DNA of 64,000 nt from Noviherbaspirillum saxi (GTDB lineage Bacteria > Pseudomonadota > Gammaproteobacteria > Burkholderiales > Burkholderiaceae_D). The notes beneath the pieces were generated by a model. It did not search any database, was not told the origin of the DNA, and saw only the letters and a program-made list of their open reading frames with translations. Location: NCBI RefSeq assembly GCF_003591035.1, contig NZ_QYUO01000003.1, forward strand, positions 62,001 through 126,000. Direction: 5' to 3'. Of the stretch, positions 1-64,000 are shown piece after piece. Positions within the stretch are counted from its first letter, which is position 1; the number at the start of each line of letters is the position of its first letter. Position numbers and translations under genes: made by a program.

Positions 1-1469
1 GTCTGTGCGGCAAACACATCCGATCCGCTCGACGGCTCGGTGAAACCGAGACAGGCCAGTGATTCGCCTGCGGCGAAACGCGGCAACACCTCCGCCTTGA
101 CCTCTTCCATGGCAAACCGCATGACGATTTGCGCCACCTGATTGGTGATCGGTCCGGTAATGCGCTGCCAATTGAATTCCTCGAACACTTCGCCCAGCGC
201 CGCCATATCGAATGGCGTCTTGCCCCTGCCGCCATATTCCTTCGGCCAGTGCGGAAACAGCAGTCCCGCATCTGCCAGCTTGCGGTGAAATTCCGGATGG
301 TATCCGGCGACGGAATGATGTGCGTGCGCTTTCAGCTCAGCGGTCAGGTGCTGCATGAAATAGCGTCTGACTTCTTCGCCGAAGGCTTCGGCATCCCTGC
401 CGCAACCGAATCGGACGCTGACGTCCCCCGCATCCGGCAGCGGGACATCCGCCTCTCCGTTCCACAAGCGGTCGGCGACGACATAGAGTTCCTGCTGAGG
501 ATCGCCGGCAAGCAGCGCCCATGCCTTGCCGCGCCGATAATAAAGCTGGATATCGTATTCAAGTGAGACGCCATAGCCGCCGAACGCATGCAACGCACGT
601 GCAACTGCGTTTCCGCTTGCCTGTGTCGCCCACCACCATGCCATCGATATGTTTGCCGCGGCTTCGCGATCGGCGTTGGCAATGGCCCATACCGCGTGCC
701 AGACCAGCAGCCGCGCGCCCTCTACTTCGGTGAGCGCGTCGGCCAACGGATGGGCGATACCCTGGAACGATCCGATTGCGCGTCCGAACTGTTTTCTTTC
801 ACGCGAATACGCCGCAGCCATCTGAAGCGCCTGGTCGGAAAGGCCAACCAGCATCGCAGCCTTCAAGAGCTTCCATTCTTCCACCGCCGCGAGAAAGGCC
901 GCACGGGCCGCCGGGCCTTTGGCAACGATCTGCTTGTCGACAGCTGCACCATCACCACAGGCGATCAACAGGGAGGACGCGTCGGCGCCCAAATTGGATT
1001 GCGGGGAGGATGGGATATTGCGCAAAGCTACTATTTCATCGCCATGCAATGCGATCACGGCGCTGGCTGCGGTAAGCAAGGCTTCGTGTTCCGCGTCCTG
1101 CAATTCACGTGGATGCAGAACCACCACCTCGCCTTCCAGCAAGTCGGCAAGGTAGCGCGCGGCTGCCTGACCGTCGAGCTGCGCAAGCAGGCGCGACACC
1201 GGCAGCGCTTCGGCCAGCGGCACCGAGGCGAGATGCTTTCCCGCCTGTTCCGCCACCAGCACCGCGTCGAACAGGCTCATTCCGCCGCCGCCCGATGATT
1301 CCGGCACACGCATGGCGGTGATGCCCATGTCTAGCAATTGCTGCCAAAGTTCAGGGTCGAAACCCGTCGCTTCCGCTGCCCTTACGCGTGCCGGATTCGA
1401 CTCCGTCTGCAACAGCTTGGCGACCGATTCGCGCAGCATCTGCTGTTCCTCGGTCAGTTCAAGATTCAT
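1..1469 (-). CDS. Fused two-domain acyl-CoA dehydrogenase (partial, runs off the left edge)
   Basis: The reading frame opens at an ATG ending at 1469 (MNLELTEEQQMLRES...) and stays open for 489 codons to the window edge. The first ~350 residues form one acyl-CoA dehydrogenase unit, with the typical N-terminal helix and a FAD-domain stretch containing REQFGRAIGSFQ. A second unit then starts (FGEEVRRYFMQHL..., HWPKEYGGRGKTP) and reaches the motif GFSEPSSGSDVFAAQ at the edge. This tandem layout is that of FadE34-type fused enzymes, which mimic a small/large heterodimer; FadE34 is known from mycobacterial cholesterol side-chain oxidation. The gene is divergent from the SDR operon at 1712 and shares its operator-bearing gap. 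The C-terminal half is missing from the window. Confidence 0.88.
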   Translation of the reverse strand, partial: MNLELTEEQQMLRESVAKLLQTESNPARVRAAEATGFDPELWQQLLDMGITAMRVPESSGGGGMSLFDAVLVAEQAGKHLASVPLAEALPVSRLLAQLDGQAAARYLADLLEGEVVVLHPRELQDAEHEALLTAASAVIALHGDEIVALRNIPSSPQSNLGADASSLLIACGDGAAVDKQIVAKGPAARAAFLAAVEEWKLLKAAMLVGLSDQALQMAAAYSRERKQFGRAIGSFQGIAHPLADALTEVEGARLLVWHAVWAIANADREAAANISMAWWWATQASGNAVARALHAFGGYGVSLEYDIQLYYRRGKAWALLAGDPQQELYVVADRLWNGEADVPLPDAGDVSVRFGCGRDAEAFGEEVRRYFMQHLTAELKAHAHHSVAGYHPEFHRKLADAGLLFPHWPKEYGGRGKTPFDMAALGEVFEEFNWQRITGPITNQVAQIVMRFAMEEVKAEVLPRFAAGESLACLGFTEPSSGSDVFAAQ

Positions 1470-1538
1470 ATCGTATTCCTGTGTCCACGGCGGTAACGCC
1501 GTTCAGTCCTGCCTAAACGATCGCCCAAAAATATTGTT

Positions 1539-1557
1539 AACTGACATAACGTCAGTT
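1539..1557. promoter_or_regulatory. 19-bp regulon operator, site 1
   Basis: The sequence AACTGACATAACGTCAGTT has perfect 7-bp inverted arms (AACTGAC/GTCAGTT) around 5 bp. It is the best match to a motif repeated about twelve times in this window. It lies 70 bp upstream of the fused acyl-CoA dehydrogenase start and 155 bp upstream of the divergent SDR. A TetR-family repressor is the likely binder (inference). Confidence 0.75.
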
Positions 1558-1626
1558 TTATTGTATCGGCCATTTGGAAAGCTGTCGAATGAATTTACAT
1601 GCGGCATTGCGTCAAACCAAAAGCAT

Positions 1627-1645
1627 AACTAATGCTTTATCAGTT
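1627..1645. promoter_or_regulatory. 19-bp regulon operator, site 2, with adjoining extended -10
   Basis: The sequence AACTAATGCTTTATCAGTT matches the repeat with one mismatch between the arms. Four bases further on the + strand comes TGATATTCT (about 1648-1656), which fits an extended -10 element. The operator would then cover the -35 region of the promoter for the SDR operon starting at 1712. A nearly identical arrangement is found at 15840-15858. Confidence 0.65.
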
Positions 1646-1711
1646 TTGTGATATTCTACGTTTTCCGAATTCGCCGCATCGTTCGCGGCTCCGACAAGTC
1701 AGGAGAATTGC

Positions 1712-2614
1712 ATGGCAAGGTTTGCAGAAGATAAAGTCGTCATCATTACCGGATCGGGGAGCGGCATCGGGCGCGAATTCGCGCTTGCCTTTGGCAAGGC
1801 CGGCGCCAAGGTCGTGGTCAATGATCTGGCGCGCGACGCTGAAGGCCGTTCCGCCGCAGGCAAAGTAGCGGAAGAGATTGCCGCGGCCGGCGGCACTGCG
1901 ATTGCCAATACCGACAGCGTGTCGGAGTGGGATTCCGCGCACCGCATCATGCAGACGGCGATCGACGCCTACGGGCGCATCGATTGCGTGGTCAATAACG
2001 CGGGTATCCTGCGCGACCGCTTCTTTTTCAACATGAGCCTGGATGAATGGAAAGCGGTGATCGATGTTCACCTGAACGGCTCCTTTTATATTTCACGCGC
2101 CGCCGCTCCCTACTTCAAGAGCCAGGCTTCCGGCAGCTATATCCATCTGACATCGACGAGCGGCCTGATCGGCAATACCGGGCAGGCGAACTATGCGGCC
2201 GCCAAGCTCGGACTCGTGGGCCTGTCGAAGAGCATTGCACTGGACATGGCCCGTTACAACGTGCGTTCCAACTGCATCGCGCCGTTCGCATGGACGCCGA
2301 TGACCGCGTCGGTCCCGACCGATACGCCGGAAGCGGCTGAACGCATGGAAAAGCTCAAGCGCATGGAACCGCGCCTGATCGCGCCGCTCGCGGTATTCCT
2401 TGGCAGCGATGCCGGCGCAAGCGTCTCAGGCCAAGTGTTCGGCGTGCGTGCCAATGAAATCTACCTTTACTCGCAGTCACGCGTGATCCGCTCCGTTCAC
2501 CGCAGCGAGGGCTGGACTCCGGAAAGCATCGCGGAGCATGCGATCCCGGCGATGCGCACCTATTTCTATGACAACGTGCCGTCCCCGACCCTGACCACCT
2601 GGGATCCAATCTAA
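1712..2614 (+). CDS. Short-chain dehydrogenase, probable 3-hydroxyacyl-CoA dehydrogenase
   Basis: A 300-residue SDR with the cofactor motif TGSGSGIG at residues 13-20, NNAG at 95-98, a serine near 148, and the catalytic YAAAK at 161-165. The Asp at residue 38, after the second strand, suggests NAD+. At 300 residues it is longer than FabG (~245) and resembles the dehydrogenase part of 17-beta-HSD type 4 enzymes, which oxidise 3-hydroxyacyl-CoA in beta-oxidation of bulky substrates. It has an AGGAG ribosome site at 1701. It is the first gene of an eight-gene operon to 9151 that also holds a MaoC hydratase and a CoA ligase, which fits a beta-oxidation role. The exact substrate is not known. Confidence 0.85.
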   Translation: MARFAEDKVVIITGSGSGIGREFALAFGKAGAKVVVNDLARDAEGRSAAGKVAEEIAAAGGTAIANTDSVSEWDSAHRIMQTAIDAYGRIDCVVNNAGILRDRFFFNMSLDEWKAVIDVHLNGSFYISRAAAPYFKSQASGSYIHLTSTSGLIGNTGQANYAAAKLGLVGLSKSIALDMARYNVRSNCIAPFAWTPMTASVPTDTPEAAERMEKLKRMEPRLIAPLAVFLGSDAGASVSGQVFGVRANEIYLYSQSRVIRSVHRSEGWTPESIAEHAIPAMRTYFYDNVPSPTLTTWDPI

Positions 2615-2702
2615 GCATCGGCGGCACCGTAATCATGGAAGACACGCCGCTGCGCCTGGTCAAGGGCAAGGATTACAAGAAAGCATAGAAACGGAAGCCG
2701 CC

Positions 2703-3671
2703 ATGTCCAACGGTGTATCGAACACGCTTGCTTCGCACGGCCACGAATCTGATGTCGCGTCGCAAGACTCGCATCCGCAATGGTTCCGCCAAGCGCTCGC
2801 CAAGCCTGGCTTATCCAATTTCGTACAGATCGACGGCGTTCGTATCCACTATCTGTCCTGGAACATGGAGCAGACCGAAAAACCGGCCTTGCTCTTCATT
2901 CACGGCTTTCGCGCGCACGCGCACTGGTGGGATTTCATCGCGCCGTTTTTCACCGAACAGTATCGCGTTCTGGCGATGGATTTCTCCGGCATGGGCGACA
3001 GCGAACATCGCGCAAGCTACGATGTCGACACCTTTGCCAATGAAATCATCGGTCTGATCGAGGCCCTTGGCCTTGCGCCAATAACTGCGGTTGGCCACAG
3101 CTACGGCGGCTCGCGCCTGCTGCGCGCCTGTGCGGAACGCCCGGACCTGTTTCGGCATGCGGTCGTGGTCGACAGCTATGTGCTGTTCCAGGGAGAGCCC
3201 GGTCCTTCGCTGCCGAAGAAGCTGCTCGGCACCCGTACCTACCCTGACTACGCATCAGCCCGCACCCGTTATCGCCTGATGCCGGAGCAGCCTTTTGCAC
3301 ACGACTTTCTCGTTGCGCATATTGCACACCATGCGATGCGCGAGCTTGAAGGCGGCTGGCGCTGGAAGTTCGACCCCGACATGCCGACGACCGGTTATCG
3401 CGAACCGGACGGTGAAGCGGTGCTGGCGCGCATCGATACGCCTGTCGACTACATCTGCGGAGAAAGAAGCGCAGTGGTCGACGCCAAACGCGCTCTACGC
3501 ACGGTGCAGGCACTACGCACGGTACGCGGTCCCATCATGATACCGGACGGACAGCACCACCTGATGCTCGACCAGCCAATTGCATTGATTACCACCCTGC
3601 GCGCGCTTCTGGCCGATACGCGCCAGCCCAACCAGAGCCAGTCCACACAGACTCCGAGGAAAGCACAATGA
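2703..3671 (+). CDS. Alpha/beta-hydrolase (paralogue of the gene at 15972)
   Basis: A 322-residue alpha/beta-hydrolase-fold protein. HGF at 67-69 forms the oxyanion-hole loop, GHSYGG at 131-136 holds the nucleophile Ser133, and a late PDGQHHLML motif supplies the catalytic His. It could hydrolyse a C-C bond, an ester, a lactone or a thioester; the sequence does not decide. A close paralogue at 15972 shares the SWNM, HGFRAHA, WW and SGMGDS stretches and the same C-terminal PDGQHHLMLDQP. Its TGA overlaps the ATG of the next gene (ATGA at 3668), so they are translationally coupled. An 88-bp gap separates it from the preceding SDR. Confidence 0.85.
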   Translation: MSNGVSNTLASHGHESDVASQDSHPQWFRQALAKPGLSNFVQIDGVRIHYLSWNMEQTEKPALLFIHGFRAHAHWWDFIAPFFTEQYRVLAMDFSGMGDSEHRASYDVDTFANEIIGLIEALGLAPITAVGHSYGGSRLLRACAERPDLFRHAVVVDSYVLFQGEPGPSLPKKLLGTRTYPDYASARTRYRLMPEQPFAHDFLVAHIAHHAMRELEGGWRWKFDPDMPTTGYREPDGEAVLARIDTPVDYICGERSAVVDAKRALRTVQALRTVRGPIMIPDGQHHLMLDQPIALITTLRALLADTRQPNQSQSTQTPRKAQ

Positions 3672-4444
3672 ATACCCTGGTAACAACCGAAATGGTCGGC
3701 GCGGTCGCCGTCGTCACACTCAACAACATCAAGACACGCAATGCGCTTTCACGCGACATGCTGACGGTACTGGCCGAACGCCTGGACGAATTGGGCAACC
3801 ATCCCGACTGCCGGGCGATCGTGCTGACCGGCGCCGAGGGACATTTCTGTTCCGGCGGCGACATTTCCGGCATGTCAGCAGAGCGTCCGCTGATGGTCGG
3901 ACGCGGCCGCATGGAACTCGGGCATCGTGTGGTGCGTGCCGTTTCCGGCGGTGCCAAGCCAGTGATCGCCGCCGTCGAAGGCTATGCGGCGGGTGCCGGT
4001 CTGTCGCTGGCAGCGGCAGCCGACTACGTCGTGTCGTCGACCACCGCAAAGTATGTCTCCTCGTTTGCCAAGGTCGGCCTCATTCCGGATCTCGGCCTGC
4101 TATGGACACTGCCGCAGCGAATCGGCCTGAGCGAGGCCAAGCGCATGTTTGCAACTGCCCGCGTCGTCGCGGCTCCGGAAGCATTGCAACTGGGGCTCGC
4201 GGATAAAGTCGTCGAGCCGGGCGCACTGATGGCGACCGCGCTCGAAATCGCGCAGAGCTATACCAGCGGCGCACCATTGTCGATGGCGCTGGTCAAGGCG
4301 GCATATGAGAAAGGCTTGCCGACATTCGAATCGGCATTGCGCTACGAAGTCGACAATCAGGCTGCGCTGTACCTGACTGCGGACCATCGTGAAGCAGTCG
4401 CGGCTTTCCTGGAAAAGCGCCCCGCCGTCTTCAAGGGCGTCTGA
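3668..4444 (+). CDS. Enoyl-CoA hydratase/isomerase family protein (PaaG-like)
   Basis: A 258-residue crotonase-fold protein. The oxyanion-hole segments are CSGGDI at 61-66 and GYAAGAGL at 105-112. The expected catalytic Glu of a classical hydratase is missing, and the stretch GLIPDLG places an Asp at 141 as in PaaG-type isomerases. That points to isomerisation of an unsaturated acyl-CoA, or hydration by a variant mechanism, rather than to a standard hydratase. It overlaps the upstream hydrolase by 4 bp and is followed after 23 bp by the MaoC gene, which could supply ordinary hydration in the same pathway. Confidence 0.85.
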   Translation: MNTLVTTEMVGAVAVVTLNNIKTRNALSRDMLTVLAERLDELGNHPDCRAIVLTGAEGHFCSGGDISGMSAERPLMVGRGRMELGHRVVRAVSGGAKPVIAAVEGYAAGAGLSLAAAADYVVSSTTAKYVSSFAKVGLIPDLGLLWTLPQRIGLSEAKRMFATARVVAAPEALQLGLADKVVEPGALMATALEIAQSYTSGAPLSMALVKAAYEKGLPTFESALRYEVDNQAALYLTADHREAVAAFLEKRPAVFKGV

Positions 4445-4467
4445 CCATCATTCAACAGGACTAACAC

Positions 4468-5328
4468 ATGGCAATCGATTACGAAAAGCTCCTGGCTCTG
4501 GCCATTCCCGATACGCAGCAAAGCTATACCCGCAAGGACGCGATCCTGTATGCGCTCAGCCTCGGCTACGGCGCCGACCCGATGGATGCGGCGCAATTGC
4601 CGTTCGTGTTCGAGCCTGACCTGCAGGCGGTTCCGACCATGGGGGTGGTGCTTGCGCATCCCGGCTACTGGCCGAGGTTGCTCGATACCGGCCTCAACTG
4701 GGTGAAGATCGTGCACGCGGAACAGGGCCTGGTGCTGCACAAGCCCCTGCCGCCGGAAGCCCATGTGATCGGCAAGTCGCGGGTGGTCGATATCATCGAC
4801 AAGGGAGCGGAAAAGGGTGCGCTGATCAGTTATGAGCGCCGCATTCTTGAGCGCGACACCGGCGAACCGCTATGCACCATCTCGCAAACCATGCTTGCGC
4901 GCGCCGACGGCGGTTTTGGCGGCCCGGCACGTTCCGCACTGGCGCCCCATGCGATTCCTGACCGGCCGGCGGATTTCTCCGTCGAAATGAAGACGCAGGA
5001 CAATGCGGCACTGCTCTACCGTCTCAACGGCGACTGGAATCCATTGCATGCCGATCCGGAGGTGGCGCGCAATGCTGGCTTCGAGCGCCCTATTCTCCAT
5101 GGCCTTGCCACTTGGGGCATCGCCGGGCATGCGGTGCTGAAAACCGCATGCAACTATCACCCTTCCCGCATCAAATCCATTTTCGGCCGGTTTACCGCAC
5201 CGGTATATCCGGGCGAAACCTTCCGCACCGATGTCTGGGTGGACGGCAACATTGCGAGCTTCACGGTACGTGCGGTAGAACGCAATGTCATCGCAATCAA
5301 CAATGGTAAGGTGGAACTGCGCGACTAG
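4468..5328 (+). CDS. MaoC-family enoyl-CoA hydratase 2
   Basis: A 286-residue double hot-dog protein. The C-terminal half carries the hydratase-2 signature GDWNPLHADP, with Asp189 and His194 as the catalytic pair, followed by GFERPILHGL. The N-terminal half is the non-catalytic hot-dog that shapes the acyl pocket in long-chain and steroid-type members (17-beta-HSD4 hydratase, ChsH-like proteins). It should hydrate a 2-enoyl-CoA to the (3R)-hydroxyacyl-CoA, which the SDR at 1712 could then oxidise. The full length and adjacency to a CoA ligase support beta-oxidation of a bulky chain. Confidence 0.9.
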   Translation: MAIDYEKLLALAIPDTQQSYTRKDAILYALSLGYGADPMDAAQLPFVFEPDLQAVPTMGVVLAHPGYWPRLLDTGLNWVKIVHAEQGLVLHKPLPPEAHVIGKSRVVDIIDKGAEKGALISYERRILERDTGEPLCTISQTMLARADGGFGGPARSALAPHAIPDRPADFSVEMKTQDNAALLYRLNGDWNPLHADPEVARNAGFERPILHGLATWGIAGHAVLKTACNYHPSRIKSIFGRFTAPVYPGETFRTDVWVDGNIASFTVRAVERNVIAINNGKVELRD

Positions 5329-5340
5329 CCGGAGACCGAT

Positions 5341-6915
5341 ATGCACGATCACTTCAACGGCGTGCGCAGCCTGTGGGACTTGCTGCTGCGTCGTGTCGAG
5401 CTTTCGCCCGACGCACCGATGCTCGTCGAGCCGGATGGCTGCGTCTGGAGTTTTGCACAAGCGGCGCGCCAGGTGGAACGGATCGCCGCCGGGCTGTATG
5501 CCAGAGGCGTTGCGCCGGGCACCCAGGTGACGTGGCAATTGCCTTCGCATGCACAAACCGTATTTTTGTCTTTTGCCCTGGCAAGACTTGGCGCGATCCA
5601 AAATCCCGTCATCCATCTGTACGGCAAAAAGGAAGTATTGGCGATCCTGAAACAGAACCGCTCCGCCTTCCACATGGTCCCTGTCTGCAGGCCGGGCGAA
5701 CGCGATTATCCTGCGCTGGCCGCATCGATCTGCGCCGAACTGCCTTCGCCGCCACAACTGATTGCCTTCGATGACAGCCTGGCATCGGACGATGTCGGTC
5801 ATCTGCCGCCGCCGGCTGCGGCGGACGAGGTACCGCGCTGGATCTATTACACCTCGGGCACCACTTCCGATCCCAAAGGGGCATGCCATACCGACGCCAC
5901 GCTGATCGCCAGCGGCCGCGCGCTTGCCAAAGCCCTCAATGTCGGTCCCGGTGATGTCGGATCGATCACTTTTCCCTACGCGCATGTCGGCGGCTCGATG
6001 TACGCCATCATGCTGATCGTGTCCGGCATGTCGGCACTGGTGCTGTCCAAGTTCGTCGCTGACGAAGCTATCGCGCTGTTTCGCCGTTTCGGCGTCACCG
6101 CCAGCGGCGGCAGCACCGCGCACTACCAGGCATTTCTGGTGGAACAGCGCAAGCATCCACAGTCCCCGATTGCGCCCACCCTGAAGCTGCTGTCGGGCGG
6201 CGGCGCGCCGAAACCTCCCGAGCTGTATTTTCAGGCCAAGACTGAAATGCGCTGCACCATCGCGCACAGCTATGGTATGACTGAAGTACCGATGATCGCC
6301 GGCGGCTCGCCCCTGCATGAGGACGAGCAGCTCGCGCATAGCGACGGCATGCCGGTGGAAGACATGGATATCCGCATCGTGCATGCCGACGGCCGCCGCG
6401 CTGCGCTGGGAGAATCCGGAGAGATTCGGGTCAAGGGACCGACGGTGTGCAAGGGCTATGCGAATGCGGCGCTGAATGCCGACGCTTTCGATGCGGACGG
6501 TTACTTCCGTACTGGCGACATCGGCATGCTGCGGCCGGATGGCCACCTTGCAATCACGGGACGCCTGAAGGACGTCATCATCCGCAAGGGCGAAAATGTT
6601 TCCGCGCGTGAAGTGGAAGACATTCTCTTTTTACATCCCAAGGTCGCCGCCGTGGCCGTCATCGGCGTGCCTGATGCTGAACGCGGCGAACGCGTGTGCG
6701 CGGTTGTTGAACTCAAGGATGCCGGTGCACCGCTGGCATTTGATGAAATGGTCGGCTTTTTCGAGGCATCCGGCGCCATGCGCCAGAAAATTCCGGAGCA
6801 GCTGGAAATCGTCGACAGCCTGCCGCGCAATGAAACTTTTAACAAGATCCTGAAGTTCAAGCTGCGCGAGCGTTTTGCCGCAAGCGTGCTGCAATCAGGC
6901 GGAGAAACCGTATGA
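5341..6915 (+). CDS. AMP-forming acyl-CoA synthetase
   Basis: A 524-residue adenylate-forming enzyme that activates a carboxylic acid to its CoA thioester with ATP. The A3 P-loop YTSGTTSDPKG lies at 170-180. The aromatic/GMTE segment (SYGMTE), the hinge motif FRTGDIG...GRLKDVIIRKGENVS and a C-terminal catalytic Lys502 (NETFNKILK) are all present, so the enzyme looks intact. It is the sixth gene of the 1712-9151 operon, 12 bp after the MaoC gene, and overlaps the next small gene by ATGA. The acid it activates cannot be told from sequence; the length and motifs fit short/medium-chain or cyclic-acid ligases. Confidence 0.9.
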   Translation: MHDHFNGVRSLWDLLLRRVELSPDAPMLVEPDGCVWSFAQAARQVERIAAGLYARGVAPGTQVTWQLPSHAQTVFLSFALARLGAIQNPVIHLYGKKEVLAILKQNRSAFHMVPVCRPGERDYPALAASICAELPSPPQLIAFDDSLASDDVGHLPPPAAADEVPRWIYYTSGTTSDPKGACHTDATLIASGRALAKALNVGPGDVGSITFPYAHVGGSMYAIMLIVSGMSALVLSKFVADEAIALFRRFGVTASGGSTAHYQAFLVEQRKHPQSPIAPTLKLLSGGGAPKPPELYFQAKTEMRCTIAHSYGMTEVPMIAGGSPLHEDEQLAHSDGMPVEDMDIRIVHADGRRAALGESGEIRVKGPTVCKGYANAALNADAFDADGYFRTGDIGMLRPDGHLAITGRLKDVIIRKGENVSAREVEDILFLHPKVAAVAVIGVPDAERGERVCAVVELKDAGAPLAFDEMVGFFEASGAMRQKIPEQLEIVDSLPRNETFNKILKFKLRERFAASVLQSGGETV

Positions 6916-7268
6916 CCCAGCAATACGTTCTTGTCATCAGCGACTGCAAGCCCGGTCGGGAAGCGGAGTACAACGAGTACTACGACAACCGTCATATCCC
7001 CGATATTCTCGAACACCAGCCGGAAGTGGTGTGCGCGCAGCGGTTCAGTGTTGCTTCCCATTTCGCGCCGGAGGGTTTGCCCTCATGGCGATTCTCGACC
7101 TTGTATACCGTTGAAACGGACGATATGGACGCCTATCTGCAACGCTCGACCGATTTGATGAAAGCCGGGAAAATTCCACCATCCGACGCCGCTGAACCGT
7201 CCACAGCCGCGGTATTCCGCCTGATCCCGCTGGGACCGGCGATCATTCGAACCAGGGAAGAGCAATGA
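6912..7268 (+). CDS. Small ferredoxin-like (dimeric alpha-beta barrel) protein
   Basis: A 118-residue protein whose N-terminus (QYVLVISDCKPG) is followed by YNEYYDNRHIPDILEHQP. This pattern is typical of Dabb/EthD-like folds that often form dimeric barrels. It overlaps both neighbours by 4 bp (ATGA at 6912 and at 7265), so its synthesis is probably coupled to the CoA ligase and the following SDR. Members of this fold serve as small lyases, isomerases, monooxygenases or ligand carriers. No catalytic motif specific enough to choose among these was recognised. Confidence 0.7.
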   Translation: MTQQYVLVISDCKPGREAEYNEYYDNRHIPDILEHQPEVVCAQRFSVASHFAPEGLPSWRFSTLYTVETDDMDAYLQRSTDLMKAGKIPPSDAAEPSTAAVFRLIPLGPAIIRTREEQ

Positions 7269-8107
7269 GCACAATGCCCCCAGTCAATGAGCAAAACATC
7301 CGCCTCGACGGCAAAGTGGCGGTCGTCACTGCCGGCGCCAACGGCATCGGTGAAGGCGCGGCCATGAGCATCGCGCGCTTCGGCGGCAACGTCGTCGTCG
7401 CGGACAACGATGCAGAGAATGGAGAGCGCGTCGCCGCGGCGATTCGCGCGCTGGGACGCGAAGCGCTCTATATCCCTACCGACGTTACCCACACCGAACA
7501 GATCGAAGCGATGATTGAAAAAGCTGCCGCGCATTTCGGCCGGCTCGACATTCTTGTCAACAATGCCGGTGGTTCGCGTCGCATCAGGTTCATGGACCAG
7601 AGCGAGCGCAGCTGGCGCCGGCATATCGACCTGAATTTCATCAGCTTGCTGGCAGCGACACAGGCGGCGGCCAAGGTCATGATCAGCGCCGGCAACGGCG
7701 GCACGATCATCAATGTCGCCAGCAGCGAAGCCTTGCGCGCCGCGCCGGGGTATGCCGTCTATGCCGCCTGCAAGGCGGGCATGGTCAGCTTCACCCGTTC
7801 CATGTCGCTGGAGCTGAGCGATCATGGAATCCGCGTCCATGCGTTGGCGCCGGACATGATCGAGACGCCGGGGCTCAAGCCATATTTCGACAACGCCAGC
7901 GAGGAAATGAATGCCGCGCGCGACCGCTATATTCCGCTCAAGCGACTCGGATCGATCGACGAGATCGGCAGCGTCGTTGTGTTCCTTGCATCAAGCATGT
8001 CGTCCTACCTCAACGGCCTGACGATTCCGGTGGACGGCGGCGCGCTTGCTTCGAGCGGATGGACACGATCGCCGGCTGACGGCAATTGGAACCTGTACCA
8101 TGGATAA
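7265..8107 (+). CDS. Short-chain dehydrogenase/reductase
   Basis: A 280-residue SDR. The glycine motif reads TAGANGIG at 22-29, with Ala in place of the first Gly. NNAG follows in RLDILVNNAGG, and the catalytic YAACK is preceded by SSEA. The Asp of VADND suggests NAD+. The C-terminus (IPVDGGALASSGW) is that of classical SDRs. It starts inside the stop of the previous gene and is followed by the zinc dehydrogenase 27 bp later. It is probably an alcohol/ketone dehydrogenase acting on an intermediate of the operon's substrate. Confidence 0.85.
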   Translation: MSTMPPVNEQNIRLDGKVAVVTAGANGIGEGAAMSIARFGGNVVVADNDAENGERVAAAIRALGREALYIPTDVTHTEQIEAMIEKAAAHFGRLDILVNNAGGSRRIRFMDQSERSWRRHIDLNFISLLAATQAAAKVMISAGNGGTIINVASSEALRAAPGYAVYAACKAGMVSFTRSMSLELSDHGIRVHALAPDMIETPGLKPYFDNASEEMNAARDRYIPLKRLGSIDEIGSVVVFLASSMSSYLNGLTIPVDGGALASSGWTRSPADGNWNLYHG

Positions 8108-8134
8108 CAGCATGATGAAACAAAGGAGACAGCA

Positions 8135-9151
8135 ATGAAACAAGTAAGACTGTATGGACAGAACGATTTGCGCATCGATGAAGTGAGCCGGCCCACGGCG
8201 GGACCGCGCGACGTCATTGTCAAGGTCGCGGCCTTCGGCATCTGCGGCAGCGATCTGAATTTTGCGCATGTCGGTTATGTCGGTCGCCCGACGGGCGCTG
8301 CAGTACCGCTCGGCCATGAACTGGCCGGCACGATTGCAGAGATTGGCAGCGACGTGCAAGACATCAAAGTAGGCCAGCGCGTCGTCGTGCATCCGATGAA
8401 AGAAGGAAATCGCATCGGCACAGGCGATCCCGATCACGGCGGTTTCGCGGAATTCCTGCTGGTGCGTGAAGCCAAGGTCGGCGATTCCATTTTTCCGATT
8501 GCGGATGACCTGCCTTTTGAACGGGCAGTACTGACCGAGCCGATCGCTGTCGGCATGCATGGCCTTAACCTGGGCGAGATCAAGAAAGGCGATCGCGCGG
8601 TGGTGCTGGGAGCGGGTCCGATTGGACTCGGCGCGATTTCGGCGCTCAAGTATCGTGGCGCGAAAAAAATCGTCGCAGTGGATGTCGTCGAGGAACGCCT
8701 CGAGCGCGCCCGCAAGCTCGGCGCGGATTTCACGATCAATCCGGCGAAGGCCGACGTGCGCGCCGAACTCGAAAAGTATTACGGCACTGTGCCGCGTATC
8801 GTCTCCGGCGAACCTCTCATCGATTGCGAGTTATACGTCGACTGCGCCGGACACGGCCCGCTTCTGCAGCAAACCGTGGTCATGGCCAAGGATGCCGCGC
8901 GTATCGTTATCCTGGCTCGCCACAAGGATGTGGTGCCGCTCGATGTGGTGCATCTGATGACCAAGGAATTGACGGTGCGCGGTGCGCTGTCCTATCCGAC
9001 CGAGTTCCGCGAAGTCCTCGACATGCTGAGCGACAAGTTAGTCGACATCGATCCGATGGTCAGCCACGTGTACGACTTCGATCAGTTCGATCAGGCGTTC
9101 AAGATCGCGCAGGATCCGAAGCAGTCGGCAAAAGTCATCGTACGGGTCTGA
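8135..9151 (+). CDS. Zinc-dependent medium-chain alcohol dehydrogenase
   Basis: A 338-residue MDR enzyme resembling threonine/sorbitol/L-idonate dehydrogenases. The catalytic zinc ligands are visible as Cys37 (CGSD) and His61-Glu62 (GHELAG). The four-cysteine structural-zinc loop is absent; that region reads HPMKEGNRIGTGDPDHGG. The NAD(P) fold has GAGPIGLGAI. It has a good AAGGAG ribosome site at 8122. It is the last gene of the operon and is followed by a strong bidirectional terminator at 9212-9240. It probably oxidises a secondary alcohol intermediate. Confidence 0.85.
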   Translation: MKQVRLYGQNDLRIDEVSRPTAGPRDVIVKVAAFGICGSDLNFAHVGYVGRPTGAAVPLGHELAGTIAEIGSDVQDIKVGQRVVVHPMKEGNRIGTGDPDHGGFAEFLLVREAKVGDSIFPIADDLPFERAVLTEPIAVGMHGLNLGEIKKGDRAVVLGAGPIGLGAISALKYRGAKKIVAVDVVEERLERARKLGADFTINPAKADVRAELEKYYGTVPRIVSGEPLIDCELYVDCAGHGPLLQQTVVMAKDAARIVILARHKDVVPLDVVHLMTKELTVRGALSYPTEFREVLDMLSDKLVDIDPMVSHVYDFDQFDQAFKIAQDPKQSAKVIVRV

Positions 9152-9211
9152 TGCCGTATTGACCCGCAGGCCCGGCACGAATCGGGCCATGGCTTGCCAA
9201 ACAGGCTGAAA

Positions 9212-9240
9212 ATAAAAAAGGGCGTCGCGCCCTTTTTTAT
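9212..9240. terminator. Bidirectional rho-independent terminator
   Basis: A GGGCG/CGCCC stem with a 3-base loop is flanked by A6 on one side and T6 on the other, extending the stem and giving a U-tract on both strands. It sits between the convergent zinc dehydrogenase (+, ends 9151) and epoxide hydrolase (-, ends 9257), so it probably terminates both operons. Confidence 0.9.
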
Positions 9241-9256
9241 TATGTCGGGACGGATA

Positions 9257-10390
9257 TTACTCGCGGCCCCAGGCGCGCATCTCGTCAATGAACCATTGCG
9301 GCGATTCCATCGCAAGGAAATGCCCGCCTTCCGGAGGATTGCTCCAGCGTGTCAGCTTGTAGGTCAGTTCCACCCGGCTGCGCGGGGGCGAAGGCTGCAA
9401 TGCGTCGCCGGAAACATCCGCATAGGCGGTCGGCGTCTCACATCGTTCGCCGTGCGGCATTAGCGCGAAGCCATCCATTGCCACGCCAGGGTAATAGCAC
9501 GCGGCAGAAGCAAAGCTTTCGGTCATCACGTAAATCATGATGTTGGTCAGCAAATGATCCATGTTAAACACCTGCTCGAAGCCACGACGGCGCAGGTCTG
9601 CCCAGTCATGGAAACGCTCGGTGATCCATGCGGCCTGGCCAAGCGGATTGTCGGCCGCGGCCCAGGCAATGGAATGCGGCTTAGTGGTCTGCACCGCAGC
9701 ATAAGCGCCGAATTTGCCGCGCGCCATCTCGGCTTGTTGCGCCCAGACTTTTTCGGCATCGTCGCGCGGCGGGTCCATGGAACGGAAGCCGAGCATGTTC
9801 AGGTGAATCGCCTCGACCGCATCGGCGTGGTTTCGCCCCAGCCATGAAGTGACCAGCGATCCCCAGTCGCCGCCTTGCGCGCGATAGCGCTTGTAGCCGA
9901 GCACTTCCGTCATCAACTTGTTCCACAGCGCGGCGGTGGCACGCTGGCCGATCACCTTTTGCGGCTTGCCGCTGAAGCCGAAACCCGGCAGACTGGGAAT
10001 CACGAGATCGAATGCGTCTTCCGGCTTGCCGCCGAAGCGTGACGGAAAGGCCAGCGCTTCAATCACATCCCAAAATTCATAGTGCGACCCTGGCCAGCCA
10101 TGCGTCAGCAGCAACGGACGCCGGCCCTGGGACTCGCCGACAACATGCACGAAATGGATAGCGAGGCCATCGACCTCCTCCAGAAACTGCGGATAGCGAT
10201 TCAGTGTTTCCAGCGCCGCCCGCCAGTCATAGCTTTCTACCCAGTATTGCTGCAACTGTTTCAGAAATTCAGCATCGCAACCCAGCGCCCAGCCGACACC
10301 CGGCATCGAAGGCGGCAGACGGCAGTCCTTTACCTTTTGCAATACCCGGCTGACTGCCGGCTCGGACCATTCGACTTTAAAAGGAACCAC
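9257..10390 (-). CDS. Epoxide hydrolase (EHN-type alpha/beta-hydrolase)
   Basis: A 377-residue protein with the epoxide-hydrolase N-terminal domain (FKVEWSEPAV...) followed by the alpha/beta fold. HGWPG at 97-101 is the oxyanion loop, and GGDWGS places the nucleophile Asp175 as in microsomal-type epoxide hydrolases. A C-terminal GGHFLAMESP supplies the His. It should open an epoxide to a diol through an aspartyl ester. The start is GTG at 10390 after a GAGGAG ribosome site; the overlapping ATG is out of frame. It is the last gene of the operon descending from 15790, 69 bp after the CoA-transferase. An epoxide may therefore be an intermediate of the substrate, or the enzyme may have a lactone-type activity. 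Confidence 0.85.
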   Translation of the reverse strand: MVPFKVEWSEPAVSRVLQKVKDCRLPPSMPGVGWALGCDAEFLKQLQQYWVESYDWRAALETLNRYPQFLEEVDGLAIHFVHVVGESQGRRPLLLTHGWPGSHYEFWDVIEALAFPSRFGGKPEDAFDLVIPSLPGFGFSGKPQKVIGQRATAALWNKLMTEVLGYKRYRAQGGDWGSLVTSWLGRNHADAVEAIHLNMLGFRSMDPPRDDAEKVWAQQAEMARGKFGAYAAVQTTKPHSIAWAAADNPLGQAAWITERFHDWADLRRRGFEQVFNMDHLLTNIMIYVMTESFASAACYYPGVAMDGFALMPHGERCETPTAYADVSGDALQPSPPRSRVELTYKLTRWSNPPEGGHFLAMESPQWFIDEMRAWGRE

Positions 10391-10459
10391 ATTGATCTCC
10401 TCAATGAACTTCGCGCGGAATCAGCCGCCGCAGAAGCATTTTCATGATTGAAATTTCTA

Positions 10460-12736
10460 CTACTTGTTCACTACCTGTTTTGCCGGCAGCGCAACCACAC
10501 CTTGCGCAACCAGCGTATCGATTTCCTCGGTGCTGAAGCCCAGTTCCAGAAGCACTTCCGACGTGTGCTGCGCAAGCACCGGCGGAGCCCGATCCAACGC
10601 AAGCGTCAGATCCCCGAAATCCCAGAATGCGCCGATCTGCTCATAGGTTTCATAGACCGGATGCGGATATGATGCCAGCAAGCCGGCGGCCTTGTTGGCC
10701 GGAGCATCGAAATATGCATCACGGTTCGCCAGGGCGACACGCACGCAAGGTATGCCGGCGGTGCGAAACAAGGCAATCGCTGCCTCGGTGCTCAATGCCT
10801 GAAGCCGTGCTTCCAGTTGCGCCACGTGCTCGCATTGACTGGCCGCCAGCACCTGTGCAGGCGCGTGCACTCCTTCAAGCGCGACGGCGACCCAGCCATC
10901 GGCGCAACGATATAGCCGGTTAGCGGCGGAGATGCCCATCTGGCCGGCATCGAGTTTCGGGTATGGCAGAAGGCTCCCATCGGCGGCAACCGCAGTCTCC
11001 ACCGTGAACAGGCTGGCGCCGAGCAGCGATGCGGCGACTGCCTGCCCTTCGCCGGATTGCTGTCTGGTGTACAAGGCGGCTATGGTGGCCAACAGAGAGG
11101 CAAGCGCAGCCAGATGATCCATCATTCCGAAACGCAGCCATGTGGGCTGCGTTGCATCACCCGACGCCTCCTGCTCCCAGCCTGAGGCAGCCTGAAACAG
11201 CTGATCATATCCGGGCCAGTCCTTGCGCGGCCCTTCCGGGCCATAAGCACTGACATGTGAATACACCAGTCGTGGATTCAATTTCAACAGCGTTTCCTGG
11301 TCGATGCCGAGCTTGCGCGCGGTCGGAATACGCTGATTGTGATGCACTACGTCCGCGTCGCCTACCAGTCTTTTCAGCACAGCTGTCGCACCCGGATGCG
11401 AAAGATCGATGGCGATGTTGCGCTTGCCGCGTTGACATGCATTGAATGCCCATTCAGCAGGCCGGAGCGGTTCTCCACCGATCGCTTCGACCTTGATGAC
11501 GTCGGCACCGAGATCGGCCAGCAGCATCGCGGCCAACGGTCCCGCAAGATAGCAACCGAAATCAATGGCCTTCAGTCCGGACAACGGTCGCTGGCCGTGC
11601 GTAGTGGAGGCCGGTAACGGGTGCTTCACCGAAGGGCGAGGTGACGCACTGGCGGTCACGCGATCGCTTCGCCGCGCAATGCGTACCGGCGGCGAGAGCG
11701 TGATCGGTACCGCCGCCTGCAGAACCGCTCCGTATTCAGCACAGTGTACGGTCTGCACATGGCCGTTCGACCGGGTTTGTTCGTCCAGAAACAGTTCGCC
11801 GGTTGCCAGCACGGGCTGCACCGGGACATCAGCCGCCCACAACGCGTTCAGCCAAAAGTCACGCGGCCGTGTCGCGAATATCTCGGTAAACGCCCCGATG
11901 TTTGGATAAACCCGGGGCCGCGTGCCGGCATGAAGGTCATTCGCAGCACGCACATTGTCTTCTCCCATTTGTGCCAGCATCACACGCACCGCTTCCGCCT
12001 TGGCGGGATTGCCCATCACGTGCATCCACTTGCCATCGCCGCATCGATACATCGGTTGCGGTGTCTGCTTCGGCATGCCGGCGGACAAAGCTGCGGTCGG
12101 CTTTGCCGCCCGTGACCAGTACAGCATCATCGGCAACATTGCGCCCTGTACCAGACTGGTCGCCACCGTACCGCCAGTTCCCGTCTGCCGCATGCGCACG
12201 AGCCGTGCAATGATGCCGATTGCGCAAAGATAGGAGGCATGCGCGCTGCCGAGCGGAAAATTAAGGTACGCTGGACCATCGCGCGCGACGGGCTCCTGTT
12301 CGTCCAGCAAGCCGGCCTCTGCCAGAACCAGCGTATCGTCCACCGGACGGTCGCATAGCGGATGAGATGCGGGCCAGCTGCCGATGGTGGCAAAGACGAC
12401 ATCGTCGCGACCCGAACACAGGCTTGCCTGATCCAGCCCCAACGCCGACATTTCCGCCGGCGTTCTGTCCTGTATCACTACAGCGGCGCCCTGCATAAAC
12501 TCATGCAGAGTACGCCGCTGATGTTCGTCGTCGAGATCAATGTCGACGATGGCCTTGCTGCGGTCGCGCAGTGCCGAAAGCACCGGCGACAAGCTGCGAT
12601 CACAGTCCTGGACGAGACGCAGCTTGACCACATCGGCACCGAGTTCCGCCAGCAGCAATGCGGCGGTTGAGCCGGCGCGGTGTCTGCTCAGATCGACCAC
12701 ACGAATGCCGTCAAGGCAATCGACTGAAGCCTGCAT
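10460..12736 (-). CDS. Fused two-domain class III (CaiB/BaiF) CoA-transferase
   Basis: A 758-residue protein, about twice the usual ~400. Two CaiB/BaiF units are visible: residues ~8-360 (GIRVVDLSRHRAG..., LGADVVKL) and ~385-750 (LKAIDFGCYLAGPLAA..., LGADVIKVEAIGGEPLR). Class III transferases carry CoA on a catalytic Asp. The second unit has a candidate at Asp540 (GMMDHLAAL), while the aligned position of the first unit is Ser164 (PLGSAHASY), so only one half may be catalytic. The ATG at 12736 was chosen because AAGGAG precedes it; a longer frame exists upstream. It probably moves CoA between an intermediate and a donor, sparing ATP. Confidence 0.88.
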   Translation of the reverse strand: MQASVDCLDGIRVVDLSRHRAGSTAALLLAELGADVVKLRLVQDCDRSLSPVLSALRDRSKAIVDIDLDDEHQRRTLHEFMQGAAVVIQDRTPAEMSALGLDQASLCSGRDDVVFATIGSWPASHPLCDRPVDDTLVLAEAGLLDEQEPVARDGPAYLNFPLGSAHASYLCAIGIIARLVRMRQTGTGGTVATSLVQGAMLPMMLYWSRAAKPTAALSAGMPKQTPQPMYRCGDGKWMHVMGNPAKAEAVRVMLAQMGEDNVRAANDLHAGTRPRVYPNIGAFTEIFATRPRDFWLNALWAADVPVQPVLATGELFLDEQTRSNGHVQTVHCAEYGAVLQAAVPITLSPPVRIARRSDRVTASASPRPSVKHPLPASTTHGQRPLSGLKAIDFGCYLAGPLAAMLLADLGADVIKVEAIGGEPLRPAEWAFNACQRGKRNIAIDLSHPGATAVLKRLVGDADVVHHNQRIPTARKLGIDQETLLKLNPRLVYSHVSAYGPEGPRKDWPGYDQLFQAASGWEQEASGDATQPTWLRFGMMDHLAALASLLATIAALYTRQQSGEGQAVAASLLGASLFTVETAVAADGSLLPYPKLDAGQMGISAANRLYRCADGWVAVALEGVHAPAQVLAASQCEHVAQLEARLQALSTEAAIALFRTAGIPCVRVALANRDAYFDAPANKAAGLLASYPHPVYETYEQIGAFWDFGDLTLALDRAPPVLAQHTSEVLLELGFSTEEIDTLVAQGVVALPAKQVVNK

Positions 12737-12796
12737 CCTTACTCCTTCGGAACAACGGAACACGTCTGGATAAAAATCGGATAGCAATCGGCAAAC

Positions 12797-13822
12797 TTAA
12801 TGCTCGATGCTGTCGTAAAAGCCGCCGCTGGTAATCGTACGGGTTTGCGCGATGAAGCTTTGCGGATAGGGCTGTTCGCGCGCGCTTGCCTGGCTGAGCG
12901 CCTGCAGGTGCGCTTCATCGATGCTGAACTCCAGACAGCCGAGATTGTCTTCAAGCTGAGCGACAGTGCGCGCGCCGATCAGCGGTATCACGCCGCGCTG
13001 GGCGCGCAACCAGTTCAACGCGACCTGCGATGCGGGACGTCCAATTTCCCTTGCAACCTTCATCAGCATGTCGGCAATGTTCAGCGAGCGCTCGTCCACT
13101 TTCTTCATTATCTTGCTGATGTCGAGCCGGCGTTGGCCGACTTCGGTGTTGGTGTTGTACTTGCCGCTGAGGATGCCTGACGCCAGCGGCGAATAGGCGA
13201 GCACGCCCAGGCCGAGGCTTTGGGCCATGGGCAGCAGTTCATGTTCGACATCGCGCTCGGCCAGGTTGTACTCGACCTGCAGACCGACGAACGGCGTCCA
13301 GCCGCGCAGCTCGGCCATGGTGTTGGCCTGTGCGACCAGCCATGCAGGCGTGTTGGAGACGCCGGCGTGCAGGATCTTGCCTTGCCGGACAAGATCCTCG
13401 AAGCCGCGCATGATTTCATCGACCGGCGTCATCATGTCCCAACCGTGCATCCAGAGTATGTCGATGTAATCGGTATCGAGACGACGCAGGCTGCGTTCGA
13501 CCGAACGCATCATGCTCTTGCGATGATTGCCGGCGATATTGGCATTGCGCGTGCCCGGCACGTGCAGACTGTACTTGGTGCCGATTACCACTTCATCACG
13601 GTGTCCAGCCACCAGCTTGCCGAGGAATTCTTCGGAACGCCCCTCGCCATACACTTCGTTCGCCGTGTCGATGAAGTTGCCGCCGGCATCGCGATACAGT
13701 CGGTACAGATCGCCGCATACATCCGCGTCCATCGTGCCCCAGGCTTTCATGCCGAAATTCATCACGCCATAGGCAAGTTCCGAGACCCGCAGCCCTGAAC
13801 GCCCCAGCAGGCGATAGCGCAT
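12797..13822 (-). CDS. Aldo/keto reductase
   Basis: A 341-residue TIM-barrel aldo/keto reductase. The catalytic tetrad is visible as Asp52, Tyr58 (DTANEVYGEG), Lys83 (IGTKYS) and His126 (WMHGWD). The C-terminal NADPH loop reads PLIGARTVAQLEDNLG. The ATG at 13822 overlaps the TGA of the upstream crotonase (TGATG), indicating coupling; a GTG three bases earlier is the alternative. It probably reduces a ketone or aldehyde with NADPH. The substrate is not predictable, but the operon context (thiolase-like protein, crotonase, CoA-transferase, epoxide hydrolase) places it in the degradation pathway. Confidence 0.88.
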   Translation of the reverse strand: MRYRLLGRSGLRVSELAYGVMNFGMKAWGTMDADVCGDLYRLYRDAGGNFIDTANEVYGEGRSEEFLGKLVAGHRDEVVIGTKYSLHVPGTRNANIAGNHRKSMMRSVERSLRRLDTDYIDILWMHGWDMMTPVDEIMRGFEDLVRQGKILHAGVSNTPAWLVAQANTMAELRGWTPFVGLQVEYNLAERDVEHELLPMAQSLGLGVLAYSPLASGILSGKYNTNTEVGQRRLDISKIMKKVDERSLNIADMLMKVAREIGRPASQVALNWLRAQRGVIPLIGARTVAQLEDNLGCLEFSIDEAHLQALSQASAREQPYPQSFIAQTRTITSGGFYDSIEH

Positions 13823-14613
13823 CACGACCAGCTCCAGTCCGGCTCCCGCTTCTCCATGTACGCGGTACGGGCTTCCTTGGAGTCGTTATAGCGGGTGACG
13901 CGGCCGGTGTAATCCTGTTCCAGACGGTAGCCGTCCTTCAGTGCCATATCTTCGACACGGTTCATCGCTTCCTTGCCGAGGCGCAGACCGAGTGGGCTGT
14001 GCTTTGCGATTTTCAGCGCCAGTGCGCGGGCGGCTTCCTGCAATTGATCCGCAGGTACCACGGATTCAACCGCGCCAAGACGGTAAAACTCCTGCGCCGG
14101 CACCGGCTCTCCGGTCAGGTACATCACGCGTGTCTTGTGGGTTCCGACCAGGCGTTGCAAATGGCGGGCGCCGCCCAGCACACCGGCCTTGATTTCCGGC
14201 ACCGAGAACGACGCGTTTTCGGCAGCGACGATGATGTCGCAGCAGGCAATCAGCACCAGGCCTGCACCGATGGCCAGCCCGTTGACGGCGGCAATCACCG
14301 GCAGCGGGCAGTCAAGCACCGCATTGAAGCAATCGCGCGGCGTGGCGCCTGGATCGAGCAGGTCGATAACGGTATCGCCCTCGGCCAGTTCCCGTGAATG
14401 GCGACGCGCCGAATCCTTCAGGTCGACGCCGGCGCAGAACAGGCGATCGCCGGGTGCGGTGAACACGATCACGCTTGCATCCTTCGAGCGGCCAAGCTCG
14501 GTGAAGGTTTGCGTAATCTCCCGAAACATTTCGGCGGTGAGCGCATTCACCGGCGGACGGTTCAGCGTAACGGTGGCGACGCGGTCGCGGATCTCGGTCT
14601 GCACGAATTTCAT
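13822..14613 (-). CDS. Enoyl-CoA hydratase/isomerase family protein
   Basis: A 263-residue crotonase-fold protein. FCAGVDLK at 59-66 and NGLAIGAGL at 111-119 form the oxyanion hole. Glu140 in SVPEIKAG corresponds to the first catalytic Glu of enoyl-CoA hydratase. The second Glu position appears to be occupied by a hydrophobic residue (THKTRVMYLTG), so it may be an isomerase or another crotonase activity rather than a standard hydratase. It has an AAGGAGG ribosome site just upstream of the start. It lies 25 bp downstream of the thiolase-like gene and overlaps the aldo/keto reductase. Confidence 0.85.
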   Translation of the reverse strand: MKFVQTEIRDRVATVTLNRPPVNALTAEMFREITQTFTELGRSKDASVIVFTAPGDRLFCAGVDLKDSARRHSRELAEGDTVIDLLDPGATPRDCFNAVLDCPLPVIAAVNGLAIGAGLVLIACCDIIVAAENASFSVPEIKAGVLGGARHLQRLVGTHKTRVMYLTGEPVPAQEFYRLGAVESVVPADQLQEAARALALKIAKHSPLGLRLGKEAMNRVEDMALKDGYRLEQDYTGRVTRYNDSKEARTAYMEKREPDWSWS

Positions 14614-14638
14614 GATGCCTCCTTGTTATGCATTGTTC

Positions 14639-15790
14639 TTACAGCGTGGCGGCTGAGCCCAACACCATCGTCGCCTGGCTGGAAAGGGTGCCGCCGTTGG
14701 CATGCGCCAGCGCGAGTTCAGCACGATTGATCTGGCGTTCACCGCCCTGCCCGCGCAACTGCACGCATGACTCGACCATGGTGAACAAGCCGTACATGCC
14801 GGGATGGCAACAGGACAGGCCGCCGCCATTGGTATTGACAGGCAGCACGCCATCGGGACCGATGCCGACTTCCTTGACAAAGCGGCCGCCCTCACCCTTG
14901 GGACAGAAGCCGAGGTCTTCAAGGAACAGAATCGTGTTGATCGTGAACGCATCGTAAAGCTGGACCACATCGATATCCTTGGGTTGTACGCCCGCAATCT
15001 CGAACGCGCGCCGCCCCGATTCCTTGGCCGCAGTGGTCGTCAGGTCGGTCGCCTGATCGACGCCGGAATACCAGGTGGCTGCCGCTGCGCCCAGCAGGTA
15101 AACCGGTTGCGCATGCAGCTCGCGCGCACGATCCGCACGTGTCATCACAATGGCTGCCGCGCCATCGGTAACCAGGCAGCAATCGCGCACGCCCAGCGGG
15201 TCGGACACCAGCCGCGCCTTGAGACAGTCTTCCACACTCAATTCGCCCTTTGCGAATGCGTCGGGGTTGAGGTTGGCCCACTTGCGTGCGGCCACTGCCA
15301 CTTCGGCAAGCTGTTCGCGGGTAGTGCCGTATTCATGCATGTGGCGCGCCGCCGCCAGCGCATAGGACGACAGCGGGGTGAGCGGCTTGTAGGGCTTCTC
15401 ATAAGGCGATGCGACCCGCATCGACATCAGGCCGCCGGAAGCGGTGCGCTGGTTGCTGCCGTAGATGATGAGCGCGGTATCGATATAGTCTGCGTCCAGC
15501 ATCATGGCCGCGACGATCGCATGCGAATGAAAGGCGGAGCCGCCGGTGCGGTTGTTTTCGGTGAAGCGCGGATGGATGCCGAGATATTCGGCAGCGCTTA
15601 GGCCCGACAGCGCATCGTCCGGCGTGCACACGAATAAGGCATCGACATCGGCCAGCTTGAGGTTGGCATCGGCCAGCGCAAGCAAGCCGGCGCGCGCCGC
15701 AAGATCGAGTGATTTGAGGCCCGGCGACTCGCCGATGCCATAAGTTGCCGCACCTACTATGGCGCTGCGGCCGCGCGGAAATCGCTCCAT
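14639..15790 (-). CDS. Thiolase-like protein (lipid-transfer/Ltp2-type) lacking thiolase cysteines
   Basis: A 383-residue thiolase-superfamily protein of the SCP-x/lipid-transfer type. The position of the nucleophilic Cys reads TGGSAF (Gly83-Gly84), and the C-terminal CxG motif is replaced by HANGGTLSSQ. The His of the active site is kept (CCHPGMYG). Loss of the cysteines rules out normal thiolysis and resembles Ltp2-type aldolases, which cleave steroid side chains by retro-aldol reaction with a DUF35 partner. A DUF35 gene exists at 57297 but is far away. It is the first gene of the descending operon, divergent from the hydrolase at 15972 and sharing the operator at 15840. Confidence 0.85.
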   Translation of the reverse strand: MERFPRGRSAIVGAATYGIGESPGLKSLDLAARAGLLALADANLKLADVDALFVCTPDDALSGLSAAEYLGIHPRFTENNRTGGSAFHSHAIVAAMMLDADYIDTALIIYGSNQRTASGGLMSMRVASPYEKPYKPLTPLSSYALAAARHMHEYGTTREQLAEVAVAARKWANLNPDAFAKGELSVEDCLKARLVSDPLGVRDCCLVTDGAAAIVMTRADRARELHAQPVYLLGAAAATWYSGVDQATDLTTTAAKESGRRAFEIAGVQPKDIDVVQLYDAFTINTILFLEDLGFCPKGEGGRFVKEVGIGPDGVLPVNTNGGGLSCCHPGMYGLFTMVESCVQLRGQGGERQINRAELALAHANGGTLSSQATMVLGSAATL

Positions 15791-15839
15791 GCCAGGCTCA
15801 CGAAAAAGACTACGACCATCGGAGACATGTCAGCCATAA

Positions 15840-15858
15840 AACTAACATGTATTCAGTT
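15840..15858. promoter_or_regulatory. 19-bp regulon operator, site 3, with extended -10
   Basis: The sequence AACTAACATGTATTCAGTT belongs to the repeat family, with arms less perfect than site 1. It is followed by TGCTACTCT, an extended -10-like element on the + strand. The same operator-plus-promoter block precedes the operon at 1712. It lies between the divergent thiolase-like gene (start 15790) and the hydrolase (start 15972). Confidence 0.6.
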
Positions 15859-15971
15859 TTGTGCTACTCTAACCCAGTACCCGGAAAGTCGCAAGCGACC
15901 GCAATCCCGAATCGCGCCTTGTGCCGGCTCGTCGGGTCCACGACAAACAATTCATTTCGGAAAGAACGACC

Positions 15972-16883
15972 ATGACGCTCGCACTCAAGCAGATCGCACC
16001 CGCGCCCGGCGCACCCGTTAGCGTCCCGATACCGGAATGGTTCCGATGGGCGACGGTGCAAGAGCCTGCGTCCCGTTTCGTGAATGCCAACGACAGCCGT
16101 TTGCATTATCTGAGCTGGAACATGCAGGACACGAGCAAGCCGGTATTGTTGTTCGTGCATGGCTTCCGCGCGCATGCACGCTGGTGGGGGTTCATCGCCC
16201 CCTTCTTCACAGAGACCCATCGGGTGATCGCGATGGATCTGTCGGGCATGGGCGACAGCGCCTGGCGCGACTGTTATTCGACTGAAACCATAGCGGATGA
16301 TATTACCGGCCTGATTGAGACGCTCGGTCTTGATCAGGTGACAATCGTCGCGCACAGCTATGGTGGACTCTGCTCGTTCCGCGCAGCGTCGCGCCGTCCC
16401 GAGCTATTCCGTCACATGATAGTGATCGATACCTTCGTCATCTTCGAAGACATTGCGCTCCCGACCGATCCGGCGCCGATCACTGGCCGTACCTATCCTG
16501 ATTACGTGGCCGCCCGCAAACGCTATCGCCTGCTGCCGGAACAGCCTCCGGCTGCCGACTACGTCATGGATTACGTCGCGCACCATTCGATGCGCGCAGC
16601 CGACGGCGGTTTCCGCTGGAAGTTCGATGGCAGGCTGCAGGCACAGGATACCCACTTGTGCGACGGCGAAGCGATGCTGTCCGCCGTGACCGCGCCGGTA
16701 GATTACGTATGCGGCGAGCGCAGTGCGCTGGTCTCGCGCGAACATGCCGAACGCGTGGTTGCCAATCTGCGCGAAGCACGTGGCCCCATCGCCGTACCGG
16801 ACGGTCAGCATCACCTGATGCTGGATCAGCCGCTCACCGTTATCAGTACCTTGCGCGCACTGCTTGCTTCCCGAAGAAAATAA
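15972..16883 (+). CDS. Alpha/beta-hydrolase (paralogue of the gene at 2703)
   Basis: A 303-residue alpha/beta-hydrolase. HGFRAHARWW forms the oxyanion region, AHSYGG holds the nucleophilic Ser, and PDGQHHLML holds the His. It is clearly paralogous to the hydrolase at 2703 along its whole length. The start at 15972 follows GGAAAGAA; a longer frame from 15921 lacks a ribosome site. It begins the operon that continues with an Old Yellow Enzyme homologue one base after its stop. Having two copies suggests two chemically similar hydrolytic steps, or two related substrates, in the same pathway. Confidence 0.85.
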   Translation: MTLALKQIAPAPGAPVSVPIPEWFRWATVQEPASRFVNANDSRLHYLSWNMQDTSKPVLLFVHGFRAHARWWGFIAPFFTETHRVIAMDLSGMGDSAWRDCYSTETIADDITGLIETLGLDQVTIVAHSYGGLCSFRAASRRPELFRHMIVIDTFVIFEDIALPTDPAPITGRTYPDYVAARKRYRLLPEQPPAADYVMDYVAHHSMRAADGGFRWKFDGRLQAQDTHLCDGEAMLSAVTAPVDYVCGERSALVSREHAERVVANLREARGPIAVPDGQHHLMLDQPLTVISTLRALLASRRK

Positions 16884-16884
16884 A

Positions 16885-18033
16885 ATGACTGAATACCACG
16901 CTCCGTTACTGCAATCGCTCAGCATCCGTTCCACCAGACTGCGCAGCCGCATCGTCATGTCGCCCATGACACGCGGCTTCTCCCCCGACGGCGTGCCGGG
17001 AAGCGACGTCGCCGACTACTACCGACGCCGCGCGGAAAACGGCGTCGGATTGATCGTCACCGAGGCGGTCGGCATCGATCATCCGGCCGCCGTGGGCAGC
17101 GCCGGCTTCGACGAGCACGACGTACCGCATATGTTCGGTGCCAAGGCGCTGGATGGATGGAAACGCGTGGTCGCCGATGTCCATGCCGCGGGCGGCGCCA
17201 TCTTTCCACAGCTATGGCATCAGGGGGTCATGCGCGAGCCGGATACCGGTCCCTGTCCCGCGGCACCTTCATGCCGTCCATCGGGCGACTGGGGACCGAC
17301 CGGACGCCCTACCTCGCTCAGGCCCGATTACATCTCGCGCATGGCGCCTGCCACACAGGCGATGACGGAGAGCGACATTCAGGAAGTCATTGATGCATTC
17401 GGCCGCAGCGCTGCCCACGCCAGGGAATGCGGATTTGACGGAATCGCGATCCTTGGTGCCCACGGCTACCTGATCGATTCCTTCCTGTGGGCGGAGACCA
17501 ACCGGCGCAGTGACCGATGGGGCGGCGGCCTGAAGGAACGTACCCGTTTCGCGGTGGAAGTTGTGAAAAGCATCCGCCGCGCCGCAGGTGAAGACATGCC
17601 CATTCTGTTCCGCTTTTCGCAATGGAAGCAGCAGGACTTCAGCGCCCGCCTGGTCAACACGCCGCAGGAACTGGAACAAATGCTGGGCCCGATCGCCGAT
17701 GCCGGTATCGACGTATTCGATGCCAGCACGCGCTTCTTCGCCAAGTCGGCGTTCGAGGGATCGGACATGACACTGGCCGGATGGGCCAAGAAAGTCACTG
17801 GCAGGATGTCGATGGCGGTCGGTGGGATCGGCATGCAGGCCGATGGCCGCGATCCTGCCGCAAACGCGAAGCCGGACAATCTCGACCGGGTACTGGAACA
17901 TATCCGGCGCGAGGAATTCGATCTGGTAGGCCTGGGCCGGCCTCTGATTGCCGATCCTGGGTGGCTGGGCAAGCTGTTGTCCGGTTCACCGGCGAACCCA
18001 TACACGCAGAGCCTGCTGGACAAGCTGTGCTGA
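16885..18033 (+). CDS. NADH:flavin oxidoreductase, Old Yellow Enzyme family
   Basis: A 382-residue FMN TIM-barrel protein. It shows the OYE elements VMSPMTRG near the N-terminus, FPQLWHQG, and the family signature SFLWAETNRRSDRWGGGLKER. The C-terminus keeps GLGRPLIADP. It lacks the FeS and second nucleotide domains of the larger relative at 60476. Such enzymes reduce the C=C bond of enones or dienoyl-CoAs, and some relatives act on ring ketones. It starts one base after the hydrolase stop (TAA-A-ATG) and precedes the Rieske oxygenase by 63 bp, suggesting that a ring or enone intermediate is reduced in the same branch. Confidence 0.87.
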   Translation: MTEYHAPLLQSLSIRSTRLRSRIVMSPMTRGFSPDGVPGSDVADYYRRRAENGVGLIVTEAVGIDHPAAVGSAGFDEHDVPHMFGAKALDGWKRVVADVHAAGGAIFPQLWHQGVMREPDTGPCPAAPSCRPSGDWGPTGRPTSLRPDYISRMAPATQAMTESDIQEVIDAFGRSAAHARECGFDGIAILGAHGYLIDSFLWAETNRRSDRWGGGLKERTRFAVEVVKSIRRAAGEDMPILFRFSQWKQQDFSARLVNTPQELEQMLGPIADAGIDVFDASTRFFAKSAFEGSDMTLAGWAKKVTGRMSMAVGGIGMQADGRDPAANAKPDNLDRVLEHIRREEFDLVGLGRPLIADPGWLGKLLSGSPANPYTQSLLDKLC

Positions 18034-18096
18034 TGCGCCTTTCCGACCGGCGTGCATGAACTAGCCGGGTCGTTTTTAAAAAATGGAGAAGACAAG

Positions 18097-19125
18097 ATGA
18101 TTCATGAAAGCCTCAGCATGAAGCTGACCGGCTGGTTCCAGGTAGGCTGGTCGGCGGATTTGTCCGTGGGTACCGTCAAACCGCTGCGTTATTTCGGCGA
18201 AGACCTTGTCGCCTTCCGCTGCAAGGCCGGCAAGGTACGCATCATGGAAGCGCATTGCAAGCACTTGGGCGCGCATCTTGGCCATGGCGGTTGTGTTGTG
18301 GATCAAGGCATCCAGTGTCCGTTTCACGGCTGGGTATGGGGTACCGACGGCCGCAATGCGCTGATTCCGTACAAGGAAGGATCGATCAACCGCACGCGCC
18401 AATTGAAAGTCTGGCATGTCGCGGAAAAGAACGATTGCATCTATCTGTGGCACGACGCAAAGGGCCGAAACCCGTTGTGGGAAGTCCCGGATGCCTTCAA
18501 GGATTTCGGCGCGCATGTGAAACGGTTTCACTTCGAGCCCCCGGGTCCCGAGGCGCGCAGCCATTGGCCGAACCTTCACCTGCACCCGCAGATGCTGATC
18601 GAGAATATTGTCGACCCTCACCACTTCAAATACACCCATTTGACGAAGGATTCGCCCAAGGTACTGTCCGAAGAGATCGGCAAATGGGAATGGCGCGCCA
18701 CGGTCGGCTTCGGCCGCCGTTGGGCGCAGGGACTCATGCCGCCGACAGAGACGCTCAACACCATCATCATCCACTGGTCTGGCCCCGGCATCAGCATCAA
18801 TGTCGAACATACGCCGGCCGGCATGCGCGTGGTCTGCATCAACTCGACACCGGTCGACGACGACTCCGCGGAAATTTTTGCAACCTACTGGATCAATCGC
18901 ACCGAGGACGATGCGCAATCCTATGCGGCCCGGCTCGACGAAGCGAAGATCGCTCTTCCGCAAGACGTCAACATCTGGCACAACCAGCGCTTCAATCCGA
19001 ATCCGGCGCTCACCGCGGAAGAGTGGCCGGGCTGGCGCAAAGCGCGCACGTGGACGAAGCGCTTCAATCCCGATGCGACGCAGGAAGATGAAAACTGGTT
19101 GCCGGAACAACCGGCCAATACTTGA
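18097..19125 (+). CDS. Rieske non-heme iron oxygenase, KshA/DAF-36 type
   Basis: A 342-residue oxygenase. The Rieske [2Fe-2S] ligands are Cys54, His56, Cys74 and His77 (CKHLGAHLG...CPFHGW). The mononuclear iron site is seen as N170-x2-D173-x2-H176-x4-H181 (NIVDPHHFKYTH). The segment WHDAKGRNPLWEVP is typical of the KshA group, whose best-known members hydroxylate 3-ketosteroids at C-9; other members act on sterols. It therefore probably hydroxylates a polycyclic substrate. The start is the ATG after GGAGAAGACAAG. No dedicated ferredoxin-type reductase follows it; the reductase at 35099 could serve, but this is a guess. Confidence 0.88.
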   Translation: MIHESLSMKLTGWFQVGWSADLSVGTVKPLRYFGEDLVAFRCKAGKVRIMEAHCKHLGAHLGHGGCVVDQGIQCPFHGWVWGTDGRNALIPYKEGSINRTRQLKVWHVAEKNDCIYLWHDAKGRNPLWEVPDAFKDFGAHVKRFHFEPPGPEARSHWPNLHLHPQMLIENIVDPHHFKYTHLTKDSPKVLSEEIGKWEWRATVGFGRRWAQGLMPPTETLNTIIIHWSGPGISINVEHTPAGMRVVCINSTPVDDDSAEIFATYWINRTEDDAQSYAARLDEAKIALPQDVNIWHNQRFNPNPALTAEEWPGWRKARTWTKRFNPDATQEDENWLPEQPANT

Positions 19126-19143
19126 TCGCGGACCGCTATTACA

Positions 19144-20211
19144 ATGAAAAAACTTCGCGTCATTGTTTGCTATACCGGCGGCGTCGGCCGCCAGGTCATT
19201 CGACTTCTGGCGGACCACCCCGGAATCGAGCTCGCAGGCGTCCTCGTGCACGATGAAAGGAAGGAAGGCGTCGATGCGGGCATACTGAGCGGCATCGAAC
19301 CCCTTGGCGTTTTCGCCACGCGTGATTTGGAGAAATTGCTGGCCCTGTCCGTCGATTGCGCCTTATGGCATGGCAAATCCTGGAAATCGGAAATCGTGGA
19401 GCGCTTGCTTAACCGGGGAATCAATGTGTATTCCGGTATCGGCGGCTGGTATTTGCACGGGGAACCGGAACGATCGGCGCTGGAGAAGGCATGCCGGAGC
19501 GGCAATGCCACGCTGGTGGCAGGAGGCAATATTCCCGGCCTGATCAGTGATGTGCTGCCGCTCTTTGTTTCCGGCTACGCCGGCCGGGTCACCGCGATCC
19601 GCGCGAGGCAACGCGGCTATAACGCGCACTATCCCTCCGCAATCCAGTTGAGCCAGGGATGCGGATTCGGCATTCCTGTCGACCAGCAAAAAAGCGCGGC
19701 AATGATCGATGAACTCTGGTTATGGGGGATGCGGCAGTCGGCGCACATGGTGGCAGATGGTTTGGGACTGCCGCTGGACGAAGTGAAGATCACCAATAAG
19801 GAATACGCGATGGCGCCGGAAGACATGGTGCTTGAGGCAAGCGGTTTGCACATTCCTGCAGGTACGCCTGCGGGTGTGCGCTGGACATTTACCGCCTATT
19901 CCGCCAGTCATCCATTCCTGCAGATCGTGAACGAGCAAACGGCGCGGCTCGAGCTTGGCCCGGACTGGCGACAGCGTGCGGACGAACCGAACTGGCGTGT
20001 CGACATCGATGGGTCGCCCCGCATTTGCTGCGAATTTTCCGCTTATCCGGGCGACGACGGAACCGATCACTCGGCCGCGCTCAATGCTGCACGGGCGGTC
20101 AACTTCGTGCCGCGCATTGTCGAAGCGGCGCCCGGCTGTCTGTCCATCCTCGACCTGCCGGCACCGCGCGCCACGCACTTTGCATTCCCGGCTCAAACGA
20201 TGCGGCGCTAG
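19144..20211 (+). CDS. DapB-like NAD(P)-dependent dehydrogenase
   Basis: A 355-residue protein whose N-terminus (KLRVIVCYTGGVGRQVIRLLADHP) is a dihydrodipicolinate-reductase-like Rossmann fold. Overall it resembles the amine-dehydrogenase/DapB-like family (2,4-diaminopentanoate dehydrogenase relatives), which recurs in catabolic clusters without an assigned role. The segment GGNIPGLISDVLPLF follows the cofactor domain. It is the last gene of the operon starting at 15972, 18 bp after the Rieske oxygenase. It is probably an oxidoreductase on a product of that enzyme, but no substrate can be named. It ends 15 bp from the convergent SDR. Confidence 0.75.
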   Translation: MKKLRVIVCYTGGVGRQVIRLLADHPGIELAGVLVHDERKEGVDAGILSGIEPLGVFATRDLEKLLALSVDCALWHGKSWKSEIVERLLNRGINVYSGIGGWYLHGEPERSALEKACRSGNATLVAGGNIPGLISDVLPLFVSGYAGRVTAIRARQRGYNAHYPSAIQLSQGCGFGIPVDQQKSAAMIDELWLWGMRQSAHMVADGLGLPLDEVKITNKEYAMAPEDMVLEASGLHIPAGTPAGVRWTFTAYSASHPFLQIVNEQTARLELGPDWRQRADEPNWRVDIDGSPRICCEFSAYPGDDGTDHSAALNAARAVNFVPRIVEAAPGCLSILDLPAPRATHFAFPAQTMRR

Positions 20212-20226
20212 GCTAATCTTTTCCGG

Positions 20227-21012
20227 TCAAGAAACCTGATCCGGCATCATGTAATTCAGAGCAAGCCGTCCGCCGTCGGCATAGACGGTTTGACCTGTCA
20301 TGAACCCAGCATCCGGACCAGCAAGGAAAATCACCGTTCCGGCGATTTCTTCCACCGTGCCGAATCTCCCCAGCGGCGTGCGCGACAGTACTTGCTTCAG
20401 CAACGCCGGCTGTGATTGCAGTCCCGCCGTCAGCTGCGTCTGTACCGGTCCCGGCCCCACTGCGTTGACCCGTATGCCATGCGGCGCCAGCGCCACCGCC
20501 ATCACCTTGGTCAGCATGTCGAGTCCGGCCTTGCTGATGCAATAGGCTGCCTGCATGTCGACCGCCAGCTTGCCGCCGACCGACGATACATGGATGATGG
20601 ATCCCTTGCGCCTTGTTTCCCGCATATGCCTGCCGACCAGCTTGCCGAGGACAAACGGGCCGCGCAGGTTGACCGCAAGTACGCGATCGAAATCGTCATC
20701 GTCAAGATCCCAGTAAGCCGAAGGCGGGCCGCCGATGCCGGCCGCGCAGACGCAGATATCGATTCCGCCGACACTGTCGAGCACGGTCTTGACCAGCGCG
20801 CGCATTGCGTCAGCGTTGCCTGCATCGGCCTGCACATAGCCGCAGGCAAAGCTGAGGTCATTGCCGTTGCGAGCACTCTCTTCATCGAGCAGGTCCACGA
20901 TCACCACGCGGGCTCCCGCCTGCGCAAAGCGCGATGCGCAGGCATGACCGATACCGCGCGCACCGCCGGTGATCAACACCACTTTATCCAGGAACGACAT
21001 CGCGGCGCTCAT
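20227..21012 (-). CDS. Short-chain dehydrogenase/reductase
   Basis: A 261-residue SDR from the ATG at 21012 (MSAAMSFLDK). TGGARGIG is the cofactor motif, and CAAG replaces the usual NNAG. A Ser in HVSSVGG precedes the catalytic YCISK, and the C-terminus has GQTVYADGG. The start overlaps the stop of the phosphotransferase (ATGA), and a longer frame upstream is an artefact of that overlap. In the related levulinate and ACAD11-type systems an oxidoreductase accompanies the kinase/dehydrogenase pair. This SDR could make or remove the hydroxyl group handled by the two upstream genes (inference). Confidence 0.85.
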   Translation of the reverse strand: MSAAMSFLDKVVLITGGARGIGHACASRFAQAGARVVIVDLLDEESARNGNDLSFACGYVQADAGNADAMRALVKTVLDSVGGIDICVCAAGIGGPPSAYWDLDDDDFDRVLAVNLRGPFVLGKLVGRHMRETRRKGSIIHVSSVGGKLAVDMQAAYCISKAGLDMLTKVMAVALAPHGIRVNAVGPGPVQTQLTAGLQSQPALLKQVLSRTPLGRFGTVEEIAGTVIFLAGPDAGFMTGQTVYADGGRLALNYMMPDQVS

Positions 21013-22064
21013 GTCGCCAACTGCCGCGCCTTGGCCATCAGCCACAACGCATAGTTGTGCAGGAAATCGCCCATTTCCTTCGATGCCTTGCCGGCGCAGG
21101 CACGGGCATAGGTTCCTTCCAGCAGGCAGGCCAGCTTGAAGCAGGCGAGCACAAAGAACCACGGCATGTCCGACATGTCGCGGCCGCTGAGATCGCCGTA
21201 CAGCTTGACCAGCACGTCGCGCGATACAAAGCCGTCCCACGGCTCCACCGCGGGCTTGCGGCCGCCGACGTCCGGGTCCCCCGGTTCGGTCCAGCTGGTG
21301 AGGATCCATCCGAGATCGAGCAGAGGATCTCCCAGCGTCGATAGCTCCCAGTCGATGAGTCCGGCCATGCGCGGTGCATCTTTGTGGAACATGACATTAG
21401 CGAACTGAAAGTCGCCATGAATGATCCCGATACGACATTGTGCAGGCCGATGACGCTCCAGCCAGGCGCTGATTTCATCGACATGCGGCAGCGAGGCGCC
21501 GGGATAGTTGGGGAGGTCGCGGTAACTTTCCAGCTGCGTGCGCCAGCGCGACACCTGTCGCTCCAGCCAGTTGTCCGGCTTGCCGAAGTCGCGGAGCCCA
21601 ACGGTCTCGTGATCGACGGCGCCCAGCGCCGCTGCGGCGGTCACCATCTCGATGCCCATTGCGCGCCGCCATTCGGGCTCGCTCGCATAACCGCCCGGCA
21701 ACTTGCCGATTGGAGTAAAACCATCAAGCGGAGCCATGACGTAGAACGCAGCGCCGATCACCGTTTCGTCGGCGCAGGCGGCAAAGAACTCCGGATGCGG
21801 TACTGCGCTCCCCTTGAGCGCCGACAGCACGCGCGCCTCGCGCAGCATGGTCTGGTTGCTGTTGGCGCGCAGGTGCTTGGGCGGACGCCGCAGCACGAAA
21901 CGCGCGTCCTTGCGACTCAGAAGAAAAAGGTTGTTCTGCGATCCGCCGGACAGGCGTTCGATCGCGGTGACCGGTCCGCTGCCGGGCAGCGGCTGGGCGA
22001 TTATCCATTCCTGCAGCCGCGGCCAGTCGAGCAGGCCGTCGAAGTCGGGAAGCAAAGTGGTCAT
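21009..22064 (-). CDS. APH-fold phosphotransferase, LvaA/ACAD10-11 kinase-like
   Basis: A 351-residue aminoglycoside-phosphotransferase-fold protein. The glycine-rich loop is LSGGSQNNLFLL. The catalytic HGDFQFAN lies at 216-223 (Asp218) and the metal-binding IDWE at 237-240. The 27-bp distance to the upstream acyl-CoA dehydrogenase mirrors LvaA-LvaC in Pseudomonas putida and the fused APH-ACAD architecture of human ACAD10/ACAD11. In those systems the kinase phosphorylates a 4-hydroxyacyl-CoA and the dehydrogenase removes the phosphate to give an enoyl-CoA. The same role is inferred here. It is not an antibiotic-resistance gene on this evidence. Confidence 0.85.
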   Translation of the reverse strand: MTTLLPDFDGLLDWPRLQEWIIAQPLPGSGPVTAIERLSGGSQNNLFLLSRKDARFVLRRPPKHLRANSNQTMLREARVLSALKGSAVPHPEFFAACADETVIGAAFYVMAPLDGFTPIGKLPGGYASEPEWRRAMGIEMVTAAAALGAVDHETVGLRDFGKPDNWLERQVSRWRTQLESYRDLPNYPGASLPHVDEISAWLERHRPAQCRIGIIHGDFQFANVMFHKDAPRMAGLIDWELSTLGDPLLDLGWILTSWTEPGDPDVGGRKPAVEPWDGFVSRDVLVKLYGDLSGRDMSDMPWFFVLACFKLACLLEGTYARACAGKASKEMGDFLHNYALWLMAKARQLAT

Positions 22065-22091
22065 GATTTGCCTTTCTTTGAAAAGTGCCGG

Positions 22092-23375
22092 TCAGTACAT
22101 GCCTTCGTATTTCCTGCGCGCCGCTTCCCTCCGCGTCAGCAGGTGCGCGCTCGGGAACATGCCTTCAGCCGGTCTGGCTTGCTTGAGCAGATTCTTTGCG
22201 ACAGTGCCTTTATGAACTTCGGTCGGCCCATCCATGATGCCCATCATCGCCGCATAAATCCACATGTGGCCCAGCGGCATTTCGTCCGATACGCCAAGTG
22301 CGCCATGCATGTGGATCGCACGCTGCACGATGTCATGGAACACCTTGGCCGACGCGACCTTGATGCCGGCGATATAGAGCTGATTGGCTTTGTACTCATG
22401 CCCCTGGTCGATCAGCCATGCGGTATGCAGCACCTGCAGACGGAATTGCTGCAGTTCTATCCATGAATCGGCGATATAGCCCTGCACTGCCTGCTTGTCG
22501 CCAAGCAGCGAACCCTTGGTGGAGCGGCTCACTGCACGCTCGGTCATCATTTCAATCGCGAGTTGGCATTGACCGACAGTGCGCATGGCGTGATGCACAC
22601 GGCCGCCGCCGAGCCGGGCCTGCGCCACGGCAAATCCCTGCCCTTCTTCTCCAAGCAGCGCATCGGCGGGAACCCGCACGTTTTCATAGCGGATATAGGC
22701 ATGGGCGCCCTCGCCGACTGGCTCGCCATGTACGCCGGTATTGCGCAGAATATTGACGCCGGGCGTATCGGCCGGCACCAGGAACATCGAAGCGCCCTTG
22801 TAGATGGGCACGTCAGGATTGGTCACGCACATCACGATCAGGACTTCGGCGTAGCGCGCATTGGAAGAGAACCACTTCTCGCCGTTGATCACCCATTCAT
22901 TGCCTTCGCGCACGGCAGTACATTCGAACACGCCGGGGTCCGCGCCGCCCTGCGGTTCCGTCATCGAATAACAGGACACGATGTCGCCATCGAGCAGCGG
23001 CTGCAGATAGCGTTGCTTCTGTTCCTCGGTGCCGAACATTGCAAGAATCTCTGCATTTCCCGTATCCGGCGCGGCCGTCCCGAAAATGGTCGGTGCCCAC
23101 AAAGAGCGTCCGAGGATTTCATTCATCAGCGCCAGCTTCACCTGGCCATAGCCCTGACCGCCGAGTTCCGGCCCGAGATGGCAGGCCCACAGCCCCTGGC
23201 GCTTCACTTCTTCCATCAGCGGCCTGGCGATAGCCCTTGCTTTCTTGTTGCCGATGTCATAGCAGTCGCCGGCGTGCGGGAACAGCATGTCGAGCGGTTC
23301 GCATTCCTTGCGGACGAATTCCTTCATCCAGTCGAGCTTGCTTTGGAATTCCGGGTCGGTTGAAAAATCCCACAT
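22092..23375 (-). CDS. Acyl-CoA dehydrogenase, ACAD10/11 (LvaC-like) subgroup
   Basis: A 427-residue acyl-CoA dehydrogenase. It carries TEPQGGADPG in the flavin region and the stretch RLGGGRVHHAMRTVGQ, which resembles the GPGRIHHCMRT signature of ACAD10/11. The C-terminus is atypical of short FadE proteins (MDGPTEVHKGTVAKNLL). The start at 23375 follows AAGGAGACGATC. It is the first gene of a three-gene operon with the phosphotransferase and an SDR. The divergent gap to the SDR at 23558 carries a perfect palindrome (23478-23497) that also resembles the site before the MarR gene, so a MarR-type regulator may control it. Confidence 0.87.
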   Translation of the reverse strand: MWDFSTDPEFQSKLDWMKEFVRKECEPLDMLFPHAGDCYDIGNKKARAIARPLMEEVKRQGLWACHLGPELGGQGYGQVKLALMNEILGRSLWAPTIFGTAAPDTGNAEILAMFGTEEQKQRYLQPLLDGDIVSCYSMTEPQGGADPGVFECTAVREGNEWVINGEKWFSSNARYAEVLIVMCVTNPDVPIYKGASMFLVPADTPGVNILRNTGVHGEPVGEGAHAYIRYENVRVPADALLGEEGQGFAVAQARLGGGRVHHAMRTVGQCQLAIEMMTERAVSRSTKGSLLGDKQAVQGYIADSWIELQQFRLQVLHTAWLIDQGHEYKANQLYIAGIKVASAKVFHDIVQRAIHMHGALGVSDEMPLGHMWIYAAMMGIMDGPTEVHKGTVAKNLLKQARPAEGMFPSAHLLTRREAARRKYEGMY

Positions 23376-23477
23376 GTGATCGTCTCCTTGAAGATGGTTG
23401 GCACGACAGTGCTGTCGGGCTACGGGTTTGCGCAGGCAGCGAGTCAAACGCGTCTCGCTTTGACAGCAATGTGACAG

Positions 23478-23497
23478 ATTGACAGTTTGCTGTCAAT
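23478..23497. promoter_or_regulatory. Putative MarR operator
   Basis: ATTGACAG-TTTG-CTGTCAAT is a perfect 8-bp inverted repeat with a 4-bp spacer. It lies between the acyl-CoA dehydrogenase (-, start 23375) and the SDR (+, start 23558). A diverged copy lies directly upstream of the MarR gene at 24999-25018. Confidence 0.7.
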
Positions 23498-23557
23498 GTT
23501 TGAAAATGTCTTGGTCGCGGCGGTTTTCCCTATGCCGCATGAATCGGAGAGACAAAC

Positions 23558-24391
23558 ATGACGGAAAAACAGACAGGCAAGGCGCTGGTGACCGGCGCAA
23601 ACCGTGGGCTGGGCAAGGCCATTGCGCTGGAGCTCGCGACGCGCGGCTTCGATGTGATTGCCGGCGTGCGCGATCCGGCGTCAGCGGTGCAGCTCTTGGA
23701 GGAATCCCGCACGCTGAAGGGAAAGATCGAGGTCGAGGCGCTCGATGTGGCAGCACTCGGCGATTACCGTCCGCCCGAAGATTTACAGCTTCTGGTCAAC
23801 AACGCCGGCTATCGCGGCCCTTATCTTCCAATCGAGGAAGCGGCCCTGGACGAATGGCGCAAGACCTTCGAAACCAACTTCTTTGGCGTGATCGACCTGA
23901 CGCGGCGCGCCATACCGGCGTTACGCAATGCGGGCGCAGGCATCATCTGCAACATCGGTTCGCTGGGGGCGTATACGCCGCTGCCGTTCTACTCGATCTA
24001 TCGCGCCAGCAAGGCGGCGATCGCCGCGCTGTCGGAGGGCTTGCGCATCGAGCTTGCCCCCTTCGGCATCCGCGTCATCGAAATCCCGATCGGCGGGGTC
24101 GATACCGACATGCTGCGTTCGAGCATCGCGCATCGTCCCCCGGATGCGATCGCCTACGAGCTTTACCGCCCGATGGCGCAGGCCCAGGCAGCGATGTCGG
24201 AGTCAGCCCGCGTCAACGCACTGGCGCCGGAAATCGCGGCGCGAAATGTGGTCGATGAAATATTTCGCGTCGGGCCCTTGCGCCGCGCCTGCGATCCGAA
24301 TGCGGTGAAGGGCTTGGAGTACATTGATTCCACTACCGAAGAAGAGCGCATGCAGGCAATGCTCGAGCGCTTTGGCGTGAAAGCCGGCTGA
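23558..24391 (+). CDS. Short-chain dehydrogenase/reductase
   Basis: A 277-residue SDR. TGANRGLG is the cofactor motif and the Arg of VRDP after the second strand suggests NADP(H). NNAGYRG is followed by the catalytic YRASK, with NIGSLGAYTP upstream of it. It has a GGAGA ribosome site. It is divergent from the acyl-CoA dehydrogenase operon across the palindrome at 23478 and is followed by the convergent MarR gene. It probably belongs to the same MarR-controlled sub-module and may interconvert a ketone and an alcohol on the intermediate phosphorylated by the neighbouring kinase (inference). Confidence 0.85.
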   Translation: MTEKQTGKALVTGANRGLGKAIALELATRGFDVIAGVRDPASAVQLLEESRTLKGKIEVEALDVAALGDYRPPEDLQLLVNNAGYRGPYLPIEEAALDEWRKTFETNFFGVIDLTRRAIPALRNAGAGIICNIGSLGAYTPLPFYSIYRASKAAIAALSEGLRIELAPFGIRVIEIPIGGVDTDMLRSSIAHRPPDAIAYELYRPMAQAQAAMSESARVNALAPEIAARNVVDEIFRVGPLRRACDPNAVKGLEYIDSTTEEERMQAMLERFGVKAG

Positions 24392-24464
24392 GGGTTTCTA
24401 AGTACATGCCGAGCGCATCGATGCCATCGTGCAGGCGAACGCGCTCGCATAGCCCAGCGTAGCG

Positions 24465-24980
24465 CTACTTCTTCGCTTTGTTCATGCGCGGATGCAGGTC
24501 GGCGAACTCGGCGTCGACCGCTTCGGGATGCTCGAGGTATTGCCTTATGCGGCGTAGCACCGCAACCGCATGTTCGACTTCGTCCCTGCCGATGGCAGCA
24601 CCGATACGGTCGGTCCATTGACCGCGCGAGTCGGCATTGAGCGCATGCGCGGCCAGACCCGCTTCCGTGGCGACCAGCTGCTTTGCGCGCTTATGATGCG
24701 GATTGTCTTCGAAACTGACCAGCCCTCTCTCAGCCAGTTCATTGGCGGTGCGCTGCACCGATTGGCGTGTCAGGCCGAGGCTGCGTGCGATCTTCGCCAC
24801 CGTGGGAGGCTCGGCGGCGCGCACCACCGCGGTCAGCAGCAATCCTTCCGAATGGCTCTGGAGCCCGCGCGTCTCGTTCAATTCACGCGATGCGGAAAGA
24901 ATGCGCCCGCGCAGGCGCAGCACCTCGTCGACCAGCACCTCGACAGCGCCCCCTGCCTCTGTATGAAACTTTTTTTGCAT
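24465..24980 (-). CDS. MarR-family transcriptional regulator
   Basis: A 171-residue winged-helix protein. The core RAAEPPTVAKIARSLGLTRQSVQRT is the helix-turn-helix, followed by a wing (LVSFEDNPHHKRAKQLV). It is a little longer than the usual ~145 residues because of its N-terminal helix. Dimers of such proteins bind palindromes and release them on ligand binding. A palindrome of the TGACAG-N4-TTGTCA type lies 19-38 bp before the start, suggesting autoregulation, and a stronger copy lies at 23478. No clear ribosome site precedes the ATG. Confidence 0.88.
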   Translation of the reverse strand: MQKKFHTEAGGAVEVLVDEVLRLRGRILSASRELNETRGLQSHSEGLLLTAVVRAAEPPTVAKIARSLGLTRQSVQRTANELAERGLVSFEDNPHHKRAKQLVATEAGLAAHALNADSRGQWTDRIGAAIGRDEVEHAVAVLRRIRQYLEHPEAVDAEFADLHPRMNKAKK

Positions 24981-24998
24981 AAGACCAGAGGGTGCCAG

Positions 24999-25018
24999 TC
25001 TGACAGCATGTTGTCAAT
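24999..25018. promoter_or_regulatory. Putative MarR operator, autoregulatory
   Basis: TCTGACAG-CATG-TTGTCAAT has the same geometry (8-bp arms, 4-bp spacer) as the perfect palindrome at 23478, with mismatches at the outer bases and at one inner pair. It lies immediately upstream of the MarR start (24980). Confidence 0.6.
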
Positions 25019-25065
25019 TGAGGAAAAGGCGCGATTCCATGTCACGCTATGGGTTGGGATTGGTA

Positions 25066-26250
25066 TTAAAGCACTTCGAACAGGCCGGCGGCTCCCATGC
25101 CGCCGCCGACGCACATGCTGACCACGACATACTTGACGCCACGGCGGCGTCCTTCGATCAGCGCATGGCCTACCAGACGCGAGCCCGTCATGCCGAAAGG
25201 ATGGCCAAGCGCAATCGCACCGCCATTGACATTGAAACGTTCGGGGTCAATACCGAGAAAATCGCGGGAGTACATCGCCTGACAAGCGAAAGCCTCGTTC
25301 AGCTCCCACAATCCAATGTCGTCCACCTTCAGGCCGTGCTTGGCCAGCAGCTTGGGAATCGCATAGATGGGACCGATGCCCATTTCTTCCGGTGCCAATC
25401 CGGCCACCATGAATCCGCGATAAGCACCCAGCGGCGTGAGCCCGCGCTGTTCGGCCAGTTTGGCTTCCATCAAGACGCAAGCCGATGCGCCGTCCGATAG
25501 CTGGCTGGCATTGCCGGCCGTAACGCAACCGCCCGGCACGACCGGTTTCAATGCGGCCAGGCCTTCGGCGGTGGTATCGGCGCGGGGTCCCTCATCCTTT
25601 GTCAGTGCGACATCCTTGTAGCTGACTTCCTTAGTCTCCTTGTTGACCAGTTTCATGGTCGTTTCCAGCCCGACGATCTCCTGGTCGAAGCGCCCGGCCG
25701 CGAGGGCGGCGGCAACGCGTTGCTGAGACACCAGGGAAAACGCATCCTGGCTTTCGCGGCTGATGCCGTATTTCTTTGCCACGAATTCCGCAGTGTCGAT
25801 CATTTGCATGTAGGCATGCGACACCATCTCGACCAGGCGCGGATCCTTTTCGCGCAGCGACCATTCACCGTAGGCTGGCGCGAGTTCGCTGACATTTTCC
25901 GCGCCGCCGCCGATGACGATATCCATGCCGTCGCTAATGATTTGCTTGGCGGCAATCGAAATCGCCATCAGGCCGGACGCGCACTGGCGGTCCACCGTCG
26001 AGCCGCCGGCCGTCACACCGAGGCCGGCCCGGAGAGCCGACGCGCGCGCCAGGTTGCGTCCCGCGCTGCCTGCAGTCATCGCGCAGCCGATAATGACGTC
26101 CTCGACTTCCACGCCGTCGATCCCGGCACGCCGTACCGCGTGCTCGATCGCGTGCGCAGTCATCGTCGGCGACTTGATGTTGTTGAGTGCGCCGCGGTGT
26201 GCTTTTGCAATCGGAGTACGTGCGGTGGAAACAATAAGGGCTTCACGCAT
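25066..26250 (-). CDS. Acetyl-CoA acyltransferase (thiolase)
   Basis: A 394-residue thiolase with all catalytic residues: Cys90 (DRQCASG), His350 (GHPFGMTG) and Cys380 (MCVGGGMG). It cleaves a 3-ketoacyl-CoA to acetyl-CoA and a shortened acyl-CoA, and is the only intact thiolase in the window. The start was placed at 26250 ([13 protein letters not shown]); the longer frame upstream lacks thiolase sequence. It is divergent from the CoA ligase at 26540, and the gap contains an operator at 26397. It should perform the terminal step of the beta-oxidation cycles encoded here. Confidence 0.92.
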
Positions 26251-26396
26251 GATCAGGTTCTTTCTCGAAAAGTTGTAAGGTGCACAATTGGCAGCGGGCA
26301 TCTGAGGCGCATTGGCTGCTGCCGGCAACGAAGGAAACATAGCCGGCGTGAAAATTTTCCGCGGCCTGCCGGTGAAAAACACCACCCCTTCTCAAA

Positions 26397-26415
26397 AACT
26401 GGTAAAGTGTCAGTT
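26397..26415. promoter_or_regulatory. 19-bp regulon operator, site 4
   Basis: The sequence AACTGGTAAAGTGTCAGTT matches the consensus with one perfect and one partly diverged arm. It lies 147 bp upstream of the thiolase start and 125 bp upstream of the divergent CoA ligase. Confidence 0.6.
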
Positions 26416-26539
26416 ATTCGAAATTGAACTATGAGGCCGTTTAATCCCGCCGTCAAGAGCGGTCCCGGCGGCAATCGCTCCGGTCAGGCCGCAGTCAGGC
26501 ATTCCCGGCATTACCCGATAAAACCCAAGGAGATTCAGG

Positions 26540-28168
26540 ATGGATATGAAGCAGTTGGCCCCATGGAAGGCCGGTGAGCAGGACACGATCAACGCCGTAC
26601 TGCGCCGCGCTGCAGAGCGGCACGGTGATCGCATTTTTCTGGAATTTCTCGGCGACGAATATTCATTCGCCGAAGTCAGCCGCCGTGCCTGCCGGCTTGC
26701 CAATGGCTTGAGCGCGCTGGGAGTCAAGCAAGGCGACACCGTCGTCACTATCCTCGACAACTCGGCCGACGCCGTCTTCATCTGGCTGGCGATCAACAAG
26801 CTCGGTGCGATCAGCGTACCGATTAATACCGCGCTCAAGGGCGAATTCCTGCGACATCAGGTCGGCGACGCCGGCGCCGGCGTCATCATTGCCGAGCATG
26901 ACTATGCAGAGCGCGTTGCCGCCATCGCAGACCGTCTGCCGGAGTTGCGTACGCTGGTCTACCGCGGAGACATGCCGAACCTTCCCGGCTTCAAGCAATC
27001 CATGCTTCCATGGTCTGAAATCCTCAGCACCAATACCGCAGACCAGGACGTCGACGTCAAGCCGCGCGACCTTGCGATGCTGATCTACACCGGCGGCACG
27101 ACCGGTCCCTCGAAGGGCTGCATGATCAGCCATAACTACGCAGTGACGTTTGCGCATCAGATGATCCGCCTGACCGCGCGTACCCAGGATGCGATCACCT
27201 GGACGCCGCTGCCGCTGTTCCACAAGAATGCAGTTTGCTCCACGGTGCTGGTCAATCTCATGATCGGCGCCCGCGTCTCCATCTATACGCGTTTCTCGGT
27301 ATCGAATTTCTGGCCGGAGATCGAACGCACCAAGGCGACCGATGTCGCGATGCTGGCCGCGATGTTCCCGATGATTGCCAAGGCACCGGACAACGATGCG
27401 ATGAAACGCTGCTACGGCCAGCTGTTTGCTGCCTGGGGCGCGCCCTTCCCGCCCGACATCCAGGCGATCTGGAAAGAGCGCTTCGGCGTCAAGCATACGG
27501 TGGCCGGCGGTTTCGGCCTGTCCGAATGTTCGCTGATGACGCTGCTGCCGTTCGGGACGCCGGCGCGTCCGGGCAGTTCGGGCCTGCGCAATGAATGGTT
27601 CGATGTGCGCATCGTCGACGACAACGATGTCGAACTGCCGCCAAATACGCCGGGCGAAATCATTGTGCGTCCACGCATGCCGCACATCATGTTCGAAGGC
27701 TACTGGCGCCGTCCGGAAGATACGCTGAAGGTGATGAAGAATCAGTGGTTCCACACCGGCGACATCGGCATGTTCGACGAGGATGACTATTTCTACTTTG
27801 TCGACCGCAAGAAGGATTACCTGCGTCGCCGAGGGGAAAACATTTCCAGCTTCGAGGTCGAGAATGCATTCCGCGCGCATGAAGCGATCGAGGATGTCGC
27901 CGCCCATGCGGTGCTGGATCCGCTTGGCGAGGACGAACTCAAGGTCACCATAGTACTCAAGGCTGGCGCGCAGCTGGACGCGGAAACCTTGTGCAAATGG
28001 TCGATCGAGCATCTGCCCTACTATGCCGTGCCCCGCTATTTCGAGTTCCGCACCGACTTCCCGCGTAGTCCGGTCGGGCGCATCCTGAAGTACGAGTTGC
28101 GCGATCAGGGCGTCACGCCGACCACCTGGGACCGCGAGAAGGCCGGTATCGTAATCAAGAAGCGTTGA
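26540..28168 (+). CDS. AMP-forming acyl-CoA synthetase (CaiC-like)
   Basis: A 542-residue adenylate-forming ligase. The P-loop IYTGGTTGPSKG lies at ~182-193, the GFGLSE segment and the WFHTGDIG hinge are present, and KKDYLRRRGENIS is the A8 core. The usual C-terminal GK motif reads PVGRILKYELR, with Arg514 where the adenylation lysine normally sits, as seen in some CaiC/FadD-type relatives; activity may still be present but the step is altered. It has AAGGAG before the start. It follows the operator at 26397, divergent from the thiolase. It probably activates the free acid of the substrate or a side-chain intermediate. Confidence 0.88.
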   Translation: MDMKQLAPWKAGEQDTINAVLRRAAERHGDRIFLEFLGDEYSFAEVSRRACRLANGLSALGVKQGDTVVTILDNSADAVFIWLAINKLGAISVPINTALKGEFLRHQVGDAGAGVIIAEHDYAERVAAIADRLPELRTLVYRGDMPNLPGFKQSMLPWSEILSTNTADQDVDVKPRDLAMLIYTGGTTGPSKGCMISHNYAVTFAHQMIRLTARTQDAITWTPLPLFHKNAVCSTVLVNLMIGARVSIYTRFSVSNFWPEIERTKATDVAMLAAMFPMIAKAPDNDAMKRCYGQLFAAWGAPFPPDIQAIWKERFGVKHTVAGGFGLSECSLMTLLPFGTPARPGSSGLRNEWFDVRIVDDNDVELPPNTPGEIIVRPRMPHIMFEGYWRRPEDTLKVMKNQWFHTGDIGMFDEDDYFYFVDRKKDYLRRRGENISSFEVENAFRAHEAIEDVAAHAVLDPLGEDELKVTIVLKAGAQLDAETLCKWSIEHLPYYAVPRYFEFRTDFPRSPVGRILKYELRDQGVTPTTWDREKAGIVIKKR

Positions 28169-28196
28169 AACAGTTCACCGAGAACTGGTCACAACC

Positions 28197-28228
28197 CGGT
28201 AGCGCAGGCAGCCAGCCCTGCGCTACCG
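28197..28228. terminator. Strong hairpin, possible terminator
   Basis: CGGTAGCGCAGG and CCTGCGCTACCG form a perfect 12-bp stem around an 8-base loop, 28 bp after the CoA ligase stop. No T-run follows, so termination would be Rho-assisted, or the element may be a dispersed repeat. It separates the ligase from the hydrolase at 28281. Confidence 0.5.
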
Positions 28229-28280
28229 AATCGTACTAGCCCCGTCACGCCAACCACCCTCGATTCTCCATACCGAACCC

Positions 28281-29138
28281 ATGAGCCACGACATTGCAAA
28301 ACGCACTTTTACCGGTACCGGGAATTACCGGCTGGTGGCCGATGCGGGTGGAGATCCGTCCGCGCCGGCCGTCGTGCTGCTGCATGGCGGCGGTCAGACG
28401 CGCCATTCCTGGGGCAAGGCGCAGCGCGACCTGATCGACACCGGCTATTACGTCGTCTCGGTCGATGCGCGCGGCCACGGCGAATCTGATTGGATCAGCA
28501 ACGGCGATTATTCGCTCGAAGCACAAGTCGGCGATGTAGTCGCAGTGGTCAATTCTATCGGCGGCAAGCCGGCGCTGGTCGGCGCGTCAATGGGCGGCGT
28601 GAACGCATTGATTGCCTGCGGCACGCATCCGGATCTGGCGAGTGCCCTCGTGCTGGTCGACGTCACGCCCCGGCTGGAACCACAGGGTGTGGCCCACATC
28701 CATAATTTCATGTCGGCGAATCCGGACGGGTTCGCCAGCGTCGCCGAAGCCGACGATGCGGTGGCAGCCTACAATCCGACGCGGCCGCGTCCTCGCAATC
28801 TCGATGGCTTGAGCAAGAACTTGCGCCTGCGGGACAACGGTCGCTGGTACTGGCACTGGGATCCGAATTTCATTGCCGGCGACCGCCACCTGAAGCTGGC
28901 ACGCATCGCCGACCGCATGCGAAAGGCAAGTGAAAATATCAAGCTGCCGGCACTGCTTGTGCGCGGTCAGCAAAGCGATGTGGTCAGCCCGGAGGGTGTC
29001 GCAGAATTCCGGACACTGATGCCGCACCTGGAATTCGCCGACATACAAGGCGCAGGACACATGATCGCGGGCGACAGGAACGATGCTTTCAATGCGGCAG
29101 TCCACGACTTTTTGCTGCGCCATCTGCCGCCGGCCTGA
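28281..29138 (+). CDS. Alpha/beta-hydrolase
   Basis: A 285-residue alpha/beta-hydrolase. LLHGGGQTRHSWG supplies the oxyanion loop, ARGHGESD follows, and the nucleophile is Ser103 in GASMGG. The catalytic His is in GAGHMIAGDR. It differs clearly from the pair at 2703/15972 and resembles general esterase/dehalogenase-like hydrolases. Its ATG has only a weak ribosome site and a 112-bp gap after the ligase contains a strong hairpin, so it may be transcribed separately. It ends 15 bp from the convergent MDR reductase. The function is probably hydrolysis of an ester, lactone or thioester. Confidence 0.82.
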   Translation: MSHDIAKRTFTGTGNYRLVADAGGDPSAPAVVLLHGGGQTRHSWGKAQRDLIDTGYYVVSVDARGHGESDWISNGDYSLEAQVGDVVAVVNSIGGKPALVGASMGGVNALIACGTHPDLASALVLVDVTPRLEPQGVAHIHNFMSANPDGFASVAEADDAVAAYNPTRPRPRNLDGLSKNLRLRDNGRWYWHWDPNFIAGDRHLKLARIADRMRKASENIKLPALLVRGQQSDVVSPEGVAEFRTLMPHLEFADIQGAGHMIAGDRNDAFNAAVHDFLLRHLPPA

Positions 29139-29153
29139 GCCTTTACAACGACG

Positions 29154-30140
29154 TCATCCAACCCGTACCAGATGCTTGCCGGTGCCCCGGCCGGCCAGCA
29201 TATCGATGAAAGCCTGCGGCGCATTCCGGATTCCATCGGTCACCGTTTCGCTATGGCGCAATGTATCGCTGCGCAGGCAGGAGGCCAGCTCGCTGGCCGC
29301 GGCATCGAATTCGGCTGCGTAGTCGCTGACATGGAAACCCTGCACGCGAATCGCCTTGTCGAGCAGATTGCGGAAATGCTTCAGGCATACCGGATTTTCA
29401 TCCTGATAGTGCTGGAACAATCCGCACAATGCCACGCGCCCTCCCTTGTTCATTCTCTGCAGCACGGGGTCAAGGGTATTGGCGCCGACGTTTTCAAACA
29501 ATGCATCGATGCCATCCGGCGTCGCCGCAGCGAGAGCCGCAGGAAAGTCGCTGCCGCGATGGTCGACACACGCATCGAAGCGGAGATGTTCACGCACATA
29601 GCGGCATTTCTCCGCGCCGCCGGCAATTCCGATCACACGCGCACCAGCAAGCCGGGCGAGCTGGCCAGCCACACTGCCAACCGGGCCGCTTGCCGCCGAG
29701 ACCACCAGGGTCTCGCCGGCGCGCGGCGCGATGATTTTGCGCACTCCGGCCCAAGCGGTAATGCCTGACGATCCCAGCACTCCGAGCCAGGCCGAAGCTG
29801 CAATGCCGGTCACATCGACGCGGCGCAGTCCGGCGGCATCCAGCACCAGCCGATCCTGCCATGGTGCTTCAGCGAAGACGATGTCCCCGTTATGAAAGTG
29901 GGGCGAAGCCGAGTGCGTCACTTCAGCGATCATCCGTCCCACGATCGCGCCGGCTTGCGGCCCGTCCCAACTGCACATGCGACGCGCCAGGTAGGGATCG
30001 AGCGATAGGTAGCGTGCTCGCAGAAGAACTTCGCCTTGGCAAGGTGCTTTCACTGTCACCTGCTCGACGAGGAAATCCTGCACGCAAAGTTCATGCGCCG
30101 GACGCCTTGTCAGACGGATACGGGTCGCTTCGGCAGTCAT
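29154..30140 (-). CDS. NADP-dependent medium-chain reductase (prostaglandin/LTB4 reductase-like)
   Basis: A 328-residue zinc-free MDR protein. The cofactor motif AASGPVGSVAGQLARLAG and the N-terminal YLSLDPYLARRM are characteristic of the leukotriene B4 dehydrogenase/2-alkenal reductase family, which reduces C=C bonds conjugated to a carbonyl with NADPH. The start at 30140 lies 4 bp after the stop of the upstream SDR, so the longer frame overlapping it was rejected. It is the last of four genes in the operon starting at 33345. It may reduce an enone intermediate. Confidence 0.85.
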   Translation of the reverse strand: MTAEATRIRLTRRPAHELCVQDFLVEQVTVKAPCQGEVLLRARYLSLDPYLARRMCSWDGPQAGAIVGRMIAEVTHSASPHFHNGDIVFAEAPWQDRLVLDAAGLRRVDVTGIAASAWLGVLGSSGITAWAGVRKIIAPRAGETLVVSAASGPVGSVAGQLARLAGARVIGIAGGAEKCRYVREHLRFDACVDHRGSDFPAALAAATPDGIDALFENVGANTLDPVLQRMNKGGRVALCGLFQHYQDENPVCLKHFRNLLDKAIRVQGFHVSDYAAEFDAAASELASCLRSDTLRHSETVTDGIRNAPQAFIDMLAGRGTGKHLVRVG

Positions 30141-30144
30141 CGCC

Positions 30145-30939
30145 TTACCAGGCCGAGCGATGAAGCCCGCCATCCACCGCAATCAGATTGCCAGTGATGT
30201 AAGACGCCTGTGCCGAGCAGAGAAACACCGCAAGCGACGCCATCTCCTCGGGCTTGCCCGGACGGCCGACGGGAATCAGGCCTTTTAGCATCTGCATTGC
30301 GCCTTCGCGGGTGATCCCTTTCTCTTCCGCCACGTGATCGAGATAGGCATACATCCGCTCGCTGCCGATCCACCCTGTAGCCAGCGTATTGACCGTGATA
30401 CCGTACTGGCTGAACTCGTTGGCAAGCGACTTGTTCAAGGACACGACCGATGCACGCGCGGTATTGGCAAGAATGTGCTTCAGTTCCGACGGCGGTTCCT
30501 TCGCCGCGCCGCTGCCGATCGTCACCAGCCGTCCCCAGCCACGCTCCTTCATTTGCGGCAGGGTAGCGCGTGCAAGAAAGATCACGCTCAGCGCGAGGTC
30601 GCGGAAAGCATCGACGAAATCCTCGCCGCTGTGATCGAAGAAGTCGCCGGGTCCCGGACCATGAACATTGGTGATCACGATATCCGGCGCGCCGTAGGCG
30701 TCGCGCGCGGCCTGCACCGCGCCCAATACGCCACTCTCGCTGGTCAGATCGGCCGAGATGCCGGTTGCTTCGCCGCCTGCCGCCCTGATTGCCTTGACTG
30801 TCTCGTCAATCGCTTCCTGACCGCGGGCGGCGACGATAACCTTGCAACCGTCGCGTGCCAGCATTTCGGCGCACTGGCGCCCGATGCCTTTGCTGCCGCC
30901 TGATACGAAAGCTACTTTTCCTGCAATGCCCAAATCCAT
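30145..30939 (-). CDS. Atypical short-chain dehydrogenase (no Tyr-xxx-Lys)
   Basis: A 264-residue SDR-fold protein with an intact cofactor motif (SGGSKGIG at 13-20) and a C-terminal GNLIAVDGG. NNAG is replaced by NVHG, and the region of the catalytic Tyr-xxx-Lys reads HILANTARASVVSL, so the Tyr is absent. A known SDR subgroup (FabG-like, lacking the canonical active site) shows the same N-x2-R pattern. It may use another residue or act by binding the cofactor. It has AAGGAG before the start. It lies between the acyl-CoA dehydrogenase pair and the MDR reductase. Confidence 0.8.
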   Translation of the reverse strand: MDLGIAGKVAFVSGGSKGIGRQCAEMLARDGCKVIVAARGQEAIDETVKAIRAAGGEATGISADLTSESGVLGAVQAARDAYGAPDIVITNVHGPGPGDFFDHSGEDFVDAFRDLALSVIFLARATLPQMKERGWGRLVTIGSGAAKEPPSELKHILANTARASVVSLNKSLANEFSQYGITVNTLATGWIGSERMYAYLDHVAEEKGITREGAMQMLKGLIPVGRPGKPEEMASLAVFLCSAQASYITGNLIAVDGGLHRSAW

Positions 30940-31010
30940 GATGGTCTCCTTGATGTTGTTGCGTTATTGGATTACTGCTATTGCTACTTGGACGTTTTAA
31001 TATCTGTTGC

Positions 31011-32210
31011 TCAAGCCGCCTTGCGCGGCTCCGACGGCATCTGCAGCACCGCCTTGGCGAGAATGTCGCGCTGCACTTCATTGGCGCCCGCATAAATGGT
31101 CACCGGACGCGCCATCATCAGCTGCCAGTGCAGATCGGTCAGCATGCTGCCGATCTGCACGTCGCCCATCACGCCGCCATACTCGGATGCGATCTCGACG
31201 TTGAATTCGGTAATTCTCTGCAGCAGTTCGGAGATGTATACCTTGAGCACCGATACTTCCGGCCCCGGCTGCTGCTCCTTCTCGGCAATGCTGTTGCAGA
31301 TGTCCGCGTACAGCAGGCGATAGTCGTGCAGGTCCGCCTGCAGCGCTGCCAGGCGGTCCGTCACCCCGACGTCCGCCGCGAAGCCGATCTCGGTCACCAG
31401 GCTTTCGGCAAGTTCCAGCGCCTTGGCGGCCAGCGCGGGACTACCGAGCCAGACGCGTTCATGTCCGAGCAAGGCCTTGGCCACATTCCAGCCCTGATCC
31501 AGTTCGCCGACAAGATTGTCCGCCGATACCCGCACCGCATCGAAGAACACCTCGCAGAATTCATCCTCGCCTGCGATGTTGGGAATAGGCCGGATCGTCA
31601 CGCCCGGCGCTTTCAGGTCGATCAGCAGGAAGCTGATGCCCTGCTGCTTTTTTTCATAGCGTCCAGTGCGCACCAGCGTAAAGATATGCGTGCCCTCGGT
31701 CGCATGCGTAGTCCAGATCTTTTGTCCGCTTACCACGAAGCTGTCGCCGTCGCGTACCGCTTGCGTGCGCAGACTGGCCAGATCGGAACCTGCGCCGGGT
31801 TCGGAATAGCCCTGGCACCAGACGTCATCGCAGTCCAGAATGCGCGGAAGGTAATATCTGCGCTGTTCTTCCGTGCCGCAATGGATCAGCGTCGGGCCGA
31901 GTTGGGTCTCGCCATTGTCGATGATGCGCGCCACGCCGATGCGTTCGGTTTCCTGGTAATAGATAAGCTGCTTGCGAAAGCTCAGCCCCATGCCGCCATA
32001 TTCGCGCGGCCAGGCCGGTGCTCGCCAGCCATGTTCATTCAGCAGGCGCAGCCAGTACCTCAGGTCTTCCCCGCGCAGGCGCAGGAATGGCCGGCGGTGG
32101 TCCTGTCGCCACTCTTGCGGATAGTGTTGTTCCAGCCAGGTTCGAAAGCGCAGACGGAATGCCTCGTCCGGCATTTCGGCAAGCGCCTGCCGCTCTATCA
32201 GGTCAAGCAT
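31011..32210 (-). CDS. Acyl-CoA dehydrogenase, large-type subunit
   Basis: A 399-residue acyl-CoA dehydrogenase. Motifs include AWPREYGGMGLS, GYSEPGAGSDLASL (flavin/substrate region) and the C-terminal IYAGANEVQRDILAKAVL. It overlaps the following upstream partner (32203-33345) by 8 bp, a pattern repeated for other pairs in the window. In steroid-degrading bacteria such pairs form alpha2-beta2 dehydrogenases. It would introduce the 2,3 double bond in an acyl-CoA. The C-terminus and length match the full-length partners at 53705, 54958 and 62540. Confidence 0.88.
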   Translation of the reverse strand: MLDLIERQALAEMPDEAFRLRFRTWLEQHYPQEWRQDHRRPFLRLRGEDLRYWLRLLNEHGWRAPAWPREYGGMGLSFRKQLIYYQETERIGVARIIDNGETQLGPTLIHCGTEEQRRYYLPRILDCDDVWCQGYSEPGAGSDLASLRTQAVRDGDSFVVSGQKIWTTHATEGTHIFTLVRTGRYEKKQQGISFLLIDLKAPGVTIRPIPNIAGEDEFCEVFFDAVRVSADNLVGELDQGWNVAKALLGHERVWLGSPALAAKALELAESLVTEIGFAADVGVTDRLAALQADLHDYRLLYADICNSIAEKEQQPGPEVSVLKVYISELLQRITEFNVEIASEYGGVMGDVQIGSMLTDLHWQLMMARPVTIYAGANEVQRDILAKAVLQMPSEPRKAA

Positions 32211-33345
32211 GCGATTCCTCCAATTTCGTGGTCATCAAGCGTGGGTCAGCAAATAGCCGGCGGTGCTGCAGCGCATTGCCCAGGTAAGATGCGGCGTGCA
32301 TCGCCGCCCGAAGATAGAACCCGACATCGACTTCTTCGGCAAAACCCATCGCGCCATGCATCTGTACCGACTGTCGCGCCACCTTCATGGCTGCATCGCC
32401 ACAGCGCGCCTTTGCGGCACTGATGGCGGCTTCCGTTGCTGGATCGTCTGGTCTGGTCTCCCACAAGCGCAGAGCGTTGCGCCAGCTCGAACCGGCAAGC
32501 AGCGTGTCGATGTGCAGATCGACGCAGCGATGCTGGATGGTCTGGAAACTGCCGATGGCGCGGCCGAACTGGATGCGTTCATTCACATACCGGATATTCT
32601 TTTCAAGGCAGCCTGAGGCCAACCCGGCAAGTTGCGCAGAGAGCACGATGCGTCCGGCGGCAAGTGCGTTGCGTACCGCAGCGCTCGCCGCTGGCCCCTG
32701 CAATACCGGCTGCTCCTGCCATAACGGCGCCTCATTGAAAGTGACGGTGGCAATGCTGCCCAAGCCCGCAGCGGCCTGCTCGACGGTCACGCCGTCGGCG
32801 TCGCAGGCGACCGCAACCACCGCTGGCCCCTCCGGGGTGGACACAGTGACCAGCAGAATCGAATCGTTCTCTACCGCGGGCACAAAAATCTTCTTGCCGG
32901 ATACTCTGCCGTTGCGCAGCACCGTTGCCGCATCGCCGGCTTGCATTTGGCCCGCCTGTTCCTGCCATGCCAGCGCGAGGAGCCGTTCGCCGCCGATCAC
33001 CAGCGAGGCCAAGGATTCGCAAGCGGATTCTCCACCTGCATCAAGGCCGGCCCGGAGAATCTCGGACGGCATGCATACTGCGCCAGCGAAATGCGGCGAG
33101 AACAGCGTTCGACCGAAAACTTCCGCCAGCACGGTTGCTCCCTGCAATCCGAGGCCGGAGCCGCCGACCGATTCGGGGAGGCATAAGCCGAGCCACCCTA
33201 TGTCAGCCATCTCGTTCCAGAGTTTTCTATCGACCGGTCGCGGCTTGAGGGAATTCTCCTGCAGCAGACTTGCGTCGTAGCGTCCCTCGATGAAGCCGAC
33301 TGCGGCGTCGCGGAGCATAACCGCGACATCGTCCATATCCTCCAT
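32203..33345 (-). CDS. Acyl-CoA dehydrogenase, small-type subunit
   Basis: A 380-residue acyl-CoA dehydrogenase-like protein with a less conserved middle. LPESVGGSGLGLQG and RIQFGRAIGSFQTIQHRCVD are recognised, while a C-terminal KVARQSVQMHGAMGFAEEVDVG replaces the GGxNE motif of the large type. Three in-frame Met codons lie within six codons; the one at 33345 has the best spacing to GGAGG, the first (33351) being one base from it. It overlaps the large subunit. It is the first gene of the operon, with the operator at 33404 in its promoter. Confidence 0.85.
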   Translation of the reverse strand: MEDMDDVAVMLRDAAVGFIEGRYDASLLQENSLKPRPVDRKLWNEMADIGWLGLCLPESVGGSGLGLQGATVLAEVFGRTLFSPHFAGAVCMPSEILRAGLDAGGESACESLASLVIGGERLLALAWQEQAGQMQAGDAATVLRNGRVSGKKIFVPAVENDSILLVTVSTPEGPAVVAVACDADGVTVEQAAAGLGSIATVTFNEAPLWQEQPVLQGPAASAAVRNALAAGRIVLSAQLAGLASGCLEKNIRYVNERIQFGRAIGSFQTIQHRCVDLHIDTLLAGSSWRNALRLWETRPDDPATEAAISAAKARCGDAAMKVARQSVQMHGAMGFAEEVDVGFYLRAAMHAASYLGNALQHRRLFADPRLMTTKLEESHA

Positions 33346-33403
33346 GCACATTCCTCCAGTATCGCGAGCAAAGCCGTTATCCCCGATGACACCAACCGCT
33401 CAT

Positions 33404-33422
33404 AACTGACACTATATCATTT
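33404..33422. promoter_or_regulatory. 19-bp regulon operator, site 5
   Basis: The sequence AACTGACACTATATCATTT has a perfect left arm and a degenerate right arm. It lies 59 bp upstream of the acyl-CoA dehydrogenase pair and 164 bp upstream of the divergent MFS gene. Confidence 0.55.
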
Positions 33423-33585
33423 ATTGATTTTCTGTGGCATGATTCATCCAACCGCAAGCGCATTGCTCGAAGAAGCGGCGACGGGATGTCGTTGAAGACT
33501 TGCAGCTGCCAAGAAAACAATTCGGAAAAGGGGCAACATGCTGCCTTCACCCATGACTGTTCATTGCATTTAGGAGACGCTGCAG

Positions 33586-34887
33586 ATGAAACTGAACGAT
33601 ACGATAGTCGCCGGCAGCGCCAAGGCGCCGGCAACCGAAGAGGCGGTACCGGCATCAAGCTGGTATGCACTTGCCATTCTCACATTGATCTATTCCTGCC
33701 ACTTCCTCGACCGCACCATGATTTCGATCATCGTCGAGCCGGTGCGCGCGGAATTCAAATTAAGCGACAGCCAGCTTGGACTATTGACCGGACTGGCCTA
33801 TGGCGCAACGTTTGCGCTGGCCGGCATTCCGATCGGTCTGTTGATCGACCGGGTCAACCGTATCCGCCTGATGGCGGTGCTGGTAACCATCTGGAGCGCC
33901 ATGACGGCGCTTTCGGGTTTGGCGCAGAGTTATATCCAGCTGCTGCTGGCGCGCATGGGCGTAGGCGCATCGGAAGCCGGCGGATCGCCGACCAGCCTTT
34001 CGCTCATTTCGGATTTCTTCCCTGCCAGCCGGCGCTCGACTGCGGTCGGATGCTTCTTCCTGAGCAATGCCATCGGCGCCACGCTCAGCATTTTCATCGG
34101 CGGCTTCATCACGGCGAAATACGGATGGCGTGCTGCCATGCTGGTGGCCGGCTTGCCCGGCATCGCGCTGGCCGTGGTACTGATACTGACCGTACGCAAT
34201 CCAAAGCGCGGCGCAACCGATACAGGTGAAGTCCAGCAAAAGGCCGCGACCCTGAAGGAAGTTGCCGGTTACCTGTCTCGCAACAGCGCGATGCTGCATT
34301 TGCTGGCCGGCATTTCGATCATTACCGCCGCGATTGCTACACTCGGAGCCTGGCTACCGTCGTTCGGCATGCGTTTCCATGGTTTGAGCATTAAGGAGGC
34401 CGGCATGGTGTCGGCACTGGCCGGAGGTTTCTTCGCCGCGGCCGGTTCGGTGGTCGGTGGATTACTGAGCGACAGGCTGGGCAAGAAGCATCCCCGACGC
34501 CGCATCGATCTCTGTTTCTTTATCTGCTTCGCCACCCTGCTTCTCGCGGTCGGCGGCACGCTGGTGTCGAAGACGCCCGTCGCGATCGGCATGATGTGCT
34601 TCGCGATGTTGGTGTCATTTGCAACATTTCCGGCATCGTTCGGCAGCATGCTGAGTCTTGCCGCGCCCAACATGCGGGGCGTCACATCGGCGACAATGCA
34701 GGTGTGCACCAATCTGGTCGGCTACGGTCTTGGCCCTTTCATGGTCGGCGTCCTCAGCGACCTCTATGGCGGCGATCAATCGCTGCGCTACGCGATGGCG
34801 ACCGTGATGTGCATCTGCTGCCCATGGGCGGCCCTCCACTTCGCGCTGTCGGCGCGGGCGCGGGGCAGAATGGCAGTCGGCGCCTGA
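33586..34887 (+). CDS. MFS transporter
   Basis: A 433-residue, 12-helix major facilitator protein. Hydrophobic segments begin at ~28 ([16 protein letters not shown]), and the A motif reads [17 protein letters not shown]. The family resembles spinster-like/organic-acid transporters. The C-terminus is basic ([11 protein letters not shown]). It has a GGAGA ribosome site. It is divergent from the acyl-CoA dehydrogenase pair across the operator at 33404 and is followed after 47 bp by the rubredoxin gene. It may import the substrate or a degradation product, or export one; direction cannot be told. Confidence 0.85.
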
Positions 34888-34934
34888 AGCGCGATATCAA
34901 TCATCTTTACAAAGTATTATCGAAGGAGAGCGCA

Positions 34935-35102
34935 GTGAAGAAGTGGCAATGCTTTTTTTGCGGATTTTTTTACGACGAAGAGTTAGGGTTTCCGAATGAG
35001 GGCATTCCAGCGGGAACGCGCTGGGAGGATATCCCTGAGGATTGGATTTGCCCGGAATGCGGCGCAGCCAAGAATGACTTTGCAATGATCGAGGTCGCAT
35101 GA
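34935..35102 (+). CDS. Rubredoxin
   Basis: A 55-residue rubredoxin. Four Cys ligands are present as CFFCG near the N-terminus and CPECG near residue 40, with the conserved WEDIPEDW between them. The start is GTG at 34935, with AAGGAG eight bases upstream; no in-frame ATG is available. Its stop overlaps the ATG of the reductase (ATGA), forming a tight electron-transfer pair. Rubredoxins usually feed electrons to AlkB-type or di-iron enzymes. No AlkB or P450 lies in the window; a putative di-iron protein is encoded at 37112. Confidence 0.93.
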
Positions 35103-36355
35103 GCGCCGATACTGCGGCAGTCGTTGTAGTCGGTGCCGGTCATGCCGGCGCCGAGGCAGCGACCGCGGTCCGTCAGGCCGGCCATGTCGGCCGCATTGTG
35201 CTGGTCGGCGACGAACCACGCCTGCCCTATCACCGTCCGCCCCTTTCCAAGGCGTATCTGGCCGGCACAACGACGCTGGAAGCACTTCTGCTCAAGCAAC
35301 AGACAGTCTATGACAAGGCCGAAGTCGAGCTGCGTACGGGTGTCAAAGTCGAGCGCATTGAGCGCGAAAACAAGCGCATGGTCCTGTCGGACAGGACGAC
35401 GCTCGCTTATTCGCGCGCAATACTTGCCACCGGCAGTCGCCCCCGGCCCTTGCTTGCGGTGGGACTCGACGCGGGCAATATTCCCTCCAACCTTTGCTAC
35501 CTCCGCACGACAGACGATGTGGAGCGTATGCGCGGACGTTTTGTCGAAGGCGCGCGCCTGCTGATCATCGGTGCCGGCTATATCGGTCTTGAAGTCGCCG
35601 CAGTCGCGCGCAAGGCTGGACTGCATGTCACCGTGCTGGAAGCGCAGCCGCGTGTCCTGGCGCGCGTAGCGGCTCCTTCAGTTTCCGCATTTTTTGAATC
35701 GCTGCACCGAGAGGCCGGCGTCGACATCCGTGTCGGCGCGAATATTGAGAGCATCACGCTCAACGCCGCCGGCGACGTCGAAGCTGTGATAACGAACGAC
35801 GGCACACAGATCGAAGCGGATCTGGTACTCGCCGGCATCGGCGTGATTCCGAATGTCGAGCTTGCCTCCGGAGCCGGGCTGGTTGTGGACAATGGCATTG
35901 TCGTCAACCAGTTCACGCAGAGCTCGGACCCTGACATCCTTGCCATCGGCGACTGCTCGAATCATCCGAATCCGATTTATGGCCGCCGAATTCGTCTCGA
36001 ATCGGTGCCGAACGCTCTGGAGCAGGCGCGTATTGCAGCAGCATTCATTTGCGGCAAGCCGCAGGCGTATGCATCCGTGCCATGGTTCTGGTCCGATCAG
36101 TATGATGTGAAGCTGCAAATGGCCGGATTGTCGCAGGGTTACGACCTTGCGATCACGCGCGGTTCGCCGGCGAGCAAATCCTTCACTACTTTCTATTTAC
36201 AGAACGGCATCGTCATTTCGGCCGACTGCGTCAACCGCGCGCCGGAATTCATGCTGGTCAAAAAACTGGTTGCCTCCCGCCGCCCAATCGATCCGGCGCT
36301 GCTGGCGGACGAGAGCGTGACATTGAAGTCGCTGGCGGAAGCGGCGGCGGTTTAG
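35099..36355 (+). CDS. FAD-dependent rubredoxin/ferredoxin reductase
   Basis: A 418-residue reductase. The FAD dinucleotide motif [10 protein letters not shown] lies near residue 10, the NAD(P)H motif [10 protein letters not shown] near residue 160, and the FAD-ring motif AIGDCSNHP near residue 283. This two-Rossmann layout is shared by rubredoxin reductase and oxygenase-coupled ferredoxin reductases (BphA4-like). It moves electrons from NAD(P)H to the rubredoxin with which it overlaps. It may also serve the Rieske oxygenase at 18097, which lacks its own reductase. Confidence 0.9.
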
Positions 36356-36372
36356 TAAGAGAAAATCAATGA

Positions 36373-36408
36373 GACGGCGGACACCTGAAGCATGGCTGTC
36401 CGCCCGTC
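36373..36408. terminator. Hairpin between convergent genes
   Basis: GACGGCGGACA pairs with TGTCCGCCCGTC (one bulged base) around a 13-base loop. It lies between the convergent reductase (ends 36355) and the isochorismatase-like gene (ends 36461). No T-run follows, so it may need Rho or act as an mRNA 3' end. Confidence 0.45.
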
Positions 36409-36460
36409 GCATCGCGTTGCAGGAAGGGAAATGGAGATAACCTGGCAATGACGCGGCGCC

Positions 36461-37087
36461 TTAATCCTTGCTGCGCCCCGCAAGCAGTTCAATCACTGCA
36501 TTCCCACTGGTAACCGTCGCATAAAGCGGCAATGCTTCCTTCATCATAAAGGCGTGCGACTCGGCCGTCGCACCGGCCGTGCAATCTTCTGGAATCACGA
36601 CCTGATAGCCGAGATCCGAGGCGCAGAGCGCCATACCGTTCACGGCGACGTTGGACGACACGCCGGCAATTACCAGCGTTCTCACGCCCATGTTGCGCAA
36701 TGTCTGATCGAGATCGGTACCATGAAAGCCGACCAGGCTAAAACTGCGCGCATGCAGGATATCACCGGGTTGCACCGGCAGTTCAGCCACCGAATCAACA
36801 TCGATGGTGCCGGCCTTCATGCGGCCGTTCCTGACCGACAGACCAACGATGACGCTGGTCACCGGCAGGTCGGCATAATCGGGCCGGTGAACGACATGCG
36901 CATGCAGCACGGGAAGCCCTGCAGCGCGAAAGGACTCCGCCAGACTGCCGATCCTGCTGACGATGCCGCGCGACTTGACCTGTTCCGCAAGCGAAGGAAA
37001 TGGCGAAAGCCCTTCCTCGATCACGCCGCGCTGGCATTCGCTGATGATCAGCGCCGCTTTTTGTCCCTTATCGAGGCCTCGTACCAT
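36461..37087 (-). CDS. Isochorismatase-fold protein with altered catalytic triad
   Basis: A 208-residue cysteine-hydrolase-fold protein. The family's three catalytic residues are all changed: Asp becomes Glu17 (IISECQ), Lys becomes Arg114 (LHARSF), and Cys becomes Ala148 (GVSSNVAVN). The rest of the fold (VIAGVSSN..., YQVVIPEDC) is well kept. It cannot be a normal Cys-dependent amidohydrolase; like isochorismatase itself it may act without the Cys, or it may be a non-enzymatic partner. AAGGAG precedes the start. It lies 24 bp downstream of the PF10118 gene. Confidence 0.8.
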   Translation of the reverse strand: MVRGLDKGQKAALIISECQRGVIEEGLSPFPSLAEQVKSRGIVSRIGSLAESFRAAGLPVLHAHVVHRPDYADLPVTSVIVGLSVRNGRMKAGTIDVDSVAELPVQPGDILHARSFSLVGFHGTDLDQTLRNMGVRTLVIAGVSSNVAVNGMALCASDLGYQVVIPEDCTAGATAESHAFMMKEALPLYATVTSGNAVIELLAGRSKD

Positions 37088-37111
37088 CTATCCGTTCTCC
37101 TTGTCGTCTAG

Positions 37112-37915
37112 TCAATACTGTTGCCAGTAGAGCTCCATCCCTGCAGGCGGCACTTTCTTTGCCGGGTCGTAGAACGGGCTGAGTGCACCGAGCATGCGCG
37201 GCAGCGAAGCCTTTGCAACCTTCTTGGCAATGACTTTCTGACGCTCGATCGAGCGCTGCACTTCTTCCGGGCTCATCGACTTGCGATCCTGATTCATCAG
37301 AAATTCTTCGAGTCGCGCGGTATGCGTGCGGATGTGCTTGACCGCGTAGAACAGGCCATATACACGATACAGCCAGCTGAAAAAGCCGCGGCCGCAAATC
37401 GCCTGATAGACCTGGAACGCCACCTCGCGATGTTCGAACTCTTCGGCAAGATGCCATTTCCACAAGTCCACGGCATCCTGGTCGGCGCCTTCCAGCAGAT
37501 CGTCGAGGTCCTCGAAAAAGACCAGCGCCGAGGCCGAGCCCATGGCTTCGAACCCTTCGGCGTACGCCAGATTGAAGCGCAGCGACTTTTCCTTCAGGAA
37601 GCGGTCATAGTCCTCGCGGTATGGATCCTCGATCGCCTTCATGCCTTCGTAGCCCTGTGCATACAGCGCCCTGTTGAAGGCAAGGTGCTGCTTGCAATGC
37701 TGGACTTCCTGCTTGATAAAAATATCAAGATCTTCATGCAGCTTCGTGTGCTTGGGATCTAGTACCTTCTTGGCTTGCATCATGACTTTGACAAGATACG
37801 GCTCGATATGTGCAGGAACCGTCGATGCAGCGTTGTAGCGCTGCGAAAATTCGATGGAGGGAGCCCAATGAGCGCGGACCTTGGAAAAGTCCCACTTGGG
37901 AAAACGTACTTTCAT
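37112..37915 (-). CDS. PF10118/COG3687-type protein, probable di-iron carboxylate enzyme
   Basis: A 267-residue all-helical protein of the family annotated as 'metal-dependent hydrolase'. Two ExxH motifs, E70-V-Q-H73 and E159-F-E-H162, with acidic residues at 120 and 123 between them, look like a ferritin-like di-iron site. The start at 37915 follows GCAGGAGACG; the longer frame has no ribosome site. The rubredoxin/reductase pair lies 750 bp away in convergent orientation and is a natural electron donor. An oxygenase or desaturase role is inferred and is not established for this family. Confidence 0.75.
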   Translation of the reverse strand: MKVRFPKWDFSKVRAHWAPSIEFSQRYNAASTVPAHIEPYLVKVMMQAKKVLDPKHTKLHEDLDIFIKQEVQHCKQHLAFNRALYAQGYEGMKAIEDPYREDYDRFLKEKSLRFNLAYAEGFEAMGSASALVFFEDLDDLLEGADQDAVDLWKWHLAEEFEHREVAFQVYQAICGRGFFSWLYRVYGLFYAVKHIRTHTARLEEFLMNQDRKSMSPEEVQRSIERQKVIAKKVAKASLPRMLGALSPFYDPAKKVPPAGMELYWQQY

Positions 37916-38031
37916 CTTCGTCTCCTGCAAGAGCCGTCCGCGGGGAGTCGCGTTGGCATGCGAATGGATAGTCACCTGTAGATTCATCCGGCAAGCGTCG
38001 GTTCAACGCCAACATCGATAAATCTCGCAAT

Positions 38032-38050
38032 AAATGATAAATCGTTATTT
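38032..38050. promoter_or_regulatory. Possible 19-bp regulon operator, weak
   Basis: AAATGATAAATCGTTATTT has the correct length and location (117 bp before the PF10118 start) but only part of the arm consensus. It may be a low-affinity member or chance AT-rich sequence. Confidence 0.3.
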
Positions 38051-38131
38051 TTTAATTTAATCATACGGACCTGCCGCTGTCAAACCAGACTTGATGCTTG
38101 TCGATTTGTCTGCGCGCAGGTCCCTGGGGGG

Positions 38132-38926
38132 TTACTGTCCCTGGAAGTTCGGCTTGCGCTTGCCGCGGAAAGCCGCAATCGCCTCAACGTGGTCGGCGGT
38201 ACGCGCCGCGACGTTTTCGTACGCCATGCCAGCGTCCATCATGCTGGCTGCCATCTGGCGCAGCGGTACATTGATGGTCGACTTGCTCCAGCGCAGGGAT
38301 TGGGTCGGCAATGCGGCCAGTTTCTGCGCATACTCGTCAACGTAGGCGTCGAGTTCCGCGGCTGGCATCGCGGCATTGATGAGACCAATCTGCGCGGCTT
38401 CCTTGGCGCCGATCTTCTCGCCTGTCAGCAGGTAATGCTTGGCGCGCGCATAGCCGATCAGATAAGGCCAGATGATTTGTCCGCCGTCGCCCGATGTCAG
38501 GCCGACGTTGTTGTGCGGATCGCCGAAGCGTGCATGGTCGGCGGCGAATGTCATGTCGCAGAACAGGGCAACGGTAGAACCGAGACCGATTGCGTCGCCG
38601 TTGATCTTGCCGATAATCGGCTTGTCGCATTCCAGCATGCCCATCACAACGCGCTTGGCTTCGCGCACGCAGCGGTAGAACTCTTTTGGATTGTCATACA
38701 GCCACTGCATGTATTCGATATCGCCGCCGGCGCTGAAGGCGCGTCCTGCGCCGCTCACGACGATGATTTCGCTTTCCGGATCTTCCACGACGTCATAGAA
38801 GATGTGCGACAGCTCGGTGTGCGAGAGTCCATGGAAGCTGTTCAGGGTGTCAGGCTGGTTGAACGTCAGGTGCAGAACCTTGCCGCGGCGCTCAAAGCTA
38901 ATGGTCTTGTATTCAGATAATTTCAT
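38132..38926 (-). CDS. Enoyl-CoA hydratase/isomerase family protein
   Basis: A 264-residue crotonase-fold protein. Oxyanion segments FSAGGDI (64-70) and NGDAIGLGSTVAL are clear. At the usual Glu positions it has FGDPHNNVGLTSGDGG, with Asp in place of both, suggesting an isomerase or C-C bond-forming/cleaving variant rather than a hydratase. It is transcribed alone, divergent from the TetR gene at 39207, with the operator at 39064 between them. Its proximity to the regulator suggests it may be a key branch enzyme. Confidence 0.85.
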   Translation of the reverse strand: MKLSEYKTISFERRGKVLHLTFNQPDTLNSFHGLSHTELSHIFYDVVEDPESEIIVVSGAGRAFSAGGDIEYMQWLYDNPKEFYRCVREAKRVVMGMLECDKPIIGKINGDAIGLGSTVALFCDMTFAADHARFGDPHNNVGLTSGDGGQIIWPYLIGYARAKHYLLTGEKIGAKEAAQIGLINAAMPAAELDAYVDEYAQKLAALPTQSLRWSKSTINVPLRQMAASMMDAGMAYENVAARTADHVEAIAAFRGKRKPNFQGQ

Positions 38927-39063
38927 CGTGGGTTCCCAATTGAAAAGTATGACAACGAAGCTTTTGCCGCGTGCGGGTTACAGCGCCGTGCAATTGCAAA
39001 CGCGCAAAACGCCTATCGGCACAGCCGGCTGCGCCCATGAATCAGCGAGGCCGCAGTCATTAT

Positions 39064-39082
39064 AACTGACGTTTCATCAGTT
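39064..39082. promoter_or_regulatory. 19-bp regulon operator, site 6, with -10 TATACT
   Basis: The sequence AACTGACGTTTCATCAGTT is close to consensus. TATACT at 39085-39090 follows directly on the + strand and fits a -10 element, so the operator would cover the -35 of the promoter of the TetR gene (start 39207). The same site lies 138 bp upstream of the divergent enoyl-CoA hydratase-family gene. This is the expected layout of an autoregulated repressor. Confidence 0.72.
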
Positions 39083-39206
39083 TTTATACTTTAACCGAGG
39101 CGTGTACGCAAAGCAAGCAAATCCCTGCCGGTTGCAAACAAACGAATTCGGTCTACATCTGCCGATGAACACGACAGCCGCGGAGCAATAATGACAACCT
39201 GATAAA

Positions 39207-39887
39207 ATGCCGTTTTTTACCCTGACGGCGAAAGAGATGGCCAACCGTGACTCGAAGGCAGCACAGGAAAGACCGTCGCTGCGCCAGGAACAGAAGCGTC
39301 TAACCTATGAGCGCCTGCTCGCATCGGCGATCGAGGTGTTTGAAGAGACGGGATACCGGGCGGCGACGATTGCTCAAATCGCTCAGCATGCGGGTGCCGA
39401 CCGCACTACCTTCTACCTGCATTTCAAGAATAAGTCGGATGTCGCGACAGGCATCGCGCGGCGCCATACTTCAGCAACCGCCAAGCATTTTCATGCGCTT
39501 GATAACCTGTCCAATCCGAGCCTCAAGGATGTGCGCGCCTGGGTCAAGCTGATCTTCAATTACTGGACAGGGTTTTCGACCGAGCTTGAGGTACTGTGCG
39601 AAGCAATCGCAAGCGACGCCGAGTTGAGTTCCCTGACGGCCGACTACAATGCGCACCTGGCGAACATCGTGACCCGCAACAGTAGTCATGGCATGTCGGC
39701 CAAGGAGCGCCGCATCATGCGCGCAAAAGCCATGTTGCTGATTTCAACCCAGCGGGATGCAATGTTTTCGATATTGTGCCGCAAGCAAACCGCCATATCG
39801 CTTAACCACATCGTGGATGCCCTGGCCAGCCTGTGGTGGGAGTGCCTGTACCAGCACGTCTCTGCGACAGATACCAAAAAAAACTAG
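39207..39887 (+). CDS. TetR-family transcriptional regulator
   Basis: A 226-residue TetR protein. The helix-turn-helix at ~54-83 reads AATIAQIAQHAGADRTTFYLHF. The larger C-terminal domain is the ligand pocket. The start is uncertain: Met1 at 39207 has no obvious ribosome site, and Met11 at 39237 is preceded by GAAAGAG. It is preceded by an operator-like palindrome overlapping its promoter. Since that palindrome recurs in front of nearly all operons here, this protein is the best candidate for the regulon's repressor, the second TetR at 51679 being the alternative. The ligand is probably a CoA thioester, by analogy with other catabolic TetR regulators. Confidence 0.88.
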   Translation: MPFFTLTAKEMANRDSKAAQERPSLRQEQKRLTYERLLASAIEVFEETGYRAATIAQIAQHAGADRTTFYLHFKNKSDVATGIARRHTSATAKHFHALDNLSNPSLKDVRAWVKLIFNYWTGFSTELEVLCEAIASDAELSSLTADYNAHLANIVTRNSSHGMSAKERRIMRAKAMLLISTQRDAMFSILCRKQTAISLNHIVDALASLWWECLYQHVSATDTKKN

Positions 39888-39903
39888 CGGCACAAGATTA
39901 TCT

Positions 39904-39933
39904 GCCGCAGGAGTGGTTCTCCACTTCTGCGGC
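39904..39933. terminator. Hairpin terminator between convergent genes
   Basis: GCCGCAGGAGTGG pairs with CCACTTCTGCGGC (13 bp with one mismatch) around a 4-base loop. It lies between the convergent TetR gene (ends 39887) and RND transporter gene (ends 39946). No long T-run follows. Confidence 0.55.
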
Positions 39934-39945
39934 GCGGTACACCCT

Positions 39946-42426
39946 CTAGCCGTTCGCCACGGAACGCGCAGGCATGCTTTCGATGGCTTCAGACGCGTCC
40001 TGAGGATCGTCCTGCTTGAGACGACTGTCCTGATCGGCTTCGGTGCGCAACAGGAAGTAGGAAAGCGCCGGAATCAGCAACAGTGCGCCGATCATGTTCC
40101 ACAGGAACATGAACGTCAGCAGGATGCCCATATCGGCCTGGAACTTGATCGGCGACCAAGCCCAGGTAATAACGCCGGCGGCCATGGTCACCCCTACAAG
40201 GCCAACGATCTTGCCGGTGAAATCCAGCGAATGCGTGTAGGCCTCGGCCAGCGTTGCGCCTCGCCGCTGCAGCGCAAGTTGAATGCTGAGCAGGTATAGC
40301 GCATAGTCGACGCCAACACCCACACCAACTGCAATCACAGGCAGCACCGCGACCTTGATGCCGATATTGAGCCACACCATCAGCGCTTCGCAAAGTATCG
40401 AAGTCAGGATCAGCGGAATGATGGCGACCACGGTCGCGCGCCAGCTGCGGAAGGTCATCAGGCAAAGCAGGATCACTGCACCGTACAGCACGAAGTGCAT
40501 GGTCCAGAAGCTCTTCTTGACCACGATGTTGGTGACCGCCTCGATGCCGGCGTTGCCGGCGGCGAGCTGGAATTCGCGATCGGGGGCATTATGTTCGGCC
40601 GCAAACGCTTCGACCTGATCGACGACGCTGGTCAGGGTGCCTGCCTTGTGGTCGCTCAGATACGCGATGATCGGAGTGACTGCGCAGGTCCGCTCGGCAA
40701 GGTCGGGACGATCGCCTTGGAAAATGTTGAACGCTTGTGCGCGATTGTTCGCGTTGCGCGACAGCGCTTGCCACTTGGGATTTCCCTCGAACATGCCGGA
40801 GGTGCCGCGCCGTATGCCGTCGGCGAGCGAAAACGTGGTTTGCACGCCGGGCACCTGGCGCAGTGCGGCGCCCAGACGGTCCGCCTCGACCAGATTGCTG
40901 TAGGAATAGCATTCACCATGCTTGGTGCGGAGCATGACGACGAACTGGTCGGTCGACAGCCCATAGTTGCCGGTGATGAAGGCTGTATCGCGGTTATAGC
41001 GGGATTCGGAACGCAGCTCCGGCGCTCCGGGGTTAAGATCGCCGATCTGTATATCCTTGCGTACCACCATTGCCATCGCTGCCAGTGCGGCGGCGATGCA
41101 GAGGACGATAATGGCGTTGCGCCGTTCGCAGAGATGAATGAGTCCGGCGCGGACCATGCGGAACGCACCGGGAACTGAAACGCTCTTATCTTCATTCTGC
41201 ACGCTGCGCCGGGCTGCCTTTTCGCTCACGCCGATATAGGACAGCAGCACTGGAATCAGGACTAGCTTGGTGAAGATCAGCACGGTGACGCCGATGCTGG
41301 TGGTAAGCGCCATTTCGCGAATCGCGGGAATGTCGATGATGACGAGGACGGCGAAACCGACGATATTGGTCAGCAGAGCGGTCAATCCCGCCATGAACAA
41401 ACGGCGAAAGGTATAGCGCGCAGCAACGTATTTATGCGTTCCGCGGCCGACGTCCTGCATGATGCCATTCATCTTTTGCGCGCCGTGCGACAAACCGATT
41501 GCGAAGATCAGGAACGGCACAAGGATGGAGTAAGGATCAAGCACATACCCCATGAGACGCAGCAGGCCGAGCAGCCAGACCACCCCCAACGTCGCCGTAA
41601 ACACCAGCAGCAGCGTGCTGCGAACGCAGCGGGTGTATAGGAACACAAGCAGTGCCGCGATTGCGACCGACAGGGCGAAATACTGCATCACGTCGTACAG
41701 GCCGTCGATCAGATCGCCGACCAGCTTGGCGAAGCCAACGATATGCACCTTGAAGCGGTCGGTTTCCATCGAGCGGACTTCGGCTTCCAGCTTGCGCGAG
41801 AATTCCGCATAATCGAGCTGGGCGCCGGTCTGCGGATCGCGTTCGACCAGCGGCACGAAGATGACAGTGGACTTCATGTTGTCGGCCACAAAGCTGCCGA
41901 CGATGCCTGCGCGTCCGATATTGATCTGTAACTGTCTGGTCGATTCAGGTCCGCCATCCCAGCGTTCCGGCATGATCGGACCGCCGCGATAGCCCTCTTC
42001 CGTGATCTCCGTCCAGCGCAGGCTGGAAGTCCACAGGCCGCGCATGAATGCGCGATCGACGCCTGGCATCAGGTAGACCTTGTCATTGATCTTCCTGAGC
42101 GTTTCCAGATACTCCTTGTCAAAGATGTCACCGCTGGTATTTTCCAGCGAAATCCTGATCGAATTGCCCATGCCGCGCAGCGACTCGCGGTTTTCCATGT
42201 AATTCTTGATGTATGGATGCGAGCTCGGAATCATCTTGTCGAAGCTCGCATTGACCGGCAGTTTGCTGGCGTGCCAGCCAAGGAACGCCGTCATTGCCAC
42301 GCAGATGAGCACCATGATGGCGCGGTGGTTGAAGATGAATCGTTCCAGCCATGACCCGCTGTTCCTGTCGAAGTTCGCAGGGTCGGTAATGACTGGCAGG
42401 TCTATTGACCGGTCCGATACTGCCAT
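39946..42426 (-). CDS. RND/MMPL-type transporter permease
   Basis: An 826-residue inner-membrane protein with two sets of transmembrane helices, each preceded by a large periplasmic loop. The first helix lies at ~36-50. Clusters of hydrophobic segments follow at ~245-315 (ALSVAIAALLVFLY..., GVVWLLGLLRLMGYVL) and ~640-800. It belongs to the hydrophobe/MMPL-like branch without the usual tripartite partners, which is known to co-occur with DUF1302/DUF1329 and YCF48-like genes. It is the last gene of the operon from 46869. It probably moves a hydrophobic substrate across the envelope; direction is unknown. Confidence 0.88.
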   Translation of the reverse strand: MAVSDRSIDLPVITDPANFDRNSGSWLERFIFNHRAIMVLICVAMTAFLGWHASKLPVNASFDKMIPSSHPYIKNYMENRESLRGMGNSIRISLENTSGDIFDKEYLETLRKINDKVYLMPGVDRAFMRGLWTSSLRWTEITEEGYRGGPIMPERWDGGPESTRQLQINIGRAGIVGSFVADNMKSTVIFVPLVERDPQTGAQLDYAEFSRKLEAEVRSMETDRFKVHIVGFAKLVGDLIDGLYDVMQYFALSVAIAALLVFLYTRCVRSTLLLVFTATLGVVWLLGLLRLMGYVLDPYSILVPFLIFAIGLSHGAQKMNGIMQDVGRGTHKYVAARYTFRRLFMAGLTALLTNIVGFAVLVIIDIPAIREMALTTSIGVTVLIFTKLVLIPVLLSYIGVSEKAARRSVQNEDKSVSVPGAFRMVRAGLIHLCERRNAIIVLCIAAALAAMAMVVRKDIQIGDLNPGAPELRSESRYNRDTAFITGNYGLSTDQFVVMLRTKHGECYSYSNLVEADRLGAALRQVPGVQTTFSLADGIRRGTSGMFEGNPKWQALSRNANNRAQAFNIFQGDRPDLAERTCAVTPIIAYLSDHKAGTLTSVVDQVEAFAAEHNAPDREFQLAAGNAGIEAVTNIVVKKSFWTMHFVLYGAVILLCLMTFRSWRATVVAIIPLILTSILCEALMVWLNIGIKVAVLPVIAVGVGVGVDYALYLLSIQLALQRRGATLAEAYTHSLDFTGKIVGLVGVTMAAGVITWAWSPIKFQADMGILLTFMFLWNMIGALLLIPALSYFLLRTEADQDSRLKQDDPQDASEAIESMPARSVANG

Positions 42427-42467
42427 GAATGTGCTCCGTATAGATTGATGCTGGGTACGTCAGGCCG

Positions 42468-43526
42468 CTATTTGAGCGTGACCTGTTGCACCCCGGTGAG
42501 ACCAACGACCACCGCCTTGTTGCGGCTTGCCTGCACGACGCCGGACAGCAGCGTCGGGCGCGGAACGCGGAAGGTCTTGAACGCCTTGCCACCATCGTCG
42601 CTCACTAAAAGATTGCCGGACTGGCTGACCAGCAGCACCTTGCCACCTCCCGCAGTGGCGGCACTAGTGAGCGTCGATATCACGCCGGTATCCAGTTTTT
42701 CCCAGGATTTTCCGGCGTCTGCCGAACGATAGGCGGTACCCCTCAGACCTGCTGCGATAACCATATCGCCTTCTGCCGCGAGGCTGAAAAAGCTGCCGTT
42801 ATAGCCGGTCTGGCTCGGCACAAAACGCTTCTTGTCATGATCCAGGCGGAAAACGATGCCGCGCTCGGACGCGACAAACACGTTGCGCCCGCTGACGCGG
42901 ATGGCGTTGAAGTGCAGCAGCGCGTCGTAATCCACCTGCTCGATGCGCGAGGTCCATGTCTTGCCGCCATCCGACGTGGACAACAGCGTACCGAAGGAAC
43001 CGCAGACGTAGCCGTTCTTCTCGTCTTCGAACCAGACATCGAGCAACGCCTGCTCGGGCCCGTTTTCATAGTTGAGCTGCATTTCCTGCAGCAAGCGTGT
43101 TGCGTTGGCGTCGCCCCTGTCGGCAAGCTTTTTGAAATGCTCGACCAGCTGCTTGCCGGCCTGGCGCCCGTCGAACTGCCGGGCCCATGTCTTACCGCCG
43201 TCCTGCGTATGCAGGACCACGCCGTCATGGCCGACTGTCCAGCCATGGCTGGCGCTGGGAAAATGCACTGCCAGAAGATCGGACGATACCGGGGACTGGC
43301 GCTGCGTCCAGGTTTCGCCGGCGTCATCCGAAGTGATGATCAGGCCACGGATGCCGACTGCGACAAGGCGGCTGCCTGCTTGAGTGACTGCGGAAAGCTG
43401 GGTGTTTGTCGTGAGGCGCGTAACCGGCGCCGGCACATCGAGAGGATCCTTGAATGCGTCGCCGGCAGCGCAGGCATTCCCGATACAAAGGGCGAAAGCG
43501 AACGCCGGTATGACTAACTGACGCAA
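42468..43526 (-). CDS. YCF48-like secreted beta-propeller protein
   Basis: A 352-residue protein with a signal peptide cleaved near residue 21 (GNACAAG). Asp-box (BNR/YCF48) repeats recur about five times: SDDAGETW, TQDGGKTW, STSDGGKTW, SADAGKSW and SDDGGKAF. It should form a periplasmic propeller that assists assembly or binding, as proposed for YCF48 homologues. The start codon is TTG at 43526, eight bases after AAGGAG; no in-frame ATG is nearby. It lies between the DUF1329 and RND genes and is part of the envelope cassette. Confidence 0.85.
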   Translation of the reverse strand: MRQLVIPAFAFALCIGNACAAGDAFKDPLDVPAPVTRLTTNTQLSAVTQAGSRLVAVGIRGLIITSDDAGETWTQRQSPVSSDLLAVHFPSASHGWTVGHDGVVLHTQDGGKTWARQFDGRQAGKQLVEHFKKLADRGDANATRLLQEMQLNYENGPEQALLDVWFEDEKNGYVCGSFGTLLSTSDGGKTWTSRIEQVDYDALLHFNAIRVSGRNVFVASERGIVFRLDHDKKRFVPSQTGYNGSFFSLAAEGDMVIAAGLRGTAYRSADAGKSWEKLDTGVISTLTSAATAGGGKVLLVSQSGNLLVSDDGGKAFKTFRVPRPTLLSGVVQASRNKAVVVGLTGVQQVTLK

Positions 43527-43697
43527 TTCCGATTCTCCTTGGTGGACAAAGGCAGTGGGAGCACACCTTGTCCTATGTAATTTTTATAACAAATAAGCAA
43601 ATGAGTCGTTGCATGTTTGTCTCCTACACGACTACTCTACCGCCAAACCATGCAATGCGATACTTGACCGGATCGCTCCGTGTAACTTTTGAAATAT

Positions 43698-43730
43698 TGC
43701 GGAAAGCCGCTTGCGCCGCCTTCCGCATGA
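43698..43730 (-). terminator. Possible hairpin after the DUF1329 gene
   Basis: Read on the minus strand, TGCGGAAGGCGG and the later CGGCTTTCCGCA form an imperfect stem within the 210-bp gap after the DUF1329 stop. It could reduce readthrough into the YCF48-like gene, or stabilise the upstream mRNA end. No other feature is seen in this gap. Confidence 0.35.
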
Positions 43731-43736
43731 GGACAC

Positions 43737-45119
43737 TTAACGAACGCCGCTGCCGGCCAATGAATCTGGTGTGAAGTAGTTGGTCGCGCGCGCTGGAACC
43801 TTGAACCAACCGGTGTTCTCGGCACCTGGACCCCAAGGCTTGGACTGGTTGCCATAGATGCCGCGGTTCAGGTCATACAGCACATAGTTGCCGCCGCGTG
43901 GTCCCGGCCAGTCATACTGCTGCCACACTGCGAGATGCATCAGGTGGTGCGGTTTGCCGGCGTGATCGACGCTGTAATAGATCACCGGAATCCAGCTGTC
44001 TTCGTCGACGTAGAACACCTTCTTCTGCTGCACATGGCGTTCGCCCTGCTTCAGCGTCGCCTCAACTACCCAGGTGCGGTGCAGTTCCCAGCGATAGATA
44101 TCCGGATTCGCATGGTTCTTCTTCATCGTTTCTTCAAGACTTGCGTTCTGGAATTTGTATGCGTTGTAAGGCACATACATTTCTTTTTTGCCGATCAGTT
44201 TGAAGTCGAACTTGTCCATCTTTCCGTCGAAGCCGTTGATCTCGTCGAAAATCAGGATGCCGCCGGACGTGGTGGAAACCGTGTCGTATTTAAACTCCGG
44301 TGCAAGACGAACCCGACGCTGGCCGGGAACGTAACTCCATGCCATGGAATCTTTCAGGTCGGGGCGCAGAAACTGATAGCGCAGCTGTTTGCCACCGGCT
44401 TGCGAGGCCGGATATTTGTTCGAAGCGATCAGCGCCCAGAACGGCTTGTCTTCGGGCAGAGAAGTAAGCGTGTTATCCCAGTACGGGGTCCAGTTCTCGA
44501 TAGTCTGAAATGATGTGCGGGTATAGGTGCCCGAGGCATCCATGAGGCCAGCATCGATATGCCCAGTCATGTGTACCGGCTCGTACTTCGTGTTGGCGTT
44601 CCACATCACCTCGTAACCGGATTTCGGAATCGGAAATGGAATCTGCGCATGCGCACCGGCCAAGCCGGGTGCGCTGCCTACCAGTTTGGGATTCATCACA
44701 CGCTTGACGGTGTTCTCATAGACCCAGTCGGGGTAGCAGACCGACCGGCGTGTTGGGTACACATCGATCGCCATGGTGGAATAGCGCTTGAACAACTCTT
44801 TTGTGCCTTCGTCAAGCTTGTCGGCATACTGGTTGTAATTGGCTTGCGTGATTCGGTACAGCGGCTTGTCGCTGGCAAACGGATCGACGAAAGGCGTACC
44901 GCCTGCGCTGCCTCTCGTCGGATTGTAGCCGGCCGGTGTCTTGCACAGGCCGCCGTCCCATGCAGGGATCGTACTATCCTTGTTGCCGGCCTTTTCGGCC
45001 CCGATCGGCGTGAGGGTCGTGCCCAGCTGCTTTGCTTCTTCCGGGGTTGGAGCGGCGTACACATGGCCGGCCATCAGGGCGCTTGCAGCGATGACCATGA
45101 AATGCTTTGCGTGATACAT
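43737..45119 (-). CDS. DUF1329 secreted protein
   Basis: A 460-residue protein with a signal peptide cleaved near residue 22 (HVYAAPTP). The N-terminal pattern LGTTLTPIGAEKAGNKDSTIPAWDGG is the family's conserved start. DUF1329 proteins have a LolB-like fold prediction and are found with DUF1302 proteins in lipid/steroid-type degradation clusters. It is probably periplasmic or outer-membrane associated and handles a hydrophobic ligand in uptake. It has a GTAGGAGAC ribosome site and lies 73 bp after the DUF1302 gene. Confidence 0.88.
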   Translation of the reverse strand: MYHAKHFMVIAASALMAGHVYAAPTPEEAKQLGTTLTPIGAEKAGNKDSTIPAWDGGLCKTPAGYNPTRGSAGGTPFVDPFASDKPLYRITQANYNQYADKLDEGTKELFKRYSTMAIDVYPTRRSVCYPDWVYENTVKRVMNPKLVGSAPGLAGAHAQIPFPIPKSGYEVMWNANTKYEPVHMTGHIDAGLMDASGTYTRTSFQTIENWTPYWDNTLTSLPEDKPFWALIASNKYPASQAGGKQLRYQFLRPDLKDSMAWSYVPGQRRVRLAPEFKYDTVSTTSGGILIFDEINGFDGKMDKFDFKLIGKKEMYVPYNAYKFQNASLEETMKKNHANPDIYRWELHRTWVVEATLKQGERHVQQKKVFYVDEDSWIPVIYYSVDHAGKPHHLMHLAVWQQYDWPGPRGGNYVLYDLNRGIYGNQSKPWGPGAENTGWFKVPARATNYFTPDSLAGSGVR

Positions 45120-45192
45120 GGACTGTCTCCTACTTGTCTAACGTAAGGACGGGCGAAACTGCCGCCCGCTGTAATCGATTATTGCAACTTTT

Positions 45193-46869
45193 TTAGAAAG
45201 TTGTCTTGAAAGTGAACGACACCCAGCCGTGGTCGTTCTGCACGGCGTTACCGTTGGTGGTCGTGGCAACGCCGGCTGCATTGGTATTGTGTTGAGCGCG
45301 TGCGTCGACATAGCGCAGCGCAAAGTCGTAACGCGAATACAGTGTACCGGCGATGCCGATTGACCAGGCGACAGCGCCTTCATTGCCGCCGCCGAGCGCC
45401 GAGCCGTTACCCTTGATCTGATAGGCCAGCGTTGTCGGCATCGAGATGTCCCACCCCGGGAAAGCCTGCGGCCAGGACGGCGTGAAGCTGATGTTCATGC
45501 CCCAGGCATCCTTGGTCGAACAGCCGTCGACCTTGCCGCGTCCCGCCGGGCAGGCATAGCCGATCGCATTGAAGCGCTGCGCATTGCGGGTTACCGACAA
45601 CAGCCGGCTATAGTTGAGCTCGGCGTTGAGCGAACCGCCGCGCCACAGTGGCGTTTCAGGCAAAAGATAAATTGCATTGGCCAGTGCGTGGAAGGTATTG
45701 CCACGCGCACCTTCGATTTCTTCATACGTCGGATCGATGCGATTGGCCGGCAGCACCGATATGGTGGAGTTCAATGCCGTATTGCGGCGATAAGAAATTT
45801 CGGTACCGACGCTCAGGCTGCTCAGGTTCTTCGACAAGCTCAGGCCATACAACTCGGTGTCCCGTGCGAAGGCAAGACGGATGGCCGACGGCGCAGCGAA
45901 CGGCGCGACGGGCAGTGCCCTCAGCTGGGTAACACCCCAAGGCAGCTTCTCATCAAACTTGCGATAGTAGAAACCGGCGGTGCCGTTCAGCCATTCCGGG
46001 CTCCAGCGCAGGTTGACGCCGAAGTCGCCGCTATTGCGTGGACGGATATCGCCGCCGTTCGGAATGACGATCGGCGTAGTCGTCGCGAAATCGGAGCGCG
46101 TCGCGTCGCCAGTTCCGAAGTAAGTGCCGCCGGGGACCAGACGATATGGATTCCATTCGAACGCATAATGCGCGCCGATAGAGACCTCGTTGCTCAGCTG
46201 CGCCTGCGCGGAGACTTGCTTCTGCGGCAGGAAGGTTTCCTTGGCTTCTACACCTGGACTCGTCGCGGCCTTGATGGTATCGACCGGCCCCTGACTATAG
46301 GCGATGCTGTTCCCAAGCGAGAACAAGGACTCGCCCCAGTAAACATTGTGTTGACCCAGTTTGACATTGAGCGTGGTTTCGCCGAGGTTGAACCCGCCAA
46401 AAATGAAGGCGTCCAGGATTTCGCCGGAAGGACCGACGATGTAACGCTTGGTGTAATCGTTGTATTGACCGTTGCGGTAGTTGCTCGCTGCGGGAAGCGC
46501 AGGATTGGTCAGAGAATTGTTGCCATATGCACCGTCAGCCCATGCTGCACCGCTGACGCGAAAACCGTATTTGCCCTGATAGGTGAAGTCGAGTTCCGAC
46601 AGAAGGTCGACGCGATTGGTCACCATCTCGCCGCGCTTAAAGCGACCTTCCGTCTCGTCAAATCCGGGATTGTTATAGAACGCCGGATTACGGCCTTCCG
46701 CGCGCCATCCGCCGTTGTAGCGAACAGTGTTATCCCAACGCATCTCGATATCCGGGTTCCCGGTATTGATCGTATCGGCATGGACATGTCCGCCCATGGC
46801 CAAACATGCCAGTGCAATGGAAGCAGCGATCTTCGTCGGCACCATCCCGGTTTCGATTTTCTTACTCAT
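45193..46869 (-). CDS. DUF1302 outer-membrane beta-barrel protein
   Basis: A 558-residue protein with a signal peptide ending near residue 31 (HVHADT). The mature N-terminus (IEMRWDNTVRYNGGWR) is the DUF1302 start. Alternating hydrophobic strands run to a C-terminal Phe (FTFKTTF), the OmpA/BAM signature of outer-membrane proteins. It is probably a channel for hydrophobic compounds. It has an AAAGGAG ribosome site. It is the first gene of the envelope cassette, with the operator at 46963 in its promoter, so uptake is probably induced together with degradation. Confidence 0.88.
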   Translation of the reverse strand: MSKKIETGMVPTKIAASIALACLAMGGHVHADTINTGNPDIEMRWDNTVRYNGGWRAEGRNPAFYNNPGFDETEGRFKRGEMVTNRVDLLSELDFTYQGKYGFRVSGAAWADGAYGNNSLTNPALPAASNYRNGQYNDYTKRYIVGPSGEILDAFIFGGFNLGETTLNVKLGQHNVYWGESLFSLGNSIAYSQGPVDTIKAATSPGVEAKETFLPQKQVSAQAQLSNEVSIGAHYAFEWNPYRLVPGGTYFGTGDATRSDFATTTPIVIPNGGDIRPRNSGDFGVNLRWSPEWLNGTAGFYYRKFDEKLPWGVTQLRALPVAPFAAPSAIRLAFARDTELYGLSLSKNLSSLSVGTEISYRRNTALNSTISVLPANRIDPTYEEIEGARGNTFHALANAIYLLPETPLWRGGSLNAELNYSRLLSVTRNAQRFNAIGYACPAGRGKVDGCSTKDAWGMNISFTPSWPQAFPGWDISMPTTLAYQIKGNGSALGGGNEGAVAWSIGIAGTLYSRYDFALRYVDARAQHNTNAAGVATTTNGNAVQNDHGWVSFTFKTTF

Positions 46870-47225
46870 TCTCCGTCAACTCCTTTTTTATGGTTGTAAA
46901 GCGCATTCACTGCTTTGTCCTGCTGCGTCGCCTTTTTAAAGGCCCCCGTTACTCACCCCTATTACTGACATATCGTCAGTTTTTAATAGTAGGCCACAGA
47001 TAGACTTTTGCGTCAACAGGAACGGTGCAATATTTTTTCGCTGACTCGCGTCGACAAAACTCAAATTGAACGCGTCGCAGACGACGAGAACGTCCTGCGC
47101 ATGCCAGCAGAGAGAAAAGGAAAGGAAAGGCGCGCGTTCGAGCCGAGCGATGCCCTTGTCGGAAGGAAGTACTTGCGGTCTGGTGGCGCAAACGCCGTTT
47201 GGTTCAGGCTTGCTGCATGCCCGGA
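46870..47225. other. 356-bp gap between the DUF1302 gene and the small membrane protein gene
   Basis: It holds the promoter and operator (46963-46981) of the envelope cassette. Short open frames on the + strand have no ribosome site or family resemblance. Nothing else is evident. Confidence 0.6.
46963..46981. promoter_or_regulatory. 19-bp regulon operator, site 7
   Basis: The sequence TACTGACATATCGTCAGTT is consensus except the first base. It lies 94 bp upstream of the DUF1302 gene (minus strand) and should control the whole uptake cassette. Confidence 0.7.
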
Positions 47226-47588
47226 CTAATGACGATTGAACAAGGCACTGAATGCATCAACGCTATAGTGCGCCGCTAAATGTTGCCAGGGATGCGAGTC
47301 ATGCAATGCCGGATATTCCCATACCAGCGATGCCAGCGCGATGCATAGCAGCAGAAGCACGAGCACGGAATCGATGGCGTCTTCCGCGCGACTGCGGCCA
47401 TGAAATTCTTTCCGGTTCAAGTGATCGTGACGGATGCTTGCGTCGGGTATCGATCCCTGACCTTCCGGCTCCTTTGATGAGAGCGCCCCATGCTTGCTCC
47501 GATACCGCTTCTCCAACTCATGCCAAAAATGCGTCATGGCAGTGCTGTGCGCGGACTTTCCGGGGACAGAAAGCAGGTGATATTTCAT
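47226..47588 (-). CDS. Small membrane protein of unknown function
   Basis: A 120-residue protein of unrecognised family. The start at 47588 (MKYHLL) follows GAGGAGACGATC. The N-terminal part is basic and charged (HELEKRYRSKHG), followed by one hydrophobic segment near residues 76-92 (SVLVLLLLCIALASLVW) and a His-rich tail. It is probably a single-pass inner-membrane protein. It is transcribed alone, separated from its neighbours by 350-bp gaps, and has no operator match directly at its promoter. The good ribosome site supports a real gene. Confidence 0.6.
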   Translation of the reverse strand: MKYHLLSVPGKSAHSTAMTHFWHELEKRYRSKHGALSSKEPEGQGSIPDASIRHDHLNRKEFHGRSRAEDAIDSVLVLLLLCIALASLVWEYPALHDSHPWQHLAAHYSVDAFSALFNRH

Positions 47589-47938
47589 GATCGTCTCCTC
47601 GCGGACTGACAACGTTTCCACATTGGCACCCTGAGTGGTCTCTCACTTCAGAATGAAGCTTCGCGACTCTTTTCATGAAGAAGAATAATCAATCAACACG
47701 TGTGGTGTCAACTTCCATTTGTTGTCTTAATCTGGAACTACTTCAACGAAATGAGATTCATCAAATCAAAATTTCACATAGGAAATGTTATTGACGCCCG
47801 AAGGCGTCGGACTGCGGCCCACGATGGCGATGCACGTGGAGCGCCACCCATGAAAACCGCTTGCCCGAAGACCAACGATCTTCGATAATCCAATAACTGA
47901 CATTTCATCTGTTATTGGATTTTTAGAAGGATCGATCA
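47589..47938. other. 350-bp gap upstream of the GldA-like gene
   Basis: It contains the strong nested palindrome at 47888-47920, including the regulon operator, and an ACACGTGT palindrome at 47696-47703. No convincing open frame is present. Confidence 0.5.
47888..47920. promoter_or_regulatory. Regulon operator (site 8) nested in a long palindrome
   Basis: The 19-bp operator AACTGACATTTCATCTGTT (47895-47913) is nested in a longer perfect 10-bp inverted repeat, ATCCAATAAC/GTTATTGGAT (47888-47897 and 47911-47920). It lies 19 bp before the GldA-like start, so it probably overlaps the promoter or 5' leader. Confidence 0.65.
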
Positions 47939-49015
47939 ATGCCAATCTTTGCCGCAACCCCAAGGTATGTACAGGGAGCAGAAGTTCTATCCAGCCTCGG
48001 GCGGCATACTGCTGTGCTTGGCGAGCGCTCTGTTCTGGTCGCCGACGGCATCGTCCTGGAGTTGCTCGCGGGGAAAATAAGTACAAGCTTTGCGGAAGCA
48101 AACATGCCGCTGGAGATACTGCGGTTCCAGGGCGAAGTAACACATGCTGAAATAGCCTCGCTCGCAGCACGCGCTAAAGCCAGCAAGGCGGATGTGATCA
48201 TCGGCGCCGGCGGCGGCAAGGCACTGGACGCTGCGAAGGGTGTTGCCCGGACACTGAATCTCCGCATGGTGAGCGTGCCGACCGTGGCGTCCAACGACGG
48301 TCCGGCAAGCGCTTCGATCGCGGTGTACGACGCCAACCATGTGATGGTCGAAGTACAGCAGATGAAGCGTCATCCCGATCTCGTGCTGGTCGATACCGCG
48401 GTGATCGCGAGCGCACCGCTGCGTTTTTTCCTGGCCGGCATTGGTGACGCCATTTCAAAGAAATTTGAAGCCGAAGCTTGCGCCAAGGCCGGAGCGCTTA
48501 CGCTGTTCGGTGCGCCGGTGTCCTTTACCGGCATTGCATCGGCAAACGCATGCTATCAACTCCTTCGCACGCATGCCAAGCCGGCGGTTGACGATGTACG
48601 GCAACAGCGCGTCTCGTCGCACGTAGAGGCCGTAGTGGAAGCAACCGTACTGCTCAGCACACTCAGTTTCGAGAACGGCGGATTATCGATTGCGCATGCC
48701 ATCGCGCGCGGCTTTTCCCATCTTCCGCGGGCTGCGAACACGCTGCATGGCGAACACGTCGCCTACGGCCTGCTCGTGCAACTTGTGCTGGAGCAGCGCG
48801 ATGCCACACTGGTCGAGGACTTACTCGCTTTCTACGACGATGTCGGCTTGCCTTCCCGGCTTGTACATTTTTTGCGGGATCAGCCTACGCAAGAGGAAAT
48901 TTCCCTGCTCGCAGAGCAGTCCGTGCTCAGTCCCAGCGCCGCGCGCTTTTCACCACAAGTCGATGCGCAGTTGCTATGTAACGCCATCATTAGCGTCGAG
49001 GCCTTGAGCAAATGA
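47939..49015 (+). CDS. Iron-containing alcohol dehydrogenase, glycerol dehydrogenase (GldA)-like
   Basis: A 358-residue protein. The cofactor motif GAGGGKALDAAK lies at 89-100. The metal ligands appear as Asp170 (GIGDAISK), His253 (SIAHAI) and His273 (HGEHVAYG), close to positions 173, 256 and 274 of GldA. It oxidises or reduces a polyol or hydroxyketone with NAD(H). Glycerol itself is not implied, since the neighbours are catabolic. It follows a GGATCGATC leader and overlaps the DUF2889 gene by ATGA. Such a pair is unusual in CoA-dependent degradation clusters. Confidence 0.85.
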   Translation: MPIFAATPRYVQGAEVLSSLGRHTAVLGERSVLVADGIVLELLAGKISTSFAEANMPLEILRFQGEVTHAEIASLAARAKASKADVIIGAGGGKALDAAKGVARTLNLRMVSVPTVASNDGPASASIAVYDANHVMVEVQQMKRHPDLVLVDTAVIASAPLRFFLAGIGDAISKKFEAEACAKAGALTLFGAPVSFTGIASANACYQLLRTHAKPAVDDVRQQRVSSHVEAVVEATVLLSTLSFENGGLSIAHAIARGFSHLPRAANTLHGEHVAYGLLVQLVLEQRDATLVEDLLAFYDDVGLPSRLVHFLRDQPTQEEISLLAEQSVLSPSAARFSPQVDAQLLCNAIISVEALSK

Positions 49016-49755
49016 AGCAGACGCCATCCCCCGATGCCGGCGGGGCTTACCGGCGCCGTATCGCTTTCATCCTATCCGAAGGCTGTGTATGCGCCGCCCT
49101 TGAGGACGATTATCATCATTTCACGCTCGAGCTTCGACATGGCAATGGTTTGGTCACCGGCATCGATGCACAAGCCATGCGCACGCCCTGGTCGACCTGT
49201 CCTTCGGCGTCGACGCAACTGACCGGACTGATTGGTGCACCGGTTTCTTGCAATATCCTGGCAGACAATGGGGGACTCGACGCCAGCACTCAGTGCACGC
49301 ATCAGTTCGATCTTGCGCTGCTTGCGATCGCTCATGCCGCACGCGGCGCAGGCGGAAGATACGATGCGATGGTGACAGATCCGCATGGGGGCACCGTCAG
49401 CGCCAGTTTGCATGTCGACGGCAGGATGCTGCTCGATTGGGTCCTTCAGGGCAGTACCGTCGTCTCACCCGGCGATTATCACAACGTTAATCTGCGGACC
49501 ATCAATATGCGCGAACTTGCTGCACGCGATACCGCGGCAGCCGAAGCTGTGCTGCTCCTGCGCAGAGCCGTGATGGTGGCCGGTGGCCGGGCATTCGACT
49601 TCGATCAATACGATGATCTAACCCCCTTTGCCACGCGGATGAAGGGTGCCTGCTATGCGTTTCAGCCTGAGCAGATTCCGCTGTCAAAACGGAGAAAAGG
49701 AAGCGTGCGCGATTTCACGACTGCACCGCAGTTGTTATTGAAAGATTTTTACTGA
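49012..49755 (+). CDS. DUF2889 protein
   Basis: A 247-residue protein of the DUF2889 family. The conserved parts include YRRRIAF, ALEDDYHHFTLELRH, RTPWSTCPSA and CTHQFDLALLAIAHAAR. Cys and His residues are well spaced, as for a metal-binding or redox protein, but no function is known. It is translationally coupled to the GldA-like dehydrogenase (ATGA), so the two probably act on the same compound or as a complex. No signal peptide is seen, so it should be cytoplasmic. It ends 54 bp from the convergent MFS gene. Confidence 0.8.
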   Translation: MKQTPSPDAGGAYRRRIAFILSEGCVCAALEDDYHHFTLELRHGNGLVTGIDAQAMRTPWSTCPSASTQLTGLIGAPVSCNILADNGGLDASTQCTHQFDLALLAIAHAARGAGGRYDAMVTDPHGGTVSASLHVDGRMLLDWVLQGSTVVSPGDYHNVNLRTINMRELAARDTAAAEAVLLLRRAVMVAGGRAFDFDQYDDLTPFATRMKGACYAFQPEQIPLSKRRKGSVRDFTTAPQLLLKDFY

Positions 49756-49808
49756 TTCACGATGCCAGGGCAGCGCCGAGCCATACCAAGTGTTACAAGA
49801 CACCGCGC

Positions 49809-51395
49809 CTAAGGACAAGGTTCCGAAACGAAATGAGAGATAGCCGGCGGCGTAGGCCCGCTGTGCAGCGTCCATAATTGCCGCTCCGCTTCCAGGTCGG
49901 CTACTGTGGCCCGCCCACGCTGACGCAGATACTGGTCCCAGGATTCGACGATAAATCGTTCGACGTAGCAGTTCTCCTGCTCGAGATCACGGTACGCTCG
50001 CCAGAAACTTGCGCCATCGCGCCGCCTTACCTTGCCGATCGCATATAGCTGCCGCAGAAATTCCTTCCGTTTTTCTGCTGCAACCTGGTACACGATCTGG
50101 ATCGCCACCGACGCATCCGATGGTACCGCTTCGGTGACAAATCCGGCATGGAGTGCATCGGACGATTGCGTCGCCTCGGACTCGTGTCCAAGACGCGCCG
50201 GAACTCGATACATGACCACCAGTACGATGCTCATCAGCAGCGCACTGGAGAGCAAAGTGTTCGTCATACCGATTTCAGTGGCGATCACACCCCAGAATGC
50301 GCTGCCGGCCGCCATCGCTCCCTGAAACACCAGCATGTACACCGCCACTGCACGGGCCCGGATCCAGGCTGGCACCGACGACTGCAATGCGATCATATTG
50401 GTGTTGCCTACTGCCAGCCATGCGGCGCCGCCGATGAACAATGCGCTACACACGGCAACAATATTGGGCACAAAAGCAGCGACAAGGATCGATGCTGCGT
50501 AAAGCATGGCGGCAATGGCCATCATGCGATTCATTTCAATCCAGCTTCGCAGGCGAGGCAGAATGAGCGCACCGGCAACGGAGCCGCACCCCATGCTGCC
50601 GAGCAGCAAGCCGTAGCCCCTCGCCCCGCTATTCAGCTGCAACTCCGCAATCAGCGGTAGCAGCGCCCATAGCGAACTGGATACGCCGACGAACATAGAG
50701 GTGCGCAGTACCTGCGCCTTCATGATTTCCGAATGGCGCACATAACGCACTGCGCTGCGCATGCCGGAAAACAGGTCTTCCGGCGGAAGATGCGCGTTGC
50801 GCGGCGCATTTTTCCAGCGGAACAGGACAACCAGCGCCCCGCCCAGCAGTACAGCACTGCAGACGAATACTGCAAGCACGCCGAACGAGGAAACGACAGC
50901 GCCGGCCATGGCCGGCCCGATGGCGCGCGCGGAACTATAGGACACCGACGACAGGGCCATGGCAGAAGCCAGCTGCAGTCGCGTCACGGCATCCGTCTGG
51001 GCGGTGTACCAGGCCGGTCCCTGAAGCGCGAAGCCGGTGCCGAGGCAAAAGGTCAGAAATAGCAGCATCCAGGGACCGAGTCCGCCGGAAGCCGACAACA
51101 TGCACAGCACCGCCGCGATACAAATCATGAAGCCGATCACCGCAATGAGATAGCGACGCCGGTCGAGCAGATCCGCCATCACCCCTGACGGCAGGGCAAA
51201 GATGAACGAAGGCAAGGCGCTTGCGGTCTGGATCAGCGCGACCATCAGCGGTGAGGTGGTTAGTGAAACCATAAGCCACCCCGCTGCAACCCCCTGCATC
51301 CAGATCGTCAGATTGATCGCGATACTGGCCAGCCATAACCAGCGGAATGCCGGCGTAGCAAACGCCGCCCAGATACGTTCAGCGCCGGCAGTCAT
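49809..51395 (-). CDS. MFS_3 transporter with C-terminal monooxygenase-like domain
   Basis: A 528-residue protein. Residues ~10-400 form 10-12 hydrophobic segments of the EntS-like MFS_3 group (LPSGVMADLLDRRRYLIAV is the A motif). The last ~95 residues (VAIQIVYQVAAEKRKEFLRQLYAIGKVRR...) resemble an antibiotic-biosynthesis-monooxygenase/Dabb domain. The start was placed at 51395 (MTAGAERIW); the upstream frame lacks MFS sequence and the ribosome site is weak. It is divergent from the TetR gene at 51679 with the operator at 51475. It may export a toxic substrate or intermediate. Confidence 0.82.
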   Translation of the reverse strand: MTAGAERIWAAFATPAFRWLWLASIAINLTIWMQGVAAGWLMVSLTTSPLMVALIQTASALPSFIFALPSGVMADLLDRRRYLIAVIGFMICIAAVLCMLSASGGLGPWMLLFLTFCLGTGFALQGPAWYTAQTDAVTRLQLASAMALSSVSYSSARAIGPAMAGAVVSSFGVLAVFVCSAVLLGGALVVLFRWKNAPRNAHLPPEDLFSGMRSAVRYVRHSEIMKAQVLRTSMFVGVSSSLWALLPLIAELQLNSGARGYGLLLGSMGCGSVAGALILPRLRSWIEMNRMMAIAAMLYAASILVAAFVPNIVAVCSALFIGGAAWLAVGNTNMIALQSSVPAWIRARAVAVYMLVFQGAMAAGSAFWGVIATEIGMTNTLLSSALLMSIVLVVMYRVPARLGHESEATQSSDALHAGFVTEAVPSDASVAIQIVYQVAAEKRKEFLRQLYAIGKVRRRDGASFWRAYRDLEQENCYVERFIVESWDQYLRQRGRATVADLEAERQLWTLHSGPTPPAISHFVSEPCP

Positions 51396-51474
51396 ACCCG
51401 CCGTGCCAAGTGTGCTGCCCGATTTTGGTGCCCATGGTCTCTCCCTGTAATGGCGGCCGCGCACCGCGTTTAAT

Positions 51475-51493
51475 AACTGACAGTTTAACAGTT
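51475..51493. promoter_or_regulatory. 19-bp regulon operator, site 9
   Basis: AACTGACAGTTTAACAGTT lies between the MFS_3 gene (80 bp upstream of its start) and the second TetR gene (186 bp upstream). On the minus strand it is followed by TATTAA, a possible -10 for the transporter. Confidence 0.68.
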
Positions 51494-51678
51494 TACGGGA
51501 GTTGGGAGACTCTTGCCAGTCGCGGGTGAAACATCGTGCGACCCGCACATATCGTCCGCTTCAGCCCGCCGGACTTGCCATCAGTTTCACAATGAGATAT
51601 AAGTGAATAGCTATCAGCTTCGCTCCAGCGGGCTGCCAACGACGGACTGAAATCGCCTCTCATCTAAGCGGAATTGCA

Positions 51679-52461
51679 ATGAACACTGAAGTGACAAAGA
51701 ACAAACAGGGCCAGACCCTAGGCCGTAAAGGGCAGGAAACGCGTGCCAAATTGATGGAAGCCGCAAGGCAGCTTCTGGACACGCACTCGCCGGTTGAACT
51801 TACCGCCGTTTCGATTGCGGCCGAAGCAGGCACATCGCCGGCCAGTTTTTACATGTATTTCGACGATACCAAGGACATCCTGTTTGCGCTGAGCGAGGTT
51901 GCCGGTGAGGATATGGCGGCGATTCATGCGATTTTCGACCAGGCCTGGACCAGCGACGACATCGAAGAACACGCGCGCAAGGTCATCGACGCGCTGAACG
52001 AAGTCTGGGCCAGACACCGTCAGGTCTTGCGCTTTCGCAACATGGAAGCCGACCGCGGCGATCCGCGCTTCGAGGAGTTGCGGATGAACACCTATGTGCC
52101 GTTCATTGAACGTTTTGCCCAGCGTATCCTGGCCATCAGTCCACCGAGTGCCACGCGCAAGCGCGCGGACGTGTATTCCGAAGCAACCATCCTGCATGCG
52201 GCAATGGAACGGCTTGCCGCTACCGAGCCGTCGGTGATGGAAAAAGGCCTGGGGCTGAAGCGTATTACCAATAACCTGGCTCGAGTGGTGAAAATGGTCG
52301 TACTGGGCGGCCAGGCGGTCGCAAAGGTTGAAGCCACTGCGCCAGCGACCAAGGCGGCTGCCGTGCAAACGAGGAACGAAGTTGCGCCAGGCGTCGTCAA
52401 GACCAAGCCGCGTTCGCGTGTTGAGCGGACCGGTACGACAAAAACCGCGAAAGCCGCCTGA
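51679..52461 (+). CDS. TetR-family regulator with Ala/Lys-rich tail
   Basis: A 260-residue TetR protein. The helix-turn-helix at ~48-72 reads LTAVSIAAEAGTSPASFYMYF. After the ligand domain comes a low-complexity C-terminal tail (~residues 215-260) rich in Ala, Lys, Arg and Thr (AKVEATAPATKAAAV..., KTKPRSR), which is unusual for TetR proteins and resembles tails of nucleoid-binding proteins. It has its own operator-bearing gap, so it could be the regulon repressor or a transporter-specific regulator. A strong terminator follows at 52493. Confidence 0.85.
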   Translation: MNTEVTKNKQGQTLGRKGQETRAKLMEAARQLLDTHSPVELTAVSIAAEAGTSPASFYMYFDDTKDILFALSEVAGEDMAAIHAIFDQAWTSDDIEEHARKVIDALNEVWARHRQVLRFRNMEADRGDPRFEELRMNTYVPFIERFAQRILAISPPSATRKRADVYSEATILHAAMERLAATEPSVMEKGLGLKRITNNLARVVKMVVLGGQAVAKVEATAPATKAAAVQTRNEVAPGVVKTKPRSRVERTGTTKTAKAA

Positions 52462-52492
52462 CGATCTCGCGCAATCCCGACCGGACTGCCAT

Positions 52493-52521
52493 AAAAAAAC
52501 CGCCTTTCAGGCGGTTTTTTG
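52493..52521. terminator. Bidirectional rho-independent terminator
   Basis: ACCGCCT and AGGCGGT form a 7-bp stem with a 3-base loop, flanked by A7 and T6. It lies between the convergent TetR gene (ends 52461) and acyl-CoA dehydrogenase gene (ends 52557). Confidence 0.92.
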
Positions 52522-52556
52522 TTTTATGAGCCGGGATATTTGTCGTGCCGGTCACG

Positions 52557-53702
52557 TCAAGCTACTCGTTTGCGTTCCATTGCTGCAAGCTGCTCAAGAT
52601 GAAAATGGGAACTGCCCAACGCATACTCAATAGTTGTCATCCTTTTGAAATGATGCCCGATGACATATTCCTCCGTCACGCCGATTCCGCCATGCAGCTG
52701 AATCGATTGTCCGCAGACGAATTTGCCGCTGCGGCCAACATGCACCTTCGCCGCCGACAATGCAAGTTGACGCACTTCGGGCGATGCATTCATCGTCGAC
52801 AGCGCCTTGTGGACCATACCGCGCGACAATTCAAGTTCGATCAGCATTTCGCTCATGCGGTGCTGGAGTGCTTGAAAGCTGCTGAGCGTGACGCCAAACT
52901 GCTTGCGCGTTTTCAGGTAGTCTCGGGTGATCCAGAGCGCCTTTTCCATCACGCCGACGGCTTCGGCACACAAGCCTACAGTCGCATGCGCGTGACCGGT
53001 GTCGAGCGCCGCATAGCCGCCGCCGACCGTACCGAGCACATCGGCCTCAGCCACCTGCACGTCGGCCAGATCAATGTCAGCGCACCACCGGTTGTCGATC
53101 AGCCGCACGTCATGCAGCTTGACGCCAGGCACGCTACGATCGACGAGGAACAAGGTAATGCCAGTTTGATCAGAGGGTGCGCCGCTGGTGCGTGCGGACA
53201 CGATAAAACGGTCGGCGACGTTGCCGCCAATTACCATCGACTTGTTGCCCTTGAGAGTCCAGTTACCCGGTCCGGCCGGTACGGCGGACGTGGTGACATA
53301 GGAAAGCATGCCGCGTGCATCGGGTTCGCCATGCGCCACCACCGGACATGCTTCGCCGGCCACCAGTGCGGGCAGGATGCTGCCGGCCTTGTCCTGGTCG
53401 CCGCTGGCGACGATCGTCTGTGCGGCCAGCACCGCCACTGCCCAATACGGTTCAATGCACAGCACGCGGCCGAATTCTTCCATCAGCAGCGCCGTTTCGA
53501 TCGCGGAACCACCGAGTCCGCCGTATTCTTCCGGCAAGGACATGCCCAGCCAACCCAGTTCGGCAAACGTATTCCAGTGGCCGACATCGAATCCGCCGTT
53601 CCCGATCACCGAACCGCGCGCCTCGAATGCGCAATTGTCTTCCAGGAAGCGGCGCGCGCTATCCTTGAGCATCTGCTGCTCTTGCGTCAGTTGAAAATCC
53701 AT
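52557..53702 (-). CDS. Acyl-CoA dehydrogenase, small-type subunit
   Basis: A 381-residue acyl-CoA dehydrogenase-like protein (MDFQLTQEQQMLKDS). LPEEYGGLGGSAIET is present, while the flavin motif is weak and the C-terminus (FVCGQSIQLHGGIGVTEEYVIGHHFKRM) is the small-subunit type. It begins two bases after the stop of the large subunit at 53705. It is the last gene of the operon from 57704, followed by the terminator at 52493. Together with its partner it should form one of the alpha2-beta2 dehydrogenases. Confidence 0.87.
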   Translation of the reverse strand: MDFQLTQEQQMLKDSARRFLEDNCAFEARGSVIGNGGFDVGHWNTFAELGWLGMSLPEEYGGLGGSAIETALLMEEFGRVLCIEPYWAVAVLAAQTIVASGDQDKAGSILPALVAGEACPVVAHGEPDARGMLSYVTTSAVPAGPGNWTLKGNKSMVIGGNVADRFIVSARTSGAPSDQTGITLFLVDRSVPGVKLHDVRLIDNRWCADIDLADVQVAEADVLGTVGGGYAALDTGHAHATVGLCAEAVGVMEKALWITRDYLKTRKQFGVTLSSFQALQHRMSEMLIELELSRGMVHKALSTMNASPEVRQLALSAAKVHVGRSGKFVCGQSIQLHGGIGVTEEYVIGHHFKRMTTIEYALGSSHFHLEQLAAMERKRVA

Positions 53703-53704
53703 GC

Positions 53705-54901
53705 TCAGAGCTCCAGGAATGAACGTGCAATGATCGTGCGCTGCACCTCGTTGGCACCGCCGTAGACTGTCGTGGCCCGACGGTACATGTAATCTGCCAC
53801 CACGCCAGGCGCATAATCGGGGCCAGGCGGCCAGTTCATGTCGCCGGCCGGCGTCGCATGCGGATCGTCATAGAAGTAGGCGCCATAATCGCCCAGCGCC
53901 TCGACCTGCATCTCACCGATCTTTTGCAGCAGTTCGGAACCACGCACCTTGAGCAGCGAACCGACCGGCAGCGTGTTGCCGCCCTTGCGCTCGTACAGCG
54001 CGCGCAAGGTCAGCCATTCCAGCGCCTGCAGGTCAACGTCCAGCTGCGCCAGTCGAGCGGCAAAGCCAGGTGAATCGATCAGGCGCTCGCCGCCGGCACG
54101 GGCGCGGCCGGCCATGGCGCGCAACTGTTCCAGATTGCGTTTGTTGCGCGGCCATTCGGCGCTGAAGGCGCGCTCCAGGTCGAGCAGATGCTTCGCATAG
54201 CTCCAGCCCTTGCCTTCTTCCCCGACCAGGTATTTGACCGGCGTGCGCACATCGTCGAAGAACACTTCATTCAGGCTGTAGCCCTCGCCGATATCGATAA
54301 TCGGGCGGATCGTAATGCCGGGTGCGTTCTTGTCGACCAACAGCATCGAAATGCCGCGCTGCTTCGCTTCCGGATCGGTCTTGACCAGCATGAAAATCAC
54401 GTCGGCCGATTCGACATAGGAAGTCCAGATCTTGCGGCCGTTGATCACATATTCGTCGCCTTCGCGCACCGCACGCGTGGTCAGCGAACCGAGGTCGGAA
54501 CCGGCGTTCGGCTCGGAAAAGCCCTGTCCCCAGAACACATCGCCGTTGAGGATGCGCGGCCCGAATTCGCGTTTCATTTCCTCGCTGCCGAAGCTCATGA
54601 TCACCGGCCCGATCATTTTGAAGCCGGCGGTATCGATCCACGGTGCCCCCGCCATGAAGCATTCATCCTCAAAGATGAACTGACGCACCGGCGACCACCC
54701 CGGGCCGCCCCATTCGCTCGGCCAGTTCGGGCCGGACCAGCCCTTGCGATTAAGGATCTTGGTCCACTCGCGCATGTCGTCGCGCAGAAAATGAAAGCCG
54801 CGCTTGTTGCGCTCGGCTATGTCGGCCGGCAGGCTCTCCCGCAGGAAGGCTCTCACCTCTTCGCGAAAGGCAACATCCGCCGGATCGATGTCAAAGTTCA
54901 T
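53705..54901 (-). CDS. Acyl-CoA dehydrogenase, large-type subunit
   Basis: A 398-residue acyl-CoA dehydrogenase. WPSEWGGPGWSP, GFSEPNAGSDLGSL and a C-terminal VYGGANEVQRTII show the full-length type. The start at 54901 follows CTGGAGTG; a longer frame upstream is not preceded by a ribosome site. It lies between the small subunit at 52557 and another large-type enzyme at 54958. The adjacency suggests a heteromeric pair with the gene at 52557. Confidence 0.88.
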   Translation of the reverse strand: MNFDIDPADVAFREEVRAFLRESLPADIAERNKRGFHFLRDDMREWTKILNRKGWSGPNWPSEWGGPGWSPVRQFIFEDECFMAGAPWIDTAGFKMIGPVIMSFGSEEMKREFGPRILNGDVFWGQGFSEPNAGSDLGSLTTRAVREGDEYVINGRKIWTSYVESADVIFMLVKTDPEAKQRGISMLLVDKNAPGITIRPIIDIGEGYSLNEVFFDDVRTPVKYLVGEEGKGWSYAKHLLDLERAFSAEWPRNKRNLEQLRAMAGRARAGGERLIDSPGFAARLAQLDVDLQALEWLTLRALYERKGGNTLPVGSLLKVRGSELLQKIGEMQVEALGDYGAYFYDDPHATPAGDMNWPPGPDYAPGVVADYMYRRATTVYGGANEVQRTIIARSFLEL

Positions 54902-54957
54902 GAAACACTCCAGAACACTAATAAGAAATTCTTGGCGCCTTGTACTAGCCCCGGCCG

Positions 54958-56166
54958 TCAACTCTGGTTGAACGGCAATCCCTTGTCGGGCCGGTAATCC
55001 TGAGGCAGGCCGAGAATGCGTTCAGCCAGCGTGTTCACCAGCACCTCGTCAGTCCCGCCCGCGATGCGCAGGATGGGATCCATGTACGACCGGGTGAAGT
55101 CGCGGAGCGAGGATGCGTGTTCATCCATGCGCACGCCGTCGGCGCCGAGCAGGTCGACCGCAAGCGCACCGAGGCGCTGGCGGGTGCGCCCAAGCAGCAG
55201 CTTGCGGATCGCGCCTTCCGGTCCGGGCATCTTGCCGGCGGCCATTGCCGTGATTGCGCGGCGGTGAATGGAGCGCAATCCTTGCCGTTCGATAAAGGCT
55301 TGTGCGATCGCGGCGCGCACTTCACCATCCTGCAGCGCCGGTACGCCATTGATGCGCGTATTGCGCGCCAGGTCGATGAAGGCTTCCAGTGTCGGGCCGT
55401 ATCCGGATTCGTCAGTCACTGCATAGCGCTCGATCATCAGCGTCTCGACCGCCACCTTGAAGCCTTCGCCGACACCACCCAGGCGCTGTACATCCGGCAC
55501 AAAGACATTGTCAAAAAACACTTCGTTGAGGTCCGGATCGTTGACGAGACGCCGGATCGGGCGCACGGTGATCCCGGGCGACTTCATGTCAAGGAAAAAA
55601 TAGGTCAGGCCGGCATGCTTGGGGACAGTCGGATCAGTACGCGCAACCACCACGCCCCAGTCCGCCAATTGCGCCCAGCTGGTCCAGACCTTTTGTCCGT
55701 TCAATACCCAGCCGTCTTCCTTGCGCTCCGCCTTCAGACGCAGTGCGGCAAGATCAGAACCTGCGGACGGTTCGGAAAACAATTGACACCAGATCTGCTC
55801 GCCGCGGATCGCCGGCGGGGCAAGCCGACGCCGGTATTCCTCCGGCGCGTAACGCAGCATGATCGGCACCGGATTGCCAAGGCTGATCCCGAAGTAGGCC
55901 AGCGGCAGGTCATAGCGCATCTCTTCTTCGCAGAAGATGATTTTCTCAAGTTCGCTGCAGCCGGCGCCACCGTATTCCTTGGGCAGCGTGATCGCCGCAT
56001 AACCGTGCTCGGCCTTGAGCGCCTGCCATTTGCGGCCCAGCGCCACATCCTCCTCGAAGCTCAAGCCCTGGCGCGCTGCTCCCGAATAGCGCGACGCATG
56101 CTCGGCGAGCCAGGCCACGGCGCGTGCGCGATACTCCTGCAGCTGCTGGTTGTCCGGTATGTTCAT
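54958..56166 (-). CDS. Acyl-CoA dehydrogenase, large-type subunit
   Basis: A 402-residue acyl-CoA dehydrogenase. LPKEYGGAGCSELEK, LFSEPSAGSDLAAL and the late RIAGGTDEVLVNTLAERILGL are seen. The GGTDE motif replaces the usual GGxNE, so the C-terminal catalytic region differs from that of its neighbours. The start at 56166 follows GAAGGAGT. It lies 10 bp downstream of the small-type gene at 56177 and is probably paired with it. Confidence 0.87.
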   Translation of the reverse strand: MNIPDNQQLQEYRARAVAWLAEHASRYSGAARQGLSFEEDVALGRKWQALKAEHGYAAITLPKEYGGAGCSELEKIIFCEEEMRYDLPLAYFGISLGNPVPIMLRYAPEEYRRRLAPPAIRGEQIWCQLFSEPSAGSDLAALRLKAERKEDGWVLNGQKVWTSWAQLADWGVVVARTDPTVPKHAGLTYFFLDMKSPGITVRPIRRLVNDPDLNEVFFDNVFVPDVQRLGGVGEGFKVAVETLMIERYAVTDESGYGPTLEAFIDLARNTRINGVPALQDGEVRAAIAQAFIERQGLRSIHRRAITAMAAGKMPGPEGAIRKLLLGRTRQRLGALAVDLLGADGVRMDEHASSLRDFTRSYMDPILRIAGGTDEVLVNTLAERILGLPQDYRPDKGLPFNQS

Positions 56167-56176
56167 GTTGACTCCT

Positions 56177-57286
56177 TCAATGAGCAGCACGGTCGCAGCC
56201 GATTTCGGCCATCAAACGTTCGCGCCAGGCTGCGGCGCTGCCCAGTTCGACTGCCAATGCGCGCGAGCGGCGGTAGTGGTGATGCGGCAGCGCTTCCCAG
56301 GTCACGCCGATGGCGCCGTGGGTCTGGACATTTTCGCGGGCGGCGATCTCGTAGGCGTCGGTTGCGCCGACACGCGCTGCGGCGGCCAGTCCAAACCACT
56401 CCGGCTCGCCTCGTTCGAGCGCTCCAAGCGCGTCTAGCGCACAACCACGGGAGATCTCAATGCGCGTATACATATCGGCCAGCTTTGCCTTGATCGACTG
56501 AAAGCGTCCGATCGGCTGTCCGAACGCTTTGCGTTCCAATGCATAATCGCGTGCCATGTCAAGACAGGCTTGCGCGCCGCCAAGTTGTTCAAAGGCTGTG
56601 ACGAGCGCAGCGGCGCTCGAAAGCTGCCGCAACCGCTGCGTGGCATACGTGCCAGTTGCCAGCGAATAGGCTTCGGCGCCGTCGAAGCGCAGGACCGCCC
56701 CCGCGCGGCTGTTATCGATGGTCGGCACGATGTCGCGTGTAACGGCTTTCTGTTCCAGCGCGACCAGGACCAGTTGTGTCACGCCCGAAGATTGCGCAGT
56801 AACGAGCGCGTAATCGGCGCTGGCGCCAAAAGGCACGACCGCAGTACGGCCATGCAGCTTGCCTCCTTTCATGTCGATCACGCCGGATTGGGGATTGCCC
56901 GCTTCGCCATCGGTCACGAGCGCCAGACAGGCGTGCCGCTCTCCGCTGATCAACTGCTTGCCAAGGTCTTGCGCGAATACGGCGCCTCCGGCCGACAGCA
57001 CGAGATACGCGGCAACGGCCGAAGACATCAAGGGCAACGACACCGTCTTGCGCCCCATTTCCTCAGCCAGCACGCACAGTCCGCTCCATCCAAGGCCGAG
57101 GCCGCCGTTTTCCTCGGCATGCAGCGTCGCGGGCCAGCCGAGATCGACCGCACTATTCCAGATTTGCCGGTCGAAGCTGCCAGGGACTTCCAATAGCGCC
57201 TTCAAATGCTCGGGCAACGCCACGTCGCCGAGAAAGCGACGCGCCTCATGCCGAATCATCTCCAGATCGTCGTTCTGTTCGTTCAT
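56177..57286 (-). CDS. Acyl-CoA dehydrogenase, small-type subunit
   Basis: A 369-residue acyl-CoA dehydrogenase-like protein (MNEQNDDLEMIRHEARRFLGD). It shows AEENGGLGLGW and RKAFGQPIGRFQSIKAKLAD but ends with the small-type pattern NVQTHGAIGVTWEALPHHHYRRS. It lies between the DUF35 gene (10 bp upstream) and the large-type gene at 54958. Together the four dehydrogenases here represent two small/large pairs in the same operon. Confidence 0.86.
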   Translation of the reverse strand: MNEQNDDLEMIRHEARRFLGDVALPEHLKALLEVPGSFDRQIWNSAVDLGWPATLHAEENGGLGLGWSGLCVLAEEMGRKTVSLPLMSSAVAAYLVLSAGGAVFAQDLGKQLISGERHACLALVTDGEAGNPQSGVIDMKGGKLHGRTAVVPFGASADYALVTAQSSGVTQLVLVALEQKAVTRDIVPTIDNSRAGAVLRFDGAEAYSLATGTYATQRLRQLSSAAALVTAFEQLGGAQACLDMARDYALERKAFGQPIGRFQSIKAKLADMYTRIEISRGCALDALGALERGEPEWFGLAAAARVGATDAYEIAARENVQTHGAIGVTWEALPHHHYRRSRALAVELGSAAAWRERLMAEIGCDRAAH

Positions 57287-57296
57287 TGCGAATCCA

Positions 57297-57704
57297 TCAA
57301 TTTGTTATCGGTGTAAACAGCGGAAGGTAGACATCCTCGACCTGCTCGAACACGACGCGCACGCGTTGGCCGATGCGGACCGACTCGGGTGGCACACCGA
57401 CGATATTCGTAGTCAGGTTCAGCGCCGTTTGCTCATCAAGGTTGACGATCGCAATCGCATAAGGCACCTCGACGCCGGGAAACCAGGGCTGATAGTTGAG
57501 CGTTAGTGCAGCGATCGTACCGACGCCGGAAAGCTCTTGCGGCGCTATATTGCGACTCATGCACTCGGGGCAATTCACTCCCGGGGGATGCAGCCAGTGG
57601 CCGCAGTCCTGGCAGCGCTGCATGCGCAGCTTGCCGTCTGCGCCGCCGGTCCAGAAAAAACGGTTCAGTTCGTTCAGCTGAGGAAGAGGCCGTGGAGAAG
57701 TCAT
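57297..57704 (-). CDS. DUF35 OB-fold/zinc-ribbon protein
   Basis: A 135-residue protein. The N-terminal zinc ribbon is visible as Cys31, Cys34, Cys45 and Cys48 (CQDCGHWLHPPGVNCPEC). An OB-fold follows (LSGVGTIAALTLNY...). DUF35 proteins are acyl-CoA-binding partners of thiolase-like enzymes (ChsH2 with Ltp2) and of MaoC proteins. A thiolase-like protein without cysteines is encoded at 14639 in this window, but not adjacent. This gene opens the operon containing four acyl-CoA dehydrogenases. The start at 57704 was chosen over a longer frame whose extension crosses the promoter region. Confidence 0.85.
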   Translation of the reverse strand: MTSPRPLPQLNELNRFFWTGGADGKLRMQRCQDCGHWLHPPGVNCPECMSRNIAPQELSGVGTIAALTLNYQPWFPGVEVPYAIAIVNLDEQTALNLTTNIVGVPPESVRIGQRVRVVFEQVEDVYLPLFTPITN

Positions 57705-57787
57705 CGCTCGATAATCGCTTATTCGGTGGAAATCATCAGGCCTTGCACCGCATCGAAGCAAAAGCAAGGCACGCCATTTTTGCTAAA

Positions 57788-57806
57788 AACTGTTAAACCG
57801 TCAGTT
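57788..57806. promoter_or_regulatory. 19-bp regulon operator, site 10
   Basis: The sequence AACTGTTAAACCGTCAGTT has one perfect and one partly diverged arm. It lies 84 bp upstream of the DUF35 gene and should control the four-dehydrogenase operon. Confidence 0.65.
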
Positions 57807-57840
57807 TTAATCATATCATGGATATCCGGAATTGCAGTTG

Positions 57841-58653
57841 TTAATGTGCGCCCTTCCCGTGTGTTTTCGCATAGTCGGCCAGATCCGGATTCGCCGGAAT
57901 ATGCGACAGCATGCCGCCGTCGATCACATAAGTCTGGCCATTGATGTAGCGCGCCTCGTTGGAGGCAAGAAAACATACGAGGTTGGCAATATCATCCGGT
58001 TCACCGAACTGTTGCGTAAGAATGTACCTTCCCATGACTTCGATCACATCCGCCGCAACGGCGCGCGCCGCCGGCGTCAGCACCAGACCGGGCGCGATCG
58101 CATTGCAGCGTATGCCCTGCAAGCCATGCTGCGCTGCAATTTGCCTGGTCAGGCCGATAATGGCGGTTTTCGAGACGTTGTAGGCGATGCGCGAAATATC
58201 GCCGGAGAATCCGCCGGCGGATGCGGAATTCACGATAGCGCCCTGCCCACGCTCAATCATGTGCGGCAATGCATACTTGCACGCAGCCAGGTAGGCGCGC
58301 AGGTTGACCGCCATCACCAGGTCCCAGGTATCGAAATCGATGTCGATCGCATTGGTGTCGCGCGCGTGCACTTCCGGCGAGCCGATCGCGGCATTGTTGT
58401 GCAAGACGTCGAGCCGGCCATGGCGCTCGATGGTGCCGTGAACCAGGCTCCTGATGGAGCCGACGTCGCCCGCGTCGAACTCCACCGCATGGGCCTGCTC
58501 GCCCAGTTCCGCGGCGACGCTTGTCGCCAGCGCCATGTTACGGTCGGCGATGATGACGCTTGCGCCTTCGGCGATCAGGCGGCGGCAGGTTGCCGCGCCG
58601 ATTCCCGACGCACCGCCGGTGACGATCGCTACTTGTCCTTCAAATCGTTTCAT
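57841..58653 (-). CDS. Short-chain dehydrogenase/reductase
   Basis: A 270-residue classical SDR. TGGASGIG is the cofactor motif, Asp in IIADRN suggests NAD+, NNAA replaces NNAG, a Ser precedes the catalytic YNVSK, and the C-terminus reads GQTYVIDGG. It has AAGGAGATATGG before the start. It is the last of three genes descending from 60252 and probably acts as a hydroxy-group dehydrogenase on the same intermediate as the crotonase and SDR upstream. Confidence 0.86.
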   Translation of the reverse strand: MKRFEGQVAIVTGGASGIGAATCRRLIAEGASVIIADRNMALATSVAAELGEQAHAVEFDAGDVGSIRSLVHGTIERHGRLDVLHNNAAIGSPEVHARDTNAIDIDFDTWDLVMAVNLRAYLAACKYALPHMIERGQGAIVNSASAGGFSGDISRIAYNVSKTAIIGLTRQIAAQHGLQGIRCNAIAPGLVLTPAARAVAADVIEVMGRYILTQQFGEPDDIANLVCFLASNEARYINGQTYVIDGGMLSHIPANPDLADYAKTHGKGAH

Positions 58654-58676
58654 TCCATATCTCCTTCTGTACGACG

Positions 58677-59456
58677 TCAGTGCAAGCTCGAACGCGGAGC
58701 CTGCTTTGCGCGGAATGCGCGCAGCGACTCCTGCGTATCATCGGAACCCAGCAGACGTGTTGCGGCATCCATCATCATCGTGCGCAAGGTATCTTCATCC
58801 TGGTCAGCGGCGCAACGCGCGATACGCAGGCTTTCGCCGACCGCTGCAGGCGGATTTGCAGCGATGCTATCGGCCAGCCTGAGCGCGCACGCAACCACAT
58901 CATCGTCGCCCACGACATGGTTGACCATGCCGTGCGCATGCGCGCGCTGCGCCGAGATCGGCAGGCCCGTGGTCAGCATTTCGATGGCAAGCGCCTTGGG
59001 CAGACTGCGCACGGCGCGGTACACGCCGCCCGCGGCGGCGATCAACCCATGCCTGACTTCGGGCAAACCAAATGCTGCGCCCTGACCGGCGACAATCATG
59101 TCACAGGCCAGTGCGAGTTCCATGCCTCCGCCAAGGGCGTTGCCGCGCACTGCAGCAATCCAGGGCTTGTTGCGGTGCACGAACATCAGGCCACCCATAC
59201 CGGCATCGCCAATCGCAATTTCATGCCCGCGTCCAGCCGCAATGTCTTCAAGATCCGCCCCGGCGGAAAAGCACTTGCCTCCCGCCCCCGTCAGCACGAC
59301 GACCCGAACCGAATCGTCCTGCTCGGCACGTTGCACGATATCGGCCAATGCCTGCGAAGCCGCGATGTTGATGGCATTGCGCTTTTCGGGACGATTGAGG
59401 ATGACAACAAGGATATGCTTGTCGACACGCTGAGTCAGGACCAATTCGTCTTGCAT
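58677..59456 (-). CDS. Enoyl-CoA hydratase
   Basis: A 259-residue crotonase. FSAGADLE (63-70) and RGNALGGGMEL (104-114) are the oxyanion loops. Both canonical catalytic Glu are present, Glu133 (LPEVRHG) and Glu159 (AIEMLTTG), making this the most conventional hydratase in the window. It should add water to a 2-enoyl-CoA. It is preceded by the SDR at 59458 and followed after 23 bp by the SDR at 57841, which fits a hydration/oxidation sequence. Confidence 0.88.
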   Translation of the reverse strand: MQDELVLTQRVDKHILVVILNRPEKRNAINIAASQALADIVQRAEQDDSVRVVVLTGAGGKCFSAGADLEDIAAGRGHEIAIGDAGMGGLMFVHRNKPWIAAVRGNALGGGMELALACDMIVAGQGAAFGLPEVRHGLIAAAGGVYRAVRSLPKALAIEMLTTGLPISAQRAHAHGMVNHVVGDDDVVACALRLADSIAANPPAAVGESLRIARCAADQDEDTLRTMMMDAATRLLGSDDTQESLRAFRAKQAPRSSLH

Positions 59457-59457
59457 G

Positions 59458-60252
59458 TCATCCCTTGGACATTACGTTCGACAAGCCTACCAGCGGCACC
59501 ATGCTGGCGCCGCCGTCGACCAGCAGCGACGACCCTGTGATATAGGACGCTTCCTTGGAAGCCATGAACAGCACGGCTGCGGCAATCTCTTCCGATTCGC
59601 CGGGACGCGGCACCGGGAAATTAGCCGAGATCGCGCTCGCCTGGGCATCATTCAACTCCCCCTTCATGCGATCGGAGGCGATCATGCCCGGCTCGATGAC
59701 ATTGACCAGGATATTGAGCGGTCCGAACTCCACCGCGAGACCGCGTGCAAAGGCATTCATATATGCCTTGGTAGCTGCATACGGAATCAGTCCGGGAATA
59801 AAGGTGCGGTTGGCCGATCCGGAGGAAATGTAGATCAGACGACCTTTGCCCTCGGCGCGGGAAAGATGCGGTGCTGCATCTTTAGCGATCCAGAACAGCG
59901 AGTGGATATTGCTCTTGATCAAATAGTCATAAGCTTCATCTTCCATCTCCGTCACGCGGCCATGTGCATTGTCGGCCGCGCAATGGACGACCACATCGAG
60001 TTGCCCGTGCGCCTGGACCGCATCGTCGAACATTGCCTTGACTGCGGCGCGGTCGGATATATCGCCGTTGACCAGACTCGCCTTGCCGCCGCGCTCGCGG
60101 ATTTGCTGCACTGCGGCTTCACCATAACTTAGCGTTCTGGCGGAAATGACGACAGTGGCCCCTTCAGACGCAAAAGCGTCGGCAATCGCCTTACCCATTC
60201 CACGTCCCGCACCGGTAACCAGCACAACTTTGCCGGCATATCGACCTTGCAT
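59458..60252 (-). CDS. Short-chain dehydrogenase/reductase
   Basis: A 264-residue SDR. VTGAGRGMG is the cofactor motif, the NNAG position reads HCAA, and the catalytic pair is YAATK. SSGSANRTF precedes it. The Arg in ISARTL after the second strand suggests NADP(H). It has an AAGGAGACAG ribosome site. It is the first gene of the three-gene operon, divergent from the large flavin reductase at 60476 across the operator at 60316. It probably oxidises a 3-hydroxyacyl-CoA or a related alcohol. Confidence 0.85.
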   Translation of the reverse strand: MQGRYAGKVVLVTGAGRGMGKAIADAFASEGATVVISARTLSYGEAAVQQIRERGGKASLVNGDISDRAAVKAMFDDAVQAHGQLDVVVHCAADNAHGRVTEMEDEAYDYLIKSNIHSLFWIAKDAAPHLSRAEGKGRLIYISSGSANRTFIPGLIPYAATKAYMNAFARGLAVEFGPLNILVNVIEPGMIASDRMKGELNDAQASAISANFPVPRPGESEEIAAAVLFMASKEASYITGSSLLVDGGASMVPLVGLSNVMSKG

Positions 60253-60315
60253 ATCTGTCTCCTTGATTTTGACTCAGGCGCGCTTTTTAGTTGACGGGCG
60301 CACCGATTTATATAA

Positions 60316-60334
60316 AACTGACACTTCGTCATTT
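60316..60334. promoter_or_regulatory. 19-bp regulon operator, site 11
   Basis: AACTGACACTTCGTCATTT lies in the 223-bp divergent gap between the SDR (-, start 60252) and the flavin reductase (+, start 60476). On the minus strand it is followed by TTATATAAA, which contains a plausible -10 (TATATA or TATAAA). Confidence 0.65.
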
Positions 60335-60475
60335 ATCTTGAGCCTGTTTTCGGATGGTGTCAAGCGGCGGCGCCGTTGGGCCGCGAGAAATATAAAGAAG
60401 GAGATCACATGATTTGCAGCACAACGCAGCCCGGCGCCGGAACCCGGCAGGCTCGCACCGTTTAGGACACCTCCG

Positions 60476-62488
60476 ATGCCACAATCCACTTATCCCAATC
60501 TGTTCAGCCAATTTCAAATTGGCAAGCTGGCATTACGCAATCGCGTCGTCATGGCGCCGATGTCGACCAACCTAAGCGCCCCCGATGGCTCGGTAACGCC
60601 GGCGCAAGTCGCCTTTTATCGCGCCCGCGCCGAGGGCGGCACCGGTATGATCATTGTCGAATTCTGCTGCGTCGACGCCGCGACCGGCCGCTCGGAACAC
60701 CGCCAGCTGAGCCTGGAAAAACCCACCCACCTCGACGGCCACCAGCGGCTGGTGGAAGCCATTAAGAGCGCGGGCGCCGCCGCCTGTCTGCAACTGCAGC
60801 ATGGCGGACAGGGGGCGAAGCGCGAACTGGTCACAGGTGGCGTAGCGGTCGCGCCGAGCGATGTCCCGTCACGCAAGGATCCGTCCAAGCTAAGCGCGCG
60901 CGCACTCACCGAAGCCGAAATCGAATACCTGATCGAGTGCTTCGGCCGCACCGCGGAACTTGGCGTGAAGGCGGGATACGATGCCTTCGAATTGCACGGC
61001 GCCCATGGTTATTTGCTGACTTCCTTCATTTCGCCGATGACCAATCATCGTACCGATGCATGGGGCGGCGACGAAGACAGGCGACTCAATTTTTCGCGGC
61101 GCGTGATCCAGCGCGTCAAGCAGGCCATTGGCGACCGTCCGCTGATCTACCGCTTCTCGGCTGATGAATTTCATCCCAAGGGCTTGAGCATCGATGACAT
61201 GGAACGCATCGCACCGAAGCTTGTAGCCTTTGGCGCCGATGCACTGCACGTCTCCATCGGCACCGGCTGGACCAGTTTCGACAAGGTGGTTGAACCCATG
61301 TCGATGCCGGAAGGCTGGCGACTGCCGTACGCACGGCGCATACGCAAGGTGGTCGACGTTCCGGTGATCGGCGTCGGCCAGATCCGCTGGCCGGCTACCG
61401 CCGAACGAGCGGTGGCATCCGGCGATGCCGACCTGATCGCACTCGGCCGCACATTGCTGGCCGATCCGGAATGGGCTAACAAGGCGCAGCGTGGCGACGA
61501 TGCAGGCATACGCCCCTGCACTTCCTGCAACTACTGCGTGACGATCAGTTCCGGCGAACACGGCTACATCGGCTGCGCGGAAAACCCGCGCACCGGCCAC
61601 GAACTGGACGCCATTCCGGACGCCGGGCGGCTGCGCGGATCGCGCGCAGTAATTATCGGCGGCGGTCCGGGCGGCATGGCAGCTGCGCTTATGCTGGACC
61701 AGGCCGGATTCAAACCGGAACTGTACGAGACGCGGGCCACACTTGGCGGCGGCCTCATCGCTTCAGCCGCCCCGCCATTCAAGGAAAAGCTGACCTGGTA
61801 CCAGCACTATCTCGAAAGCCGGCTCGCCAAGAGCAGCGTCAAGGTAATGCTCAATACCCGTGCCGACATGGATTCGCTGGCCGGAGAAAAACCGTCCATC
61901 GTCGTGATGGCCGTCGGCGGCCGCGCCAACCGCTTGCCGATCGAAGGCATCGACGTGCCGATCGTTCATGACGCTTATGAGGTGCTGATGGGCGACAGTT
62001 CCTGGCTCCCCCCCGTCAGCGACACGCCGGTTGTTGTTTACGGCGGCGGCGAAACCGGCTGCGAAACGGCCGAATTCCTGAGCGAGCGCGGCTACCCGGT
62101 CATTCTGGTGTCGCGTTCGCCGGCCGGTCAGCTTGCCCGCGCGGCAGAGGTCGTATACCGCAGCGTGTTGCGCAAGCGGCTTGCAGAAAACCGGCTCATC
62201 CGCATCGTCGACAGCACCAGCATAGTCGCCATCGAAGAAAACGGCGCCGTGCATCTGCAGCACAACGACGGCAGCCGATCCATCGTCAAGGCAAGCCGCG
62301 TGCTGGTGGCCCAGGGGCGCAGTCCCGACACGCGCATGACACAGGCCTTGCTCGACGCGGGCATACCGGTGGTTGCCATCGGCGATGCGCGCACCGGCGG
62401 ACGCATCGGAGACGCGGTGCATCAGGCTTACGCCGCCGTCAATGCAATCTGCGCCACGCAGGCTCCCGTAAAACAACTCGCTTGCTGA
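60476..62488 (+). CDS. 2-enoate/2,4-dienoyl-CoA reductase-type flavin enzyme
   Basis: A 670-residue FMN/FeS/FAD reductase. Residues ~1-340 form an OYE barrel (VVMAPMSTN, LQHGGQG, SFISPMTNHRTDAWGG). The [4Fe-4S] cysteines lie at ~344-360 (CTSCNYC...GYIGC). FAD and NAD(P)H domains follow, with GGGPGGMAAAL near residue 394 and YGGGETGCETAEF near residue 522. This is the full domain set of 2-enoate and 2,4-dienoyl-CoA reductases, including bile-acid BaiCD/BaiH relatives. It should reduce an enoyl or dienoyl double bond. It is followed by an acyl-CoA dehydrogenase pair after 51 bp. Confidence 0.9.
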   Translation: MPQSTYPNLFSQFQIGKLALRNRVVMAPMSTNLSAPDGSVTPAQVAFYRARAEGGTGMIIVEFCCVDAATGRSEHRQLSLEKPTHLDGHQRLVEAIKSAGAAACLQLQHGGQGAKRELVTGGVAVAPSDVPSRKDPSKLSARALTEAEIEYLIECFGRTAELGVKAGYDAFELHGAHGYLLTSFISPMTNHRTDAWGGDEDRRLNFSRRVIQRVKQAIGDRPLIYRFSADEFHPKGLSIDDMERIAPKLVAFGADALHVSIGTGWTSFDKVVEPMSMPEGWRLPYARRIRKVVDVPVIGVGQIRWPATAERAVASGDADLIALGRTLLADPEWANKAQRGDDAGIRPCTSCNYCVTISSGEHGYIGCAENPRTGHELDAIPDAGRLRGSRAVIIGGGPGGMAAALMLDQAGFKPELYETRATLGGGLIASAAPPFKEKLTWYQHYLESRLAKSSVKVMLNTRADMDSLAGEKPSIVVMAVGGRANRLPIEGIDVPIVHDAYEVLMGDSSWLPPVSDTPVVVYGGGETGCETAEFLSERGYPVILVSRSPAGQLARAAEVVYRSVLRKRLAENRLIRIVDSTSIVAIEENGAVHLQHNDGSRSIVKASRVLVAQGRSPDTRMTQALLDAGIPVVAIGDARTGGRIGDAVHQAYAAVNAICATQAPVKQLAC

Positions 62489-62539
62489 AGTTGATGCCAT
62501 GCGCCTGCAACACCCACTTTGACATTAAGGAAAATTGTT

Positions 62540-63742
62540 ATGAACCTGAAGTACGGTAAAGAGGATGAGGCGTTTCGCGAGGAGGTAAGAGCCTTCTTGC
62601 GCGACAAGCTGCCACATGACGTGGCTCGGCGTACGAAAACCGGGATGCATCCTCCCAACGAGGATGACCGGCGCTGGTGGAACCGGGTTCTGTTCGAGAA
62701 GGGCTGGTCGGCGCCGCTATGGCCCAAGGAGTATGGCGGTCCGGGCTGGACGCATCTGCAGGCGCATATCTTTGAATACGAATGCCGGATGGCTGGTGCG
62801 CCGGAACTGCGCTGGCAGGGTCTGCGCCTGATCGGACCGGTACTCTATACCTTCGGCACGCCGGAACAAAAAGCGCGCTACCTGCCTGCGATCCTGAAGG
62901 GCGACGAAATGTGGGCGCAAGGATTTTCCGAGCCCGGAGCCGGATCCGATCTCGCATCGCTGAAAACCAGTGCGGTGCTCGACGGCGATCACTACGTCAT
63001 CAACGGGCAAAAATTGTGGACCACGGAAGGCCATTATTCCGAACAGGGATTCTTTCTGGTGCGAACCGACAATACAGGAAAGTCACAACGCGGTATTTCC
63101 ATGATTGTGTTCCCGATGGATACGCCGGGTGTCACCGTACGCCAGATCCCGATGATCAACGGCGAAGGCTCGACCTGCGAGGTCTTTCTCGATAACGTCC
63201 GCGTTCCGCGTGAAAACCTGATTGGCGCAGTAAATGCCGGCTGGGATCAGGCCAAGTTTCTGCTCTCGAATGAACGCACATCGAGCGCGGAAATCTACAA
63301 GGCCTTCAGCGATCTCGCGCGCATCCGCCATATCGCCGAACACGAACTCAAGAATGGCAGGCCGATCATTCAGGATCCGGTATTCGCACGCAAGCTGGCG
63401 GAGCTGGAAATCGATGTCAATGCACTGGAGTGGTCGGTATTGCGCGTGCTGTGCGAGGCGCCGAGCAATTATCCGATCGCCGCCAACGCTTCCGTGCTGA
63501 AGGTGCGTGGATCGGAGCTGCAGCAGCGCCTGACCGAACTTGCCGTCGAAGCGCTTGGACAGCGCAGCCTGCGCATGTATCGGCGTGACGAAGCCTATGC
63601 GCCGCCTGCCGTCAATCCGCTCTGGCCCGACTATACGCCGGGCGTCGCCACCGACCTCTTGTACTTGCGCGCCTGCACCATCTTTGGCGGCGCGAAGGAA
63701 GTACAAAAGAACATTATCGCCAAACTCGCATTCGGACTATAA
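62540..63742 (+). CDS. Acyl-CoA dehydrogenase, large-type subunit
   Basis: A 400-residue acyl-CoA dehydrogenase. LWPKEYGGPGWTH, GFSEPGAGSDLASL and the C-terminal IFGGAKEVQKNIIAKLAFGL (GGAKE where GGxNE is usual) mark it as the large type. The start at 62540 follows AAGGAAAATTG. It lies two bases before the small-type gene at 63745, again forming a small/large pair. It probably acts with the reductase at 60476 on a common acyl-CoA. Confidence 0.88.
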   Translation: MNLKYGKEDEAFREEVRAFLRDKLPHDVARRTKTGMHPPNEDDRRWWNRVLFEKGWSAPLWPKEYGGPGWTHLQAHIFEYECRMAGAPELRWQGLRLIGPVLYTFGTPEQKARYLPAILKGDEMWAQGFSEPGAGSDLASLKTSAVLDGDHYVINGQKLWTTEGHYSEQGFFLVRTDNTGKSQRGISMIVFPMDTPGVTVRQIPMINGEGSTCEVFLDNVRVPRENLIGAVNAGWDQAKFLLSNERTSSAEIYKAFSDLARIRHIAEHELKNGRPIIQDPVFARKLAELEIDVNALEWSVLRVLCEAPSNYPIAANASVLKVRGSELQQRLTELAVEALGQRSLRMYRRDEAYAPPAVNPLWPDYTPGVATDLLYLRACTIFGGAKEVQKNIIAKLAFGL

Positions 63743-63744
63743 GC

Positions 63745-64000
63745 ATGGACTTTAATCTTTCAGATGAACAAAGGATGCTGGTCGACGGCGCGCAGCGTTA
63801 TATCCGCGAACGTTACAGTCTTGACGCAAAACGTGCGGCCGCCAAGACCGAGGAAGGTTTCTCCCGCGAACATTGGGAAAAATTTGCCGAACTCGGCTGG
63901 TTGGCCATGGGCATACCCGAAGACTGCGGTGGCATGGGCGGTAGCCCGGTCGATATTGCCTTGCTGATGGAACAACTCGGTGCTGGCCTCGTGGCCGAGC
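63745..64000 (+). CDS. Acyl-CoA dehydrogenase (partial, runs off the right edge)
   Basis: The ATG at 63745 starts two bases after the stop of the previous gene. The visible 85 residues (MDFNLSDEQRMLVDG..., FAELGWLAMGIPEDCGGMGGSPVDIALLMEQLG) are the acyl-CoA dehydrogenase N-terminal domain. The length and position match a small-type partner of the gene at 62540, but the C-terminal half is not in the window. Confidence 0.85.
   Translation, partial: MDFNLSDEQRMLVDGAQRYIRERYSLDAKRAAAKTEEGFSREHWEKFAELGWLAMGIPEDCGGMGGSPVDIALLMEQLGAGLVAE

Follow-up and report, generated by a model that had tools for sequence, protein, structure and literature searches.

Does a palindrome that recurs before the genes of a catabolic cluster mark the operator of a single regulon, and which protein would read it? 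The question is raised by a 64-kb stretch of Noviherbaspirillum saxi DNA (64,000 nucleotides; hereafter the window), in which a sequence-only reading had listed a 19-bp palindrome, AACTGAC-N5-GTCAGTT, and proposed that it defines one large regulon. The answer favoured here, to which we attach somewhat better than even confidence, is that a single dedicated local regulator uses the palindrome as its operator; we infer this regulator to be the TetR-family protein encoded at 51679 (TetR 51679), probably acting as the repressor of a single catabolic island of ∼104 kb.

Operator sites in the window

A strict-pattern scan of the window returned 12 matches with zero to three mismatches, compared to a mean of 1.30 (maximum 5) in 100 shuffles. 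Eleven of the 12 positions listed earlier were recovered at their exact coordinates with zero to three mismatches, and one additional site, absent from that list, was found at 23469. The remaining listed position, the weak site at 38032, has more than three mismatches, but it scored 21.3 bits in a weight-matrix scan, and its counterpart in a homologous island of another genus (G183) scored 20.0 bits. The operator is 23 bp long with the consensus AWAACTGAYRNWNYRTCAGTTWT (from 81 sites); individual copies differ in sequence, with their symmetry retained. It was not described in the open-access titles and abstracts that were searched.

The first two sites (1539..1557, 29.2 bits; 1627..1645, 24.4 bits) share the gap between a fused acyl-CoA dehydrogenase gene, which at C3:61256-63469 is largely outside the window, and the SDR gene 1712. 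The site at 15840..15858 (19.3 bits) lies between an SCP2-type thiolase gene (14639-15790, -) and a hydrolase gene (15921, +), and the weaker site at 23469..23487 (16.0 bits; 19.0 bits in G183) between an ACAD gene (22092-23447, -) and an SDR gene (23558, +). Next are the sites at 26397..26415 (24.6 bits), between a thiolase gene (25066-26385, -) with a MarR gene downstream of it and a CoA ligase gene (26540, +), and at 33404..33422 (25.2 bits), between an ACAD pair (31011-33351, -) and an MFS carrier gene (33586, +). The weak site (38032..38050) precedes a PF10118 gene (37112-37987, -), and that at 39064..39082 (27.9 bits; 29.1 bits in G183) separates an enoyl-CoA hydratase gene (38132-38926, -) from the gene of a second TetR (39207, +). 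Further sites stand before the envelope cassette (46963..46981, 25.4 bits; cassette at 39946-46869, -), before an Fe-ADH-type gene (47939, +) and a DUF2889-like gene (47895..47913, 25.0 bits), between the MFS gene 49809 (-) and TetR 51679 (+) (51475..51493, 25.8 bits), before ChsH2-like and ACAD genes (57788..57806, 24.6 bits; genes at 52557-57767, -), and between an SDR gene (59458-60252, -) and an OYE-type reductase gene (60476, +) (60316..60334, 24.6 bits). Setting 51475 aside, all of these sites have a counterpart in G183.

The sites had been said to occur only in promoter gaps. Within the window this held for all of them except 51475, which is inside the MFS ORF as called. Read from its first GTG, this ORF spans 49809-51548 and overlaps the site; its orthologue in G183 is 46 aa shorter (533 vs. 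579 aa), and its Pfam match begins at residue 60. No clear promoter geometry indicating repression was seen: -10-like hexamers showed no peak at the spacing expected were the arm CTGACA a -35 box, and although they are weakly enriched within the site and at its edge, the AT content of the site confounds this signal.

Extent of the regulon

In the matrix scan, sites of at least 15 bits spanned C3:42206-145184, past both ends of the window; the regulon therefore exceeds 64 kb, and the extent given to it earlier was too small. All 24 same-strand gene runs (directons) in C3:42-146 kb carried a site at their head, compared to none of six outside, and the count was 24/24 both with six ORF calls judged spurious removed and with all of them retained.

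At one mismatch or fewer, seven of the eight matches in the whole genome fell in the island, which makes up 1.6% of it. Two mismatches gave 32 places, 17 in the island and 15 elsewhere. Among the eight of these 15 that were examined (those with loci), seven lay in open frames of at least 233 aa (the exception, L014, was in no long frame), although six of the 17 island sites also lay within some open frame of at least 245 aa, so that open frames alone cannot separate the two sets. Seven of the eight scored below 15 bits (the exception, L013, reached 18.2 bits) with a matrix trained on island sites, which is relevant to these low scores. Regardless of place, the genome-wide count was not above that of a reversed-pattern control, with 8 vs. 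5 matches at one mismatch and 191 vs. 214 at three. What is significant is how strongly the matches concentrate in the island, not their total in the genome.

Conservation in related islands

The comparison regions comprised homologous islands from three other genera (G183, G619 and Massilia) and a remote cluster in Azospirillum. With a matrix built from this genome only, the three homologous islands contained 24, 17 and 11 sites of at least 18 bits, where simulated sequence gave 0.4, 0.12 and 0.005. Head sites were present at 17 of 19 directons in the G183 island (0/15 outside) and at 17 of 18 in that of G619 (0/26-28 outside); in Massilia, where the automatic gene calls are partly wrong, they stood at 11 of 21. 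The Azospirillum cluster had one strong site (24.0 bits), located before a gene for an enoyl-CoA hydratase; in this genome, the best hit of that gene (65%) is the one preceded by the 27.9-bit site. No site reached 22 bits in the corresponding simulation, and the next Azospirillum matches (16.4 and 16.2 bits) were both within genes.

What computation shows directly is that the sites exist, that each gene run of the island begins with one and that other genera conserve them. The proposal of one large regulon is strongly supported, including by genomes outside the matrix training. Since related genera keep the same sites, one regulator probably switches the whole block.

Candidate regulators

TetR 51679 (51679..52461, +) is most likely the regulator of the whole block. 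It combines a TetR_N domain (PF00440, 29.4 bits, cut-off 24) with TetR_C_38 (PF19352, 35.2 bits, cut-off 23.9), and its structural model (mean pLDDT 88.2) has the all-helical TetR fold. All three related islands conserve the protein at 68-75%, and Azospirillum has it at 52%; further homologues were listed from Pandoraea and Pseudomonas. Upstream of one Massilia copy, at a distance of 48 bp, stands a 26.1-bit site in a gap able to serve only that gene. In this genome and G619 the site is shared or distant, and in G183 and Azospirillum no site of at least 15 bits precedes the gene. Beyond this genome itself, no match was found in 369 class, 398 phylum and 399 order genomes, in searches that scored only a handful of top first-look candidates from each genome and may have missed some; none of eight genomes of one further genus had a match, and there was no relative among viral contigs.

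In the mechanism we propose, a TetR 51679 dimer would read the two AACTGAY arms via its helix-turn-helix, and a conserved N-terminal arm would perhaps read the AT-rich outer steps. The protein most likely represses the island operons, and about half of its copies would also repress their own gene. Repression would end once its C-terminal domain binds an intermediate of the pathway, probably either an acyl-CoA or the free polycyclic acid. The island would take up, CoA-activate and beta-oxidise a bulky steroid- or terpenoid-like compound.

The main rival, distinctly less probable though still to be reckoned with, is the MarR-family protein encoded at 24465..24980 (-), which would bind the same operators, leaving TetR 51679 with another or a local role. 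This protein was not named in the sequence-only reading. MarR proteins, too, are suited to long palindromes with AT-rich edges. Orthologues are present in all three related islands (67-74%), the gene follows a thiolase gene that has a site at its head, and in G619 a 25.9-bit site is located 104 bp upstream of it, in a gap shared with an MFS gene. However, no MarR was found in the Azospirillum stretch at 165-290 kb (best tblastn E 0.077), though TetR 51679 and a strong site are kept there, and the Massilia copy has no site of at least 15 bits directly before it (9.1 bits). The relatives found for it were also far fewer than those for TetR 51679 (39 vs. 273, from searches that differ in query and threshold).

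It is unlikely that the sites are bound by some other protein, encoded elsewhere or by an unrecognised island gene such as the AsnC-type gene beside the ETF operon. The latter adjoins paired sites both here and in G183, and the regulators compared were those encoded within the comparison regions, but neither G619 nor Massilia has a reciprocal best hit to this gene, and because the sites are confined to the island, a regulator encoded there is the more likely.

The binder had been sought among the two TetR proteins of the window; TetR 51679, kept in the relatives, fits better, and the second one (39207..39887, +) fits poorly. The gap before TetR 39207, divergent at site 39064, does contain a 27.9-bit operator, but this protein is a very improbable binder and was rejected because the regulon persists in relatives that lack it. 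None of the other 194 genomes in the family set of 195, to which G183 belongs, gave a match at E ≤ 1e-20, and no reciprocal best hit was found in any of the four comparison regions (G183, G619, Massilia and Azospirillum). Three of the four comparison islands have the regulon without it, and G183 keeps site 39064 at 29.1 bits. A genome-contig scan gave two distant matches to TetR 39207, and its plasmid relatives were all <60% identical.

That the palindromes are a dispersed repeat or the trace of a mobile element, with no regulatory role, could be suggested by the many similar copies within one stretch, but it is hardly credible and was rejected because the flanks diverge while the element is kept: orthologous sites paired with G183 were 90% identical in the arms (a value inflated by the selection of both members of each pair as motif matches), 71% in the spacer and 39% in the flanks, with five of the 24 island sites of at least 15 bits (C3 42206, 46361, 57663, 113475 and 139249) left out of the pairing; moreover, the copies vary yet remain symmetric, stand at directon heads only and track genes with differing neighbours, e.g. 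folE and the chemoreceptor gene.

Comparison with known systems

The operator had been judged not to be that of KstR or KstR2, and the published sequences bear this out. Like the proposed island regulator, these actinobacterial proteins exert TetR-type control over large sets of ring and side-chain catabolic genes, KstR being described as controlling nearly 100 genes (PMC8228715). However, their operators, TNNAACGTGTTNNA for KstR and AAGCAAGNNCTTGCTT for KstR2 (PMC8228715), are unlike the island consensus, and the island host is a proteobacterium. EdcR of Caenibius tardaugens is a TetR from a proteobacterium with palindromic promoter sites; it is described as an estrogen-dependent repressor acting at steroid-cluster promoters (PMC8700777). 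Its operator, TnnCnnTACnAnTnGTAnnGnnA, reported at four promoters of one cluster (PMC8700777), also differs from the 81-site consensus.

The PDB structures closest in fold to the TetR 51679 model were EthR-type regulators (E 3.4e-6, probability 1.00; TM-score by target length ≤0.84), with ∼20% identity to the protein. As judged from the names listed, no KstR was present among the 22 PDB matches with E ≤ 0.01, and no NCBIfam model came near its cut-off.

The island probably forms a KstR-like mega-regulon, of a kind already known and unusually complete. A bolder reading, which we put forward tentatively, is that a single-operator mega-regulon moves as a unit, in which an undescribed TetR subfamily (with a near-invariant NKQGQxLGRKG arm and TetR_C_38) would control every promoter of a ∼70-105 kb island, including those of chemotaxis, envelope transport, electron-transfer flavoprotein and cofactor genes (GTP cyclohydrolase I, pantoate ligase). 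Such a unit would encode a polycyclic isoprenoid pathway that is itself undescribed; single species in several genera would carry it, and Azospirillum would have a remodelled form.

The regulon would offer a clear case of different genera retaining one operator throughout the promoters of a catabolic island. It would tie ∼86 genes, several of them of unknown function (DUF2889-like, PF10118, DUF1302, DUF1329 and three amidohydrolases), to one signal; a single inducer, once identified, would then indicate the substrate that they share. Searches for the 23-bp operator together with the TetR subfamily could reveal further genomes with the pathway, and a sensor for a steroid- or terpenoid-like compound could be built from the two.

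Island genes and probable substrate

The island comprises 86 genes and encodes KshA-, ChsH2-, Ltp2- and ChsE-like proteins as well as the three amidohydrolases. The KshA-like Rieske oxygenase (18052..19125, +) matched KshA_C in Pfam (91.5 bits) and had KshA as its best PDB match (E 1.4e-22); in NCBIfam, the 4beta-methylsterol monooxygenase model scored only 36.5 bits (cut-off 600). Neither a 3-ketosteroid dehydrogenase nor an extradiol ring-cleavage enzyme was found among the Pfam-scanned island proteins, a set that covers all but a few of the island genes. Judged by their predicted products, the island genes fit the CoA-dependent breakdown of a polycyclic isoprenoid-type compound, and the island probably degrades a bulky steroid- or terpenoid-like one.

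The envelope cassette (39946..46869, -) contains MMPL/RND (PF03176), YCF48-like, DUF1329 (PF07044) and DUF1302 (PF06980) genes. By domain content it resembles AmeABCD, a transporter from the monoterpene metabolism of Castellaniella defragrans that is thought to export monoterpenes and that likewise groups an outer-membrane DUF1302 protein with a periplasmic DUF1329 protein and RND proteins (PMC6394551).

The ORFs at 21384-22466 (+) and 52545-53765 (+), which gave no Pfam hit, are probably wrong-strand calls. Genes with no known role had been placed in the regulon, and for two of them this was supported: the PF10118 predicted metal-dependent hydrolase gene (37112..37987, -) and the DUF2889-like gene 49012 both lie in runs headed by a site. 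The latter has no Pfam hit of its own; its reciprocal best hit in Azospirillum (34%) is annotated as DUF2889.

Palindromic sites head the gene runs of a catabolic island

When up to three mismatches to AACTGAC-N5-GTCAGTT were allowed, 12 matches were found in the window, against 1.3 expected. All 11 strong sites reported by the sequence-only reading were recovered, and a further one was found at 23469. A weight matrix derived from 17 Noviherbaspirillum saxi sites gave 24 positions of at least 15 bits within C3:42-145.7 kb, all of them intergenic provided that up to 90 nt is removed from the ORF starts; one more match (15.2 bits, C3:40502) lies outside the island and within an ORF. The proposed single site-marked block was upheld, but its extent had been underestimated: the window spans C3:62001-126000, and the sites carry the island ∼20 kb beyond each end of it.

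In the whole genome (6.5 Mb, three contigs), 7 of the 8 places with at most one mismatch lie inside the island, as do 17 of the 32 with at most two, the island representing 1.6% of the genome. Five of the 15 off-island places in the latter set are copies of one repeated unit: near-motif sequence occurs five times at a spacing of ∼8.7 kb in C3:436930-471950, suggesting a five-fold repeat of ∼8.7 kb. Among the eight off-island places with recorded loci, seven fall in open frames of at least 233 aa, and seven score below 15 bits with a matrix itself trained on island sites; open frames of at least 245 aa, however, likewise contain 6 of the 17 island sites. Genome-wide totals are uninformative by themselves, as a reversed-pattern control gave similar counts (5 versus 8 for the motif at one mismatch, 214 versus 191 at three).

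Site placement provided a stronger test of specificity than match counts or open-frame overlap. With the directon (a run of same-strand genes) used as a proxy for the operon, a site preceded the first gene of 24/24 directons in the island versus 0/6 outside, and these values were unchanged when every ORF call was retained. Six additional internal promoters of the island also carry sites.

Conservation of the sites and refinement of the operator

A homologue search with the TetR protein encoded at 51679 identified three genomes of the same family, each with a homologous island: Herminiimonas arsenitoxidans (G183, name suggested), Herbaspirillum autotrophicum (G619) and Massilia putida (G748, plasmid NZ_CP019037.1). 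A remoter cluster was reached on plasmid pAB510b of Azospirillum B510. Using the matrix trained on N. saxi only, with 200 simulations as the null, sites of at least 18 bits numbered 24 in Herminiimonas (0.405 simulated), 17 in Herbaspirillum (0.12), 11 in Massilia (0.005) and one in Azospirillum (0.0). Whole-genome totals at up to two mismatches were 26, 33 and 20 in the three relatives, versus 13, 12 and 5 for the controls. At one mismatch, 10 of 11 distinct places in Herminiimonas lie inside its island, a duplicated 21.5-kb contig end being counted once; its contig C1 carries an untrimmed circular overlap, the final 21.5 kb being 99.9% identical to the opening 21.5 kb. Sites headed 17/19 island directons versus 0/15 outside in Herminiimonas, 17/18 versus 0/26-28 in Herbaspirillum, and 11/21 versus 0/9 in Massilia, where some genes were called on the strand opposite to that annotated.

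In 19 ungapped site pairs from orthologous gaps of N. saxi and Herminiimonas, the arms were 90% identical, a value partly built in as both members were chosen as motif matches, and the less constrained spacer 71%; the 40-bp flanks were 39% identical (inner 10 bp, 52%). The sites also travel with genes whose neighbours differ. The folE gene lies behind the fused dehydrogenase gene in N. saxi, while in Herbaspirillum and Massilia sites of 23.4 and 18.4 bits are directly upstream of it, the gap being common to folE and a hydrolase gene. A 26.1-bit site accompanies the chemoreceptor gene in both N. saxi and Massilia.

The consensus of 81 sites of at least 16 bits from the four genomes was AWAACTGAY RNWNY RTCAGTTWT. 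At either end, the two outermost steps hold ∼1 bit each despite not being used in site selection, although part of this reflects the AT-richness of the gaps; the element is therefore about 23 bp long rather than 19. Paired sites 34-156 bp apart are present in all four islands. As previously proposed, the motif is not that of KstR or KstR2: it differs from their operators as presented in PMC8228715, and likewise from the EdcR operator in PMC8700777. The system resembles KstR in its mode of working, but the KstR tests that were run gave negative results. No paper on this operator appeared among the titles and abstracts listed in literature searches.

Candidate binding protein

Two regulators, among those recognised, are common to the related islands: TetR 51679 and a MarR protein encoded at 24465. 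The former (75% identity in Herminiimonas, 72% in Herbaspirillum, 68% in Massilia and 52% in Azospirillum) is probably the binder. The sequence-only reading had named either of two TetR proteins; the second, at 39207, was matched in none of the other 194 of 195 family genomes, and the regions compared yielded no reciprocal best hit for it. MarR 24465 is a less likely candidate: it is shared by the three family islands (74, 67 and 73% identity, respectively), yet no convincing MarR was found in the Azospirillum stretch examined, which nevertheless has a 24.0-bit site. This site precedes an enoyl-CoA hydratase gene whose best hit in N. saxi is the gene at 38132 (65%); the reciprocal-hit table, based on other gene calls, pairs it differently.

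Massilia encodes two proteins of the TetR 51679 type (68 and 60%), and the gene of the 60% copy (NZ_CP019037.1:65262-66083) has its own 26.1-bit site, which can serve this TetR only. A site of at least 15 bits was present within 400 bp upstream of the TetR gene in N. saxi, Herbaspirillum and both Massilia copies (one at 364 bp), and was not found in Herminiimonas or Azospirillum. In the N-terminal arm of TetR 51679, N8, G11, Q12, G15, K17 and G18 are invariant among 59 homologues. SimR binds the minor groove through a flexible N-terminal extension, according to a title cited in PMC5812520; the AT-rich outer operator steps would suit a similar contact by the arm of TetR 51679. Genes for AsnC/Lrp-type regulators are likewise found close to sites: one (C3:145264-145602) at the ETF operon of N. 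saxi, and two (L068:12701-13183 and 13196-13672) next to a P450 gene of Herminiimonas.

Gene content and distribution of the island

According to Pfam and PDB matches, the island encodes five acyl-CoA ligases, ten acyl-CoA dehydrogenases in the set of proteins scanned (one fused, several lacking the middle domain), two thiolases with an SCP2-type C-terminal domain, a ChsH2-like protein, a KshA-like Rieske oxygenase, a ferredoxin reductase, two OYE-type reductases, three amidohydrolases, ETF and ETF-QO, a chemoreceptor, MFS carriers and a DUF1302/DUF1329/YCF48/MMPL cassette. An APH-type phosphotransferase adjoins an acyl-CoA dehydrogenase (window 21009-23447), an arrangement known from 4-hydroxyacyl-CoA breakdown (ACAD10/11, LvaA type). 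The island also contains cofactor genes, for GTP cyclohydrolase I (C3:60658-61224) and pantoate ligase (C3:54186-55025). The Herminiimonas island additionally encodes a GMC oxidoreductase and a P450 (L068:11200-12408; P450cam family, closest to P450cam, E 1.1e-81) divergent from an adjacent 20.8-bit site; the P450 is absent from the scanned N. saxi island stretch. Together, these matches suggest that the substrate is a polycyclic compound of isoprenoid type, but do not distinguish a steroid from a terpenoid.

Of 392 family genomes, 4 had TetR 51679. It was present in 1/15 genomes of its own genus, 1/13 of that of G183 and 1/34 of that of G619, a distribution consistent with horizontal transfer of the whole island.
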